A stretch of 64,000 nucleotides of DNA, from contig NC_083373.1 in assembly GCF_029542785.1 (NCBI RefSeq), forward strand, positions 372,001-436,000, in the 5' to 3' direction. The notes beneath the pieces were generated by a model. The model worked only from the letters and a program-made list of their open reading frames with translations. It was not told where the DNA came from and ran no database searches. Positions 1 to 64,000 of the stretch are shown piece after piece; position 1 is the stretch's first letter, and each line of letters opens with the position of its first letter. The translations under genes and the position numbers were made by a program. This stretch comes from Malassezia japonica (taxonomy: Eukaryota; Basidiomycota; Malasseziomycetes; Malasseziales; Malasseziaceae).

Positions 1-1139
1 TAGTCCTCGTCGATGAGCAGCGGCTCGATCACGACCAGGATACGGTGCACATACGGGCGCACGAGGTCGTCGAGGCGGTACAGCACACGGTCAATCACCT
101 TGACAAGCAGGTGGCGCTCCTGGTCCTCGAGCGTGCGCTCCATCAACAGTGGCAAAATCTTGTCAAAGAGCGGCCCCGCGCCAAAGACGCGCGCGCTCTC
201 GGTGAGCTGCTTGAGCGCCTGCTTGCGCAGCTGCGGCGTGCCGTTTTTGATTTTCAAGAGGAGCTGCAGGATGAGGCGCTCGCGGCGCTCCTCTTTCGGC
301 AGGCGCTGCTCGCCTTCTTCGACCAGTGCCTTTTTGAAGTACACCTGGTCCTCGGGCTTCATAAACGCGAGCTCGCCAATGCCCGGCACGTCGGTCGGCA
401 GGTCGGCGCCCATCTCGCCGACACCGCCCGCGCCGGCATCGTCGCGCACCTCTTGCATGGTAAAGCCCGCGTCAGCGTTCGGCGCATCCATCAGCTTTTG
501 GCCCGGCGCACGGATCGGCTCGTAGCCCGGCGGCGGCTCGACGATCTTGTAGCCTTCTTTCGGCAGCAGCGAGTCGAGCTCCTGGTCCGAGAGGTAGCGC
601 GAGCGGCGCTGCGGCTCGCGCGCCGGCGTCTCGTCCCAGCGCGAGCGCTTCGGCTCTTCGGCCGGCGTCTCGTCCCAGCGCGAGCGGCGGCGCTTGGTCT
701 CCTCCGGCTCCTCTGGCGCAACGTCCCAGCGGCGCTTGCGCTCGACGCGCGGCGTCGCGTCCGGCGCCACCTTTTCCTTCTCCTCCGGCTCGTCGACGCG
801 CTTCTCCTTGTCCTCGATAAAGCGGCGCACGCGCTCTTCTTCGCGCTCAATGTTCGCGCGGCGCATCGCGTCCGCATAGTTCTCATCCGCACCGTCGCGC
901 GGACCGGGGTCGCGGTTGAAGCGGCGCTTCTGGTAGTCCGACTGGCGCGACTGAATCTGGTGTGACTCGGCGCGCTCCGCCATCGGGTCGTATGAGTCGT
1001 CCGCATACTCGTTCAACAGCTCCGCCGGCGCAGTAAACTGGTCCAGCGGGTTCACACGCGGCTCATCGTCCACAGGCGCTGGCTCGTACCCGCGCGAGGG
1101 ACCCGCCTCGCGCCTCCGCTCCATCCCTGGATCCGACAT
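1..1139 (-). CDS. HSH155: Splicing factor 3B subunit 1 (SF3B1/Hsh155), N-terminal part
   Basis: Core U2 snRNP protein that clamps the branch-site/U2 duplex. The gene starts at 1139 and runs off the left edge, leaving about 379 codons without an intron. Three tryptophan motifs of the U2AF-ligand (ULM) type are visible: KRRWDVAP (Trp about residue 138), RSRWDETP (about 155) and RSRWDETP (about 168). They are followed by the conserved stretch [17 protein letters not shown] and the start of the HEAT superhelix, ending in [14 protein letters not shown] at the window edge. It is divergent with ESA1, with 39 bp between start codons. The identification is firm from near-verbatim family motifs. It is of special interest here because the neighbouring genes are full of introns with a branch site fused to the acceptor. 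Confidence 0.95.
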
Positions 1140-1178
1140 GGAAGCGGCTCGACAGTCACGTGCTTTTTGCCACTGACG
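1140..1178. promoter_or_regulatory. 39-bp bidirectional promoter HSH155/ESA1 with CACGTG
   Basis: The whole space between the two divergent start codons is 39 bp. A CACGTG hexamer sits at 1157-1162, followed by a short T-run. CACGTG is the core site of basic helix-loop-helix factors such as Cbf1; which factor binds here is inference. Confidence 0.5.
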
Positions 1179-2588
1179 ATGGCGCCGCGCAACGGAGGGA
1201 GTGGCAAGCAGGCCGCGCCGGCGGTGACGAGCGCGGGTGGGACGTATGCGCTGGGTGATATCGTTGTCGGCTCGAAGCTCTATGTAGAAAAGACGAACCC
1301 CGACAGTGGCGAGACCGAGCAGCGCCAGGCGGAGGTGCTGTCCATTCGCGAGAAGCGCCAAAACAAGCTGCACATGCTCCAGGCGGCGCAGGAAAGCGGC
1401 AAGAGCGTCGAGGAGGAGAAGCCGGAGACCGACTTTTACGTGCACTACTGCGAGTTCAACAAGCGCCTCGACGAGTGGGTGCCCTCGACGAAGCTCGTGC
1501 TGAGCCGCGAGATCGAGTGGCCGAAGCCAGCTGAGCCGTCCACGGCCACGAAGCAGACCAAGCGCAAGGTCGTGCACGGCGTGCGCGCGACCGGCGCGTC
1601 CGAGTCGCCCGCGCCTGAGAGCGAAAAGTCGGCGGACGGCGAGGAGGACAAGAAAGAGGAGGTGTTTTCGAAAGAAAAAGAGGTCGAAAAGCTCCGCACG
1701 TCGGGCTCCATGACGCAGTGCGCCTCAGAGGTGTCGCGCGTCAAGAACCTCAACACGATCCAGATGGGCAAGCACCAGATCGAGGCGTGGTACTTTAGCC
1801 CGTACCCGGTCGAGTACTCGCACATCGACTGCCTGTATTTGTGCGAGATGTGCCTGTCCTATTTCCCTTCCGAGCAGCTTCTGACGCGGCACCGCAAAAA
1901 GTGCACGCTTCTGCATCCCCCGGGCAACGAGATCTACCGCAGCGAGGACATTTCCTTCTTTGAGATCGACGGCCGCCGCCAAAAGACGTGGTGCCGCAAC
2001 CTGTGCCTGCTCTCCAAGTGCTTCCTCGACCACAAGACGCTGTACTACGACGTCGATCCGTTCATGTACTATGTCATGTGCCAGCGCGACAACACCGGCT
2101 GCCACCTCATCGGCTACTTTTCCAAGGAAAAGGAGAGTGCCGAGGGGTACAATGTCGCGTGTATTCTTACCCTGCCGCAGCACCAGCGCTCGGGCTTTGG
2201 GCGCCTGCTCATCGAGTTCTCCTACGTGCTGTCGAAGCGGGAGAACAAGCTCGGCTCGCCAGAAAAGCCGCTCTCGGACCTGGGCCTCTTGGGCTATCGC
2301 GCGTACTGGACCGAGACCATTGTCGAGCTCCTGCTCAAAACCGAGGACGAAATCAGCATCGATGAGATCGCCAACAAGACCGCGATCATCCACGCAGACG
2401 TCCTCCAGACATGCCAGGCGCTGAACATGCTCAAACAGTACCAGGGCAAGCACTACCTCGTACTCTCCGATGTCATCATCGAGAAGCACGAGCGCCAAAT
2501 GAAAAAGAAGCGGCGGCGCATCCATCCCGATGAACTCAACTGGAAGCCCCCGGTCTTCACCCGCGACCAGCTCCGGTTCGGTTGGTAG
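1179..2588 (+). CDS. ESA1: MYST histone acetyltransferase Esa1 (NuA4 catalytic subunit)
   Basis: Catalytic subunit of NuA4; it acetylates histone H4 and H2A tails. Intron-free, 469 aa from the ATG at 1179. The frame is open four codons further upstream but without an ATG. A chromo/tudor-knot domain lies at about residues 20-95. The MYST C2HC zinc finger is at 222-243 (CEMC...H...C). The catalytic cysteine is about residue 328 (in NVACILTLP). The acetyl-CoA loop QHQRSGFG is at about 332-340, and the general-base glutamate at about 362 (in EKPLSDLG). Length and motif order match Esa1 rather than Sas2/Sas3. The linker of about 70 residues between chromodomain and HAT is acidic/Lys-rich. Confidence 0.95.
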
Positions 2589-2637
2589 CTAGCTGTATTG
2601 TAGCCATTTTGTACTGTAACTCCACTTGCGCACAGAC

Positions 2638-3722
2638 ATGAAGGTCTCGATTCCGGGCCTGCCCAAGACCGCGCCGCTCCTACCGAGCATCACGCAGCCA
2701 GAGCGCGCGGTGCAGCGCATCCAGGAGGTGCTCGAGCATAGCTCGCGCGCACTCGTCGTCACAGGCGCAGGCGTCTCGGTCGACAGCGGAATCAAATCGT
2801 ACCGTGGCGAAAATGGAATGTACCGTACGTTCGCCGTGCTCACCCAGTCAACGAGGGCTATCGCCCGATCTACTACCACGAGTTCGTCCACCGCTGCGGG
2901 CCAGAAGAGGAGAAGCGCCGGCGGTACTGGGCACGCTCGTTCCTCGGCTACCCGCCACTGCGCATCGCGCAGCCGAACGCGGCCCACAAGGCGATTGCCG
3001 CGCTCCAGCAGGCTGGAATCGTCAACCGCCTCATTACCCAGAACGTCGACCGCCTGCACTATGCGGCAGGGCAGATGGAACCGCCACAGTACACGGAGCT
3101 GCACGGCTCCTTGGCCGAGGTGAGATGCATCGGACACGGCACAGGAAAGCCAGACGCTCAGCCGGAATGGTGGACGGCCAGGCGGACCAAGGCGTTTGGC
3201 GACATCGAGCGCTATACCACATCGCACATCCGCGACGATGCGCCGGGGTGCGGCTTTGTCGCGTCGCGCGATGCTCTGCAGGACTACTTTGCGGAACTAA
3301 ACCCGGCATGGCAGGCGTGGGCCGAGCGCCTGGCCAACGAGCCGGACCTCTCGCTGCGCCGCAACCCAGACGGTGACGTACAGCTCGAGGGCGTGGACTA
3401 CAATACATTTGAATACCCATCCTGCCCGTCGTGCGGCGGCCTCCTCAAGCCGGACGTGGTGTTTTTCGGCGAGAGCGTCAAGTCCTGGGTTCGCCAGGCT
3501 ACAGAGGAGAGCGCACAGGAGTGCGACGCGGCACTCATTATCGGAACAACGCTCGCGACACACTCGGCCTATCGGATTGTGAAGCAGATTGTCGCGGCGG
3601 GCAAGCCAGTCGTCCTCCTGAATCGCGGGCCAACACGCGCCGACCCGATCCTTACGGACCGCATCGGACTCGACTGCGCCGAGGTGATGCACGACGTAGC
3701 ACAGCGCATGCTGAGTACCTAA
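2638..3722 (+). CDS. SIRT4-type NAD-dependent protein deacylase (sirtuin, class II)
   Basis: Join 2638-2824, 2848-3722 (353 aa); the ATG at 2638 is chosen because the five-codon upstream extension has no ATG. The intron (2825-2847, 23 nt) interrupts the codon after GENGMY. NAD-binding motif VTGAGVSVDSGIKSYRG, then ITQNVDRLH (catalytic Asn-x-Asp), the active-site His in TELHGSL, the second zinc pair CPSCGG, and LKPDVVFFGESV. The run LNPAW...DGDVQLE...F..PSC resembles the mitochondrial SIRT4 group. Odd: the first zinc ligand pair is split. About 38 extra residues (3134-3250) lie between EVRC and CGFVASRD, where relatives have a CxxC. This is either a lineage insertion or a region I failed to splice. 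Its 3' end is 5 bp from the convergent CEX1 gene. Confidence 0.85.
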
Positions 3723-3727
3723 CTACA

Positions 3728-6144
3728 TTAACTATTGCCTTGGGCGGCTTTACGCTGAGTTAGTAGAGAGACGTACCGCAAGGCGCTCTTCACGCATCCG
3801 CTGGAGCTGCGCCATCTTCTCCTTGGCTGCCGCATTGGTGGTCGACTTGGGCGGCGCAGGAACCGGTGCTGCGGGGGCTGACGGGCGCGGGGTGGGGGCA
3901 GGGGCAGGAGTAGGGCGGGGAGTAGGGGCAGGAGGACGAGGAGCCGCAGCAGGCGCGGCGGGGCGCACCGCAGGGCGCACCGCAGGTGCCGGAGCGGGGC
4001 GCACAGCCGGCGCTGGACGCACGGACGGCGCACTCTTGAAGTTGGGCTGAAGTCCGGCCATAGAAACCTTAGGCTGCGCCTGGAAGGCCTGGGCAAGCGG
4101 CTGTGCCGGTTTCTTTCCGAGACTCATGCTGCGGTCGGTCGTTGACGGCGTGCTGCGTCCGCTAGCGGGCGGCGACACAATCACCGGCGTCGCCGGCGCC
4201 GACATGGTAGGCGTGGGCGGTGCGAGAGGCTCTGGTACCGCAGGTGCAGTCGCCGCCCGCTCGTCGTCCTCGATCTGGGCCATGGCCCAGTCGCTCAGCG
4301 CCGAGGCGGCACTGCCGGCGGTTGCCGACAAGAAAGACGAAAAGCCCGAGCGCGGCTCACTCGCGGCGGCAGCCGACGTGGCCGGCATCGTCGGGCCGCG
4401 CGGCAGCTCGGTCGTGACACTTGACTGTCCTGCCGTGTGCAGCTTGATTTTGTCGAGGTATGCCTGCAAGGTGGCCATAGCCGACTCGCGCACATCACCG
4501 TTCTTGTCGACCAAGCACGGCGACAAGGCAGGCAAGACATGGCGCGCTGACGCTTCCGCATCGAACGAGTCCTGGTTCGAACGGAATGCATCGACACCGG
4601 CAAGGCGCGCGTGCTCATAGTTATCCTTGAGGCTGCGTGCAAATGCAGGGACCAAGACATTGGCGCGTGTTGCCATCGTGAGGTGCGGTGTGAGCTTGCC
4701 GAGCAGCTTGGTCGTCTCGATACGCAACGCCGGCTGGGGATCGACCTGGGTCTTGGCGAGCTGGCGCAGCAGATCGTTGTTCAGCGCCCGGTCACTCAGT
4801 TTCGGCACAAGCAAGGGGATGCTCTGCAAGACCGCGGCACGGACCACCTCGTGGGGGTCCTCGAACCATGACGAGATGGCCGGCCATACACGCCCCGAGA
4901 CTGCGCGTGCATCGAGGTGCTCTGCATAGAGATTCATATGCGTAAGGAGGGCGGCGCGCATCGGCGAGTAAGTCGTGGCAAACGCATCGACGATCGGCGT
5001 GCCGAGTGCCAGCTTCCAGCGTGCGTCCGACAATCCTTCGCCCAGCCGCAGCATCAGTGGAAGCAGGACACGCGTCGAGAGCTCGAGGCCGTCATTAAGC
5101 CCATTTGCAACAGGCTTGCTGCGGAATGCCTCGACCAGCACCGGCAGCACCTTGAACTGCGAAAAGGTCGGCAGGAGCCGCGGCTGTAGTCTCTCGAGCT
5201 CGGCGAGGATCGCCTCCTTCTGCATAGGGTCGGCGACACGGAACTCTTCGACCATCGAGCTCGCACGTACCAGCTCGTTGGTCGTGAGGAACCCGTTGGG
5301 CTTCTGACCGGCCTCGACGAGCTGGGCAGCGGACAGGCGGGCCGTCGGCTCGGCGACGACCATCTGCTTCAGCAGCGGATAGAGCGGCGCAGGCACACGC
5401 CCGGCCGGGAACGCACGCAGGTTGGTGGGAATCTTGTCGTTGCATGCCTCGAGTGCAAGCAGCGCAATCGCATACGAGTCCACGGCATGGATCGGCAGCT
5501 CGGCGATGCGCCCCCAGCCGCCTGCGACCTCGGGCGCTGCAAAATCACGCGCGTTCGGCGGCTGCCCACCATACTGTGCGAGAAAGGTTGCATTGTCAAG
5601 AGACGTCAGCGTTTCAAAGCCGCCCAGGAGCCATTCGCCGGCCGGCGACAGAAAGATACTCGACGCCTGAATATTGCCGTGGATCGCGCGCACCTGCGTG
5701 TGCAGGAACGCAGCAGCACTCGCGACATGGCTGATGCCCCACGCGACCCATGCGGCACTCGCCGCATCGCGCGTGCCCTCGCGCCACGTCTCAAGCACCT
5801 GCGTAAAGGGCGTGACGCGCTCGACAGCCATGTAGACCGACCCCTGCGACTCGGCCATGTCCAGGAATTTGAGCACGTACGGAAACCGCACAGATCGGAG
5901 CTTGCGCACGGCATTCTGCGCCATCGCGACCTGCACCTGCGACGCGCGCGACGGGTCAAACACAAACACGCTCACTGGAAGCTGGTCTTCCTAGGTGAGC
6001 CAAACCACGCACCTTGCGCACGCCATCGTACAGCGTCCATATTGTCTTTCCTGTGAATGATGACACCTCTTCACCGATCGTGATCCCCGGAAGAGGGCCG
6101 CCGCCTTTGGCCAACGCCGAGGAGATCTGGCGGAAGTAGTCCAT
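3728..6144 (-). CDS. CEX1: SCYL1/Cex1-like pseudokinase with HEAT repeats
   Basis: Complement join 3728-3754, 3777-5990, 6013-6144 (790 aa); two 22-nt introns. The first exon (MDYFRQISSAL, 44 codons) completes the kinase-like domain, and the last gives the C-terminus RKAAQGNS. In the family the protein acts in tRNA export and COPI-dependent traffic. The kinase-like domain (about 20-290) is degenerate: IHGNI stands where HRD is expected and GGF where DFG is expected, so it is a pseudokinase. HEAT repeats follow (about 350-570), then a Pro/Ala/Arg-rich low-complexity tail (about 690-750) and a basic coiled end (MAQLQRMREERLARKAAQGN) like the SCYL1 COPI-binding tail. Without the short introns both ends of the protein would be lost. 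Confidence 0.85.
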
Positions 6145-6196
6145 AGCACGCTCCACGCCGTGTTCGGGAAAGTGGAGGTGTCCCCTGACTTTGGCC

Positions 6197-9100
6197 ATGA
6201 CCGACGCGGTGCATGGCGAGACGCTGGTGGGCGTGCCGGAGGAGGAGCTGCTGCAGGAGCTTCCTCTGGAGCAGTCAGACCTGCTACCGCTGAATGCATT
6301 GGTCGAGCGCGTGTCGAACAATGCGTACCAGACCCTGCAGAGTCTGAGCGATACCTTGCCTTCCTTGTCGAACGACGCGAAGAAGGCCAAGGTGTTTGCT
6401 ACCGCAATGGACCTGCGCAAGCAGTTTATCAAGTTGCTGGTACTTGTGCGCTGGTCCAAGGATGTTGAGCTGCTGAACAAGACGCGGAATATCATTGCGC
6501 TCCTGGTCGACCAGCAGTGGGCGCACGAAGACGTCTTCTCGGGGTTGACGCAGGTGCGCAAGATCCTGCCGAATGCCCGCATTTGCGACGCGGACCTCGT
6601 CACTGCTATTGACGTGATTCGCACAGGGACGTACCAACGCCTTCCGGCGTCCATCCGCGACAGCACCGTGCCGAGAGTACCCATGTCCAACCCACAGGTC
6701 CTTGACGTGCTCCGTGCGCTTGACCAGGTGCTCACCGTGCGGCTTACATGCAGCGAAGTCGTGCCGAGAGATCTGCGCCTGCAGCGCATCGCCGACGGTA
6801 AGGCGTACTTTGAGGCACCAGGCTTGTATGACGCATGCCTCACCACTAGTGGGCCCAACGACGACGACCGCTGGTGGCTGCTCGACTTTCACTTTACCGA
6901 CTCGGCGACGGATGGCGATGAGGACCTTTCTGCGCTGCTCACCGCACCGTACCTCGATAATGTGTTTGCATCTGCCGAGGCGATTCTCGCACCAAAAGAC
7001 GAGCTGGAGGAAGAGCCTGCATTTATCCGACTGCACAGCTTCCTGGAGCAGCAGGCACTCCAGCGCCAACTGCATATCCTAAACTACCAGCTGCAGCGCG
7101 TCGCACGACTTCATTGGGGCGGAAATGTGCGGTTCGGACTGGACTTGACGTCCCATACAATGACCGTGCAATACTGGGTGGTGCACAGCGCCTCGCCGAG
7201 CGCTCAGGAACGCACCAAATCACTGCACAAGGGCATTTTGCAAGGGCGGCTCAAACTTCGTCTGTACACGGAGCCGCTCACTGGCTCGAAAAAGGTCCTT
7301 TCGGAATTGCTCTCGGGCAGCAAGGCAGACCAAGGCAAGAGCGCTATCGTGGTCGACTGGGACGTGGACGAGGCCATTCGCAAGGCAACTAGCGACCTTC
7401 CTGAGCTCGCTCTGGACCAGCTCGATATCGAGGCACTGATCCTTGCTGCGATCGACCGCCATTCGCTCGCCTTGATGAAGCTCTTTCAACAAGACATCGT
7501 CGCTCATCCGGGCTTGGGTGCGGGAAACGCTGCTTTCTGTCTGCTGCGCTCGCACTCTCAAACAGGCTTTGGGCCTAGACACTCGCTAGAACTGTTTATT
7601 ACGGATACTGTTCGCGTCATGCTATACGTCTCGACCATAACAGGCCGTATCGGCATCAAGTCGCTGGATCCCAACCAGGGCACTGGCGACGAGCTGAAAC
7701 TTTCGCTCAGCGAGACGCAAAACTCGGCACTGCAACGTATGGCCGACCAAATCACGGCCAACACAGCGGTACTCGTGGAAACGCTCCTCAACTTCCGTTT
7801 GCAAAGTCTTGCCAAAGAACTCGAGCTTCAAGCGTCTTGGCTGGGACTTGCACACCTTTCCACTATTGCTTTGCGTCCGGGCGAGCTGGACAAGATTGGG
7901 TTGCCCAACGGATACCCACTCCTGTATCTCCCATTGGGTATCCTGCCCACCTACTACATGTTCATTTACTTTATTCCCGGCCAGCCCATTGCCATGGCAC
8001 TCGTCTCAGTGATGGCTGTGGTTGAAGCCGGAAAGTCGATGCAGGTCATCAGTTCCGTCAAGTGGATTGATCGTGCGCAGTTGACCTCAATCACCATCTC
8101 CGGCCAAACCCTGCTGAATGCTCCTTCCAAGACATGGCTGGACACCTCGACTCCACGCTACGACCTCACTTCCGAAGAGCTGCAACTTGCGTACAACTAC
8201 TGTATCGCAACTGTAGCGTACTCGCATCTTGAGGAACAGCTTCGGTTGAAGCTTATACCCTTCCTGCTCGTGGGCGCCACGACGAACACTGCGGCACCGC
8301 CGACCAGCAATGATGACCCGCTTTTACCCAGCTTGTGTGTCAGCGCAGCAGAACTCATGGCACCCTTTGCTTTGCTCGCAGGGCCCAACATCTCTTTGCA
8401 AATCTGTCACTGGTGGCTTCCAGAGAAGCGGCGAGTGGAAATCTCGTGCAAGGTCAAGCTTGAAGCTGATATTGATGCAGAGGACACGGTGGTGTACAAG
8501 GACGTCACGCTGAACTGCAAAACAGGGCTCTTGCAATTCACTTCGCGTGATCTTGCCTCTAGCATCTCATTATTCCAACAACGTTGGGAACAGGTCGCAC
8601 GTATGTGCACTCTGATCAATGCTATTGCACAATACCGGTCGGACACCGACTTCTCTGTCTCTTTGTCGCAAATCAGCGAGCAACGGGTAGTGATGGTGTA
8701 TGGATCAGAAAAGCGAAAACTTCCTCTGAATGTCACTGTGACGTTCCACAACATGGGGGATGGACTTACAGCAAGCCGATTTGGGCTTTTGTTCGGTATC
8801 TCTGCCGGGCAGAAAGGGTCTACTCAACCACTTAATCCTCACCAACATCTTGCCACGATTTTGGAGCACAAGCTAAATACGATTGCCGATTCTCCGGTGA
8901 ACTTCTGGAAGGGCTTCATCCATGTGTGTACTTGGAAATGATCTCACTAACACAGATGCTGGACTGCACTCTTCCTATCCTCAACTTGCTGTCACCCTAT
9001 TTTGAGCAATCGACGACCAATCCTGACTGCCCTGAAGTGGACGTCCAAGACGTGAACTGGTATCGCGTCCGTTTCTTGAACAAGTGAGTACTCATACCTT

Positions 9101-9438
9101 CATTGCAACAGGGACTAACACATTATAGCTACGCCCTTGACCTGCGCCTGATGACAGGGGGGAATCTACTCTTAGTGGATGCTTCTCAAGCCAAGCCAGA
9201 CTCCGAGTCTAAACAAGAGGCATCGAAACAAACTGACAAAAATACTGACACGGTTGCACCAACTTTCGCAGCCTTGCCGTCGCTCAACAGCCTATGGGAC
9301 AAAGTCTCGGACTCCAAAGCCATTGCCCAGACACGTGCCCCGAGCGGTTCGCCCCAGCCTATTGTCACTTCCATGAGTCAGGCACAAAAGGCTGTTCCGA
9401 AATTATTAAATCAAATAATTTCTGGGCTTTCATCATAG
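6197..9438 (+). CDS. MED14: Mediator complex subunit 14 (Med14/Rgr1)
   Basis: Join 6197-8923, 8956-9083, 9129-9438 (1054 aa). Scaffold subunit linking Mediator head, middle and tail. The N-terminus carries the family hallmark: LNALVERVSNNAYQTL, then LRKQFIKLLVLVRWSKDVE and IIALLVDQQWAHEDV. The rest is a long alpha/beta region with few recognisable motifs, as usual for Med14. The introns are 32 and 45 nt. The second keeps a classical CTAAC followed by a spacer before TAG, unlike the 22-nt class elsewhere. GC falls along the gene toward the AT-rich stretch just downstream. It is divergent with CEX1, 52 bp between starts. Confidence 0.85.
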
Positions 9439-9781
9439 ATAAATAAATGCAAATATTTATTACCAAAGGTCTAGTATATGGAAAACAAATATTCACATGA
9501 ATATATCAGGAATAAATATATTAACAAGTCCAATATAAAATTTCTAAAAATGAAATACAATCAGTATTTATATGAACACATATATATTATAAAACGATAT
9601 TATATCAAAGAAGATATAATAAATTAATATATGAAATAAATAAATAAAGTTCATTAAAATCTTTCATTTTTTATAGATTTTAATGTTTTTCATACTTTAT
9701 TAAATCATTTACATACTTAATGATTATTTTATAAAATCAATTTACACAAATTTTAAATTATAAGTAAAGTTTTATCATTAC
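9439..9781. other. AT-rich intergenic trough (candidate centromere core or origin)
   Basis: No gene is visible. I counted 44 G/C bases in 9481-9780, about 15% GC, whereas neighbouring genes are near 60%. It consists of runs of A and T with many AATAAATA/TATATAT-type words and no tandem array. It separates the 3' ends of MED14 and the acetyltransferase gene. The low GC spreads into the last acetyltransferase exon (about 40% GC). Malassezia centromeres are known to lie in GC troughs with an AT-rich core, which makes this a candidate; an origin of replication or a mitochondrial insertion are alternatives. Confidence 0.6.
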
Positions 9782-10648
9782 TTAAACATGCTTAACGACT
9801 TTCGCAGGAATTCCAATAGCCACAGTATTTTCAGGAATATCCTTTGTGACAACACTGCCAGCTCCCTTTTTATTAGTTTTCAATAATTTATTACTCACAA
9901 TTGTAACATTTTTGCCGATGGTGACGCCGGCCCTGCGGTTAGTTCACTGATGCACACACGCACATGATCGTTGCGTTGCCCCCACTAGTTTGTCAGCCAA
10001 TTCCAATGACGTACATCCAACAGTTTTCCCCGATCTTAATCGGCAAAGCACGCTCCAAGACCGATTTGCGCTCAGCAGGGTTGACGGAGTGGGTACCACC
10101 ATAGAGGTGCACACTGCATAGTTAGTACCTGCCGAATATGTAGTCGATGCTGTACATACTTCGGACCAAACAGCACACCGTCACCGATGATCACCTCCGC
10201 ACAGTCAAGGATGGTGGCATTGAAGTTGCAGTAGAACGAGCCCTCGAACTTAACATTGCAACCATAGTCCCTGTTCGTGTTAGGAATCTGAAACAAAATG
10301 AGGCAACATACAACCACAGCGGGGGCTCCACTTCAATCTTCGCCTCATGGCCATCCTTCAGGTGGAAAATCTTGGCGAGTAAATCACGGCGATCACTGCC
10401 CGTAACCTCTAGCTTCGGCTCAGCACCATCAGGGAAGTTGGCCGGCGGGGTGTTATTATAAGCATACAGAAGCTTGCGAACGGCAATACGCATCTCAACA
10501 AGTTCCTTATCCAAAGGATTGTACGCGAGGCCCTTCAACATCTGAACGCATGAGCTTCCCGAGCGCGCACCTTTTCCCTTTCCGTCATGTTCGGAAACTG
10601 GTCAGCATACTGCTTGTCGAGTTGAGCATAAAGGTCCTCTACGGTCAT
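9782..10648 (-). CDS. Maltose/galactoside O-acetyltransferase family protein (LacA/Maa type)
   Basis: Complement join 9782-9865, 9899-9932, 9964-9984, 10015-10113, 10160-10270, 10312-10541, 10571-10648 (218 aa, six introns of 29, 41, 46, 30, 31 and 33 nt from 5' to 3'). Acetyl-CoA-dependent sugar acetyltransferase with a left-handed beta-helix. Maa N-terminal helix domain (MTEREKMLKGLAYNPLDKEL), hexapeptide repeats (CAEVIIGDGVLFGPNVHLYG), presumed catalytic His in GGTHSVNP, then GGNATIMAGVTIGKNVTIG and the end VAIGIPAKVVKHV. Each intron was placed because its removal restores the family sequence exactly. It is the most intron-rich gene in the window, and its introns are longer than the local norm. 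The sugar substrate cannot be told. Confidence 0.85.
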
Positions 10649-10880
10649 AGCGAATGATTGTCTTTATCAAAATTGGGTATTCCGATGCCAAGCTTTATCA
10701 AAGCACGTCCTCGTCACGCGTGCACACGTGTAAATTGGTATGTCCCCCCTGCGCGTCCTACGTGGTGCGTCGTATACCACGTGCCCAGGGCCAATCGGAC
10801 GGCGGCGCGCCTCCACACCTGCGCGCGCCTCGACTCCTGCGCCGCGTAGGGACCGCCTTTCCTGTCAGCGTACGACGGTA
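10649..10880. promoter_or_regulatory. Divergent promoter region with two CACGTG sites
   Basis: 232 bp between the divergent starts of the acetyltransferase and the possible bromodomain gene. CACGTG occurs at 10725-10730 and 10778-10783. No other structure is evident. Confidence 0.45.
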
Positions 10881-12495
10881 ATGAGCGCGACGGAAAGCGG
10901 TCGTGCGATCCTGATCAAGGGTCCGACGCTCAATTCCAAGGTCTTTCTGACCTCTTTACCCGATCGTCTTGACGTATGTCTCTCTACTTACCCAGGATCT
11001 CTTGACCAAAGCGCGAGAGCTTTTTCACGTCCCTGCCGAGTGTACGCCGCAGCTCTATGTGGCATGCCAATCCTCGGTAGGCACGGCGAATAGCGAGCAG
11101 CGTGGTGCGATCCTTCTTCCGGACGCCTTGCCTTTTCTGCGCGACCGCGAGCTGCTGACTCTTCGCTGGGCTCCGACAGACTCCTCGCGGCGCGAGGCGA
11201 ACGCGCGCGTCCAATGGGACCCCAAGCTCCCCGCCCAGGAGCCGATCGGCACGCCCCGTCCCGGCACCATGCCTATTTGGCGTGGCCCCCAGGCGCGTGC
11301 CGCTCATGCTGCGCGTGTGCTGGAGCGCGAGCGCAACCAAGCCACGGAAGAGTGGACGGACCAGCTCCGCAAGCCCCTGCGCTCTGATGCCGCCGTCTTT
11401 AACAAAGCGCGTATGGAGTCGCGTGAACCGATGTCTCCTCCCCCCAGCTCGCCTACGGCCTCGCCTGAACAAGCCGTCCCCGAGCTGAGTCGTGCCGAGG
11501 TACCGCTTTCTCCGACCCCCCACCGTTCGGCGAATGCTACGCTGAAGCCGCTTGTGTGGAAGAATCAAGAAGAGCCTCTGACACCCCCCCGTGGCTCTGC
11601 GTCTCCTGCACTTAGTGACACCCCTCCCAGTCTTTCTGGCTTTGGCGCGTGGTGTGCGCGTCTGAATCCCTTTTCGCGCAACACGCCTCAAAAAGAGCCC
11701 GAGGCACCTGCACCCGCAGCGCCTGTCCGCGGCCCCACCAAGACCGAGACCCGTTCCTTTTATGCGCCGAAAGTGCGCGCGAAGCCGATGCTAGTTCCGG
11801 ATGTGGCCCATGTCCAAGGTCCTGCTGCCTATGACATTATTACCCAAGTCCTTGCTGCGATCCGTGAGCATCCCTGTGCGATGCACTTCCGTGCGCCAAT
11901 GTCGGATGAGCTTCGCAAGTTCAGTGAGCGTCGCGGGCGTGTCACTGATCTTGCTGCGATGGGCGCGCGTGCGGCCAAGCGTGACTATGGCGGTGTGCCC
12001 TTGACGCGCTTTGCTGAAGAGCTTGCGCAGTACCTGGACCACCTTGTTCTTTTCTATGGCGAGCACAGCACGCAGGCTCATGCTGCTACGGGCCTAGGCA
12101 AGTTCGCCGAGACGCTCCTCAAAGAGCTGTCCAAGAAGCCAGTCCGTCGTGACAGCGATGATAAGAAGAAAGAGTCGCTCTCTGTTCCGACCAAGCCCAG
12201 TCCCAGCAAGCCTGCTGTGGTCCAGCTGGAAGGCAAAGAAGTGTCCAAGCCCCCTTCGAGCAAAGACGCGAGCCGCCGTATGGAAGTCAAGGCGGACAAT
12301 GCGACTCTCCCCGCTGCGGACCGTGAGCCGAAAGCCAAGCCCGCATCGGCCACCCCGCCCACCTCCCACGTTCCTTTGGCGTCGGGCGAGACTTCCAAGG
12401 CGGATGCTGCGCCGGCGAAGCGTGCTCCCAAGCGCATTGCCGCGCCCACCGAGCAGCCTGTGGCCAAGCGCACCCGCCGCTCGACGCGCGTTTAG
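10881..12495 (+). CDS. Uncharacterised nuclear-type protein with a possible degenerate bromodomain
   Basis: Join 10881-10973, 10996-12495 (530 aa); one 22-nt intron. I do not recognise the family by name. Residues 1-90 form a compact, hydrophobic-patterned segment (AILIKGPTLNSKVFLTSLPDRLDD...). Residues 140-290 are Ser/Pro-rich. Residues about 305-410 show a bromodomain-like pattern: four predicted helices, HPCAMHF, a DLAAM box, then Y....LTRFAEEL and LDHLVLFYGEHS. The acetyl-lysine-binding Asn and the YY.vI box are not visible. The C-terminus is Lys/Arg-rich and ends KRTRRSTRV, suitable for nuclear import. Function is unknown. The bromodomain reading is inference from pattern, not alignment. 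Confidence 0.7.
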
Positions 12496-12527
12496 ACATA
12501 GAGCGCCATGTACATTACAAGCTACGG

Positions 12528-13454
12528 CTACAGTTCCGCGAGGATCATTGTCCCCAGGCTCTGAACGATTTGGTTGCCCATGGACGACTCCACTGCGTCT
12601 TCCAGGTGGCGTTTTGGATCCTGCTTTCCGACGTAGTGCGTCTTGATCTGTTCCTGTGTCAAGGTCGATTCCTCCTTGACCGACTTCTGGTAGTCTTCTG
12701 CGAGCTTGAGCATGCTCTTGACCGCAGACTCGTTTTGGTGTTTGTGCTCCTGGAAGTCGGCGAGGCGCAGGCCGTCGGTCCAGTTGCGCTTGTGCAGGTT
12801 GCCGAGCATCGCCTGCTCGAGCTCCGTCTTTTTGTAACCGATCGCGATCGAGTAGTAGTGGCGGTTCAACCCATGGATCAGCGACTGAATCGAGGGCTTG
12901 TTCAGGTGACCGATGTTGCTGGTCGTCTGACGCGGCTCCTGGCCGAGCATCACCGTCGACGGGTTGATCAGGCGGAACGCGTCGATCACGACCTTGCCCT
13001 TGACCGACTGGATCGGGTCGACGACGATCGCGACCGCACGCTGGTTCAGCTGCTCAAACGACTGCTGTGTGTTGATATCCACGCTCGACAGCCAGCACCC
13101 AAAGCCCGGGTGCGAGTGGTACCAGCCCACGACCACTTCCGAGCGGCCGGTCTGCTTGAGCATGTCGAGCATGCGGGTCTGGAATACCGGGTCCACCGCC
13201 TCGACACTCACACCCGTACCCGACTGCGGCATGGCGAACACATCAACGACCGACACGGTGTAGTCGTCGACGATCGTGCCGAGCAAGAGGCCCATGACCT
13301 CCATCGGCACGCCTGCACGGCCGTGCTTGAGCATCTTGAGCAGCGCCAAGCTACTAATGTACACTGTCTCGGCGTTGTCCTGCTGCGGCGCATCGCCCGG
13401 CGGCGCGGCCGACGCGCCCATCCGCGCCTGGTTCATCAGCGCTTGAATATCCAT
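12528..13454 (-). CDS. RPN11: 26S proteasome regulatory subunit Rpn11 (JAMM deubiquitinase)
   Basis: Zinc metallo-isopeptidase of the proteasome lid that removes ubiquitin chains from substrates being unfolded. 308 aa, no intron. The JAMM motif is complete: Glu52 in MEVMG, then His113, His115, Ser123 and Asp126 in [14 protein letters not shown]. The N-terminal substitution of a longer Gln/Ala/Pro segment before [14 protein letters not shown] is modest. Length equals the family norm (about 306-310). The start at 13454 ([11 protein letters not shown]) is preferred over an open upstream extension because it matches the family N-terminus. Its stop is 32 bp from the convergent upstream gene. Confidence 0.97.
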
Positions 13455-13494
13455 CGTGGTGGCGAGCAGCCGCGCGGCCTGATCGCTTACTAAT

Positions 13495-16400
13495 CTATGA
13501 CGCCGCAGCGGTACGGAGAGTGTGGAGGCGCTGGTCGAGCGCCTGGCGGAGCGCCGCGGCGGCCGGGCCGTCGGCGCCGGCGGCGAGGAGCGCATCAAAG
13601 AGCGAGTAGGGCAGGCACGCGTGCGCCATCGCATCGTTCGTGCGTGCCGCGCTCACGCTCTGCTCCACAATCTTGGCGCTGTACTCGAGCGCAGGCACGA
13701 GGGCGCCGTGGCGCATCAGCGTCCGCACGAGCAGGTCGGGGCCGTGGCGCGTAAACCAGTCGACGAGCCACGTCGGCGCAAGGTCCCATGCGCCGAGGGC
13801 GACGAGCCGCTCGGCGATCGCGGTGCGGTACGTGTTCGACCCCCGCGCATCGGCAAGGCCGAGGTGCAGCCGGAGGAAGCGCCACGCACGCTCGTGCGCC
13901 GGGCCCGGCCAGCTCGCGGCACGCGGCGAGTGGCGCAAAAAGGCCGCTTCGGGGTCCGCAGCCTCCTCGTCGTCGGCGACGAGCTGCGCGAGCGCCGCAT
14001 CCGGCGTGTCCGCGTCGAGGTCGAGGCGGCCGCGGCGCGCGGCGTCGGCGCGCTGCAGCGCGACGCACTTTTGCGCAAGCGCATCAAACACGTTGCGCAT
14101 ATCCACGCGGAGCTGGTGCGCGGCGCTGAACGATGCATCGACGTCGTCGGCCGCAAGGAACAAGTTCACCGCGTCCTCCGGCCGGAGCGCCGCCGTGGGG
14201 TTGGCGAGCTCGGGATAGAGGCGCATCAGCTCGAGGCGCGCCAGGAGCTCGTTGTACTCGCGGCGCACGTCGGCCAGCTGCACGATCGTGAGCGGCTGCG
14301 CGTGCGCGTCGAGGCGCTCCGACGGAATATACTGCGTGATGCCGCCTTGGAGCGCGCCGCCCACGCCGGACGCCGGCGCCTCGTCGCGGAGCGCATGGGC
14401 GAACCAGGCGTGGGTCGGCGCCAGGAGCGCGAGCGCGTTGATCGCCGCGAGGTAGCTCTGTGCCTCGAGGACAAGCACGGAGCGTGCGGCGTGCACGTCG
14501 GCCGCCGACAGGGCCAGCGCCGCGTGGTGCAGGCGCCGCGCGTGCTGGTACATGGACGCGGCGGCGCTTTTGTGGTCGCCGCGCGAGGCGTGGTATGCGT
14601 AGAGCACCTGGAAGTAGTTTGGCTTGCTGAGCGGCTCCGCGTTGCGCGCTTTGAAGCTCAGTACGCGCTCCACGCGGGGCTGCCACTCGAGAAAGTGCAG
14701 GCGCAGCAGCAGCGAAAAGGCGCCGGCCTCGCACAGCGCCGTGACGAGGCTCTGCAGACACACTTCGCGCAGGTCGTCGAACGGCGTGGCGAGCAGCGTC
14801 GCGGTCGCCGCCTCGTACTGTCCGAGCGCAAGCTCGCCACGGAAGACGTGCGACCAGAGACGGCGTGCGTCGGCCTCGGACGCGGCGGCAGGCGAGGCGC
14901 GCAGTGCCTCGCACGCATGGCGGTAGCAGTGCAGCGCGCCGGCCATGTCGCTCGCCGACTCCCAGTACGCCGCAGCGTGCGTGTAAAAGGCAATCGCCTG
15001 CGCCTCGCCGGTGCTCTCGGCAATGCTCGTCGGGAGCACCGCGAGGAGGCGCGTCTTTTCGGGCAGCGCACTGCTCAAAACGCTCGCGATGCGAGCGAGG
15101 CGGCGCAGGCCAGCGGCACACTGTGCCGTCTGCGTCTCGGCAAGGGCGAGCAGGTAGGACATGGGGGCATCTTCGGCGTACACGCCGAGCATCGCCGGCA
15201 CCGCCGAGGGGAAGCCTTGCTGGAGGAGGTGCCGCGCGAGGGTAAGCAGCGCGAGCGGCGCATACTCGCCGTCGCGAGGCAGCGCCTCGCCGAGCGAAAA
15301 GCACAGCGCGGCATGCTCGCCGACCGATACGCCACACACCAGCGCGCCCGTCTGCGCGAGGTGGTGGAGCAGGTGCGTCGCGGGGCGGCCGCTGTAGCGG
15401 TGCTGGTCGAGGCGAAGGCCGCCCAGCGGGACCAGCGCCTCGTCCTGCACCGTCTCGGGCGCGGCGCCGAGACGCGCGAGCGCCGCGAGCGCCGCGGCGT
15501 GCTGCCATGCACGCAGCGCGGTGCGCATCGACGCCTCGAGCGCCGCGTGGCGGCTGCGGTGCAGCATCGCAGCGTGGAGCAGCACGAGCGACTCGAGCGC
15601 ACGCTCGCGCACCAGCACGACTTCGCCGAGCGCGTCCGCGCCGATCGCCGTGTAGTACGCGCCGCCGTGCGCCGTGGCAAGCGGCGTGCTCAGCAACTCG
15701 GTTGTGGTCACGAGGTGCTCGGCAAGCCCGTCAGCGCCGAGCTGCTCGAGATGGCTACGCACCGGCTCGAGCGCGTGCGGCACGCGCCTTTCGACCTCGG
15801 CCCAGAGGCCGAGCGGCGCGCCGACCGCCGCACGCAGCGCCGGCGCGAGCCACACATCGCGCTGCACGCCGAGGCCGCGCGTGAGCTCCGCGGCGCACGT
15901 CGCCGTCTGCAGGAGCGCGACGCCGCGCTCGCGGATCGTCTCGTAGGCGCCTTGGACGCCGCCGAGGGAGTTGACGACGGCCGCAAACTCGGCGCTGGCG
16001 GCCTCGCCTTGTGCGCGCGACACGGCGCGCTCCGCGTACTGTGCGGCGCTCGCGAGCTTCTGCGCGAGGTCGCCAAGCCACGTCGCGGCGTCTTTTTCGA
16101 GGACGGCACCGATGGCAAAGCGCGACACGAGGAACGGCGTGCGCTCGAGGTCGTGCACGTACAGCCCCAGCGGCCAGCGTGCGCTGCGGTCGATCTGCTC
16201 GACGAGGCGTGCAAACCGCAGCCAGGCGCCGCGCACGGCCTCGGCCCACTGCCGCAGGTCGCCTTGGGGGCTCTCGACGCCGACCGACGCGCCGATCGCC
16301 TCGACAAGCCGGGGGCGGTGCTGGGGCCGCGCAAGCTCTTTGGCCTCGGTATCTGGGAGCCCGCTAAACGCACGGAGCGCCGCCGCGAGCGTCGTGCTGC

Positions 16401-17832
16401 TAAAGCGGCCGGGCGTGAGCAGGCGCCGCAAAAAGAACTGCGCGACCTCTTCGCAGGTATGCACGCCCGCGAGCGCCGCGTCAAAGTCGGGGCCACGCAG
16501 GGGGGCGTGCTGTGCAAAAGGCAGGATCGACGCCCAGGCCTCGTCGGGATTCGGCGCGCGGCGCGCGACGGCCTGCGACTCGCTCGGCTCGGCGCCGAGG
16601 GCGAGCGTGTGCTGCAGGAGCGGCGCACCGCCCGCGTGCCACAGGAGCCACGCGCGCCACGCATCGCCGTCGCGCGTGAGCGCCATATCGCGCAGCTCGA
16701 CATCTGCGGCCTGCGTCCGGGCGTCGCACGACTTGCCCCACACGAGCGCAATCTCGCCGACACCGCCCGACCAGGCGCTCGACTCTTCGAGCTCCACGCC
16801 GTAGGCAGCGACAAACGCGCCGCCCGGCAGGGGCGCCGGGACAAAGACGAGCAGGTACAAGGCGTATGCATCGTCCTCGCCGGGGTAAAAGAGCTGGATC
16901 ATCGGAACGCTCGTGCGCTCAAACGCGTCGCTGTCGCTGTCGTCGTCGACGCGCGCGCTGGCCGCGGCGCTGAACGAGACAGGGAGGTCGAGCGTGCGGA
17001 CGCACGACTCGGACACCAAGTTCCACACACGCAGCTTCCGGTCGCGGCACACGCAGAACGCGAGCGCCGCGTCGTTTTCGCGCACATGGCTCGCGAGCGC
17101 GAGCGTCTGTGTCGGCGCCGCACGCACGGCGTGGCGTCCGGGCGACGCCGAGACGCCGCGCTGAAACAGGCGCGAGACGCCGTAGAGGAACGACGCCGGG
17201 CGCAGCGACGACTCGTGCCACGCGCCTACGAATCCGTGGCCGTCACCTGCGATGCTCTGTTTGAGCTGGAGGAGCATGCCATCCGCGCATGCGACGAGCA
17301 CGAGGCCTGCGTCGACGGTGTGGACGCTCGTCGCTTCGGCGCCTTCCTGTGCGAGGGCGTCGACGATATGCTCCTGCGCCCAGTGCGACGGGAGGCGCGC
17401 TCCACGCAGGAGCGTCGCGAGGGGAATCTGCAGGCGGTGCAGAGCGCCCGCGCTGGTCATCGCCAGGACATGCACCTGGCTCGTATGAGCGTCTTGAAAG
17501 ATGCCAATGTTGCCGAGGAGCGGCGCGGCAAACGTAAAGCTCGTGGGTGGCGCCTCGTCCGTGCCCGCGCCCACGATACGCACCTCGAGCTCCGTGCCGG
17601 ACTGGAGCACGCGCGCAAGCGCAAAGGCCTCGCGGCCCAACACGTCAATACTGCACGTACTCGCATAGAGCGCATGCGCGGCGACCGCGGTGTCCGGCAG
17701 CCGCCGCGCAGCGCCACGTGCACCGCGGCTCGGCACCGCATACACGGCAGGACGGCCGGTATCCGCAGGAGGGACATTCAGCACGTCCAGCGACGCGGAC
17801 GCAATGCCCAGCGGCAGCATCGCTCGCGACAT
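13495..17832 (-). CDS. NUP120: Nuclear pore Y-complex nucleoporin Nup120/Nup160
   Basis: 1445 aa, intron-free, ATG at 17832. Scaffold nucleoporin of the Y (Nup84/Nup107) complex. The N-terminal half has beta-propeller-like strand patterns ([49 protein letters not shown]). The C-terminal half is alpha-helical ([20 protein letters not shown]...[20 protein letters not shown]), matching the Nup160 layout. The propeller segment [14 protein letters not shown] is the strongest family mark. Divergence is high, as usual for this nucleoporin, so the family call is firmer than any sub-assignment. The GC-rich codon use leaves a very long open frame on the other strand (see rejected items). Confidence 0.8.
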
Positions 17833-17937
17833 GAGAACAAGAGCGGGCTCGCATACTTCCTAGATTTGCCCTCCACTGGCACGTGGCGGACGCGCCGGCT
17901 CCGGCGCGGCGCGTTGGGCATATACCCTGGAAACTGC
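17833..17937. promoter_or_regulatory. Divergent promoter NUP120/NiCoT with CACGTG
   Basis: 105 bp between start codons; CACGTG at 17880-17885 lies near the middle. Confidence 0.45.
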
Positions 17938-19608
17938 ATGGTCTTGAGCGCATTTCGCAGCTGGTTTCAGCAGAGCTCACCGCGTACGGGGCGGCGGCTT
18001 ACGATCCTCGCGCGGGGAATCCCGCTGCTTGGGGCTCTTTTTCTCTTGAATGTCATTTTATGGGTGATTACGGCGATTGTCTTTACCGTTTTTCAGCACC
18101 GCATCAAGGACAGGCCGAGTCAGGACACGGACGCGGCGCGCCAGCTCTTGTCGAGTAATGCAGACGACGTGTCAAAGAGCACAGGCACGCTTCTGAGCTT
18201 TGCGCTCGTCGCATGGACCACGGGCCTGCGGCACGCGCTCGACGCGGACCACATCTCGGCCATCGACAACGCGACACGCCGCATCATGGCCGTGCCGCTG
18301 CGCAACGGGCCGGGATTCCAGCGCCCGGTGACGGTCGGCCTGTTTTTTAGCATGGGGCACTCGACGATCGTCGTCGCGGTGCTTATCGCAATCGCCGTCT
18401 CGTTTACCGTGTACTCGCGCATGGGCACCGTCTCGGACGTCGGTGGGATTATCGGCGCGTCAGTGTCCGGCTCCTTTTTGTTCATCATTGGTGTGATTAA
18501 TACGATCATTTTGGTGCGCAGCGTGCACAGCATGCGCATGGAAAAAAAGCGCGGCAAGCGCGAAGCCGAGCAGGGCGACCTTGAAGGCGCGCAGCAGCCC
18601 AGCATCGACGACGCGTACGGTAATGAAGGGCGCAGCGCCGGGGAGCCGACCGAGGCTGCGGCGCATGTCGACCGCGAAAATGATGCACGGGCCACCGATG
18701 CGGCGGACGGAGAGGTGCACTCTGCGCCGCAGGCTGATGCCTTGGACCATGACGTCACGCAACAGGCTGCATTGGATCATGACACGACACATGAGGGCAC
18801 CCACGATGCTCTCCCGGATAAGGAAACGACGCATGATGTGCCTGTGAACGAAGCTTTTACCCCCGCCAAGACGCCGCCGGCGCGCACTACCGAGTTCCGC
18901 GGGATCTTTACGCGGCTCACAGGGCCGCTGCTGCGCGTCATCGACCATCCCTGGAAAATGTACCCGATCGGGATCCTCTTCGGCCTCGGCTTTGACACGG
19001 CCAGCACCATCTCTCTCTTGGCGATTGCCGTGATTGCAAGCTCGAGTCTGAGTGGCAGCTCGGAAGCGAACGGAAGCGTAGTGCTCCTCGCTTTTCTCTT
19101 TGCTGCCGGCATGATGTTGGTCGACAGCTGCGACGCAGTGCTGATGGTCTGTGCGTATGCATGGGAAGAGCTGCAGGAGCAGCCGAAATGGTACTCGATC
19201 TACATGAACGTTCCTAACGACTCCCCTACGAAAGATCATGACCTCGCGATGAACGACGACGATGCGAAAAACGCCCCCGATATGGCACACGAAATTGCCG
19301 TGTCCACAACCCCATTTACGCTCTTTCTTACCTTTTTGTCGATCATTATTGCGTTCGTCGTATCCATCATTGAAATTCTCGGTCTCATTGGCGACCAGTG
19401 CACACAGTGCTCCGACGCGGCCGACCGCCAGGAGGAAACGCACGACGGAGGGCTTGCAGGGCGCTGGTGGCTCTGGTGGCGCTGGTGCAACGACAACTTT
19501 GGCTACATTGGTATAGGCATCACGGGCGTGTTCTTTGTCGCGGTCGCCATCGCCCTCACCGTGACCATTATCCTCTCGCGACGCAAGCACAGGCGATCGT
19601 CTCTATAA
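17938..19608 (+). CDS. High-affinity nickel/cobalt transporter (NiCoT family)
   Basis: 556 aa polytopic plasma-membrane permease importing Ni2+ (and/or Co2+); in urease-positive fungi such a carrier feeds urease. Signature helix RHALDADHISAIDN (residues 98-111, the H-x4-DH metal motif), then FSMGHSTIVV, LGFDTASTISLL and a further LVDSCDAVLM segment. About eight membrane segments flank a long hydrophilic central loop (about 200-320) rich in His, Asp and Glu (DHDVT..., DHDTTHEGTHD), which might bind metal. The ATG at 17938 is taken. The frame is open upstream only because of antisense GC bias over NUP120. It converges with the kinesin gene, 4 bp between stops. Confidence 0.93.
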   Translation: MVLSAFRSWFQQSSPRTGRRLTILARGIPLLGALFLLNVILWVITAIVFTVFQHRIKDRPSQDTDAARQLLSSNADDVSKSTGTLLSFALVAWTTGLRHALDADHISAIDNATRRIMAVPLRNGPGFQRPVTVGLFFSMGHSTIVVAVLIAIAVSFTVYSRMGTVSDVGGIIGASVSGSFLFIIGVINTIILVRSVHSMRMEKKRGKREAEQGDLEGAQQPSIDDAYGNEGRSAGEPTEAAAHVDRENDARATDAADGEVHSAPQADALDHDVTQQAALDHDTTHEGTHDALPDKETTHDVPVNEAFTPAKTPPARTTEFRGIFTRLTGPLLRVIDHPWKMYPIGILFGLGFDTASTISLLAIAVIASSSLSGSSEANGSVVLLAFLFAAGMMLVDSCDAVLMVCAYAWEELQEQPKWYSIYMNVPNDSPTKDHDLAMNDDDAKNAPDMAHEIAVSTTPFTLFLTFLSIIIAFVVSIIEILGLIGDQCTQCSDAADRQEETHDGGLAGRWWLWWRWCNDNFGYIGIGITGVFFVAVAIALTVTIILSRRKHRRSSL

Positions 19609-19612
19609 TACA

Positions 19613-22436
19613 CTATTGCACGCGGCTCGAATGCGGCTCCACGCGGAAGCGCGCAGGGAAGGGCTTCTCGGGCGTACCTTGGCCGGGCGCATCCAAAAGA
19701 CCCGTCTGCCAGTCTTCGCGGGGGAGCTGCGCCGAAAGATCCCCTAGATCTGTATGCAGAAACGAGTCCATCGAGCTGTCCCCTTCCTCGGCCTCGGGGC
19801 GCGCAAGGAACTGCCGCTGAAAGAGGCCGCGGCGCTTTACCGGCGGACTCTTTCCAGGCGACTTTTGCGAATGCGCACCAGTCGGCGACAGCGGCGATAG
19901 GCACGGTTCGGCGAGCATCGTCGGCGAGACGGGGGGGTAGACGCCTTCGTCCATCGGGGGACTCGCGAGCGCCCGCTTGTCCTCGGGGAGTTTTTCTTCG
20001 GCACGCTTCTCTGCCCGCTTCTCGGGCTCGGGACGCTTCTCGGGCTCGGGACGCTTCTCGGGCTCTGCACGGGGACGCACGAGTTTCGGTGCAAGCGATG
20101 CACGCGGCGCTTTGTCGTTCTTCTCAACCTTGCGCGGCGGCACACTGGGCCGCGGTGCGGCACGCGCAGCGCCAGCCGCCACGTTCGGCCGCACACCCGG
20201 CGCCATGCTGGGCCGCGGCGCACTCGGCGCGACGCTCGGGCGGGGCGCACTCTGCGCAACACTCGGACGCGGCGCCAGCGGGCGTGCCGTGCTCGGACGA
20301 GGCGCGATACTCTTGCGTGGCTCACTTGCTTGCGTTTTTTCCCCGAGATCGAGCGCTGCTCCGATACTCTTGTGCCGCGCCGGCATGCTCGGCCGCAGCG
20401 CACGGCGCCGCGGGCTCACGAGGCGCAGCGCACGGCTCTGGCCCGTGGACGGGCGCGCCTTGCGCCGTGGCGACGGGTTCACCTTTGGCTTGGCACGCGC
20501 CGGCGGCATGCCCCGCACGCTCGTTCCCATGGCGCGCTGCAGCGCAAGATCACTGGCGTGACTTGCGGCACGCAGCCGCTCGACGAGCGCCGCACGCGCC
20601 TCGTCGTCGAACTCGTCGTCGAGCTCGGTGGCAGCCGACTGCAGCGCCTGCGTCGAATGTGCGGCACTGAGCGCAAGGTCGACCATGCGCCCCCCAATCG
20701 ACTGCTGCACGCGCCGCGTCGCAGCGAGGGCGGCGTGCCGTGCCTCGGCGGCGAGGTGCGCCTCGAGGTGCGCGTGTCGTGCAGCGTACAGCGCCGCGCA
20801 TGACGTGTCTGCAGCCACGGCCGACGGGAGTGTGCGCTGCGGCAAGGCATAAACGCTCTCCGGCGGCGGCTGCGTCTGCGGTGTCTGGTCGAGGATCGTC
20901 TGCAGGATTCCGCGATCCTCGTCCGCGCACGTCGCAAGCGCCGTGGTGAGGGCCGAGCGGATCGCGTCCGCGGCGTACGTCGGCGCGGCCTCGGCGGCGG
21001 CGGCGCGCTCCGACTCGGTGGCTGCGTCGGCGGCCGCCTGCAGCTGGCTGGTCGCCTCGGCGAGCTGTGTCTCGCGCTCGGCCTTTTTGCGGCGTTCGGC
21101 CGGCGCGTCTCCGCTTGATGCGATGGCGAGCTTGTCCTTGAGCTCCTGCACCTCTTCGCGCAGCGACGCAATCGCCTGGACGTACTGTGCGACGTGGCGG
21201 TCGATGTGCAGGAGGTTGCGCGTGACCTTGGTCTGGATGTTCTTGGCCTGGTTCGCGTACTTGAGCGTGTTGTGCGTCTCTTCGTAGTGCGCGCTCGACG
21301 GCGACACACACACAATCATCACCGTCTTGCAGTTGCCTCCGAGCGAAAACTTGAGCAGGCGTGTGAGCTTGCTGTTGCGGTAGGGGATGTGCCGTCCTTT
21401 TGTGTTCCTGCTTCCGCCGGTCTGGCACAGTGCATTGATACACGAGCCAAGCGCCAGCAAGGAGCGGTTGATATTTGCACCCTCTTTCATGCGCATCCCG
21501 TGGTTGTTTGTCGCCGACGCACGCTCCGAGCCGGCCAGGTCGATGATGTTGAGCGACGCACTGCACATCTCCTCGACCGTGCCGGCCGTGCGTGGCTTGC
21601 GGGTGACATTCAGCTGCAGCACTGCATGCGAGCGGCTGCTGACCGCGTTGGCCATCGTCGGGCTCTGCGTGCGCCGCTTATTTCCTTCGGTAATCATCTC
21701 CAGGACCTGCTCTGGGGACTCGGGGATGTGCTCCGTGATGCCTACGACCGAGATCTTGCTCGCAGCATCCTCACGCAGAGCGAGGCCAGGGCCCGGCGGT
21801 GTTGGTGTCGGCGACAGCAGGTCGCGGATCGTCTCGTTGTAGATCTCCAGGTAGGACAGGCGCACATTCGTCTCGTATTGGTCCTTTTCGGCCTCGATGC
21901 GCTCGTACAGGCCGCGCATCGTCAAAAAGATCAGCCCTGGGTCCTCCGACGTGCCGCTGATGGTGTGTGTTTTTCCGCAGCCCGTCGCCTGCGTCAGCTA
22001 AAATACGTACACCGTATGCGAATACACTCGCATTGAATCCACTCAGGATCCCAGGCAGCATGCGCTCGACCGTGCCGCGATACACCTCCTGCTGCGTCGT
22101 CGGAGGGGGAAAGACACGGTCGAAAGCGTAGCGCACGTCGCGTGCGCGCCGCCCGTTGCCGTGGAACTGCATATGCATTGCCGGCCGCGCACCACGCATG
22201 TTCGCAGAGGGGTCCGCAGGGTCAAACACGAGCACCTTGTCGTCGACCGGCGACAGAATGTTGCGGATGTAGTTGGTGCGCATCGCCGTGATGGCGTTGG
22301 GGGCCTTGCTCGGCGAGCCGGCCAAACCACCATCCCCCTGGAACGGTTGGGAGGTGTCCACTGGCGCAAGCAGCGACACCTCCTTCGCGTTCAGGGGGCG
22401 GATGCGCACCGCTACCTGAATCGACGACTCGGTCAT
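19613..22436 (-). CDS. KIP3: Kinesin-8-like plus-end motor (Kip3/Klp5-6 type)
   Basis: Complement join 19613-21988, 22011-22436 (933 aa). N-terminal motor domain: QVAVRIRPLN, DDKVLVFDP (a kinesin-8 trait), P-loop ATGCGKTHTISGT, SSRSHAVLQLNV (switch I), IDLAGSERA (switch II) and the neck region (to about residue 370). A coiled-coil stretch follows, then a basic, Pro/Ser/Arg-rich tail with repeated EKRPEPEKR-type units. The 22-nt intron (21989-22010) falls right before the P-loop; without splicing the ATP site is frameshifted. Kinesin-8 motors depolymerise or slow microtubule plus ends. Subfamily assignment is from the VLVFDP and TISGT motifs only. Confidence 0.85.
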
Positions 22437-22485
22437 ACCGCTACCAAAGACACACGGCGCGAGCAACACGACACGTGTCACGTGA
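22437..22485. promoter_or_regulatory. 49-bp gap with two overlapping-spaced CACGTG sites upstream of kinesin gene
   Basis: CACGTG at 22472-22477 and again at 22479-22484 (sequence ACACGTGTCACGTGAC). The gap lies between the kinesin start and the STE14 stop, both on the minus strand, so it must serve as kinesin promoter and STE14 3' end together. Confidence 0.5.
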
Positions 22486-23343
22486 CTAACGCACCAGCGG
22501 CACGCCGGGCGGCACGCGCGCCGCGTAGCGGGCGTACTCCTGGCCAAAAAAGCGGTGGAGGAGCCGCTCCTCGTCTGGGTCAGCCTCGCGACGTACTCCG
22601 AATGCGCTCAGAAAAGAAGCGCGAGAGGGCCATAATAAAGAGAACCGTAGCCAATGGGTTGCACAGCAAAATCTGCGTGCCGACCGCCCAGTAAAAGAAG
22701 CCAGCATAGGACGGATGCCGCGCGAGGCTGTGTGAGCCGAGGGACGTACGCATAAACTCCGCGTGTGACCAACTCGTGGTCGTCGCGCTTCGCATAGGCC
22801 ACTGCGTGGCTAAAGTTGGTCGACGCGTGGATCATGGCGAGCGACCGGAGGAACTGGCCGCAGACGAGGAGCAGGAGGCCAAAAACTTGCACACCCACGA
22901 GGCTCTTCCATCCAGGGGCAAGTGACGCCTCGACAAGGAACTCGGCCAGACCAAATATATGCGCCGCAATGTATTCAAAGCCATTCTGCAGCAAAAAGGC
23001 TGGGTCAGCACAGGCACTTACAGTCCGCCTGAAGATGGGTGGGGTTCCAGTACGCCGTCACCAGGAACTCGAGAAGGTGGAACAGGGTCCAGGCAACCAG
23101 GTACGCGTGCAGCGCAGGTGCAAAAATGGCCGACGCTGGCTTCGCCCCCGAGAACCATGATGAAAAAAGCGCAAGTGCACGCGGCGCGCACAGACCCATA
23201 CCGACGCCAAGCAGGGCGGCAGTCAGCGCTACGTTGCCGGCTGCAGGCGAAAATCGCACAGGGAATACAACAGGGTGCGTCACACGGAACACAGCATCGA
23301 TACGCGCGAGCAGGATGTGGAATGCTCCGTTCATGGAGTGCAT
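22486..23343 (-). CDS. STE14: Protein-S-isoprenylcysteine O-methyltransferase (ICMT/Ste14)
   Basis: Complement join 22486-22574, 22597-22727, 22750-22999, 23022-23343 (263 aa); three introns, each exactly 22 nt and in three different phases. ER membrane enzyme that methylates farnesyl/geranylgeranyl-cysteine of CaaX proteins (Ras, Rho, mating pheromone). Family core: HELVTRGVYALARHPSYAGFFYWAVGTQ, then NPLATVLF and NEERLLHRFFGQEYARY. Several membrane segments precede it. Every splice restores this core across a frame change, so this gene is among the best proofs of the 22-nt introns. The start at 23343 (MHSMNG) is the first suitable ATG after the promoter. Confidence 0.92.
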
Positions 23344-23529
23344 GGCGAGCACCCGGCCTTCTTCACGACTTCCTTTATGTCTGTGCGAGCACGTGGAGGG
23401 AACAATGGAAGGCACGTGGCACTGCACGTACCGTCCTTTTTGCGATTCCCGAACTAATCGATTAATGCCGCAGCTCCGGCGACAGAGCTTTATAATTTGC
23501 TCTGCATAAGCTGTTGAGCCGTGACCTCG
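23344..23529. promoter_or_regulatory. Divergent promoter STE14/TRP-like gene with two CACGTG sites
   Basis: 186 bp between starts; CACGTG at 23390-23395 and 23413-23418, both nearer the STE14 start. Confidence 0.45.
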
Positions 23530-25995
23530 ATGGTGCAGGTATGGGCGCTGTGGGCGCCGATATTATTTGCCTGCACCTGCACCGCGCTTTTTTCTTCTCA
23601 TTTGGAGGGGACAGACCCCGCATTGCGGGGGGTCCGCCGTGACGATCTCTCCGCAGCCCCTTCCACAGGACCCTTTATTGTACAACTGCGACAGAACTAT
23701 GACAGCTACGGACACCATTCGCTCTCTCCAGGGCGATTCACCTACTGCACCTACGCGGACTCCAAGGGATTACTGCCAGGAGGCGAAGAGATCGTCATGT
23801 CGCACGTCTTTTTTCAGTCTGTTTCCAGGGATGTTCTAGAGACAGCGGGAATGTTCGGAAATACTTCGTCTGCCAGTTACAATGCCGTGCTCTTGGTGCG
23901 GTACCTGGGATACGCAGCTACCGGGAGAGATTCAAGCAACATGACCGTCGAAGTGACTGTATATCAGGATCATGTCGTCTCCAACAAGGTGACGGCCATG
24001 CCAGCATGCTCCCATATATGGCCTCAAAGTGGATGTACTTATGCATCGGGCGACATTGCTGTGGGAATCACGGTCCCGTTCAAGCGCTGGTGGATTTCCT
24101 CGCCGATCATCCTTTATCTGAGAATCTTTGACGAAAACGACCGCCTCCTGTCGTGTACCATGACAAGCATTGCTGAAGTGAGTCGCTTACGTCCATCCAT
24201 GTCTGTTATGCGCCTCTCAATATTCTTTCTCATGGTACGGCTTCTCGCTTTTGAGGTTATTGCCCGTGTGTCTACGGCACGAACGCTCTTGCACCGGACT
24301 TTACAAAGGCGCAACATCCAACAATCCTTGTGGAAAGCGCGACCGGGCTCGGCGATGTTGCTCGCATTGAGCGGTCACCAGCTCCTCCGATTCCCTGTGT
24401 TACGCCGGTTTTGTCTACCAGGGTTTTCTTACTTTTTACACCAGATTCAATACCTAGGGGCAATGGTCATGGTTCCAATCCATGCGCCAGAAGTCCTCAT
24501 CTTTCAGTCGCAGTGGACGACATGGGCAATGCTTATGGGTTTCGTTGGTGCACCAATGTCGATACTCGGTCACTTCCAAAGTTCGACCTATGCTGATACC
24601 CCATTCCCAGCGGCACCGTTTGGTCAAGCCTTCCGCAATGAAGTCGCTTCTCCACTCCGCATGCTAAAGGTGCCCAACTATATCGTGAACTTCAATTCGC
24701 CTCTTTATGGTTTGGCAGCGTACGCACATGACACGGGCCTTTCGGCTGCCGATTTAGTCTGGTGCTGCTTAGTGTCTTCGATGGTCATCATTGGCGCAAT
24801 CTTTCTATTTTCTGCTGTCGCTTATGGCATATCTCTACGCAAGCGCCCTTCTCCCGAGGCAACAATGAGGATAGGTACGGCACTACCGGCAGAAGTGCCA
24901 CGCTCCACACACCTGGCCATGCTCCATGGAAACCTCTTGCGGTTTATATACTTCTTTCATCTTCCCATCACCATCTCGGTATGGTATGGTTTGGTGGGCG
25001 TCCCGCCTTCTTACCGCACGTTCTTTTGTGTTGTATTTTTACTGATTGTGACCCTCGTTCCACTCCATGCCCTTTGGAAGATCTGGAACGCTCCGGCTCG
25101 TCTCTTGTATCAAGATAAGCTTTTCTTTTTGCGTTATGGACCTTTGTATAATACCTACCGGCCTGGGGCTCACCGATATGCTGCTGCTGTTTTTGCACAC
25201 AGCTTCGTGTTTGGGACAATCGTCGGAACATCGCAGACGAACGACAAAGTGGGAGCGATCGCAGCGGTGACTCTTGAGCTGTTTTTTGGCATTCTAAGTA
25301 CGCTCTATCTCCCTTGGAATGCCAATGGGATGGGCCCATTGAATCTGTATATCTGTGTGCTGCGTCTCGTTACGGCACTTAGCTTGCTGCTGGGATCGTC
25401 GCTGCTACGGTTCAGATGGTTGACACGGATTCGCATCGGTTTCATGCCAGGTCTCATGCAAATCATCTTTGGAATGTCACTACTGGTCATGGCGTACACC
25501 CGTCTGTTTGAGCTTCTTTGTCGGTTGTACAGTGGAGCATGGTTCGATCAGACAACACCAGAAAATGACAGCGGTCTAATTGGGGCAATCCGCGGTATGT
25601 ATCGAAAGATCAGTGGCTTGCCTGTAAGGTCGATGCCAACGAAGAAATCCACCAATGTACGGGCACCCTACGCGGCAAGTATTACTAGCTCATTCAACTC
25701 GCTCGACATGTGGCGGGTCCATGTACCTCGCCAAGCAGGTCGATGGGAGGGTATCACTTGGTTGAAGAATATGCTACGCCGCAAAAACCGCTCGCATTCC
25801 GAACAGGTGGCATTTGGTGACATGCGCGAACCGTCAATGTCTCATGTCTCTTTAGGGACACAAACCAGTAACGAGTCAATGTACTGGCTTGAACTTTCTT
25901 CGGCAGCTAACACAGCGCCGGAACCAGAGCAAGGACAACGAGAGAGCAGTGATATTTCAGGCATCACATGCAAGACTCAAGTCCACACTTTATGA
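23530..25995 (+). CDS. TRP-like (Flc/Pkd2-type) polytopic membrane protein, copy 1
   Basis: 821 aa, no intron. N-terminal signal peptide (about 1-20). An extracytosolic ML-like domain with spaced cysteines follows (GRFTYC...MPACSHIWPQSGC...LLSC, about 50-215). Then about nine membrane segments. The TRP-family hallmark occurs late in the membrane domain: KLFFLRYGPLYNTYRPGAHRY, followed by a helix pair ending STLYLPWNANGMG. The Ser-rich cytosolic tail has SITSSFNSLDMWRV. Fungal Flc/Pkd2 proteins act in Ca2+ homeostasis, cell-wall integrity or FAD transport; which applies here is unknown. Tandem paralogue of the next gene. GC is visibly below the flanking genes. Confidence 0.75.
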   Translation: MVQVWALWAPILFACTCTALFSSHLEGTDPALRGVRRDDLSAAPSTGPFIVQLRQNYDSYGHHSLSPGRFTYCTYADSKGLLPGGEEIVMSHVFFQSVSRDVLETAGMFGNTSSASYNAVLLVRYLGYAATGRDSSNMTVEVTVYQDHVVSNKVTAMPACSHIWPQSGCTYASGDIAVGITVPFKRWWISSPIILYLRIFDENDRLLSCTMTSIAEVSRLRPSMSVMRLSIFFLMVRLLAFEVIARVSTARTLLHRTLQRRNIQQSLWKARPGSAMLLALSGHQLLRFPVLRRFCLPGFSYFLHQIQYLGAMVMVPIHAPEVLIFQSQWTTWAMLMGFVGAPMSILGHFQSSTYADTPFPAAPFGQAFRNEVASPLRMLKVPNYIVNFNSPLYGLAAYAHDTGLSAADLVWCCLVSSMVIIGAIFLFSAVAYGISLRKRPSPEATMRIGTALPAEVPRSTHLAMLHGNLLRFIYFFHLPITISVWYGLVGVPPSYRTFFCVVFLLIVTLVPLHALWKIWNAPARLLYQDKLFFLRYGPLYNTYRPGAHRYAAAVFAHSFVFGTIVGTSQTNDKVGAIAAVTLELFFGILSTLYLPWNANGMGPLNLYICVLRLVTALSLLLGSSLLRFRWLTRIRIGFMPGLMQIIFGMSLLVMAYTRLFELLCRLYSGAWFDQTTPENDSGLIGAIRGMYRKISGLPVRSMPTKKSTNVRAPYAASITSSFNSLDMWRVHVPRQAGRWEGITWLKNMLRRKNRSHSEQVAFGDMREPSMSHVSLGTQTSNESMYWLELSSAANTAPEPEQGQRESSDISGITCKTQVHTL

Positions 25996-26617
25996 CAAGC
26001 CCCTTCTTAAGCATTCCATATTCATTTACGACAGGGAACTTGAGAGGTCTGCTTTTTAATCAGTTGTATATACAGATGATAACCTGTAGATGGCCGTGTT
26101 GTTCAATTACAAGGCAGTTCCGTAGTAGGCTCAATCCCCTGTACAGTTGACACCAACCATGGTAACACGTGAGCCAAAAATGGTGGTGACATGTCAACCT
26201 CGATTCATTTTCAATGGTGTGGGGCTGTGTTTCATGGTTCATCATTTTATATGGCTGTACAACTGTCCTAGCTGCGACTCACGCAACTGGAAATGGTAAT
26301 GTATATTCTTTTTCAGTTGCACGACGCCAAATGTTGCGCCTGACCAAGAGACTGGAGAAAGATGGATTGAATAAAAAGATTTTATGAACATGCTGCTTCT
26401 TACATAAAAAAAGGGTAATCTAAGAAGCCCAGCATGGTATCCACGAGCTCGCGGGGGGCGCCGGTGTACCTTGCAAGCGAGAATTTCACAATTAATTTGC
26501 GCCAATTCCTATTATAAGATCTATCGAATCTCCTCATCTCGTTTAGTGGAACACGTGGATGTCACGCCCAATCTTGGCGTAACTGTCAGGAACTCCGTCC
26601 CATCGTCCCCTATCACG
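25996..26617. other. 622-bp gap between tandem TRP-like genes
   Basis: No gene seen. It is AT-richer than most gaps. It holds CACGTG at 26166-26171 and 26552-26557, the second 61 bp before the downstream start. Short open frames here have no family features. Confidence 0.5.
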
Positions 26618-29125
26618 ATGGTACAAGTGCAGGCTATAGCCTTGCTTCTTGTTTCAGTTTGCATTTTCGTGGCACGGGGGGGAAAAAGTGATCCACAGGT
26701 GGAGGATGCGGGGTTTGGGGCTACCTTCAAGCGACAACTTTTATTGCCTCCGTCGACATCCGGTCCTTTCATTGTCCAATCTCGGCAGAACTATGACAAA
26801 TATGGACACCATGCAGTAGGTCCGGGTCGCTTTACATTTTGTGGCAGTGATGGTCCAGATTCTCCTGTGGAAGACCAGATTACAATGTCACGCATTTACT
26901 TTCAAGCTGTCCGAAGAAAAGTGGACGGAGCGCAAGCGTATTTCAATGCTTCATCTCCCCCAGAATTCAATGCAGCTTTACTTGTGCGATATGTGGGCTA
27001 TACAGGCACTGGTCACAACTTATCCAATATGACGTTGGAGATGACGGCCTATCAAGACAAGGTGTGGCGCGACAATGTCTTCGTCTTTCAAGCTTGTCCT
27101 CACGCCTGGCCAGCAACAGAATGTGTATACGAACCTGGAGTCGTTGGATTTGGTGTCAGTCTCCCTTTTAGGGAGTGGGACATTTCCTCTCCATTCATTC
27201 TGCATTTTCGCATCTACGATGAGTATCACCGACAAATGTCCTGCACAATGTCAAGCATTGCGGAAGTAAGTTACCTGCGCCCTCAACTTTTGGCGTTATG
27301 GTACTTGATGTTTCTGCTGATGGCCTGCATTTTCATGTTTGAATTTTATGCCCGCATATCTACAGCAGAGACGACTCTGCTTCGGACTCTACAGCGGCGC
27401 AACATACATGAAACAATCTGGAAAGTACGACCAGGCTCCGCTATTTTGCTGGGTTTAAGTGGACACCAACTTCTTCGCTTTCCGGTTTTAGCACGATTTT
27501 GTCTCCCCGGATTTGCGTACTTTTTGCACCAGATGCAATTTTTCGCAGCGATGGTCATGATCCCCGTTCATTCCCCAGAAGCACTCCTGTTGCAATCACA
27601 ATGGACAACATGGCCCATGTTGATGGGGTTTTCTGGGGCTCCCTTCTCAATCCTTGGACACTACACCCCACCCACGGCCGCAAATGCATCCCTGCCAGAA
27701 GCACCCTTTGACAAGGCATTTCGCAACGAAGTTGCTTCTCCACTTGGTATGTTTGATGTGCCCAATACCATTGTGAACTATGACGGGCCTTTGTACGGTC
27801 TTGCTGCGTATGCGCATGATACCGGACTTTCTGCCGCTGATCTCGTCTGGTGCTGCCTGGTTACCTCCATGGTGATTATTGGATGTATTCTGCTGGCGTC
27901 TGCAATCACCTATGGCGTCTCGGTACTTGTCCGCCCCTCGACAGAAGCCGCCAAGAAAATTGCATCTGCCCTGCCTACCGATGTACCCCATTTGACTCAC
28001 CTTGCCATGCTCCAAGGAAATCTTTTGCGGTTTGTCTATCTGTTCCACTTTCCTCTCACGATATCTGTGTGGTATGGCTTGGTGGGAGTTTCGCCGTCAT
28101 ATCGCACCTTTTTCAGCGTGATATTCCTACTGGTTGTGGTGCTTGTTCCAATTTATGTCCTTTGGAAGATATGGAATGCCCCTGCGCGTTTTCTGTATCA
28201 AGATAAGCTGTTCTTTCTACGCTATGGGTCAGTGTACAATATTTATCGACCTGGAGCGCATCGATTTGCAGCTACGGTGTTTGGCCACAGTTTCCTATTA
28301 GGAACGGTCATTGGCACCTCGCAGAGTTACGACAAAGTGGGCGCGATCCTTGCCGTGATTATTGAACTGGCGTACGGGACAATTGCGACGCTCTATCTTC
28401 CCTGGGTAGCGAGTGGAATGGGTCCCATCAACCTTTTCGTCAGTGCGCTACGCTTTTGCACGGCGATCAGCGTATTGCTAGGCTCGTCTGTGACGGATTT
28501 AACATGGCTGTCTCGCATTCGTATTGGATATGTGACTGTCGTGATGCAAGTGATTTTTGGAGTGGTACTCTTGGGTGTATTTCTCATGAACCTATTTGAA
28601 CTTGTGCTCCGCCTATACAGCGGCGCGCTCTTTGATAAAAGCACACCTACTCGGGACTGTGGTTTCCCTGGTGCAGCACTAAGCGCGTGGCGCAAGTTGC
28701 GTGGCCGCCCCCCCAAACCTCCGTCCGCTCTTGGCCGGTATGCGGCCTCGACGGCAAGAACAAGCATGACTTCATTTAATTCGATTGACATGTGGCGCGT
28801 TCCTATCGCAAAAGAGCCGTGCCGATGGGAGGGCATTGCCATCCTGCGGCGTACGCTCGATCACTTCTTAAAAAAGCGTGCGATCAGTGCGCTCGAAATG
28901 CGCGAGGCGTCTGTATCGCAAACCTCGCTTCGCACGGAGGTCTCTCATGAGTCGATGTACTGGATCGACCTGCTGGCCGCCCCCGAGCGTGTGGCCGAAA
29001 ACGAGACACAAGAAGTGTCGCCAAAACCGGTCGTGCGATCCGGCTCTTGTGATATTGAGTGTGCACGGCCCTCTGTTTCTGGATCGCAGGGAAATGACAG
29101 CAGCGGTACCATGCTGCGGGTATGA
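26618..29125 (+). CDS. TRP-like (Flc/Pkd2-type) polytopic membrane protein, copy 2
   Basis: 835 aa from the ATG at 26618, chosen because MVQVQAIALLLVSVCIF aligns with MVQVWALWAPILFACTC of copy 1; the open frame extends 49 codons upstream. Same architecture: signal peptide, ML-like domain (GPFIVQSRQNYDKYGHHAVG..., GRFTFC, QACPHAWPATEC), about nine membrane helices, the hallmark KLFFLRYGSVYNIYRPGAHRF, then a tail with MTSFNSIDMWRV. Membrane helices are highly similar to copy 1 (for example YGLAAYAHDTGLSAADLVWCC in both), while the N-terminus and tail differ. This suggests an old tandem duplication with constrained membrane core. Confidence 0.75.
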   Translation: MVQVQAIALLLVSVCIFVARGGKSDPQVEDAGFGATFKRQLLLPPSTSGPFIVQSRQNYDKYGHHAVGPGRFTFCGSDGPDSPVEDQITMSRIYFQAVRRKVDGAQAYFNASSPPEFNAALLVRYVGYTGTGHNLSNMTLEMTAYQDKVWRDNVFVFQACPHAWPATECVYEPGVVGFGVSLPFREWDISSPFILHFRIYDEYHRQMSCTMSSIAEVSYLRPQLLALWYLMFLLMACIFMFEFYARISTAETTLLRTLQRRNIHETIWKVRPGSAILLGLSGHQLLRFPVLARFCLPGFAYFLHQMQFFAAMVMIPVHSPEALLLQSQWTTWPMLMGFSGAPFSILGHYTPPTAANASLPEAPFDKAFRNEVASPLGMFDVPNTIVNYDGPLYGLAAYAHDTGLSAADLVWCCLVTSMVIIGCILLASAITYGVSVLVRPSTEAAKKIASALPTDVPHLTHLAMLQGNLLRFVYLFHFPLTISVWYGLVGVSPSYRTFFSVIFLLVVVLVPIYVLWKIWNAPARFLYQDKLFFLRYGSVYNIYRPGAHRFAATVFGHSFLLGTVIGTSQSYDKVGAILAVIIELAYGTIATLYLPWVASGMGPINLFVSALRFCTAISVLLGSSVTDLTWLSRIRIGYVTVVMQVIFGVVLLGVFLMNLFELVLRLYSGALFDKSTPTRDCGFPGAALSAWRKLRGRPPKPPSALGRYAASTARTSMTSFNSIDMWRVPIAKEPCRWEGIAILRRTLDHFLKKRAISALEMREASVSQTSLRTEVSHESMYWIDLLAAPERVAENETQEVSPKPVVRSGSCDIECARPSVSGSQGNDSSGTMLRV

Positions 29126-29183
29126 ATGTAAATAGGTGCTTGGCGATCAAGCAATAGTAACGGGAATGCTACGACTTGGACTT

Positions 29184-30290
29184 CTATGCCTGGATCTCCC
29201 ACGTGAGCTCCTTGCCCGCAAAGAAAGGCACGACCTGCAGTTTCTCTCCGTCGCCGTCGGTGCGCGAGGTGTGGTTCTCGTGCACGTACGCTGCAGGCAC
29301 CGTCGCCTTGGCGCGGCGCAGGACAATCTGGCGCCCCTCCTCGGCGGGCTCCTGGTAAAACTTCCGGCCGTTCTCCGAGACGTACTTGGACAGCTGGTCC
29401 AGCGCGCCGAATGACTCGAGGAGCGTCGCGCAGAGCGGCACGAGGATCGGCGAGGTGTAGATACCCGCCGCGCAGCCGCAGTTGTGCACAAACGCCTCGG
29501 TCGCACCGCGCGAGGCGGTCGACGGGTACTTGTTCGCAAGCGGGTGCGGCGCCGAGTCCGAGCCAAGGAAGAAGCGGGGGTGGCCCTCGCGGATCACCTC
29601 GCGCAGCGCCGCACGGTCGTCGGGCAGCTTTGCGACGGGCTTGCAGAAATTGATCGGCTTGCCCGCCCAGTCGTCGACGATCAGATCAAGGTGGTGGGGC
29701 GTGATGGTGCACGCGACCGTGTCGCCACAGCGGCGCACACACTCGACCGCGGCGCGCGTCGTGGCGTGCTCCAGGACGATGCGCAGCTTGGGGAACTGCT
29801 TGTGGATCTTTTCCAGGTGCGAGAGGAACATGGGCTCGGCATTCAGCACACAGATGCCCTTGTCGGCGTCAGAAGGCACCTCGCCATGCAGGTTCAGCAC
29901 CATGTTCGCCTCCTCCATCGCGGCAAAGACGGGGTAGTACACCTCGTAGTCCTCGATGCCGCTGTCGCTGTTGGTCGTCACGCCGCGGGGGTAGCTCTTC
30001 ACGCCACGCACACCGGCAGCCGCCGCACGCTTGATCTCGTCAGGAGTCAGCTCAGGACCGAGGTACATCGTGCCGAGGAAACGCGTGTTCGGTGCAAGCT
30101 TCTGCAGCGTGGCCATGTACTCGACGGTCTGCTCCGCCGACGTCAGCGGCGGAACAAGGTTCGGCATCACGTATGCGAGGTCAATACCGCCTAGGGCCAC
30201 ATGCGGCGTGACCAGCGCACTCATCTCTCCTTGGCGCAGGTGCACATGGAAATCGGCCGGCGACGGCAGCGTAATACGATCCCCGCTCAT
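29184..30290 (-). CDS. URA4: Dihydroorotase (pyrimidine biosynthesis)
   Basis: Cyclises carbamoyl-aspartate to dihydroorotate, third step of de novo UMP synthesis. 368 aa, intron-free, close to the yeast Ura4 length. Zinc ligands: HVH (residues 15 and 17) in ADFHVHLRQGEM, the carboxylated Lys in GVKSYPRGVTTNSDSG, His in NLHGE and LEHATT, and the Asp in GSDSAPH. This is the single-domain, bacterial PyrC-like type, as in fungi. The start is taken at 30290 (MSGDRITLP); upstream codons reach into the neighbouring gene. It is divergent with the HUA1-like gene (55 bp). Confidence 0.95.
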   Translation of the reverse strand: MSGDRITLPSPADFHVHLRQGEMSALVTPHVALGGIDLAYVMPNLVPPLTSAEQTVEYMATLQKLAPNTRFLGTMYLGPELTPDEIKRAAAAGVRGVKSYPRGVTTNSDSGIEDYEVYYPVFAAMEEANMVLNLHGEVPSDADKGICVLNAEPMFLSHLEKIHKQFPKLRIVLEHATTRAAVECVRRCGDTVACTITPHHLDLIVDDWAGKPINFCKPVAKLPDDRAALREVIREGHPRFFLGSDSAPHPLANKYPSTASRGATEAFVHNCGCAAGIYTSPILVPLCATLLESFGALDQLSKYVSENGRKFYQEPAEEGRQIVLRRAKATVPAAYVHENHTSRTDGDGEKLQVVPFFAGKELTWEIQA

Positions 30291-30345
30291 TGTCGAAGAA
30301 AACGTCGCACGACTCCGCCTCCACACGACGGACTGTGCCGGCTCC

Positions 30346-31395
30346 ATGCCCGACTGGCACGACGCGCCGCCGGCGTACGAAGAGGCGCTGCAAAGCAGTG
30401 TCGCCGGGGACACGAGCACAAGCTCGCACGGAGCGAACACGAGCGGTGCGCTCGCACCGCCGCTACCACCCCGCACCCAGCAGCCATCGCCTGCGCCGTC
30501 GACTCCGCAACCCGGCACGCCCGTGCAGTATGCACCGTCGCCGCGGCCGCCTGCATCGCCTGTGCCTGCTGCGCAGAGAGCCGGGCCGCTGCCTACCTAT
30601 ACGCACCAGCCCGGACACCCGTTGCTGAACGAAGGGCGGCTGCTTGTCTATCCCGTCCACAAAGGCCGCTGTGAAAAGTGCGGCAACACGGGGTACAAAG
30701 GCGGCGACCCCTCGCGCCCGTGTTCGCGGTGCTGGCGCAAGTACGGGCGTGCATACAGCGGCGCGCTGAAGCAGGCGTACGAAGGCACGGGCCTTGCCTC
30801 TGTCCTGCAAGGCATGTCGCTGCAGCGCCCCCTGCCCGGCGCAGTGAACTATACGCATCCCAACATGGTGCACCAAGGCACGCAGCCAGTCGGGTACGTG
30901 GCGAACCAGTCGTACATGCCCTATGCGCCCTACGCGCCCTACCGCCCTGCCGCGCAGTACGTCCCTCCGGCAGCGGCTCAGGCGCCTGCCGAGCCCGAGC
31001 GCTTCCCCGAGGACCAGCACTCGTCCGCCCCGCCGCGGTACGAGCAGGCGAGCGCGAGCGATAAGCCGCTTCCCGACCAGCAGTATCCGCAGCAGCATGC
31101 GCCGCCGCCGCAGGCGCCGCAGGTGCCGCAGCCCGTCCCGGCTCCGCAGCCGATGCCAGGCGGGTGGGGCGCGGCGCAGCCGGCGCCCATGGGCCCGACG
31201 CACTACTGGCCCGGCTACGCCCCCCCGCCCGGTGCGGTGCGTGTGATGCCCGGCGACCCTCGTATCGGGGGTATTCTGTGCCCCGAGTGCTACGGCTCTG
31301 GCGACGATGATGGCATCGTCTCGCTGTTCCTCGGCGGCGGCGACTGTCGCCGCTGTGGTGGGACGGGCCGCATCGGCCATGGTGGATACGTTTAG
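30346..31395 (+). CDS. HUA1-like proline-rich protein with CxxC zinc motifs
   Basis: 349 aa, no intron. It opens with a PPxY motif (DAPPAYEEAL), a ligand for WW domains such as those of Rsp5. A DnaJ-like zinc motif lies at 109-130 (CEKCGNTGYKG...CSRCW). The centre is Pro/Gln/Ala-rich with repeated PYAPYAPYRP. A second zinc motif is at 312-341 (CPECYGSGDDDG...CRRCGGTGRIG). The zinc module and low-complexity body resemble yeast Hua1, a cytoplasmic protein linked to actin patches and Rsp5. The match is by motif and layout only. Confidence 0.65.
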   Translation: MPDWHDAPPAYEEALQSSVAGDTSTSSHGANTSGALAPPLPPRTQQPSPAPSTPQPGTPVQYAPSPRPPASPVPAAQRAGPLPTYTHQPGHPLLNEGRLLVYPVHKGRCEKCGNTGYKGGDPSRPCSRCWRKYGRAYSGALKQAYEGTGLASVLQGMSLQRPLPGAVNYTHPNMVHQGTQPVGYVANQSYMPYAPYAPYRPAAQYVPPAAAQAPAEPERFPEDQHSSAPPRYEQASASDKPLPDQQYPQQHAPPPQAPQVPQPVPAPQPMPGGWGAAQPAPMGPTHYWPGYAPPPGAVRVMPGDPRIGGILCPECYGSGDDDGIVSLFLGGGDCRRCGGTGRIGHGGYV

Positions 31396-31417
31396 CTACT
31401 TTCTGTACTTTAGGCGC

Positions 31418-33082
31418 TTAAAATTGACTGGGTGAGAAGAATAACGTACAATACAGCTGGAGGATGCCGCGCTCAAACGTGCAGCGGAACCCCTTGCGGT
31501 GCGAGAACTCCCACTCGCGGTCGACGATGCGGAACGCAATGTCCTCGTACGGCGGCCCCGCACTGAATCGCAGCAGCGCCGTGTCGCTCCCTTTTTCGCG
31601 CAAAATCTTGTACGACGGCGCCTTGGTGCTGTCGATCAGGTCGGGATAGAAAATGTTAAACTTGTAGCCCTGGACGACCTTGGGCGGGGGATTCTCCGCG
31701 TCGTAGTGGGTCTGGTTGTACTTGTTCCACTCGTAGCCGGTGTGCACGCGATTAAAGTAACGCGGCTTGCGTGCTCGGTACTTGTCCTGCCACTGGTATA
31801 CAGGCGCGCCGAGGCTCACGTCCTCGTTGAACGTCTCCTCCTCCACGCCGAGCGCGCGCTCCGACTCGATGCGGAACATTTGGTCGGCGACGGTCTCTTG
31901 AGCATCGGCTTCGTCGCGCGGGCGCCGCCGGGGGACAAAGGCCGCCCGCAGGATGCGCCGCCGCGCCTCGACCAGCGCGCGGCGCTGCTCGGCCACCGTG
32001 AGCACCGGCAGCCGCCGCTCGGCGTACGACAGCTGGCCAGGATCGCGCGGCGCAGGCTCCATGTCCGCGTCCCACGTCTCGTGCAGCTGCGCCTCGGCGG
32101 GCGTGTGCTCCTCGAGCTCGAGCGCCATCTCGGTCTGCTGCCGCCGCCCTTCCTTCCGCTGCCGCCGCTGGAGGTGCGCGATGCGGTGGTCCAGCACACG
32201 CGCGTGCACTTCGCGCAGCCGCGCGACGCTGCGCCAGACGACAATGCGCCGCAGCAGCGACTCCCAGTACTCTACGTCGAGTGGCTCGCCGGAGCGCAGC
32301 TTGGCACGCACCTGGCACTGCAGGTCGTACAGCTCGTCGGCCGACTTGGCCGCGAGCATCGCGTCGGTCTCGGCGACGATCGACGCGTCGACGTGCGCGC
32401 CGCTCGCCTCGCCGCGCTGCGTACGCAGCCGGTCGTCGCAGACGATCAGCATGTGCCGCCAGAACTCGATCGCGTCGCGGTCGCGCTCGAGTTGCACAAA
32501 CGACTGTATATCCTGGTGGAGCTCGGCAAGCTCCGTCGGGAGCAGCGACGAAAAGAGCGCAGTCGGCTCCGCGAGCTCGGCCTCTGCGCCGTCGTCCTCG
32601 TCGCTGGACGCGCCGTCGCTCGGGCGCGCCCACATCCAGTGCATCACGAGCACGTCAATTGGCTGCGCGCGGTTCTCGCGCACGCGGATCGATGCGCGCA
32701 GCTTCGCCTGCTCGAGGTGGAACTGGTCCTCTTTGGCCGCCCAATCCGTCGCCGCCGACTCGGACGTGCGTGCGGCGTGCGCCTTTTCCTGCTCGCGCGC
32801 GCGCCGCTCACGTTCGCGCTGCATACGCCGCGCATTCAGGCGCTCCACCTCGTGCATGGCCTCGGTCCGCCGCTCGCGCTCGCGCCGCTCCGCGTCTTCG
32901 CGCGAGAGGCCGGCGGCCGACGCCTGCGCCTCTTTTTTTTTCCAGTGAAATTTTTCGCCGTCCTGGAACAGATCGCCGCCAACGGAGTACATGCGCGCCT
33001 CGGCGACTTCTCGCCGCTTCACCGCCTCGCTGGACTCCGGCGAGGCGGCGCGTTTCGGCGCCGCGCCGCGCCGCACCGACAT
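31418..33082 (-). CDS. Cactin (splicing-associated protein)
   Basis: 554 aa, no intron, ATG at 33082 (MSVRRGAAPKRA). The N-terminal third is a highly charged Arg/Glu coiled coil (residues about 60-130). A middle cactin domain (DVLVMHWMW...) follows. The C-terminal cactin domain is unmistakable: KPRYFNRVHTGYEWNKYNQT, GYKFNIFYPDLID, and IVDREWEFSHRKGFRC near the end. Cactin associates with the spliceosome and affects splice-site choice in fission yeast and animals. Its presence is notable beside the unusual introns. It converges with the HUA1-like gene, 22 bp between stops. Confidence 0.92.
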   Translation of the reverse strand: MSVRRGAAPKRAASPESSEAVKRREVAEARMYSVGGDLFQDGEKFHWKKKEAQASAAGLSREDAERRERERRTEAMHEVERLNARRMQRERERRAREQEKAHAARTSESAATDWAAKEDQFHLEQAKLRASIRVRENRAQPIDVLVMHWMWARPSDGASSDEDDGAEAELAEPTALFSSLLPTELAELHQDIQSFVQLERDRDAIEFWRHMLIVCDDRLRTQRGEASGAHVDASIVAETDAMLAAKSADELYDLQCQVRAKLRSGEPLDVEYWESLLRRIVVWRSVARLREVHARVLDHRIAHLQRRQRKEGRRQQTEMALELEEHTPAEAQLHETWDADMEPAPRDPGQLSYAERRLPVLTVAEQRRALVEARRRILRAAFVPRRRPRDEADAQETVADQMFRIESERALGVEEETFNEDVSLGAPVYQWQDKYRARKPRYFNRVHTGYEWNKYNQTHYDAENPPPKVVQGYKFNIFYPDLIDSTKAPSYKILREKGSDTALLRFSAGPPYEDIAFRIVDREWEFSHRKGFRCTFERGILQLYCTLFFSPSQF

Positions 33083-33151
33083 GCTGTGGAGGTGCGCTGG
33101 GAGCGGTGGCAACACGTGGCCTTGGCGGTGTGGAGTGTGACGAACCCCGCC
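33083..33151. promoter_or_regulatory. 69-bp divergent promoter cactin/LSM12 with CACGTG
   Basis: CACGTG at 33113-33118 lies mid-way between the two start codons. Confidence 0.45.
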
Positions 33152-33984
33152 ATGTCTCGCGGACAGGCGAGCGACGCATCCGCGGCCCCTCCCCGTGAGC
33201 TGTTGCAATCAAGTGTGGGTAAGCCGCTTCGTATTGGCGTGACGTACAAGAGCTTTGCTGCGCCGAGCTATGACGCACAGGACGATGCCGTAGTGGGCCG
33301 CCTCTGGGCTTACGACCAGGCCCTGGACGTGGTCGTGCTCGAGACGGGCCGTGCAGGTGCGCTTCCCGCGTCCCTGCGCCGTGCCGCGGCCTCGGCTGCG
33401 TACGATGCGCCGAATTCGGGCCGCGGCGCGGCGCCTGCCACGACCGGTTTCAAGCTGGTCCAGGGCCGCTGCATCGCGCGCGTCGACATTCTCAGCGATG
33501 AGGAGTACGCAGCATCACATGGCACGCATGGCCTGTCGACCGTCGCCAGTGTCCCTGTCGCAGCGATGGAGGCGCGCGACGCGGCGGCGACCAAGCGCAG
33601 CCTCGAGCGCGCACAGCAGATCGGGCCGAAGGAGGCCGGCGAGCTCGGCCAGGGAATCTTTGACGCGCTGAGCAAGACGTACGTTTTCTTTTCGCTTACA
33701 CAGGCTCCCTTGCCGCTGGCACGATGCGCAGATTATTGTGCTCGACGAAGTGGTCGTCTCGCCGCCGACCTACGATACCAGCTCGACCTACGTGCCGAAT
33801 CTCGCGCGCGAGCACATTGATAAACTACTGGAAGGTGTGGATATTCCTGCAGACGAGGCCCCGAGTGTCGACCGTGCGCATGCCAAGGCTCAGACGTGGC
33901 AGCGTGTGACAAAAGTGGTACGTGGCCCAGCTCACCCAGCTCGAGGGCGTCCGCCGCAAGCTCCTTCCGACGCTCGCACCGTAG
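33152..33984 (+). CDS. LSM12: Lsm12-like RNA-binding protein
   Basis: Join 33152-33678, 33704-33917, 33940-33984 (261 aa); introns of 25 and 22 nt. N-terminal Sm-like fold (GKPLRIGVTYKSF..., VVGRLWAYDQALDVVVLE) and a C-terminal anticodon-binding domain (FDALSKTLPCRWHDAQIIVLDEVVVSPPTY). Lsm12 works with Pbp1/ataxin-2 in mRNA regulation. The first splice joins LSKT to LPCRWHD, the exact family sequence. The second adds only the 14-residue end LEGVRRKLLPTLAP. An insertion rich in Ala/Gly lies between the two strands of the Sm fold. Confidence 0.88.
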
Positions 33985-34047
33985 ACACGTGGCGCCACGT
34001 GCGCAATTTGTAGTCCGCGCCCGCCGCGGCAAGGTGTCTGTCGCGCC
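33985..34047 (+). promoter_or_regulatory. 63-bp promoter of NDUFA2 gene with paired CACGTG
   Basis: CACGTG at 33986-33991 and 33996-34001, 10 bp apart, beginning one base after the LSM12 stop codon. Confidence 0.5.
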
Positions 34048-34383
34048 ATGAGCTCTGTCCTGTCGAAAGCGTTTCCCGCGGTGGTGAAGGAGATCCGTCT
34101 GCACCTGTCGCCTACGGGCACGGGTAGCGCGGGTGCTCGGTAGGTATATTTTCGTGTCGGCTTACGCCAGGAAATTCCTCGAGACGAACTACAAGACGAT
34201 CAAGCAAAACAACCCGAACCTCCCGTTCCTCGTCCGCGAGGCCGAGAAGACGCCGGCGCGCCTTATTATGCGCATGGGTACGTTTCGAGGCTAACGGCAG
34301 AGCGCGGCGCTGAGCGCGACGTGGATATCAACGCCCTGGAGCCGCGTGCGATCGAGAAAAAGATCGCCGAGCTGCTCAAGTAA
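34048..34383 (+). CDS. NDUFA2: NADH:ubiquinone oxidoreductase subunit NDUFA2 (B8, thioredoxin-like)
   Basis: Join 34048-34139, 34171-34277, 34301-34383 (93 aa); introns of 31 and 23 nt. Accessory subunit of mitochondrial complex I, small thioredoxin-like fold. Family sequence after splicing: KEIRLHLSPTGTGSAGARKFLETNY, then NPNLPFLVREAEKTPARLIMRMERGAERDVDIN. The first intron has GTAGGT as donor. Length is typical (about 90-100). It shows that this organism keeps complex I. Confidence 0.92.
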
Positions 34384-34738
34384 GCCGGCACTATGGATGC
34401 CTCTGTGTGATAGCGTATAGCGATACTACGCTGACATGGAAAAAAGGGGGACGCGTGCGAGAGGCGGTGGAATGGCGCATGCATAGGCAAAGATCGGGCA
34501 TGAGCAGTGCGAAAACGGCTGCTCGCTAGGCTGCGTGTGTATGTTGCCCCCTCTATGTTTACGAGGGACGTGCTGTCGTACTCTCGTCGTTCCTGTTGAT
34601 TCCATAGTGATAGAGCCGTGTGGGCCCTGGCCGAGGCTCTGCGTGTTCCTGCCGAGTCCCTGCCGAGCACCCTGCCGACCCTGCCCACTAATCAGAAATC
34701 GCCCATTTGCCCGATTCAATTCCTTCGCGCACTGCACG
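34384..34738. other. 355-bp gap between NDUFA2 and DOM34
   Basis: No gene found. A short inverted repeat (AGCGTA at 34412-34417 with TACGCT at 34427-34432) and a CCTGCCGA-type direct repeat near 34660 are visible. Open frames on both strands across it have no family features and are not called. It presumably holds the DOM34 promoter. Confidence 0.4.
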
Positions 34739-36110
34739 ATGAAGATCCAGGGCCGCCATATCGAGCGCGACGGGAGCGGCAGCGTCACCGTGATTCCCGA
34801 GGGCGAGTACGTCACCGCACTAACACAGTGAGGACCTCTACCACCTCTACAACCTGATCCAGCCCGAGGACCTGGTCCGCGCCACGGCCGTGCGCCGCGT
34901 CACGTCCGAGTCGTCGACCGGCTCGACCGAGTCGCACCGTGTGCGTCTGCAGCTCACCATCTCGGTCACCAAGCTCGACTTTGAGATGGACGGTGGCGCA
35001 GGCATGTCGAACGAGAGCGCGGCGCCCCTCGGCCAAATCACCACCGACAGCGCGAGCGAAGCGAGCTCTGCGGCCTCGACGCCGTTCAGCTCCATGGTCC
35101 TCGGCGAGGCGGGCAACAGCACGCCTGCGACGCTGAGTGGTGCCTCGCAGGGCCAACCGACGCTGCACATCTCTGGGCGCGTCGCCGAAGAGAATCCCCA
35201 CGTACGCACCGGATCCTTCCACACCCTCGACATCGAGATCCAGCGCAAGCTTACCATCACGAAAGAGCTGTGGGACAAGCCCAACCTCGACCTCCTGGAC
35301 GAGAGCAGCGAGGCAGGGAACTCTGCAGAGGTCGGCGCAGTGATCCTCGGCGAAGGCAAGGCGATCGTGTGCCTCTTGACGAACCACATGACGCTCGTGC
35401 GCCAGCGCATCCAGGTGGCAATGCCCCGCAAGCGTGCCGGCGCAGGCTACGGAGCGGCGTCGAGCGGCACAGCAAAGCTCTCGGAGCGCTTTAATGACCA
35501 GGTCTACAATGCAGTGATCAAGCTACTCTCGCTCCCGTCGATGCGTGTCGTGCTCCTCGCGTCGCCCGGCTTCTGGCGCGAGTCGATGTACGAGCTCCTG
35601 CTCGCCGAGGCGACGCGCCGCGGGGAGAAGCTCCTGAGCGGTGCCGAAGGGCGGCGCAAGCTGCTCAAGGTGCACTGCGCCACGACGCACGTCCACTCGC
35701 TTATGGACGTGCTCAAGTCGCCCGAAGTCTCGTCGCAGCTCCAGGATACCAAGTTTACGCGCGAGAACCAGGTGCTGGACAAGTTTCTGCGCACACTCTC
35801 GTCGGACGATTTGCGGGCGTGGTACGGCGAGCGGGCGATCGTGCTCGCGAGCCAGCGCGGCGCGATCGGCACGCTCCTCCTCTCGGATGCGATGCTGCGC
35901 AACACACACCCCCAGCGCCGCAAGCAGTGGGTCGATCTATGCGAGCACGTCAAGTCGTTTGGCGGCGACGTCGTCATGTTTTCGTCGCTGCACGAAAGCG
36001 GGCGGCAGCTGAATGGCCTCGGCGGCGTCGCGGCGCTGCTCACCTACCCGCTGGACTTGGACCTCGTCGAGGAGGAAGAGGCGGAGCTCGCGGCGGAGCA
36101 AGAGACATAG
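34739..36110 (+). CDS. DOM34: Pelota/Dom34 ribosome-rescue factor
   Basis: Join 34739-34806, 34829-36110 (449 codons including stop, 448 aa); one 22-nt intron. eRF1-like protein that with Hbs1 releases ribosomes stalled on mRNA (no-go and non-stop decay). N-terminal domain: [33 protein letters not shown], with ATAVRRVTSESSTGS. An insertion of about 50 Ser/Ala residues sits inside this domain (about 80-130). The central domain lacks the GGQ of eRF1, as expected. The C-terminal domain includes LLLSDAMLRN and the end GVAALLTYPLDLD. The intron removes codons that would break the first beta-strand. It converges with the next gene, 1 bp between stops. Confidence 0.93.
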
Positions 36111-36111
36111 A

Positions 36112-36964
36112 TTACAGTTCGTCGGCAGGCGTCATACCACGAAAGAGCGGCGTATCTTCGCGCCGCTCCTCGCGCCCGTACTGCCGCTGGGAACGCGCAG
36201 GCCCCGCCGCGGGCGCGTCCCACACGACCCGCGCGCGCGACTGCAGCTGGCGGCGCTCCTCGCCGGACGTCCCATCGTCCTCGACGTGAAAGAGGGCGGG
36301 GTCGGCGGCGAGCACCGCCGCCGTCGGCTCAAGCACGCACACGAACTCTTTTCCAAAGATGGTAAAGCCCGCATAGGATACCTTGACCTTGGGCTTGATT
36401 TTCACGTCCTCATCCGACGAGGGCTCCTCGTGCTCCTCGTGCTCCTCGTGCTCCTCGTCGCTTTCTGGGATAAAGAGCGGCGCGCCGTCGTCGAGCGGCT
36501 CCTCCTTGACTACGATGGGATTCGCATCGGAGCGCGGTGGGACGGCCGCGTTCGACGGCGCATCCGCCTCGTCGAGCGGCACGGCACGCCCTGGAAACTG
36601 CAGCGATTTCGACTGGGTGAGCCGGGGTAGGAGCGACGTACCTTGAGCAATACGCCGTGCGTATGATCCATCTCTTGAAAGTAGAACAGCAGCTTAAAGG
36701 TATCTTGGTGGTGAGCGGATCCACGTACCTGCCTCGCAGAGCTCGGCCCTGTCGGCGCCGGGGAGGGGGTGGGCAAGGAGGGTGCGCATGCTGGGTGAGA
36801 AGGACGACGTACCGAGGCCGGAGCAGCTCGGTCACCGCACGCTGCCACAGCTCGGGGTTCTCGTTGAGCCAGCGCACATGCCGCTGGTCGAGGTACAGCA
36901 CCGTCGTGAGGATCGTATGCGCGGATATCCGCAGGTAGCAGACATTCCGCACGCCGAACTGCAT
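36112..36964 (-). CDS. Unrecognised protein, four exons, acidic C-terminal half
   Basis: Complement join 36112-36612, 36642-36703, 36729-36790, 36813-36964 (258 aa); introns of 22, 25 and 29 nt. I do not recognise the family. Residues 1-70 are well patterned (MQFGVRNVCYLRISAHTILT, LDQRHVRWLNENPELWQRAV). An aromatic stretch FKLLFYFQEMDHTHGVLL follows, then an acidic repeat EEHEEHEEHEE coded by a 9-nt repeat, and a late segment VSYAGFTIFGKEFVCVLEP. The N-terminus and the joins are coherent, which argues it is real. It could be a chromatin- or transcription-associated protein, but nothing in the sequence proves it. It is divergent from the UPF0598 gene with only 24 bp between starts. Confidence 0.7.
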
Positions 36965-36988
36965 CGTGTGGAGAACGTCCGTGCGGCG

Positions 36989-37892
36989 ATGTTTTGGCGC
37001 GGCGCTTGTCTCGGGCGGGGTGTGGCGAGTCCGTACGTGTGTAGGCGCACGTACGCGACGCAGCGCTTGCCTCGCATCTATCGCTACTGGATTGACGTGC
37101 ACGGCCAGGTGCGTGCCCCATCTTATGCAGCTCTTTTTGTACGATACTGTCCCAAAGAACCTCACGTCGTGTACGTCGCTGCGCTCACCCAGGCTTCAAG
37201 TCGGTGCCGTTTCTCAACTTTTTCTATGCGCGCGTGCAGCCGACACCGACAGATGCTCCGCGCGGCACGCCGCCCGACGTGCTCACCGGCGAGGAGGAGC
37301 ACTGGACGGCCGACGCATCTCGTCTCGCCGAGATCCTGCGCGCCGGTGGCGACTCTGCCGCGCACGAGCAGGGGTGGCAGGAGCTGTGGGCGGCACTGGC
37401 CGGCGAGGGCATGACGTGGCTCAGCAAGTGCCAGGGCGAGTGGAATGTCATCCACGCGGTCGACACCCCGATCGTCTTTCGCGCGCTGTCGCACGAGGGT
37501 ACGTCGCATGGCTGACCCAGGTGTGCTTTCGTGGGCGGGCGACTATACGATGCCGCTGGACCCCTCGGCGCTGCTTGTGCATCCGTACGTGTTCTTTATT
37601 TTGTTCTCATGCCAGTGTTTCCGGCTATCTCTACCACCCCTCTCCCCCAACGCCTCTCAAGCGCGCGCCTCCCGAGCCCTACGGCAAGTACAGCCTGATT
37701 TCGTCCTATGTCGTGCTGCAGCACCTAGTCGCCGGCCTCGACATTGACCTCGAGTGCACCGACACGCTGCCGAGCGGCCGGCGGTCGGCCGGCACACTTG
37801 CGTGGCAAGGACAGACCTATACACTCGGCGTGCTCGACCCCCAGGCCGACCTCCCCCCCCAGGCGCCGCCGCATAGTGTTCATTGTCCCTAG
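36989..37892 (+). CDS. UPF0598/DUF4505 mitochondrial-type protein
   Basis: Join 36989-37108, 37131-37170, 37193-37498, 37521-37584, 37616-37892 (268 aa); introns 22, 22, 22 and 31 nt. Orthologue group of human C8orf82; function unknown. Spliced core: YRYWIDVHGQLFLYDTVPKNLTSCFKSVPFLNFFYARV, then WLSKCQGEWNVIHAVDTPIVFRAL and PLDPSALLVHPVSGYLYHP. The first 35 residues are Arg/Ala-rich without acids (MFWRGACLGRGVASPYVCRR), a likely mitochondrial presequence. An extra acidic loop (about 80-135) is longer than in animals. Four splices in three phases all restore the family core. Confidence 0.85.
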
Positions 37893-38055
37893 ACTCACCT
37901 CTGCGTGCCTGCGTCTGCCCTTCACAGCCTGCGCACCTGTCTGGCCAAAAAAGGGCCAATCAAAATTCGTGTGGAGTTCGTGGCTGTTTGCGCCGACCAA
38001 CCGCAACGCTGGCTGCTGCTGAGCGCCACTTTGTTGTTTCTCTGACGGTGGTACC

Positions 38056-41000
38056 ATGGGCGATCCCGAAGCGGAGCGCGGGCGCCTGGAGCGTATCCGC
38101 GCTGCGAAGCGTGCGCTGCGCAAGTTCCAGCAGCGCCGCGAGCAGGAGCAGAGCAAGCGCGCGTCGCGGACGCTGCGTGCCTCGGTCGTGCTCCAAGGTG
38201 CGGACGTGCCGACGCTCCTCACGCAGTCGTACACTGCGACCAACAATCCATCCTCGTCTGCACGCGAGTCGGCGCACCGTGCGACTGAGTCGTCGCGCCG
38301 GCGCCACTCGCGTACGCAGTCGATCCTCTCGGAGGCCTCGGACAAGCGCAGCTCGCGCCAGCGCTTCTCGATGAGCGGCCCGGCGAGCAATAGCGCGCGG
38401 CGCAGCGTGCACGTACGGAATCCGTCAGTCGCGCTCCCGGCGCAGCTCCCGCCGCCGACCGGGCGCCGGCCGATGAGCGTTGTTTTTTCGCACCAGCCGC
38501 GGGCGTCGATCGCAGGCGTGCCGGTCGAACAGAACACCACGCCGCAGACGACGCCGCGGCTGAACAGCTCGCCGCGTCTCGGCGATGCACACCGGAGATC
38601 GCGGCACTCGCGCCAGTTTAGCGTCTCGACGCGCCGCGAGAGCTTTGAGATCATGAGCGGACGGGCGCTGCCGTCGGCGATCGATACCATGCTTCATTCG
38701 ACGCAGCATCAGCGGCAGTCGCGCGCAGGCCGCGCGTCCGTCCGCTTCTCTGCCCTGGAGGCCGCGAGCGTGCTCTTTGGCAATCCCCAAAAGCCCCTGC
38801 CGCCCGTGCCGCAAGAATGGCGCGCAGGGCTCTGGGCAAACGACGACGAGGACGGCGAGGACCGCGTGAGTGCCCTCGACAAGCTCGAAGGGCGCAGCGG
38901 CGGCCAGCGCGCAGACACCGAGCGTGCGCCCCGCGCCTCGACGCCGAGCTGGCTCGGCGAGCCACTCCAAGGCGCACCGCCGCCGCCGCCGCGCAAAGAG
39001 TCGCCGCCCGCGGACCTCGACACGCTCGTCGAGGAGGACGAGGAGGAGAGCCAGGCGAGCCTGCGCCGCAAGGAGCGCCGCGACGCGACGCCGACCAAGC
39101 CGGACACGTCTGCCGAAAAAGAGGCGGACACGAGCCGCTCGCTGCGTCCGCTGCGCCTCTCGACGATGAATGCGAGCGGCACGCCGCTGCTCGGCGGCCG
39201 CAGCATGTCGGCGACCAAGGCGCAGCGCCGCGTGTCGAATATCATGTACAAACCGCCTACGGACGCGGACGAGCGGCCGCTGCGCCATCAGGCGCCGTCG
39301 TCGCGCAGCGCACAGTCGTCCAACACCTCGTGGCCGATGACGGACGCTGCAGGCAGCGTCCTCTTTTCGCCCAAGTCGATCGCCTCCGACTCGCCCGGCG
39401 CGACGAGCGTCGACTCGGCGGACCACACGCCGCGGCGCAAGCCGCCGCCGGCCGACCGCCAGCGCGAGGTGATGGCGCTCCAGCGCGAGGTCGAAGAGGT
39501 GCGGCAGGTGATGGGCGCGCAGGTCGCGCAGGTCGCCCAAGCACGCGACGCGGCCGAGGCGCGCGCCGCGGCGCTCGACGCGGAGATGCGCACGCTGCGC
39601 GAGCGCGTCGAGGAGATCGAGGGCGAGCGCGACATGCACAAGGAAGACGTCGACGGGTGGCGCACGCGGTGCTCGGATCTGGAGCAGACGATCCAGTCGC
39701 AGCAGCTGCGCTTCAAGCAGGAGCAGACGTGGCGGCACGCGGCGACCAAGCGCATGCAGGCCTTGTCGAACCGCCTCAAGAGCCATGAAAGCTCGTTTGA
39801 CTCCAACTCGTCGGGCTCGCAGCTCGTCTCGCTCTCGAGCATGTCGAGCATGTCCCCGCTCTCGTTCGACCGCACGCTCGACCCGATCGCCGACCTGCCC
39901 GAGCTGCCCCAGATGCCGTCGGACGACGAGCTGGGCGGGTGGTCGATGCAGATCGCGCGCCAGCTGTCGAAGCACGCGCCGGACATGACGCACGACGGCC
40001 CGTCGCCGGAAACCGTGCGCGTGCTCTCGGATATGCGCCAGCAGATCATCACGCTCTACTCGGAGCTCAAGCTCGAGCAGTCGAACCACGAGCTCACTCG
40101 GACGCAGCTCCGCGAGCTCAAGATGGCGCAGGCCGTCGACGCGGACGTGTTCCTCGGCCAGAACGAGGCGGCGACCTTTACCCCCGCCGACGCGCAGCAC
40201 GGGTACGCGGGCGAGACGCCGGCGCTCTCGACGCCGCGCTCGCGCTCAGCGTCGGCGCGCCGCAAGCGCCAGGCGTTCCTGCCCGACGGGCCCGCTCCCG
40301 CGTTCCTCGAGGAGCTGAGCAAGACCGATGCTCCGGACACGAGCGGCTCCCAGACGCGCTCGGAGGATACCAGCGGGGACCGACCGACAGAAAACCGTCT
40401 GCACGAGCGCCCGCCGACGGACGCCGAGACGACTGCCGACGTTCTTTTCGCCGACGACCTCAAGCGCCACTCGCTCGTGGGCCTCGGCCTCTCGTCCCCG
40501 CCCAAGGACCAGACGAGCTTTGAGACGGTGGCGCGCACCGAGCCGGCCTGGCCGGAAACGAGCCAGGACACCTCGTGGCTCGAAGAGGCGTGGCCCTCGG
40601 CGCCGGACACGTCTGCGTCCGACGTCTCGGCCGGCATCGAGAGCATTGGTGCGCTCGAGCAGGCCTTTTCCGAGGCAAGACTTGGGCCAAAGGGCGACGA
40701 CGCGTCGAGCGATGTGCCGTACATGGCCGAGGCCAGCGAACCCGAGTCGCAGGCGCCTACGTCGTCTACCGATGCGCCCGGAACGCCGCACGAAGCTGCG
40801 CCGGGCGCCGAGTCGCTCGCTCCTGCGACGCCTCTTGCGGGCCCAGCACCGAGCGATGCGACGGAAGCGACGCCCAAGGCCGCGGACGCCCCGTCGTTCG
40901 CGCCGCGGTCCTCGACGACGCCCCCCTCGCCCGATCTCGAGGCCGGCGACGAGAGCGCGTGGGTCAGCGACGAGGAGCCCGACACGCCCGGCTATATCCG

Positions 41001-41844
41001 CCCCGAGTTTATCCCCGAGTGGAGCTTTGACCAAGCGATGTTTGAGGCGGCGCAGGACGTACGCGTGTACGAGCTGTCTGGGCGCAAGCCGCGCACCAAG
41101 CAGTCGCGGCGTGGCGCGGCGCGCGTCAACCCTGCGCCGGTCGAGGACTTCTTTGGGATCCTAAGTGCGGACGGCGAGCTGGAGCCTGCGCTGCCTCTGC
41201 CGAACTATGCGCTCGAGATGCCCCCGGTCGACGTGAGCAAGCTGAGTGCGCCGCCGTCGCCCGCCTCGCGCACGGCGACGGTGCGCAAGTCTGCCGCGTC
41301 GCTCGGCCTCGGGCGCCCGTCGGTCGTCGGGCGCAGCGCGTACGTCGACGACGCGGTGCGCGCGCCGGCGCCTGCCTCGATCACGGTCCCGATGCTCGAC
41401 TCGTTCCCTACGTACGAGGCGCCCAACACCTCGAACGAGGAGTCGAGCACGAGCCAGTTCCTCACCCAAATGTTCAGCTCGCTCAAGTCGCCGTGGCACC
41501 CCAGCAACCGGCCGATGGACGACTGCGAGACACACGACACCTCGGAGCCCGAGCTCTACCCCGCGATGTCCTCGCCAAAGCAAGAGACGCCGCCGTCGAC
41601 GAGCCCCGTGTGGCCGACGACGCCGACATTTGGCACGGCCGACCGCCTCGCGCCGTCGATCCCTGCGCCGAGCACGCCGGTGCCGCGCAGCCCCGACGCG
41701 CGTGCGCCGTCGCCGAGCAGCATCGGCAAGCGCTACATCAAGGCAAACGCCCAGACACGCATCCCTGTCCCCACGCCTGTCTGGCGCCTGAATTTCACAC
41801 CTACCACGGCGACGCCCATGGCGCGCCCCCCGTTTACGATATGA
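38056..41844 (+). CDS. Large Ser/Pro-rich coiled-coil protein, possible golgin
   Basis: 1262 aa, no intron. Not firmly recognised. The first residues (LERIRAAKRALRKFQQRREQEQ) resemble the AAKKKLREYQQ-type N-terminus of GM130-like golgins. Residues 20-460 are Ser/Arg-rich and disordered. A strong coiled coil spans about 470-580. A shorter helical part (about 635-690) is followed by acidic Ser/Pro-rich low complexity and late conserved-looking motifs (EFIPEWSFDQAMFEAAQDVRVYEL, about 980-1015; VEDFFGILSADGELEPALPLPNYALEMP). A Golgi tether, a cytoskeletal scaffold or a signalling scaffold would all fit. Confidence 0.6.
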   Translation: MGDPEAERGRLERIRAAKRALRKFQQRREQEQSKRASRTLRASVVLQGADVPTLLTQSYTATNNPSSSARESAHRATESSRRRHSRTQSILSEASDKRSSRQRFSMSGPASNSARRSVHVRNPSVALPAQLPPPTGRRPMSVVFSHQPRASIAGVPVEQNTTPQTTPRLNSSPRLGDAHRRSRHSRQFSVSTRRESFEIMSGRALPSAIDTMLHSTQHQRQSRAGRASVRFSALEAASVLFGNPQKPLPPVPQEWRAGLWANDDEDGEDRVSALDKLEGRSGGQRADTERAPRASTPSWLGEPLQGAPPPPPRKESPPADLDTLVEEDEEESQASLRRKERRDATPTKPDTSAEKEADTSRSLRPLRLSTMNASGTPLLGGRSMSATKAQRRVSNIMYKPPTDADERPLRHQAPSSRSAQSSNTSWPMTDAAGSVLFSPKSIASDSPGATSVDSADHTPRRKPPPADRQREVMALQREVEEVRQVMGAQVAQVAQARDAAEARAAALDAEMRTLRERVEEIEGERDMHKEDVDGWRTRCSDLEQTIQSQQLRFKQEQTWRHAATKRMQALSNRLKSHESSFDSNSSGSQLVSLSSMSSMSPLSFDRTLDPIADLPELPQMPSDDELGGWSMQIARQLSKHAPDMTHDGPSPETVRVLSDMRQQIITLYSELKLEQSNHELTRTQLRELKMAQAVDADVFLGQNEAATFTPADAQHGYAGETPALSTPRSRSASARRKRQAFLPDGPAPAFLEELSKTDAPDTSGSQTRSEDTSGDRPTENRLHERPPTDAETTADVLFADDLKRHSLVGLGLSSPPKDQTSFETVARTEPAWPETSQDTSWLEEAWPSAPDTSASDVSAGIESIGALEQAFSEARLGPKGDDASSDVPYMAEASEPESQAPTSSTDAPGTPHEAAPGAESLAPATPLAGPAPSDATEATPKAADAPSFAPRSSTTPPSPDLEAGDESAWVSDEEPDTPGYIRPEFIPEWSFDQAMFEAAQDVRVYELSGRKPRTKQSRRGAARVNPAPVEDFFGILSADGELEPALPLPNYALEMPPVDVSKLSAPPSPASRTATVRKSAASLGLGRPSVVGRSAYVDDAVRAPAPASITVPMLDSFPTYEAPNTSNEESSTSQFLTQMFSSLKSPWHPSNRPMDDCETHDTSEPELYPAMSSPKQETPPSTSPVWPTTPTFGTADRLAPSIPAPSTPVPRSPDARAPSPSSIGKRYIKANAQTRIPVPTPVWRLNFTPTTATPMARPPFTI

Positions 41845-41931
41845 CATAGTAACGAACGCACAGACCACGTGAGGCGGGCCGTGCGGCCCTCGGCGGATTA
41901 GACTTCCCCCCCGGGGGTTTCGGATTAGACC
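41845..41931 (+). promoter_or_regulatory. 87-bp promoter of CPS1-like gene with CACGTG
   Basis: CACGTG at 41866-41871; the rest is GC-rich with a C-run/G-run inverted pair near 41907-41920. Confidence 0.4.
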
Positions 41932-43881
41932 ATGATCGACGAAAAATCGACGCTCCCGCTCAGCTCGCCGCAGGCCCCGGCCCCGCGCCGTCCCAGCAGG
42001 GTATGGAAGCTGGTGCAGTGGGTGTCGTGGGCATTCATTCTCTACCAACTCTACGCCACCTACCTGCGCGGCCCGGCGATCAGCTCGTTTGCTCCCCGCG
42101 TGCTCGAGGCGCCGGATAGCGCCGACGGCATCTGCCCGCAGGTCGAGGAGTATGACCCGAAGGATGCGCTGAACGGCCTCGAGATCAAGCGCACGTCGGT
42201 GCACAAGGCCGTGCAGCGCATCAGCGAGGCGGTCCAGATCGACACGACCGTTGGTGACATGTGGCCCGATCCCGAGGACGACCCCAACCCCTGGAAGGTC
42301 TTTACGCCCTTTGCTGAGTGGCTCGAAAAGGCCTTCCCAGAGGTGCATGCCCAGCACAGCCCGGTGAAGCGCGAGGTCGTCCACGACCACGGCCTGCTCT
42401 ACACCTGGAAGGGCTCGGACGAGAAGCTCAAGCCCCTGCTTATCACCGCGCACCAGGACGTGGTGCCGGTCGACGGATCGACGCTCGACGACTGGTTCTA
42501 CCCGCCGTTCTCGGGCGAGATCGACCTGAAGAACCAGACTGTGTGGGGCCGCGGCGCCCTCGACTGCAAGCTGTGGCTCTTGAGCTCGATCACCGCCGTC
42601 GAGTCACTGCTCAAGAGCGGCTGGACTCCGCGCCGCACTATCCTCCTCAGCTACGGCTTTGACGAAGAGGCGAGCGGCAACCAGGGCGCCAAGCAGCTCG
42701 GCGAGCACCTCTACAAAGAGTATGGCCCAGACAGCGTCGCGATGCTCGTCGACGAGGGCACGCCGGTCATGTCGACCTCGGACGCCGAGTCGTTCGGCGC
42801 GCCGATCGCCGCGCCGGCAGTGACGGAGAAGGGCTCGCTGAACGTCTTTGTCGAGGTGCGCAGCAAGGGCGGCCACTCGTCGATGCCGCCGCCGCACACC
42901 TCGATCGGCTTCCTGAGCAAGGTCCTGACGCACCTCGAGGAGAACCCGTTCCCGGACAAGATCCTGGAAAAGTCCAAGCCGCAGATCGCGCTCCTGCAGT
43001 GCATGCGCGACGCACCCAACATGCCCCCGAAGCTGCGCGAGGCGCTGCTGGCGCTCGAGTACTCGGAGCGCTCGCTCGACGCCGGTTTCTTGCGCGCCAA
43101 GGGCTCTGCTCTGCCGATGCGCGAGTACCTCTTCCAGCGCTACGCACCCCGCACGCTCAAGGAGAACCGTCTGACGGATGCGCGCCAAAAGGTGCTCGAC
43201 CAGCTCGACTTTGCGACTAAGTCGATGCTCAAGACGACCCAAGCCCTCGACCTGGTCCGCGGCGGTGTCAAGATGAACGCGCTGCCGGAATCGGCCAACG
43301 CGTACATCAACCACCGCATCGCGACCTACTCCAACATTGCCGAGACCGAGCAGCACTACAAGGACCTCCTCGTGCCGCTCGCCAAGGAGCTCGGCCTGTC
43401 GCTCCAGGCATTCGGCGAGGAGCTCGTGCCGCGCACGGACAAGACCCTCGGTGCGCTCGTGCTCGATCGCAGCTACTGGACCATTGACACGGTGGATGCG
43501 TCGCCGTTTGAGGGCAAGGAGGCCGGCCCGTGGCGCCTGCTTTCGCGTGTCATCCGCCAGACGTGGCACCTCGACGAGCCCCGCCACGAGCTGCACCACG
43601 GCAAGGAGCAGGCCGCTCGCTCGCAAAAGTACAAGCAGCCCGTGCGTGTCAGCCCCTACACCATGTTTGCCAACACGGACACGCACTGGTACAAGCGCCT
43701 CACGTCCAACATCTTCCGCTTCGGCTCGCTCTCGGTGCACACGGACCTCACGGGCCTGCCCATGTTCCACTCGATGCACACGGTCAACGAGCACGCTTCG
43801 ATCGATGCCGTGGTCAAGTCGATCGACTTTTACACGAACCTGATCGTCGCGGTGGACCACGAGGATGTGAACAAAGTCTAA
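41932..43881 (+). CDS. CPS1: Gly-X carboxypeptidase (vacuolar carboxypeptidase S, M20A)
   Basis: 649 aa, no intron. Membrane-anchored zinc peptidase that cleaves C-terminal residues from small peptides in the vacuole. A type-II membrane anchor is at about 24-45 (VWKLVQWVSWAFILYQLY). Metal motifs: ITAHQDVVPVDG (His and Asp), GRGALDCK (bridging Asp) and FDEEASGNQGA (catalytic Glu-Glu). A dimerisation lid (SKGGHSSMPPPHTSIG) and the late His in FHSMHTVNEHAS are present. Length suits fungal Cps1 (about 580-650). Confidence 0.92.
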   Translation: MIDEKSTLPLSSPQAPAPRRPSRVWKLVQWVSWAFILYQLYATYLRGPAISSFAPRVLEAPDSADGICPQVEEYDPKDALNGLEIKRTSVHKAVQRISEAVQIDTTVGDMWPDPEDDPNPWKVFTPFAEWLEKAFPEVHAQHSPVKREVVHDHGLLYTWKGSDEKLKPLLITAHQDVVPVDGSTLDDWFYPPFSGEIDLKNQTVWGRGALDCKLWLLSSITAVESLLKSGWTPRRTILLSYGFDEEASGNQGAKQLGEHLYKEYGPDSVAMLVDEGTPVMSTSDAESFGAPIAAPAVTEKGSLNVFVEVRSKGGHSSMPPPHTSIGFLSKVLTHLEENPFPDKILEKSKPQIALLQCMRDAPNMPPKLREALLALEYSERSLDAGFLRAKGSALPMREYLFQRYAPRTLKENRLTDARQKVLDQLDFATKSMLKTTQALDLVRGGVKMNALPESANAYINHRIATYSNIAETEQHYKDLLVPLAKELGLSLQAFGEELVPRTDKTLGALVLDRSYWTIDTVDASPFEGKEAGPWRLLSRVIRQTWHLDEPRHELHHGKEQAARSQKYKQPVRVSPYTMFANTDTHWYKRLTSNIFRFGSLSVHTDLTGLPMFHSMHTVNEHASIDAVVKSIDFYTNLIVAVDHEDVNKV

Positions 43882-43901
43882 GTAGATTACAGTAAAGTAC
43901 A

Positions 43902-46316
43902 TTACTTGCGCCACTGCACACCGGCCACCCCTTTGCCAGGGCCCCGGGGCGGGTTCTCGACACGGATAAACTCGCGCGGCTCGTCGACCGAGCTGTCGTC
44001 GGCATAGATCGGCTGCGAAGTGATGCGCACGCGCTTGACGGGCGTGCTTTGAGGCGAAAACCACGAAAGGAAGGACTTGGGTGCAGCGGGCGTCGACGTG
44101 GATGTAGCGGGCGTCGGCTTGGACGCCGGCGGCGGCATGCGCTTCGGCGCGGGCTCCGAGGCCTTTTTGGGCGCAGGCGCTTGGGGCGGCGCGTCCTTGG
44201 GCTCTGGCTCGTCCTCGTCCTCATCCCGCACCTCGGGCATCTTGGCGACCGACGACGAATAGCTTCGCTGCGATCCACGACGCGAGGGCATGTCGAACGT
44301 CTCGATCAAGCGCGATCCGGTGGCATTCGACGAGAGCGTCGCGTTGGACGAAACAGGGCGCACGGAGCGGCCTTGGGCATCGCCATTTGACTGCTCTGCC
44401 TTTTCCGGCTGCGGCGTCGCAGGCGTGACGCTCGTCAGGGGCACGGCTGGCTGTGCGGTGCGCACCGAAGCAGCGTCGCCCTCGCTTGTGGCCTTCGTCT
44501 CGCTCGCCTCTGCCTCGGCCGCCTCTTTCTCGCTCGCCTCCTTCCTTGCCTCGGCGCCCCCGGCTGCGACGCCGAGCGACCGCAAGACGGCCGGCGCGTT
44601 CGCCGTCTGGGCGTCGAGCACCTCGAGCTCGTGCTTGGAAAAGAGCGGCGGCACGCAGTACACGCGGCACGGGATCATGAGGATAATAATGACTGGGAAA
44701 CCGATCGCCGCGATCGTCTGCGAAATCGCAATGGTCATGGCAAAGAACAGCCACTGGATGCCAACAAAGAGTGCAATCTTTACGCGCGGCAGCTGCATAA
44801 GCGGCGGGCGTGCGCTCGGCGAGATCGGCACCGCGCTGCGGTCCTGCAGGAGCGACAAGGTGCGCGTGACGATCGGATTCGACTCGATCGACGCCCAGCC
44901 CACGAGCAAGAACACGCCGGCAAACACGGCACGCGGCATTGTGCCGAGTGCAACGAGGATGGGGCGAGTCATAGCGCCGATCGTCAGGAGTGCGATGGCA
45001 AAGTGGCTCAGGCGCTGCTCGACCACGCGCGCGATGCGCACATTGGGAAAGTGCGTAATGTGCAAGAGCGACGCGTTGCCCGACGCAGACACACTGCGTC
45101 CCCGTTGCTCCTCGTCCGTGACGCGCTCCTGGGTGTACACTGCGAGCGAGTCGGTGTTGTACGGCGCCTGCGGCACAAGTCCATTCGGCACCGGGAGGCC
45201 TAGGATGCCCGACACAAACGTAGTGATGCCCAGCAGGAAAAAGTCCCAGTGGAAGCCGGCGGGCTTGGTGATGGGAAACTTGCGTGCTTGCGCCATGACG
45301 CTCGACACATTATGGTCAAAGTAGAAGAGGAGCGTCAGAAGGAACCCAAGCGGTGCGCCAACAAACACCCACGACACGTCCGAGTTCCAAAAGTCCACGA
45401 GCCACGGCCGGTCGAGCGTCGGAAAGAAGCTCTTGGTGATCGGCAGGCGCGATACAGGCACGTCCCGCAGCGTGCGCCCCGGAAAGTGCGCAAAGCCCGT
45501 CCAAAAGAGGCAGCCTGCGACAAACGCGAGCTGCCCCACGATGCGCCGCAGCTGGAACGGGAGGTAGGTCGAGGCACCGACGAGCGTCGCAAAGTACACC
45601 GTCACGCTAAAGAGCACCGCGATGGTCACCGCGAGCCATCCCGTGGCGCTGTCGAGCGGCTCCGGCCCAAACTCGCGCACGAGCAACTCAATGCCCTTTT
45701 GCACGTAGATCACACCGACGTACAGGCCAAACGTATCCGCAGTCATGTCCGTGATGAACCGCGTGTAGTCGCACAGATTAAAGATGGCCACGAGAAAGTG
45801 AAAGCCGGCGGCCCAGATGAGCATCCAGCACTGGAGGCGCAAGTAGGCAAAGCGGTCCAGCCCATAGCCGTTGTGGGCAATGTCGTACACGGTATAGTTC
45901 ATCAGATTCGTCAGGCCCGTCACGCCGACAAACGTGAGCGGCTGCGCGCTAAAGAGCGAGAACACGACCGCGGCGAGCGCCGACGCGAGGATCACTTCGT
46001 TCACGCCGTAGCTCCCGTCCGTGCGATCGTACATGTCCAGCACGTATGCGATCGCAGGCATAAGGTTGATAAAGAAGATCTGCACGACGCTCGCGACGAC
46101 AATCGGCACATTGCTCGGCTTCAGCGCGTCGAACCAGTCCGAGAGATAGAATGGCAGGCGCCGGCGCACGTCTGCGTACATGCCGCGAAACGGGCGCAGC
46201 TCGTACCACGCACTCCGCTCCTCCCACGGCACATCTGTACTCGCGTGCCGCTTGGGCGCGCGCTGGCGAGCGCGCCCGACGCTGGGGCCGCGCCGCGCTC
46301 CGAGTCCTTGGTACAT
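43902..46316 (-). CDS. BOR1: SLC4-family anion/borate transporter (Bor1)
   Basis: 804 aa, no intron; ATG at 46316. Plasma- or vacuolar-membrane exporter of borate/bicarbonate-type anions. Cytosolic N-terminus, then FRGMYADVRRRLPFYLSDW and about 12-14 membrane segments. The family mark SAQPLTFVGVTGLTNLMNYTVYD is present, followed by NGLVPQAPYNTDSLAV and ITKPAGFHWDFFLLG. A C-terminal cytosolic tail of about 220 residues is rich in Ser, Pro, Glu and Lys, longer than in yeast Bor1. It is divergent with RPC17 (40 bp); a TTATAAA word in that gap (46319 on) could act as a TATA box. Confidence 0.92.
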   Translation of the reverse strand: MYQGLGARRGPSVGRARQRAPKRHASTDVPWEERSAWYELRPFRGMYADVRRRLPFYLSDWFDALKPSNVPIVVASVVQIFFINLMPAIAYVLDMYDRTDGSYGVNEVILASALAAVVFSLFSAQPLTFVGVTGLTNLMNYTVYDIAHNGYGLDRFAYLRLQCWMLIWAAGFHFLVAIFNLCDYTRFITDMTADTFGLYVGVIYVQKGIELLVREFGPEPLDSATGWLAVTIAVLFSVTVYFATLVGASTYLPFQLRRIVGQLAFVAGCLFWTGFAHFPGRTLRDVPVSRLPITKSFFPTLDRPWLVDFWNSDVSWVFVGAPLGFLLTLLFYFDHNVSSVMAQARKFPITKPAGFHWDFFLLGITTFVSGILGLPVPNGLVPQAPYNTDSLAVYTQERVTDEEQRGRSVSASGNASLLHITHFPNVRIARVVEQRLSHFAIALLTIGAMTRPILVALGTMPRAVFAGVFLLVGWASIESNPIVTRTLSLLQDRSAVPISPSARPPLMQLPRVKIALFVGIQWLFFAMTIAISQTIAAIGFPVIIILMIPCRVYCVPPLFSKHELEVLDAQTANAPAVLRSLGVAAGGAEARKEASEKEAAEAEASETKATSEGDAASVRTAQPAVPLTSVTPATPQPEKAEQSNGDAQGRSVRPVSSNATLSSNATGSRLIETFDMPSRRGSQRSYSSSVAKMPEVRDEDEDEPEPKDAPPQAPAPKKASEPAPKRMPPPASKPTPATSTSTPAAPKSFLSWFSPQSTPVKRVRITSQPIYADDSSVDEPREFIRVENPPRGPGKGVAGVQWRK

Positions 46317-46356
46317 GCGTTATAAACAGACGTGGTGACTAAGCAATTTCTTAACG

Positions 46357-47002
46357 ATGCGCATCGTTCGCACGCGCGCGGCGCTGCTGTCGGACTATGA
46401 GGTGCTGCAGCTTCTCCGCGACGCGGAGGAAAAGCAGCGTGCCGCAGGCCGTAGTGATGACGATGCGGAAGCGTGGATGAAGAATGTCCCGCCCAACGTG
46501 CGGACGATCCAGTTCGAGGTACGTCGTGTTGCTCACCAGACCATTGCCTCGCTCTCGCAGGCGCACCGCCCCTGTGCGCACCAGACGCCCGAGCAGATTA
46601 CGCGCTTTTTGGATGCGCTCGAAGCAAAAGGGTACAGCCCGCCCGACCACAAGATCCTGCAAGGCGCGCCGGGCCTGACCAAGGCCGAGCGCCTGCAGCT
46701 CGTGAACCACGCGCCGGCGACGGTCGTCGAGCTGCACACGGTACGTATCTCTACTTATGCAGCTTGTCGAGGAGCTGGGCCAGCGCATGAGCGACGAGCA
46801 GATCGACGATATCCTGCAGTGCGTCGTGGCGCATTTGCCCGCGCCCCAAGCCGCCGAGGCGCTCGAGGTCGCCGCAGCGCCTGTCGCCGACGAGGCGCCG
46901 ACGACCTATGCTGCGGATGAGCACGCGATGGACGAAGATGCATTCCCAGAGGATCATTTTGAACACGAGGCGCCCGAAGCGCCTGCCGACGAAGACGACT
47001 AA
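46357..47002 (+). CDS. RPC17: RNA polymerase III subunit Rpc17/RPC9
   Basis: Join 46357-46518, 46540-46740, 46763-47002 (200 aa); introns of 21 and 22 nt. Forms the Pol III stalk with Rpc25. RPB4-like fold: ALLSDYEVLQLLRDAE at the start, CAHQTPEQITRFLDALEAKGYSPPDHKIL in the middle, then LTKAERLQLVNHAPATVVELHTLVEELGQRM. The tail is acidic (HAMDEDAFPEDHFEHE), as in the family. The 21-nt intron keeps frame: if retained it adds VRRVAHQ in a helix. I call it an intron because its sequence matches the spliced class. The upstream neighbour BOR1 is divergent; the stop is 4 bp from the convergent RSM18. Confidence 0.9.
46519..46539 (+). other. 21-nt in-frame intron in RPC17
   Basis: Starts GTACGT and ends GCTCACCAG. 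It has no stop in frame, so retention would add seven residues. It differs at one position from the 21-nt intron at 49874-49894. Confidence 0.7.
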
Positions 47003-47006
47003 TGTA

Positions 47007-47630
47007 CTACCTCCAGTCGCCGCCTTTTGGCCCACGCCCACGGCTCATCACCGGCAAGATGCCGAGCGCGCGTGCGCGGCGGATGGCCTTGCCTACATAC
47101 CGCTGGCTCTTGCGTGTGAGCCCTGTAATGTTACGCGGCAGAATCTTGCCCATCTCCGACGTGAACTCGGACAGGAGCGCGCCGTTTTTGTATGTATCAT
47201 CCGCGAGCGACGGCTTCGCGGGGTTCAGCGCGAGAATATGAATAGGATCTTGCTTCATCGCCTCGCGCTTCAAAGGGCCCAGCAGAGGCAGCGCCTTGCG
47301 CCGCGGCTGCGCCGTCATATTGGTGGGGTTCAGCGTGTAGGGGTCGTAGTACTGCCCGTTCTGGAAGGTCTTTGTCGGCCCGACCTGCTCGACGCGGCGC
47401 GAGCCCGCCATGTTCTGGCCGCGGCCCTGCGCGCGCGGCGGGCGCTGGGCCTTGGGGCGCTCCTGCGGCTGGCTCTCGAGGAAGCTCGCAAGCTGGTCGA
47501 GCTTCGCCTGAGCGGACTCGTCCGAGACGTCCGGCTTCGGGGGAGCATCACTCTTCATGCGCACGCCCAGCAGCGCGCGGGGGCGCACCGCCGCACGCAC
47601 GCTCGGCACGCTCAGCACGGATCGAAGCAT
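47007..47630 (-). CDS. RSM18: Mitochondrial small-subunit ribosomal protein bS18m
   Basis: 207 aa, no intron, ATG at 47630. N-terminus MLRSVLSVPSVRAAVRPRALLG is a typical mitochondrial presequence. The S18 core sits at the C-terminus: FTSEMGKILPRNITGLTRKSQRYVGKAIRRARALGILPV. The middle (about 55-115) is Gln/Arg/Pro-rich and not conserved. The stop is 4 bp from the convergent RPC17. Confidence 0.92.
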   Translation of the reverse strand: MLRSVLSVPSVRAAVRPRALLGVRMKSDAPPKPDVSDESAQAKLDQLASFLESQPQERPKAQRPPRAQGRGQNMAGSRRVEQVGPTKTFQNGQYYDPYTLNPTNMTAQPRRKALPLLGPLKREAMKQDPIHILALNPAKPSLADDTYKNGALLSEFTSEMGKILPRNITGLTRKSQRYVGKAIRRARALGILPVMSRGRGPKGGDWR

Positions 47631-47673
47631 GGGCGAAGAGATTCGCTCTGAATCACGTGACGTGATCCGTGCC
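47631..47673. promoter_or_regulatory. 43-bp divergent promoter RSM18/THI6 with CACGTG
   Basis: TCACGTGA at 47653-47660. An in-frame ATG for THI6 also exists at 47629, overlapping the RSM18 start codon; it is judged less likely since it would leave no promoter. Confidence 0.45.
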
Positions 47674-49427
47674 ATGCACTACGGGCTGTACCTCGTCACC
47701 GGCCGGGCGCTCCTGCCGGCGGGCAAGGACTATCTCGAGAGTCTCGACGAGACGCTCCGAGATGGGCACGTATCGGTTGTGCAGATTCGGTAGGTGCACG
47801 CTTTAACCCAGCGAAAAACACACGCCCTACGACGAGTTTCTCGAGATCGCTCAGCAGTCGCTGGCCGTGTGCGACAAGGTACGGACGCGCACTAACGCAG
47901 TACAATGTCACAATGATCATCAACGACAGCATCGAAGTCGCCGAAAAGCTCCCGGAACGTGTCGGGCTGCACCTCGGCCAGGATGACGAGAAAATGGCGC
48001 TCGCGCGCGAACGCCTCGGGCCACGCCGCATCCTCGGGCTGTCGGTACACACGCCGGCGCAGGCGCGCGCAGCGCTCGACAGCGAGGCGGACTATGTGGG
48101 CGTCGGTCCGGTCTGGCCGACAGAGTCCAAGGCGGGCATTGACAAGGAGGACGTCCTGATGCTGCACGGCGCACGCGACGTCGTCGCCGCCCTCGTTCGT
48201 AGCCCAGAGGACGCGCCCAAGGGGGGGCGCATGCGCCTGCCTTGCGTCCTGATCGGCGGCCTCAACATGCGCACGGCGACGCGCACGCTCGTCGGCGCCT
48301 CGTCGCCGGTGAACGCGCCGGACGGCATGGCAGTCATCTCGGCGATCGTCGCGCGCCGCGATCCGGGCCGTGCGGCGGCGGAGCTCTTTGCGGCCCTCGA
48401 GGCGTTTCGTGCGGTTCAGGCATGCCGCGCGTCGCACGCCGCGACCGCGCCGCTGCAGTCGGCACCGCTTGCTGCGCCCTTTGACTCGGCGCACGCTCTG
48501 CTCGACGCCACCGCGGCACTCTTCACCGCGCACCACACGGTATACGACGGCGAGACCCACACCGAGGACGACTCCAAGGTTACTGTTCCCCGCCCGCTCG
48601 TGCAGACGATCACGTCGCATGTCTCGTCGTACTTTAGTGCGAACGTCGCGCTTGCGTTCTCTGCAAGCCCGATCATGAGCCACGAGGCGGAGGAGGCCGA
48701 GGCGCTGAGCGCCGCGACGCGTGCGCTCGTGCTCAACATCGGCACGATCAACGCCGAGGCGCGCAAGGGTATGGCTGTTGCCGGCCCGGCGGCAAACGAG
48801 CACGGGACGCCGGTCGTTCTCGACCCGGTCGGCGTCGGCGCGACGCCGTTCCGTTTCGAAACGGTGCAGACGCTCCTGAACCAGACGCAGGTGTCGCTCA
48901 TCAAGGGCAACGCCGGCGAGATTGCCGCGCTCGCCGGCTCGAGCGAAGCGCAGTCGCAGGGCGTCGATAGTGTAGGCGCCCTCGCGACGCCCGCTCAGCT
49001 CGCCGCGCAGCTCGCGATGCAGGAAGGTGCACTCGTCTTGCTCACCGGCGCAACCGACTACCTGACGAACGGCGAGATCGTCATCGAGGCGCGGTGCGGC
49101 ACGCCCCTCCTGGGCCGTGCGACTGCGACGGGATGCGCGCTCGGCGTAATGGTCGCTGCCGGCCTCGCATCGGCTACACACGCCTACGATATCAAGCTGG
49201 GGTCCGCCGGCGTGCAGCGCATGACGCCCCCACGCACGCACCCCAAGCTCCTGGTCGGTGCGCTGATGGGTGTGCTCGCCTACACGATCGCCGCCGAGCG
49301 CGCCGCCGCGCTGCCGAGCGTGCGTGGCCCCGGCACCTTTCTTCCCGCCCTGCTCGACTCGATCGCATCGCTCAAGCCCTCTGTACTGCACGAGTATGCT
49401 GACCGCGTCTCGGTCTATGCGCTCTGA
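47674..49427 (+). CDS. THI6: Bifunctional thiamine-phosphate synthase / hydroxyethylthiazole kinase (Thi6)
   Basis: Join 47674-47789, 47812-47878, 47901-49427 (569 aa); two 22-nt introns. N-terminal half joins HMP-PP and HET-P to thiamine phosphate: GLYLVTGR, VSVVQIREKHTPYDEFL, NVTMIINDSIEVA, GLHLGQDD, VGVGPVWPTESK, CVLIGGLN. C-terminal half phosphorylates hydroxyethylthiazole: LNIGTINAEARKGMAVAG, VVLDPVGVGATPFR, LIKGNAGEIAALAG, ATGCALGVMVAAGLA. Both splices fall within conserved TPS motifs and restore them. The first intron is the only 22-mer with TTAAC in place of CTNAC. The order TPS-kinase is that of fungal Thi6. Confidence 0.95.
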
Positions 49428-49481
49428 TTTTTGTAGAAGTATACACGCTCCTCCACTTGTTATTCCTCCACACGCGTCGCG

Positions 49482-50098
49482 ATGGACCCCGACTACTGGA
49501 GTGTCGAGGCGATCCTCGCCGAGGGCCAGCGGCTCCCGTGCGTGTTCCAAGTGGATGTTCCCGGCCTTGGGCACCTCGAAGAGTCAGGTGAAGTGGATGT
49601 ATGTGCAAAATCTAACGCAGATGCACAAAAACACGCGCATCGAGCTCGTGTACTGGATGGCGCATCTGCTGGCCGTGTAGTACGTGTTTTGGCTTACCCA
49701 GCGATATTGTCACGATCCAGCAGCCCCGTGCATACGGAGCACGCGTACGTTCAGCACTCGAGGCCTCTGCATCGTCCGTGCAGCTGCGTTCGCTCTTGCC
49801 GTACTGGTACGCGCTCGCGGTCCGCCTGGCGCGTCTGCTCGCGTCCGAAGACCTGCAAGCGCTCCTGTCCAAAGTACGTCGTCTTGCTCACCAGACCTAT
49901 ATCGGCCGCCTTGCGCGGATCTACGAGCTGGCGATCCTCCTGTCGCCCGGCGGCGACGGCCGCGTGTCGGGCGACGCGTCGCTGTCGATGGAGATGCAAA
50001 ACTTCCTACAAGGCCTCGACGAGAGCGAGGCGCTCCTGCTGCAGGCCGGGCAAGTGTCTACGCGCACGATGCAAGAGTACCTGACCGGGAGTGACTAG
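49482..50098 (+). CDS. PSF3: GINS complex subunit Psf3
   Basis: Join 49482-49598, 49621-49679, 49702-49873, 49895-50098 (183 aa); introns of 22, 22 and 21 nt. Subunit of GINS, part of the CMG replicative helicase. N-terminal MDPDYWSVEAILAEGQRLPCVFQVDVPGLGHLE matches the Psf3 B domain; then TRIELVYWMAHLLAVYDIVTIQQPRAYG and RIYELAILL. The second intron has two donors three bases apart (GTAGTACGT); I used the inner GTACGT, which gives a 22-nt intron and one extra Tyr. The third intron, if retained, adds VRRLAHQ in frame. The stop is 7 bp from the convergent SEC10. Confidence 0.88.
49874..49894 (+). other. 21-nt in-frame intron in PSF3
   Basis: Starts GTACGTCGT and ends GCTCACCAG; no stop in frame. 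Nearly identical to the 21-nt intron of RPC17. Confidence 0.7.
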
Positions 50099-50105
50099 AT
50101 GTACA

Positions 50106-53100
50106 TTACATAGACTCAAAATCGTTCACGAGATTGTTGAGCTGCGCCAGCCGGTCCTTGCGCGTCTGCACCGGGGACGGCGTGCGCGATACCTCGTCGC
50201 GCGGCGAGCCCCGTGGCGAGGGCGGGACGCCGAGGTGGCTCGGCTGCGGCGTCGAGGTGCGCGAGACTCCGGTCGGCGTGCCGCCCGCCTCTGGCGCGGG
50301 CGACGCGCGGTTCGCGAGCGTCTCGAGCCAGGCCGTCTGGTCGGGCAGGTCGGTGACAAACGTCGTGCTCTCCTGCGCCTTGGTGTCGTTCATCGACCAG
50401 GACTGGCTGAGCACGCCGTGGTGCGAGAGCGACGAAAAGATCGACGTACCGCCCTGCTCCTCTCCGTCGTCCTGCAGATCGCGCACCTCGCGCGAGTAGT
50501 CCTCGCGGCGGAGCAGGTACGGCCGCAAGAGGTGCTCGTCGATGCGCGCAAGGTGACCTTCGCGCATGTACGACTTGAGCACGCTCGGCTGCACGATGAA
50601 CAGGTTGCCGAGCTGGCGCAGCATCTCGAAGCGATCCGTGACGATCGGCACTTCAAACTTGCAGCAAATGTCCTGGTACATGGCCAGGTCCTTGGTCAGC
50701 ATCAGGCCGCCCGTCGCGCTGACCGTGTACTTTTTGAGGTGCTCGAGGAGCAGCGCGTGGAACCCGACGCCGATCTCGGTCAGGAGCGACTCGCGCGTGC
50801 GCTCCGGAAGGAACGTGAGCGCGGCCGCGTGCAGCGACTCGAGCGCCTCGACGATTGCGAGGCACGGATCGGTGTTCAGTCGGGCAAACATCACGTCGTC
50901 GTTCTTTGGCGCATAGTCCGTCTTTTTCTGCGTCGCGAGGCGCGCCGCGAGGAACGCGAGGATGTTGTCGGTGAACTTTTGCAAGAGTGCCTCGCACTTG
51001 CCTTCCACACGCAGCATATTGTGGTTGTTGTAGATCACCGTCTCGCGGCGGATCGTCACGCTGGGCGCCGTCAGCGGCAGGACGGCCGTCTGGACATAGT
51101 GCTGCCACAGCGTGCTCAGCTGCTCGGTCCGCATCACAAGCTCCAGCGGGGCGAGGTCCGGCGCTTGAGCAGAGCGCACGTCGTACGAAAAGAGCTGCAC
51201 GGTCGCCGTCTCGAGCGCCGCCTCGACGTACGCTTTGAGGTAGGCGTCCGTAAGCACGCGCAAGAGCACAAACGTGTTTTTTGGCACCTCGGTCGCACTC
51301 CCGAGGTCGACGCAGCGGCCGAGCGCCTCGGCGTGCCAGCGCAGCAGGCGCTCGGCGAGGTCGAGGGAAAGCTCGCCACGCGCGTCCGGCGTGTCGTTCT
51401 CGTCGACACGCGGCGGCGCCTCTTCCTCGAGCGGGGTCTGCGCGCCGCGCGCACGGTCGACGAGCTTTTTAAAGGACGACACTGGCGCGGCATTCGCCTG
51501 GTGCCCGGCGCTGTCGGACAGCGTCGCAAAGGCGACACTGCTGCCGAACGACGCGGTATTCGCGCCGGTGAACTGGTCGCGCACGCGGCTAAAGATGGTC
51601 GCATTCGCGCGGCTCGCCTTGATCGTGTTGCGGTGCCACGTAAAGAAGCGGTGCAGCGCATTCGCGCACAGCCCGCTCAGCACACGGCACTCACGGTCGA
51701 TGTACTTGATCTGGTCGAGGTACGGGAAGAAGAGCTCCTCGACCGCCTGGTCGAGCATTGCGGCGAGCGGGCTTCCTCCCGCGGCCGCGAGCTGTGCCGC
51801 AGAGTACGGCTGGCCGAGCAGCGCATTGGTCGCGTCGCTGCGTTGCAGCGCGTCAGCTTCGGCGCCCGACAGCGAAAAGAGCCCGTCGAGGCTGCTCTGG
51901 GGCCCGTACGCACTCGACACGGTGATGCCGGCCGAGCGCAGATCGATCATCTTGACGTCGTTCACGAGCTGGAGCGCGCTACTGCGCGTCACATGCAGCA
52001 TACGCAGGAACGCGAGGCCGGTAATGTCGGCGGTCGGATCGTGCTTGGCGGTCTGCGGCGCGCTTTCCTGGTCGATCTCCTGGGCGCGGTGCATGATGGC
52101 TTCCACAAACGCCTGGACGCTCTGTGCAAAGACGCGCTGCAGGAACGTCTGCATGACCAGCAGCGGACTCGGAAAGACGGCCGCAATGATCTGCGCCTCG
52201 AGCTCGACCGTGCGCCGGATCTCGACAAAGAGCGCATCGAGCGCCGGCTCCTTGCGCGGCGGCAGCGCGTCGGGGTCCGAAATCGCCTCCCACATCGGCG
52301 ACTTGTCAATCTGCTCCGCTTCTGTCACGCGGTCTTTCGAGATGAAAAAGTCGTGCTGGTTCACATAGATCTGGATGCAGCTCACGCCTCCGTTGAAGCT
52401 CTGGAGGACATGCGCAATGTGCGACATGGTCTTGGGATCCGAGCGGCGGTAGTACTTGTCAAAGAGCTTGAGCATATCGCGCTCAAACTGCTCGCAGTAG
52501 CGGTCAATCGCCTCGCGCGTCGCATGGCTGCCTTTAATATCGACTTCCCGCGAGATGACCGCGAGGCGGCGCGCAATCATCGCCGCCTTGAGGCGCCCTT
52601 CGCGGCCGCCTTCCTTGCGCAGCTTGTCGAGGCGCGTCGTGTCGCCGCGCGCAAACATGTAGTAGTACTCGATCAGGTCGTGCGTCTCGCTCGCGCGCGT
52701 CCGCTGGCGGTCGAGCGACTCGAGCTGCTCACCGATACGGATCGCCGTGCGGCCCACATCCGAGATACGCTCCTGCAGCTGCGCAAACGAGGTCTGCGTC
52801 GCGTCAAAGTTGTTGGTCAGCTGGCGCAGCTTTTTGGTATACACCGACTGCGACACTTGCACCGCCGAGTTGAGCGTCGTACACCGCTCCGCTACGCGCG
52901 CACGCATCTCCTGCAGCTCCGCGCTGCTCTCCGAAAAGGTTTTGAGAAAGGGGCGCGCGTCAAAGACGGGCTGCGCACGCGCCGCCTCGAGGTGCTCCTC
53001 CGAGAGGCCCGCGATCAGCTCGGGCGCGTGAAAGGTGCCTTGGAAGTTGGGGAGGCCCAGCAGACGCTCCCGCGCCATCTCTTTCGTCTCCACGGCCGCG

Positions 53101-53168
53101 CTCGGCGGCGGCGCAGGCACCGGGCGGTGCCGCGCGCGCGGCGCACCGACCACGCCAGACTCCGCCAT
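50106..53168 (-). CDS. SEC10: Exocyst complex component Sec10
   Basis: 1020 aa, no intron. Subunit of the exocyst, which tethers secretory vesicles to the plasma membrane. N-terminal coiled coils (about 85-160) precede HDLIEYYYMFARGDTTRL. The family signature IAHVLQSFNGGVSCIQIYVNQHDFFIS sits at about 255-281. The C-terminus has VPIVTDRFEMLRQLGNLFIVQPSVLKSYMREGHLARI. A Ser/Pro/Thr-rich tail of about 100 residues follows (TPTGVSRTSTPQPSHLG). Its stop codon overlaps the word TAATGTAC shared with other genes' 3' ends. Confidence 0.92.
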   Translation of the reverse strand: MAESGVVGAPRARHRPVPAPPPSAAVETKEMARERLLGLPNFQGTFHAPELIAGLSEEHLEAARAQPVFDARPFLKTFSESSAELQEMRARVAERCTTLNSAVQVSQSVYTKKLRQLTNNFDATQTSFAQLQERISDVGRTAIRIGEQLESLDRQRTRASETHDLIEYYYMFARGDTTRLDKLRKEGGREGRLKAAMIARRLAVISREVDIKGSHATREAIDRYCEQFERDMLKLFDKYYRRSDPKTMSHIAHVLQSFNGGVSCIQIYVNQHDFFISKDRVTEAEQIDKSPMWEAISDPDALPPRKEPALDALFVEIRRTVELEAQIIAAVFPSPLLVMQTFLQRVFAQSVQAFVEAIMHRAQEIDQESAPQTAKHDPTADITGLAFLRMLHVTRSSALQLVNDVKMIDLRSAGITVSSAYGPQSSLDGLFSLSGAEADALQRSDATNALLGQPYSAAQLAAAGGSPLAAMLDQAVEELFFPYLDQIKYIDRECRVLSGLCANALHRFFTWHRNTIKASRANATIFSRVRDQFTGANTASFGSSVAFATLSDSAGHQANAAPVSSFKKLVDRARGAQTPLEEEAPPRVDENDTPDARGELSLDLAERLLRWHAEALGRCVDLGSATEVPKNTFVLLRVLTDAYLKAYVEAALETATVQLFSYDVRSAQAPDLAPLELVMRTEQLSTLWQHYVQTAVLPLTAPSVTIRRETVIYNNHNMLRVEGKCEALLQKFTDNILAFLAARLATQKKTDYAPKNDDVMFARLNTDPCLAIVEALESLHAAALTFLPERTRESLLTEIGVGFHALLLEHLKKYTVSATGGLMLTKDLAMYQDICCKFEVPIVTDRFEMLRQLGNLFIVQPSVLKSYMREGHLARIDEHLLRPYLLRREDYSREVRDLQDDGEEQGGTSIFSSLSHHGVLSQSWSMNDTKAQESTTFVTDLPDQTAWLETLANRASPAPEAGGTPTGVSRTSTPQPSHLGVPPSPRGSPRDEVSRTPSPVQTRKDRLAQLNNLVNDFESM

Positions 53169-53207
53169 GGTAGAAGGGCCCGAGCTGACTAAAGTTGTTT
53201 TTTCGTT

Positions 53208-55505
53208 ATGGCGGCAACATTCGCGGCGCTCGTTAGCGCGCTGGTCGACGAGCCGGAGCGCTCATGCGTGGCGCAGGCCGTGGCTGAGGCCGAGGCGACG
53301 CAGGCACTGCGTACGCTCGACGACGACGAAAAGAAGGCGCTCGAAAAGCGCATTTCCGCCCTGCTCGGCACGCCGGCCGCACAGCAGGGCCATGCATGGC
53401 ACGCTGCAGGGTCGGTGGCCGCCGCGTACGTCGCGCAGCAGGGGTGGGACGCGGTCGAGGCGAACGGCGGGGAATGGGTCCACCGTGCGCTCGCCCTCTG
53501 CGAGCAGGCCCTGCTGCAGATGCAGGGCGGCTCAGAAAAGGCACGCGACGCGCTCCTCCCTTTCCTGGGCGTCGTCGTGCGCGAGGCGATGGGCGCAGAA
53601 GCAAGCGCGCACCCCGAGTACTACCGCGTAGTCGTCGCGCCCAACGTCCCAAAGCTCGCTAGCGCGCTGGTCGAGCTGGCGGCCGAGCCAAACGCCGAGC
53701 TCCTTGCGCTGCTGTACGCATCCTTTGTGCGCAACGCCACGACATATCGCCCGCACGTCGCAAAACTGCACGCGCTGTGCATGCGCATCCTATTTGCACC
53801 GCACGCCGAACCGGGCGGCACGCCGCCGCCGGAAGCACTCGCCGCGGCGGCCGCGCGCCTCTTTTCGGCGCTGCACCTCACCGGCGCTGTCAGCGAGGGA
53901 ACGGCGCACGGCAAGGTCCTGCAGACCCAGCTGTGGGCCGCACCCGCGACCGAGATGCTCGACGCGGCCTTTGCGGCGCTCGGCTCGCTGACGCCGTCGC
54001 GCGCTCCGGCGCCCTGCGCGGCGCTCGGCTGGAGCAAGACGACGCCGGACTATGTCGTGGGTATTCCCTGGAGCTGTGCGCGTCTCTTTTGCCTGGCAGG
54101 CGACGACGCGCACCTCGGCGTCCTGATGCACTACCTCGCGACGCCGACGCCGCGCCCGGTGCCGGTGCCGATCGGGCGCGTGGTGCTGCTGGCCGCCAGC
54201 ATGATTCGCGTGCGCTCGGACGATGCGGCGCCGCGCGATCAGCTGCGTGCCGAGGCCGCGGCGCTGCCCCAGGTGCGCCGCGCGGGCCTGCGCCTCCTTG
54301 GCGAGGTCGTTGCGCAGTTCCAAGAGGCGTGCTGGCCCTATCTCTACGACGAGCACAGCGTACTGGACGACGTGTGCACGGCCGCCGAGCGTGCAGCCGG
54401 CGACCGCGAGCGTCTGATTGCGCTGCGCACGCTCTCGCTCCTTCTTACGAGCGGCATGCTGCCGGATGCGTCGCTGCCGGGCGCGGCGCTCCCGCTGGAT
54501 CCGGCGTCGGGGCGCGTACAGCGCACGGCGCGCCTCGCGATCGATGCGTGCAGCACGTTTTTGCTTCCGCAGGCCTCGGAGCCTGCAGCGAAGCGCGCGC
54601 GCGTCTTTGAGAGCGATGCCGTGCTTGCGTCGACACGCGCAGCGCAGGACGCGGTCCTCGGCCAGTCCAACCTCGCGTGGCAGCTGGCGCGGGCGGGCGT
54701 GTGCCTCTTCCAGGCAGTGTTCCGCACGCTTGCGTGCAGTGCGACGCCAGGAAGCCGCGACCTGGCACGGACGGGGGCGCTGGTCGTGCTTGGCCTTGCC
54801 GAGGCGACCGTCGACGGACGCGTGCTCGACGTCGCGCGTGCCGACACCCTTGCACTGTGCCTCGCCAGCATCACCGCAGTGGCCGAGCTGGTGCTTGCCA
54901 ATGGCGGGGCGCTTGTTGCGTACATTTTGCTTCGTATCCGTGCGCTGTTTGTGCGTGGCGCTGCATCGCCTGTGGCGCTCGTGCGTGCGGCGTGCGAGTC
55001 GGCGCTCGCACGTACGCTGCCCCTGCTGCGTCCTCGTGCGCCGCCGGTGTTTGATAGCGTGGACTCGGCGGCACTCGAAGGAAGCGACGTGGACGTCGTG
55101 CCGCTTCCCAAGCCGGGCTACGACGCGAGCAAACGGGGCGTTGCGGCACTGTACGAAGCACACCGACTTGACAATCCAGACATGGACGTGGAAGGTGCTG
55201 GGGAGGGACAAGAAGAAGGCGAGATGGGAATTCGGGCGGCGGCACCTGCTCCGGCAGCCGCTCCAGTGGCCGCTCCGGCGGCTGCTCCTGTCTCGGCAAC
55301 CGCTCCGGCAACCGCTCCGGCGGCTGCTCCTGTGGCAGCTCCTGCCCCTGCGGCGGCTCCTGCCCCTGTGGCGGCTCCTGCCGCCAAGGTCGTACCGCCG
55401 TCTGCGCCCGCACCGGCAGCGTCGATCCCGCTTGACACGCCCGATTCCGACTCGGACTCGGACGCGATGCCCGAGCTCGATGCCGGCGGCTCGGACGACG
55501 AGTAG
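53208..55505 (+). CDS. RIX1: Rix1/PELP1-type pre-rRNA processing protein
   Basis: 765 aa, no intron. Helical-repeat subunit of the Rix1-Ipi complex that matures ITS2 and the 60S particle. Residues 1-650 are Ala/Leu-rich helical repeats with the Rix1 mark IPWSCARLFCLAGDD. The acidic, Pro/Ala-rich C-terminus (about 670-765) resembles the PELP1 tail. It carries an imperfect tandem repeat of Pro-Val/Ala-Ala units (55230-55390) and ends DSDSDSDAMPELDAGGSDDE. Divergent from SEC10 (39 bp). Assignment is by layout and one strong motif. Confidence 0.72.
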   Translation: MAATFAALVSALVDEPERSCVAQAVAEAEATQALRTLDDDEKKALEKRISALLGTPAAQQGHAWHAAGSVAAAYVAQQGWDAVEANGGEWVHRALALCEQALLQMQGGSEKARDALLPFLGVVVREAMGAEASAHPEYYRVVVAPNVPKLASALVELAAEPNAELLALLYASFVRNATTYRPHVAKLHALCMRILFAPHAEPGGTPPPEALAAAAARLFSALHLTGAVSEGTAHGKVLQTQLWAAPATEMLDAAFAALGSLTPSRAPAPCAALGWSKTTPDYVVGIPWSCARLFCLAGDDAHLGVLMHYLATPTPRPVPVPIGRVVLLAASMIRVRSDDAAPRDQLRAEAAALPQVRRAGLRLLGEVVAQFQEACWPYLYDEHSVLDDVCTAAERAAGDRERLIALRTLSLLLTSGMLPDASLPGAALPLDPASGRVQRTARLAIDACSTFLLPQASEPAAKRARVFESDAVLASTRAAQDAVLGQSNLAWQLARAGVCLFQAVFRTLACSATPGSRDLARTGALVVLGLAEATVDGRVLDVARADTLALCLASITAVAELVLANGGALVAYILLRIRALFVRGAASPVALVRAACESALARTLPLLRPRAPPVFDSVDSAALEGSDVDVVPLPKPGYDASKRGVAALYEAHRLDNPDMDVEGAGEGQEEGEMGIRAAAPAPAAAPVAAPAAAPVSATAPATAPAAAPVAAPAPAAAPAPVAAPAAKVVPPSAPAPAASIPLDTPDSDSDSDAMPELDAGGSDDE
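55230..55390 (+). repeat. Imperfect Pro/Ala-coding tandem repeat in RIX1 tail
   Basis: Repeating GCTCC(T/G)G-type units encode alternating AAP/VAAP triplets and quartets. The length is likely to vary between strains. Confidence 0.6.
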
Positions 55506-55609
55506 CAGGCTACCGCCCGCGCTGCTGTGCCCCCGACGCGTGTCATTCCCCCATCGCCTGATCCTCCCAACACGCCCTTGGCAGTCTTGCAGATAGCTCT
55601 ATACCCTAC

Positions 55610-57126
55610 CTAGCTCTCTGCTACGGCCGGCACACGTTCTGCGCCATACACGCGCTCTGCACACCGCAGGCACTCCCATCCGCCCTGGTCCTGCAGATCG
55701 TCGTCGGTCGACTCGGACATGAGCTTTTCGGCGATGCAATAGTAGCAGTAAATGCACCCGTTCCCCTTTTCGGCGCACGGCAGCGTCTGGTACGGCGTCG
55801 TCGCGAGCGCGTCGAGATACTTGATCCCGTTTGGCGACGCGGCCAAGAGGCTCGGCCGGCTCGTCTCCTGCGGCTGCACGCCCTGTGCACGACGTGCGGC
55901 GCGGCGCTCGGCGAGCTTCGCTGCACGCACGGCCGCGCGCTGTGCGGCGGCGCTCGACTCGGCCGGCTCCTCCTCGCGGTCCTTTTCGCGGTTGCGGCGG
56001 CGCGCGACGAGGCCCTTGCTGGGGTGCAGTGGGTCGACACTTGGGATCGCGACGTGCGGCGGCGGCGGCGGCGGCGGCGGGGCCTGCGCGCGCACGTCGA
56101 TGTCAACGCCTGCGGCCTTCTCGAGGCGCTCAAAGCAGATCGCACAGCACTCTTCCGGGAGGTTGTAGTAGCGGCCATATGCCGGACGGTCGCGGCGTCC
56201 GCCGAGGCGTACGCGCCCCGCCTTTTCGTCGTGTTCAAGGCCGATGCGCTTCGAGATACCCTGCGGGAGCGTGCCGTGCAGCGCGGCAAGCACCGTGGGG
56301 TGCGTCGGAATGCGCGCGAGCCTCCGGAGCAGGCGCTGTGGCTTGACGAGCGGCAGCAAAAAGAGGAGGAATTCCTGTGTGAGCCACGCGACGTACCGTG
56401 AATGCATTCCAGACCAGCTGCCGATTCAGGAACTCGAACGAGACGTTGCGGTTCAACGCGCGGTTCGCGTACGTGAGGCGCATGCCGAGAATGCGGTCGG
56501 CGATCGTGCGGTACTTGCCGTTCCACAGGAAAAAGCCAAAGTTGAGCAGCCCCAGCATGTTCCACAGGCGCTGCCCCTGCTCCGCAAGTGACCACGCGAG
56601 GAATTCGGGCGAGTCGCTCGGCGCGTCGGCGTACGAGCGGTCGCTCATCCACGCCTTGCTTTTCGTGTATGCGTACGGGAGGATGATGGTCAGAATAGGG
56701 TACATCCCCAGCTGGAACCAGCGCAGCGGCGCATCGCGCGCGGTCGATTGCACTGTGTGAGTCGTGCGACGTACGCCCCGAAGTATGCGCCCACTCGTTC
56801 CGGTACTTGAGGTTCTGGAGCATGGCACCGTACGACGCGCTCCGGTCATAGATACTAAACTTGTACAGTGCCAGCTTCAGCAAGAGGTAGATCTCTGCCG
56901 AGTGGCGTGTCGCGGCCGTCGGCGAGACATTCCGCAGCGCCGCCTTGACCGGCTCGGCGAGCAGGTCGGTCAGCTCCTGGTCCAAGAGGTCCGCGTCCAG
57001 CTGGCCCACGCGCTGCACACGCAGCACCGGTGACGGAAAGTGCGACAGGCGCCCCCGAATCTGCTTGATCTGCGGCCGCGCGCGGTCGTACGCCGCCTCG
57101 TAAAACGCCCGCTCGTCCCCACGCAT
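55610..57126 (-). CDS. PEX2: Peroxisomal RING ubiquitin ligase Pex2
   Basis: Complement join 55610-56374, 56397-56752, 56775-57126 (490 aa); two 22-nt introns. RING-family E3 in the peroxisomal membrane that ubiquitinates Pex5 for recycling. N-terminal Pex2/12 domain with membrane helices (LGMYPILTIILPYAY, LLNFGFFLWNGKY). The RING is split by a long insertion: CAICFERLEKA... (about 345), then CAEKGNGCIYCYYCIAEKL and WECLRC near the end. The insertion (about 360-430) is Arg/Ala/Glu-rich with a Pro8 run. The first splice completes a Leu codon between HTSG and QSTARD; the second joins NAFT to EFLLFLLPL. Confidence 0.9.
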
Positions 57127-57161
57127 CGTCGCGAGAGCGAGGATCGGGCGATCGGGCTACG

Positions 57162-57805
<644 letters not shown>

Positions 57806-59304
57806 CTACGCAGGCGGAAAAGGGAGCACCGGCGGCGCGCCGTACGGCACGACCGGCGGCGCGTGCACCGAGTGGATCCAGTCGTGGGTACGTGCATAGT
57901 TCGGCGGCGGCGCACGCATCGCGGCCATGTCCGCCTCAAACGCGAGCGCCTGGTCATCCTCGTTGCCGTCGTCGCTCAGCTCGTCGCTGAACGGCTGGGT
58001 ATGCAAGTCGCGCATCCGCTGCGTGATGCGCTCGTCGGGGTCGAGGTCGTCGTCCGGCTCGTCGTCGTCCAGGGCAGGGTTGAACGAAGTACGCGGCGTC
58101 GCCTGCATCTGCACACTCGGCGCAAAGGGCATCGACCGCAGGTTATCAATGATACGCGTCCGCAGACCATCGAGGTACGCGGGCGTGTTGAGGTTGTCCA
58201 TGCCGGTCATGGGCACGTCGAGCTTGTACTCGGGCCCAAAGTACTGGATGTACTCGTTAAAAGGCAGGTCCGCCGCAAGCTCCTCGCCGAGGAGCAGGCC
58301 CGTCTCGTAGGTCCATGTCCGTGCGACGTTGCGCACCGTGTAGCCTCCGCCGCCGAGGCAGATGAGCGGCACGTTGAACGAGCGCACAAACTCGACGCAG
58401 TCCGCGTGGCCGCGCATACTCAAATTGAAGCAGCCGAGCTTGTCGCCCGCGAGCGAGTCGGCGCCGCACTGCAGCACGACGGCCCCGGGGCGGTACCAGT
58501 CCATAATGTGCTGGATCACCGGGCGGAAGATGGCGCCAAAGGTCGTTGCGTCGATCCCGTCGCGCAGTGGCACATTGACCGCGTATGCCTTGCCCCGCTT
58601 GATGCCGATGTCGCGCACGTCGCCCGTGCCGGGGAAAAAGTCGCCAAACTTGTGGAAGGACGCGGTCATGACGCGATCGGTCGAGTAGAACGCCTCCTCG
58701 ACGCCGTCGCCGTGGTGCACATCAATATCAATATAGAGCACACGGAGGTGCGTGCGCAGCAGCTCGAGGATCGCGAGCACAATGTCGTTCGTGTAGCAAA
58801 ACCCACTTGCCTCGCGCTTCTTGGCGTGGTGCAGGCCGCCGGACCAGTTGATCGCGACATCGGCGAGGCCCGTATTCAGACGATTCGCCGCCGAGATCGA
58901 GCCGCCGCATGAGATCGTGCAGAACTCGTACAGCCCGTCAAACGCGGGGCAGTCCTCGCCGATGAGGAAACGCGTGCCGTCGCCCGTCAGCTCCTGGACC
59001 GTCTCGGGGCTGACGCGGCTCAGAAAGTCAATGTACTCGTCGGTATGGAACTTGGTCATTTGCTCGCGCGTCGCACGGGGAGGGCGCTGCGTCAGCGGGG
59101 CAACGTACCAGGATCTGCATCTTCTTGTCCAGCCCATAGTTCACAATCAGGTTGTGCGCCATGCGCATGCGGTGCGGCTTCATCGGGTGACCAAAGCCGT
59201 ACGAGTAATTGCCGACATCATCTGCGTAAGCCAGTCCACGTACTGTCGTAGTAGTAGGCCACCTTGCTGGCCGGCGAGCGAAACACCGGCGGCGGCTCCA
59301 TCAT
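57806..59304 (-). CDS. RPD3: Class I histone deacetylase Rpd3
   Basis: Complement join 57806-59086, 59109-59221, 59244-59304 (484 aa); two 22-nt introns. Zinc deacetylase of Sin3-type corepressors. Spliced N-terminus: [27 protein letters not shown]. The catalytic centre follows: [56 protein letters not shown] and [16 protein letters not shown]. This wording is Rpd3/HDAC1-like rather than Hos2-like. The C-terminal tail (about 375-484) is acidic and Pro-rich. The introns fall at DN|DVGNY and IL|RPPRAT, both restoring the family sequence. Confidence 0.95.
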
Positions 59305-59362
59305 GCACGTCGTAGCCAAGGTCCAACGTCTCGGCCGAAGTGGAGGTGCTGCTCCGTGCGGG

Positions 59363-62300
59363 ATGCCGCGAGGAACGCGCCGCCGGGCGCCGGACGAGGA
59401 CGCGTCGCGGAAGCGCGCGCGCACCGGCGAGGACGAAGAGCTTTTTGACGATGTGAGTGAGGAGGAAATCGAGAGCGACGCGTCGTCCGACGAGTACGAG
59501 CCGGACGAGGCGCCACAGCCCGAGGAGGGCGAAGAGGTGGAAATCGAGCAGGAGGGCTTTACGCGCCTGATCAATGCGTTTACCAACGAGCCCAGCGGGC
59601 GCAGCGAGCGCACAAAGAACTCGTGGAATCAGTCGATGGAAGCGGAGATGGAGTCGTTTCACCACGAGCTCAGAGACGTCAACGGGTACGCGCGCAAACA
59701 CAAGGCGACGCGCATCCGCGAGCAGGCGCTATCTCCCGAAGTCAAGGCGCTCCTTGCACAGGCCAACATTGCGTACGTCGAGGCGAACCTCCCGGCGGCG
59801 ATCCGCCAGCTGGAGGAGGTGATCCGCATCGAACCGACTGTCAAGGGCGCTTGGTACACCCTCGGCATGTGCTTTGAAGAGATGGGCGAGGAGGAGAAAT
59901 CGATCCAGTGCCGCATCGTCGGCGCGCACCTCACAAGCAACGCGAGCGACGAGTGGAAGTCGCTCGCACGCCGCAGCAGGGAACGCGGCCTGTTCCAGCA
60001 GTCGATCTATTGCTTGCAGCAGGCGATCAAGAAAAACCGAAACGACCTCGACGCGCTGTGGGACCAGGCCGTGCTGCTCAAGGACTCGGGACGCCAGCGC
60101 GCCGCTGTCGAGGCATTCCAGGCGATCCTCAAGATTCAGCCGTACGACGCCGAGGTACTCTGCGAGCTGATTCCGCTACTCGTGTCGCTCGGCGAGTACG
60201 ACGTCGGAGTCGGCATCCTCGAGGGGATGCGCCGCGCAAGTATGCACGGGGGGAGCTCGGACCCGAACCTCGATCCGGCACTGCAAGAGCACGCGCCGCC
60301 GCCGGACGTTGCTTTTTCCTTGAACGAGCTCGTGACGCTCGCCGACCTGCTTCTCCTGCTCCGGCGGCCGCTCCAGGTGATCCTCGTGATCAAGCAGACG
60401 ATCCGCTGGCTGCGTGGCGAGGCACGCGAGGACCAACCGGAGGATGCAGAGCACGACCTCGAACTCGACGACAGCGCGCAGCCACTCGATCGCGAAGTGC
60501 GCCTGCGCCTCGGCAAGGCGCGCTTCATGCTCAAGGACTACGACGAGGGCAAGCGCCACTTTTCCCTCCTCGCCGACGAGGCAGAGCCGGGCGAACATCC
60601 GATGCTCTTTCTCGAGATGGCCGACTGCCTATTTGAACACCAGCAATACAGCAACGCCCTCGACTGGTACCGCACACTGGCCGACGAGGCGCTAGTCGAC
60701 GATGTCCAGCTGTACGTCCACATGGGCATCTGCTTCCAGCAGCTCGATCGGCCCGCCGAGGCCGCGCAGGTCTACGAATCCGTGCTCGATGCGAATCCGG
60801 ACCACTTTGACGTAAAGCTCAGCCTTGCAGAGGTGTGCGAAGAGCTGGGGCTGCGCGACAAGGCGCTGCGGCTCGTCAACGAGGTCCTCGTGGCGCGCAA
60901 CGAGCTGCGTGGCTCGAATGCGGACCCCCTTGCGCCGCCGCTCCTGCCAAACATGGACGAAGAGCAAGGGCCTTCGCTCTCGTTCTTCAACGAGGACGGC
61001 GCCGCACAGCCTGCGCCGAGCGGCTCGTCGCGCGTCTCGCGCTCGGGCCTGTCGTACCCCGAGCGCCAGCGCCTCGAGCAGCAGCGTGAGGAAGAGACGC
61101 GCCTGGCATGGGTACAGCTCTCTGCGCTCGAGCCCCAGGTGTTTGTCGACGGGTTCTGGCAGCACGACTTTGTGTTCCTTGATGGGCCCGTTGACGCGCC
61201 GGACGAGCCGCGTACGTCGTCAGGCGAAGTGCGCAAACGCTTCGACGCTACACGCCAGTGGATGCAGGTCGCTGGGCGCCTCGTCGACTCGTTCCGGTCC
61301 ATGTCGCTCCTCTTCCCCAAAGAGCGCTATACCAAGTACCGCGGTGTCGTACGCCCACGCCGCAACCGCCGCTCTAAGGCGTCAGACCTCGATAGCCATG
61401 CCGAGGCACTCTTGTCGCGCCTGCGAGACCATCTCGTGGACGAGGCGTCGCCCGAGGCTGCCGAGCTCGCGCCCGAGCAGACCTCGTTCCGCACGATCGA
61501 CTTTGATGACTGGGTCGCGCTCTTTATGAAGGTATGTTTTGTTTACTGATACAGTACGCCGTCGGCCTTGCCAAGCTCGGCGGTGAAGAAGAGGCGATCC
61601 ACGACATGTTTCGCCATATTATGGTCTCGAATACCGTGTGGCCCTCGGAAGAACGCAAAATGGCGCTGCATCTCTGTTGGCTCGGTACGTGTTCTCTCTG
61701 ATGTAGCCTGCGCCATCTACGCGCGCGACTCTGCGCGGGTGTTTGACATTGCGCGGTGGTTCCCGACGCACTACCAGTTCCACAACGAGCCGCTGCGCCT
61801 CATTTCGTCGATTGCCAACGGCCTCGGCTTTTACGGTGTGGATGCATTCGTGAGCGCGACCAACACCAAGCAGTACCAGCGGCGGATGCGCACGCAGGAG
61901 GCCATCGTGACTGGGCGCCCGGCCAAGGTCAATCCCCGCACCGGACGCTGGACCACGGTCGGCGCCGAGGACGACGAGGCGGACGAGACAATCGACGGCG
62001 ACGAGCCGCGGCTTGGCAGTACGAATGCCCAACAAGTGCCGACCAAGTCGTCGCCCATCAGCGAAATGTTCTACGGCTACCTCATGCTGTGCGCTAGCAG
62101 CTATCAGCCGGCGATGGGTACGTCGAGCGACTCACACAGGCTATCTTCTCCGTGCATTAGCACTCCAGCCCAACGATCCCCTCTTGTGCCTCCTGTGCAG
62201 TGTCGCGTGCTTCAGCCGCGCGACGAACCGCCAGGTGGATAACCGCAACCACACCATCGTGCAAGGTCTCGCGATCCTCACGCAGTACGCCGACCTGCGG

Positions 62301-62534
62301 CCGAACAGCGCCGAGGTCGAGTACAATTTCGGGCGCGCGTACCACCAGCTCGGCCTGCTCCACCTCGCCGTGCCGCGCTACCAGCGCGTGCTCGAGATGG
62401 CCGAGCAGCCCAACAAGGCCGCCGGCGGCTTTGGTATGGCACGCGAGGCCGCCTTTAACCTCGCGCTGCTCTACGCCAGCGCCGGTTCTCCACATCTCGC
62501 ACAGGCGCTCTACCGGCGCTGGTTGGTTGTATAG
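59363..62534 (+). CDS. TFC4: Transcription factor IIIC tau131 subunit (Tfc4/Sfc4)
   Basis: Join 59363-61531, 61555-61684, 61707-62117, 62140-62534 (1034 aa); introns of 23, 22 and 22 nt. TFIIIC subunit that recruits TFIIIB to Pol III promoters. Acidic N-terminus (ELFDDVSEEEIESDASSDEYEP), then FTRLINAFTNEPSGR and two blocks of TPR repeats (EANLPAAIRQLEEVIRIEPTVKGAWYTLGMCFEEMG; QAVLLKDSGRQRAAVEAFQAILKIQPYD; ALDWYRTLADEALVDD...). The late part includes NRNHTIVQGLAILTQYADLRPNSAEVEYNFGRAYHQLGLLHLAV. An ATG at 59303 is also in frame, but it lies opposite the RPD3 start. 59363 is preferred. Confidence 0.92.
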
Positions 62535-62553
62535 ACACGTGGCAATTCCAACG
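62535..62553 (+). promoter_or_regulatory. 19-bp gap TFC4/EMC10 with CACGTG
   Basis: CACGTG at 62536-62541, starting one base after the TFC4 stop codon and 12 bp before the EMC10 ATG. Either the promoter lies inside TFC4 or the start site is extremely close to the ATG. Confidence 0.4.
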
Positions 62554-63452
62554 ATGCATTGGTCGAGGGCCGTGCTGCTGATCGCGGCGCTCGCGCAGGC
62601 CGTGCTGGCCGATAGCGAGACGTACACGTTGCTGCACCGTGCGCAAAAAGTACTGGATAGTGGAATGCAGACGTACTCGGCGTGGCAGCCGCGTGCGCTG
62701 ATTCGCGTGCCGACGACGGCGGCCGGCGGCGACGGTCTCCCTCTCCAGGAGGGCATCACGACCGAGACCAACTTCCCTGACCCGGACACGGACGCGTACT
62801 ACCAGCTGCTGGCAGTCAGGGGCGATGCGCGGTCATTTTCGCACGACGAGTGGCAGAAAAAGGTCGCGGATCTCGACGGTTTCCTCGCGTTTGTGAAGCT
62901 CGTATGTATTCTAGCTCATCCAGTGTCAACTGCGGACGGCTTCCGATGCGCCGCTTGAGGATATTGTGCAGCTGCACCTGTCAAAGCGCCCGCTCGGGCC
63001 CGGCGAGGCGGGCACGCCGCCGCGTGTCGTTGGCCTGTCGTATGCGATCCAGCCCCAGGTCCCGTACGACGACAATGCGTGCCCGGTGTTTGGCACCGGC
63101 GTAGCGACGCACCATTCCGACACCTTTTCGACGTCGGTCGAGATTATGGTGCCCGAGACGCCCGAGGTGTACGTCCCCTTTCTGACGCAGCCCCCTCCGC
63201 CTGGCCGAAGAACCGATCGACGAGACGACCGAAGAAGGCAAAGCCAAGGCCAAGGCCAAAAAGGCCGACGAGCCCTTTGATCCGATCGCGTTCGTCCGCA
63301 AGTACTGGCTGTATATCCTCCCGATTGTCATCCTAATGGCGATCCCTGTCGGCGAAGAGGTCGGTGAGCCCGCGCCACAGAGCGACCGCCCTGCACCGGG
63401 CCGCGTCGCGGCTGGGCCGGGCAAGGGCCCTGCGCGTGCGCCGCGCAAGTAG
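62554..63452 (+). CDS. EMC10: ER membrane protein complex subunit 10 (EMC10)
   Basis: Join 62554-62901, 62924-63168, 63191-63452 (284 aa); two 22-nt introns. Signal peptide MHWSRAVLLIAALAQAVLA, then a luminal beta-rich domain (YTLLHRAQKVL, PVFGTGVATHHSDTFSTSVEIMVPETPEV). A hydrophilic Lys/Ala/Glu stretch leads to a membrane segment (YWLYILPIVILMAIPV), followed by a short Pro/Gly/Arg-rich tail. This layout is that of fungal EMC10, an accessory subunit of the insertase for membrane proteins. The call is mainly from layout and the YWLYILP segment. Confidence 0.72.
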
Positions 63453-63517
63453 TCGTTCCCCTAGTGTACTCTACGCACACGATCTCTGCTGAGTCAGCAC
63501 ACTTTTTTTAGGCGACC

Positions 63518-64000
63518 ATGAGCCGGCCGGAGCATCAGGCGCCGCCGGAGATCTACTATGGCGACACCGAGGCGCGGAAATACACGGCAAAGTACGTACA
63601 GCTTCTCACACAGCACACGCAACCAAGATATCCAGGCCGAAATGGCGCTGCGTGCGATCGAGCTCATGGCGCTGCCGCCGCATCGGCACCCTGCCCTGAT
63701 TCTCGACATTGGGTGCGGCTCGGGCCTCTCTGGCGAGATTTTGACCGAGATGGGCCACGAGTGGATTGGATACGACATCAGTCCCAGCATGCTGAGCGTG
63801 GGCCTTGAGCGCGACGTCGAGGGCGATATGATTCTGTCGGACGCAGGGCACGGCTGCATGTTTCGTGCCGGCAGTTTCGACGGCGCGATCTCCATTTCGG
63901 TGCTACAGTGGCTGTGCAATGCAGACACGTCGTACAACTCGCCCGGCGCGCGTCTGAGCACATTCTTCACGACACTGTATGCGTCGCTGACGCGCGGCGC
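63518..64000 (+). CDS. BUD23: 18S rRNA m7G methyltransferase Bud23, N-terminal part
   Basis: Join 63518-63591, 63614-beyond 64000; one 22-nt intron. SAM-dependent enzyme that methylates 18S rRNA (with Trm112) during 40S maturation. Spliced N-terminus MSRPEHQAPPEIYYGDTEAR, then YTANTRNQDIQAEMALRAIEL. SAM motif I is LILDIGCGSGLSGEIL, followed by GYDISPSMLSVG, GDMILSDAGHG and the family mark FDGAISISVLQWLCNAD. The gene runs off the right edge about 155 codons in. Confidence 0.93.

Follow-up and report, generated by a model that had tools for sequence, protein, structure and literature searches.

Malassezia japonica very probably carries U2-type spliceosomal introns of which a large share have the smallest size tolerated by its spliceosome. 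The class spans the genome: its candidate introns number in the thousands and share a single, near-minimal length of 22 nt. Scanning of the 8.43 Mb genome with the pattern GTRNGT-N7-CTNAY-N2-AG gave 3144 matches, versus 15 for the backward pattern. The same scan gave only 4 matches (control 7) when the branch A was placed one base closer to the donor (A16), and 396 (control 7) when it was placed one base farther away (A18). Because of these counts the lower limit at 17 nt is abrupt: the donor-to-branch distance stops sharply there, with its mode on that edge. A pattern scan detects strong-motif introns only, and these figures therefore underestimate introns that are longer or have weak motifs.

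The layout of the 22-mers comprises GTRNGT at positions 1–6, a seven-base spacer, CTNAY with A at position 17, two bases, and AG at positions 21–22. In 264 kb this exact geometry occurred 94 times, whereas reversing the sequence left 0 and shuffling it 0.2; together with the backward pattern, these controls ruled out chance or composition as the source of the 22-mers. With A17 held, tails of 5, 6 and 4 nt were found in 94, 8 and 3 cases, respectively, and with the 5-nt tail held there were zero cases at A15 and zero at A16. When each column was freed in turn in the same set, A17 was kept in 94/95 matches, T15 in 94/96 and C14 in 94/97. The spacer had a GC content of 61%, its positions 7–13 carried 0.03–0.68 bit, and all 94 sequences were distinct. 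Copies of introner-type mobile introns are similar over their full length, and the 22-mers, with 94/94 different sequences and so little spacer information, were not assigned to that type. The GT-AG ends, the donor and the branch motif are those of U2-type introns. The U12-type consensus has the donor RTATCCTT and the branch TTCCTTAAC; neither the GTRNGT donors nor the CTNAY branches, whose flanks are unconstrained, corresponded to it.

The class was also recovered without motif information. Among the 146 introns called by a gene finder supplied with neither branch nor length information, 43 measured 22 nt and 42 of these had A17; this length accounted for about half (43/84) of the introns up to 40 nt. 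A scan by coding potential alone, with a third-order model and a lower threshold (a fifth-order model at high threshold gave zero hits), yielded 35 GT-AG pairs 22 apart, compared with a mean of 6.3 and a maximum of 11 for ten control dinucleotide pairs. The motif was absent in 13 of these 35 matches, a number close to the background seen with the control pairs. In the 264 kb a 60-nt frame test assigned 78 of the 94 motif 22-mers to excision, 13 to retention and 3 to neither. All 43 motif 22-mers with both flanks well-scoring fitted excision, compared with 2/17 of the GTRNGT-AG 22-mers that lacked the branch motif. None of the 16 motif 22-mers that misfitted excision scored well on both flanks; some motif matches may be unspliced or alternative.

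The window, a 64-kb stretch of contig NC_083373.1, contained 27 strict 22-mers, 15 on the plus and 12 on the minus strand (Table 1). With the introns at 57671 (donor GTACGC) and 47790 (branch TTAAC), these made up the 29 introns of 22 nt that an earlier note on this DNA had counted; its three 21-mers (46519, 49874 and 57623) and three 23-mers (2825, 34278 and 61532) were likewise recovered. Its total of 48 introns was not reproduced, motif-aided gene models giving 37, of which 21 were of 22 nt. The description of CT at positions 14–15, A at 17 and C or T at 18, with THI6 intron 1 as the exception, was borne out, CT being present in 28/29 and A17 with C/T18 in 29/29.

Table 1. Predicted introns and related 22-nt motifs of the window (window coordinates; TFC4 and THI6 are names taken from the earlier note)
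Feature	Coordinates	Strand	Evidence
23-nt intron	2825..2847	+	motif; frame fits excision; absent from gene model
22-nt intron	10974..10995	+	motif, gene model, frame
22-nt candidate	33918..33939	+	motif; frame indicates retention, downstream score negative
23-nt intron	34278..34300	+	motif, frame
22-nt intron	34807..34828	+	motif, gene model, frame
22-nt intron, UPF0598/DUF4505 gene	37109..37130	+	gene model, inside Pfam match, frame
22-nt intron, UPF0598/DUF4505 gene	37171..37192	+	gene model, inside Pfam match, frame
22-nt intron, UPF0598/DUF4505 gene	37499..37520	+	gene model, frame
21-nt intron, RPB4-family gene, A17, 4-nt tail	46519..46539	+	gene model, Pfam, frame
22-nt intron, RPB4-family gene	46741..46762	+	gene model, Pfam, frame
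22-nt intron, branch TTAAC, THI6 intron 1	47790..47811	+	frame
22-nt intron	49599..49620	+	motif, frame
22-nt intron	49680..49701	+	motif, frame
21-nt intron, A17, 4-nt tail	49874..49894	+	motif, frame
22-nt intron, magnesium-dependent phosphatase (MDP1) gene	57508..57529	+	gene model, frame; junction between two aligned stretches
21-nt intron, MDP1 gene	57623..57643	+	ungapped alignment at junction; frame test fails (9-residue exon next)
22-nt intron, donor GTACGC, MDP1 gene	57671..57692	+	alignment, frame
23-nt intron, presumed TFC4 gene	61532..61554	+	gene model, frame
22-nt intron, presumed TFC4 gene	61685..61706	+	gene model, frame
22-nt intron, presumed TFC4 gene	62118..62139	+	gene model, frame
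22-nt intron, EMC10-like gene	62902..62923	+	gene model, frame
22-nt intron, EMC10-like gene	63169..63190	+	gene model, inside Pfam match, frame
22-nt intron	63592..63613	+	motif, frame
22-nt intron 1, RPD3 histone deacetylase gene	59222..59243	-	ungapped alignment to Clr6, frame
22-nt intron 2, RPD3	59087..59108	-	ungapped alignment to Clr6, frame
22-nt intron 1, PEX2	56753..56774	-	Pfam profile, frame
22-nt intron 2, PEX2	56375..56396	-	Pfam profile, frame
22-nt candidate	36791..36812	-	motif, frame fits; absent from gene model
22-nt motif near gene 3' end	31428..31449	-	frame against excision; gene model takes later AG (47 nt)
22-nt intron 1, STE14/ICMT	23000..23021	-	ungapped alignment, frame
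22-nt intron 2, STE14/ICMT	22728..22749	-	ungapped alignment, frame
22-nt intron 3, STE14/ICMT	22575..22596	-	ungapped alignment, frame
22-nt intron, presumed kinesin gene	21989..22010	-	gene model, frame (low flank scores)
22-nt intron, presumed SCY1-like kinase gene	5991..6012	-	gene model, frame
22-nt motif at gene 3' end	3755..3776	-	frame test fails; gene model takes later AG (54 nt)

In agreement with the claim that the 22-mers are real introns, 26 of the 29 restored the frame on excision (chance 1/3; p = 4.5e-10); two indicated retention (33918 and 31449) and one neither (3776), and the downstream coding score was negative in all three. The 23-mers fitted excision in 3/3 cases and the 21-mers in 2/3, although for a 21-mer excision and retention keep the identical frame. 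Pfam matches were obtained for 8/8 proteins searched, drawn from 15 intron-containing models. Family sequence was restored by excision of the predicted introns, as had been claimed, in STE14, RPD3, PEX2 and the UPF0598 gene: three proteins read across their junctions aligned to solved relatives, ungapped at 2/2 junctions for RPD3 (to Clr6), 3/3 for STE14 and 2/3 for MDP1; the PEX2 profile 1–208 fell on residues 49–256 with no net gap; and the first two UPF0598 introns lay inside the Pfam-matched stretch. The genome-wide scan, the branch-free gene finder and the junction homology in the genes searched thus support the proposal of miniature U2-type introns that lack a polypyrimidine tract and have a putative lariat loop of 17 nt followed by a 5-nt branch-to-AG tail, and we infer from the sequence that the 22-mers are spliced with A17 as the branch nucleotide. 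A plasmid search gave zero matches, Rfam returned none on the window at the gathering score, and a scan for stray TFC4 copies in prokaryote contigs found none.

A genome search found canonical U6 (ACAGAGA) and U2 (GUAGUA) snRNAs and detected genes for SLU7, PRP18 and SF1 and a U2AF-large-like gene. In yeast, SLU7 is dispensable when the branch-AG distance is short. The loss of SLU7 and PRP18, expected from this and from Stentor, was ruled out, both genes being present. No U6 change compensating C at donor position +4 was found, U6 being canonical.

A new observation, made post hoc, is that G is largely avoided at position +9 of the 22-mers. G was present there in 136/3144 of the 22-nt matches genome-wide and in 0/94 of the 22-mers in the 264 kb, and in 21/100 of the 23-nt matches listed (the first 100 of 396). 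U6 pairing as the cause of this rule fits position 9 but fails at positions 7 and 8. An avoidance of G that becomes much weaker with one extra base is consistent with a strained linker.

A more far-reaching reading, about as likely as not, is that 22 nt represents a mechanical floor for a fungal spliceosome with its usual step-two factors in place. The donor helix and the U2-branch helix would then approach each other no further than 17 nt, counted from the first base to the branch A; most short introns would have drifted onto or beside this floor, and there a base-specific contact of the linker at +9 would disfavour G and fade with one more nucleotide. In the main explanation, U1 and then U6 would pair with the donor and the GUAGUA of U2 with approximately positions 13–18, leaving roughly six linker bases between the pairings as the shortest span that the machine can bridge. 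Step two would use the AG five bases beyond the branch A in the absence of a polypyrimidine tract, and deletion pressure in a compact genome may drive introns down to the 17-nt wall.

It is possible, but rather unlikely, that the introns are real and that 22 nt results from length selection or is simply the short-intron mode, the wall being the mere end of a distribution and no mechanical limit. An optimum can centre a length distribution, since in Paramecium bursaria splicing is reported to be better for introns of 23–26 nt than for those on either side of this range (PMC12862383), and Stentor is described as coping with a branch A as near to the donor as position 10 (PMC9505925). An optimum predicts a two-sided peak, however, whereas the genome-wide count falls from 3144 to background within one base and only about eightfold over the first base on the other side; nor would an arbitrary optimum predict that the +9 restriction of the 22-mers should be much weaker in introns one base longer. 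That the branch nucleotide is other than A17, CTNAY being an extended 3' splice-site motif, is very unlikely. Position 16 is indeed unconstrained in the 94 motif 22-mers (A24 C30 G30 T10) despite the U2 pairing expected there, but A17 is the sole invariant A besides those of donor and acceptor, CTNAY matches the branch consensus with which U2 pairs, U2 being canonical, and in introns of 23–40 nt it stays 5–8 nt before AG in 34/38 cases while the donor distance varies. Finally, that the 22-mers are unspliced, as chance motifs, sequencing errors or segments skipped in translation, is hardly credible: 13/94 matches appear retained by frame, but the excess over the backward pattern, the recovery of reading frame and family homology when the 22-mers are cut out exactly, the U2-type ends and the spliceosomal RNAs and proteins encoded in the genome all stand against it.

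Very short Malassezia introns are already in print, as are uniform tiny introns and close branch-AG spacing elsewhere (Yarrowia, Trichomonas, Giardia, Stentor). For M. restricta a mean of 37.2 and a median of 30 nt are given, with an annotators' minimum intron of 15, and for M. globosa mean lengths of 76–79 nt; in the portions of these reports considered, very short introns are noted for M. restricta and relatives, but neither a class fixed at 22 nt nor a branch geometry or a wall is described (PMC9241646, PMC6473144, PMC4634964, PMC7426719). The introns of Stentor coeruleus, of 15–16 nt with 8173/8806 (93%) of 15 nt, share one dominant length, a fixed branch A position and a 5-nt tail (PMC9505925). 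Stentor, however, is a ciliate with the branch A at position 10, AU-rich introns, a weak branch consensus and a dominance of 93%, in contrast to the fungal 22 nt, A17, 61% GC spacer and share of about half; Slu7 and Prp18, present here, are listed there as not found (PMC9505925). Type B introns of Trichomonas vaginalis are likewise uniformly short (about 25 nt, minimum 23) with a branch motif near AG, but number 24, with a divergent donor and CTAA farther from AG, against approximately 3100 here at 22 nt (PMC12316389). A fixed short branch-AG distance lacking a polypyrimidine tract is also described for Yarrowia lipolytica, Trichomonas and Giardia, in Yarrowia with two bases between branch motif and AG as here; in the account of those systems the 3' end alone is fixed, whereas here the donor-to-branch distance is fixed also, in thousands of copies (PMC2483917). 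In Encephalitozoon cuniculi, a relative of fungi, 22-nt introns with strict motifs occur, but among a total of 37 introns of 22–76 nt and with a reduced spliceosome (PMC3629993). Paramecium likewise has many introns of 20-odd nt (median 24–25), but these are spread broadly, in P. bursaria over 15–100 nt, with no single fixed length in the part of the report considered (PMC12862383). No description of a 22-nt class bounded by such a wall was found in the literature searched, most subscription papers lying outside its coverage.

For human test introns, about 46 nt is reported as the shortest length from donor to branch that is still productive (PMC11291888). A fungus retaining SLU7, PRP18 and SF1 appears to operate at 17 nt, with a one-base cliff beneath and in thousands of natural replicates, so that what sets the minimum intron becomes directly testable. 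The 22-nt class offers a route to measuring how small an intron a spliceosome can process, and clean material for spliceosome structures on a minimal substrate. The usual minimum intron lengths in annotation will break many multi-exon genes of M. japonica. In the gene finder output, a 67-nt intron joining STE14 and the neighbouring gene, which we take to encode a kinesin, was false, and the model was split before the homology search.

The scan of the whole genome (8,433,779 bases, 9 contigs) for the strict 22-nt intron motif, GTRNGT-N7-CTNAY-N2-AG, in which the putative branch A occupies position 17 (A17), showed 3144 copies versus 15 for the backward pattern, so that the 22-nt class proposed for the window in an earlier note was found genome-wide, such counts detecting strong-motif introns only. 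In 264 kb examined (61.8% GC) the arrangement of a GTRNGT donor, A17 and a tail of 5 nt (branch A to the AG end) occurred 94 times; it was absent from the reversed 264 kb and had a mean of 0.2 in Markov shuffles. For M. japonica, 62.35% GC and nine predicted centromeres are given in PMC7025860, and an 8.3-Mb assembly in PMC4634964.

Two tests independent of the motif were performed. In a coding-only scan for GT-AG lengths of 10 to 60, which required the frame to be lost with the segment kept and regained once it was taken out, 35 GT-AG pairs 22 nt apart were found versus a mean of 6.3 (maximum 11) for ten control dinucleotide pairs, and no other length in this range was comparably prominent; the full motif was present in 22 of these pairs and absent from 13. 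A gene finder supplied only with the donor consensus, every AG 12 to 200 nt downstream being scored flat, predicted 146 introns in 98 genes. Among its 84 introns of up to 40 nt, 43 were 22 nt long (42 with A17), and just three, all without the branch motif, were shorter than 22 nt; its 62 introns above 40 nt are noisy, the majority having no branch motif close to the AG. When the 94 motif 22-mers were judged from their 60-nt coding flanks, excision was favoured in 78, retention in 13 and neither in three. With both flanks scoring well, excision fitted 43/43 motif 22-mers versus 2/17 22-mers with GTRNGT and AG ends but no branch motif, and 68/540 of any GT-AG pair 22 apart.

Within the window, the motif search together with one donor and one branch variant, both counted among the 22-mers, gave the same tally as had been listed from the sequence: 29 introns of 22 nt, three of 21 nt and three of 23 nt. 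The claim that these introns are real agreed by frame with excision for 26/29 22-mers, 3/3 23-mers and 2/3 21-mers, excision and retention of a 21-mer leaving the identical frame; for the rest it did not. Since the 21-mers keep A17 while their tail is cut to 4 nt, the donor-to-branch distance is the fixed quantity. Restoration of family sequence across the splices, also claimed previously, was borne out for RPD3, gapless versus fission yeast Clr6 over both junctions (residues 13-385 on 6-378), for STE14, ungapped through all three junctions (76-258 on 93-275), and for PEX2, where the Pfam profile (1-208 on residues 49-256) includes both junctions. The magnesium-dependent phosphatase showed no gap at junctions two (a 21-nt intron) and three, the first lying between two aligned stretches. 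The respective family was above the Pfam cut-off in all eight proteins searched, a sample of the 15 intron-containing gene models.

Column counts on the 94 22-mers, with one position at a time left free, showed GT at 1-2 and 5-6, A at position 3 in 90/94, and at +4 C in 72/94 and A in only 2. The spacer 7-13 (61% GC) is weakly constrained and is followed by CT at 14-15, a free position 16, A17 (94/95), C or T at 18, rarely T at 19, C or T at 20, and AG. In introns of 23-40 nt the branch A lies 5-8 nt before the AG in 34/38, the extra length being mainly on the donor side.

The donor-to-branch distribution goes from background level to the mode in a single one-base step and then drops about eightfold over the next: genome-wide, a branch A at 16 was found in 4 copies (7 in the control) and at 18 in 396 (7 in the control). 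U2 would pair with about positions 13-18 and U1/U6 with 1-6, and therefore some six linker bases would remain. The abrupt lower limit at A17 would correspond to the shortest linker that these helices can share, and we think that it reflects such a minimum. Alternatively, 22 nt may be an evolved length optimum with no mechanical limit; both the one-sided cliff and a constraint at +9 specific to the 22-nt class favour a limit.

This constraint was noticed post hoc, the genome count being partly independent. G at +9 was found in 0/94 22-mers versus 21/100 of the 23-nt class (p 3.6e-7), and G at +8 in 49/94 versus 25/100 (p 1e-4), the 23-nt class being represented by the first 100 listed of 396. 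Genome-wide, +9 G was present in 136/3144 22-mers (p 5e-9 against the same 21/100), and at other GTRNGT sites in 265/867. Pairing with U6 was considered as the cause: the U6 base facing +9 in a would-be helix is G, which agrees with C, T, A, G as the order of the bases; positions +7 and +8, however, are not explained by pairing. We therefore tentatively take the rule to reflect a contact made by a taut linker. By eye, the listed introns with G at +9 often have G at +7, which suggests a coupled alternative register. An origin of the 22-mers as a family of copied elements was ruled out, since all 94 sequences are distinct.

The genome contains canonical U6 (ACAGAGA) and U2 (GUAGUA), SLU7 (E 2e-91), PRP18 in two pieces (E 2e-18 and 1e-8) and the helix-hairpin domain of SF1. 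A U2AF-large-like gene is also present; its match (E 4e-66) stayed below the curated cut-off in a search blind to introns. METTL16 is linked with A at donor +4. This link does not show in the 22-mers, where +4 is mostly C despite the canonical U6 and a METTL16-family match, whose identity is only loosely assigned, the same family also matching 5/14 prokaryote controls. Stentor introns are 15 nt long with the same 5-nt tail, and Slu7 and Prp18, found here, are listed as not found in Stentor in PMC9505925. As both factors are present alongside the 22-nt introns, very small introns would not require their loss, provided that the 22-mers are spliced as proposed.

Very short introns are stated for Malassezia (PMC7426719); for M. 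restricta, a median of 30 nt (PMC9241646) and an annotation minimum set to 15 (PMC6473144) are given. Fixed branch-AG spacing in other organisms (PMC2483917), and outside Malassezia uniform classes of 15 nt (PMC9505925) and about 25 nt (PMC12316389) and single 22-nt introns (PMC3629993), are likewise known. A search of open-licence literature showed neither a fixed 22-nt class as large as the present one nor the 17-nt limit or the +9 rule; the length peak may be in print elsewhere.

The nearest named relatives of the Sec10 protein, all from Malassezia, are those of M. psittaci (72% identity) and M. vespertilionis (70%), two further proteins being nearer (81% and 79%); the source is probably M. 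japonica or a close relative. Its gene is listed with other features of the window below.

Positions and strands of individual features in the window
Feature	Position	Strand	Observation
Maltose-acetyltransferase-like gene	9782-10541	-	Gene model with five introns of 30-46 nt, none of 22 nt, unlike its neighbours
Large membrane-protein ORF	23518-25995	+	Adjacent to and, by eye, like the next, as after tandem duplication
Large membrane-protein ORF	26408-29125	+	
ORF, presumably the two-domain thiamine gene THI6 (name also in the earlier note)	47661-49427	+	
First intron of this ORF	47790	+	Branch variant; sole TTAAC branch among the 29 22-mers
Sec10 gene	50106-53261	-	
22-nt intron	57671		Donor variant
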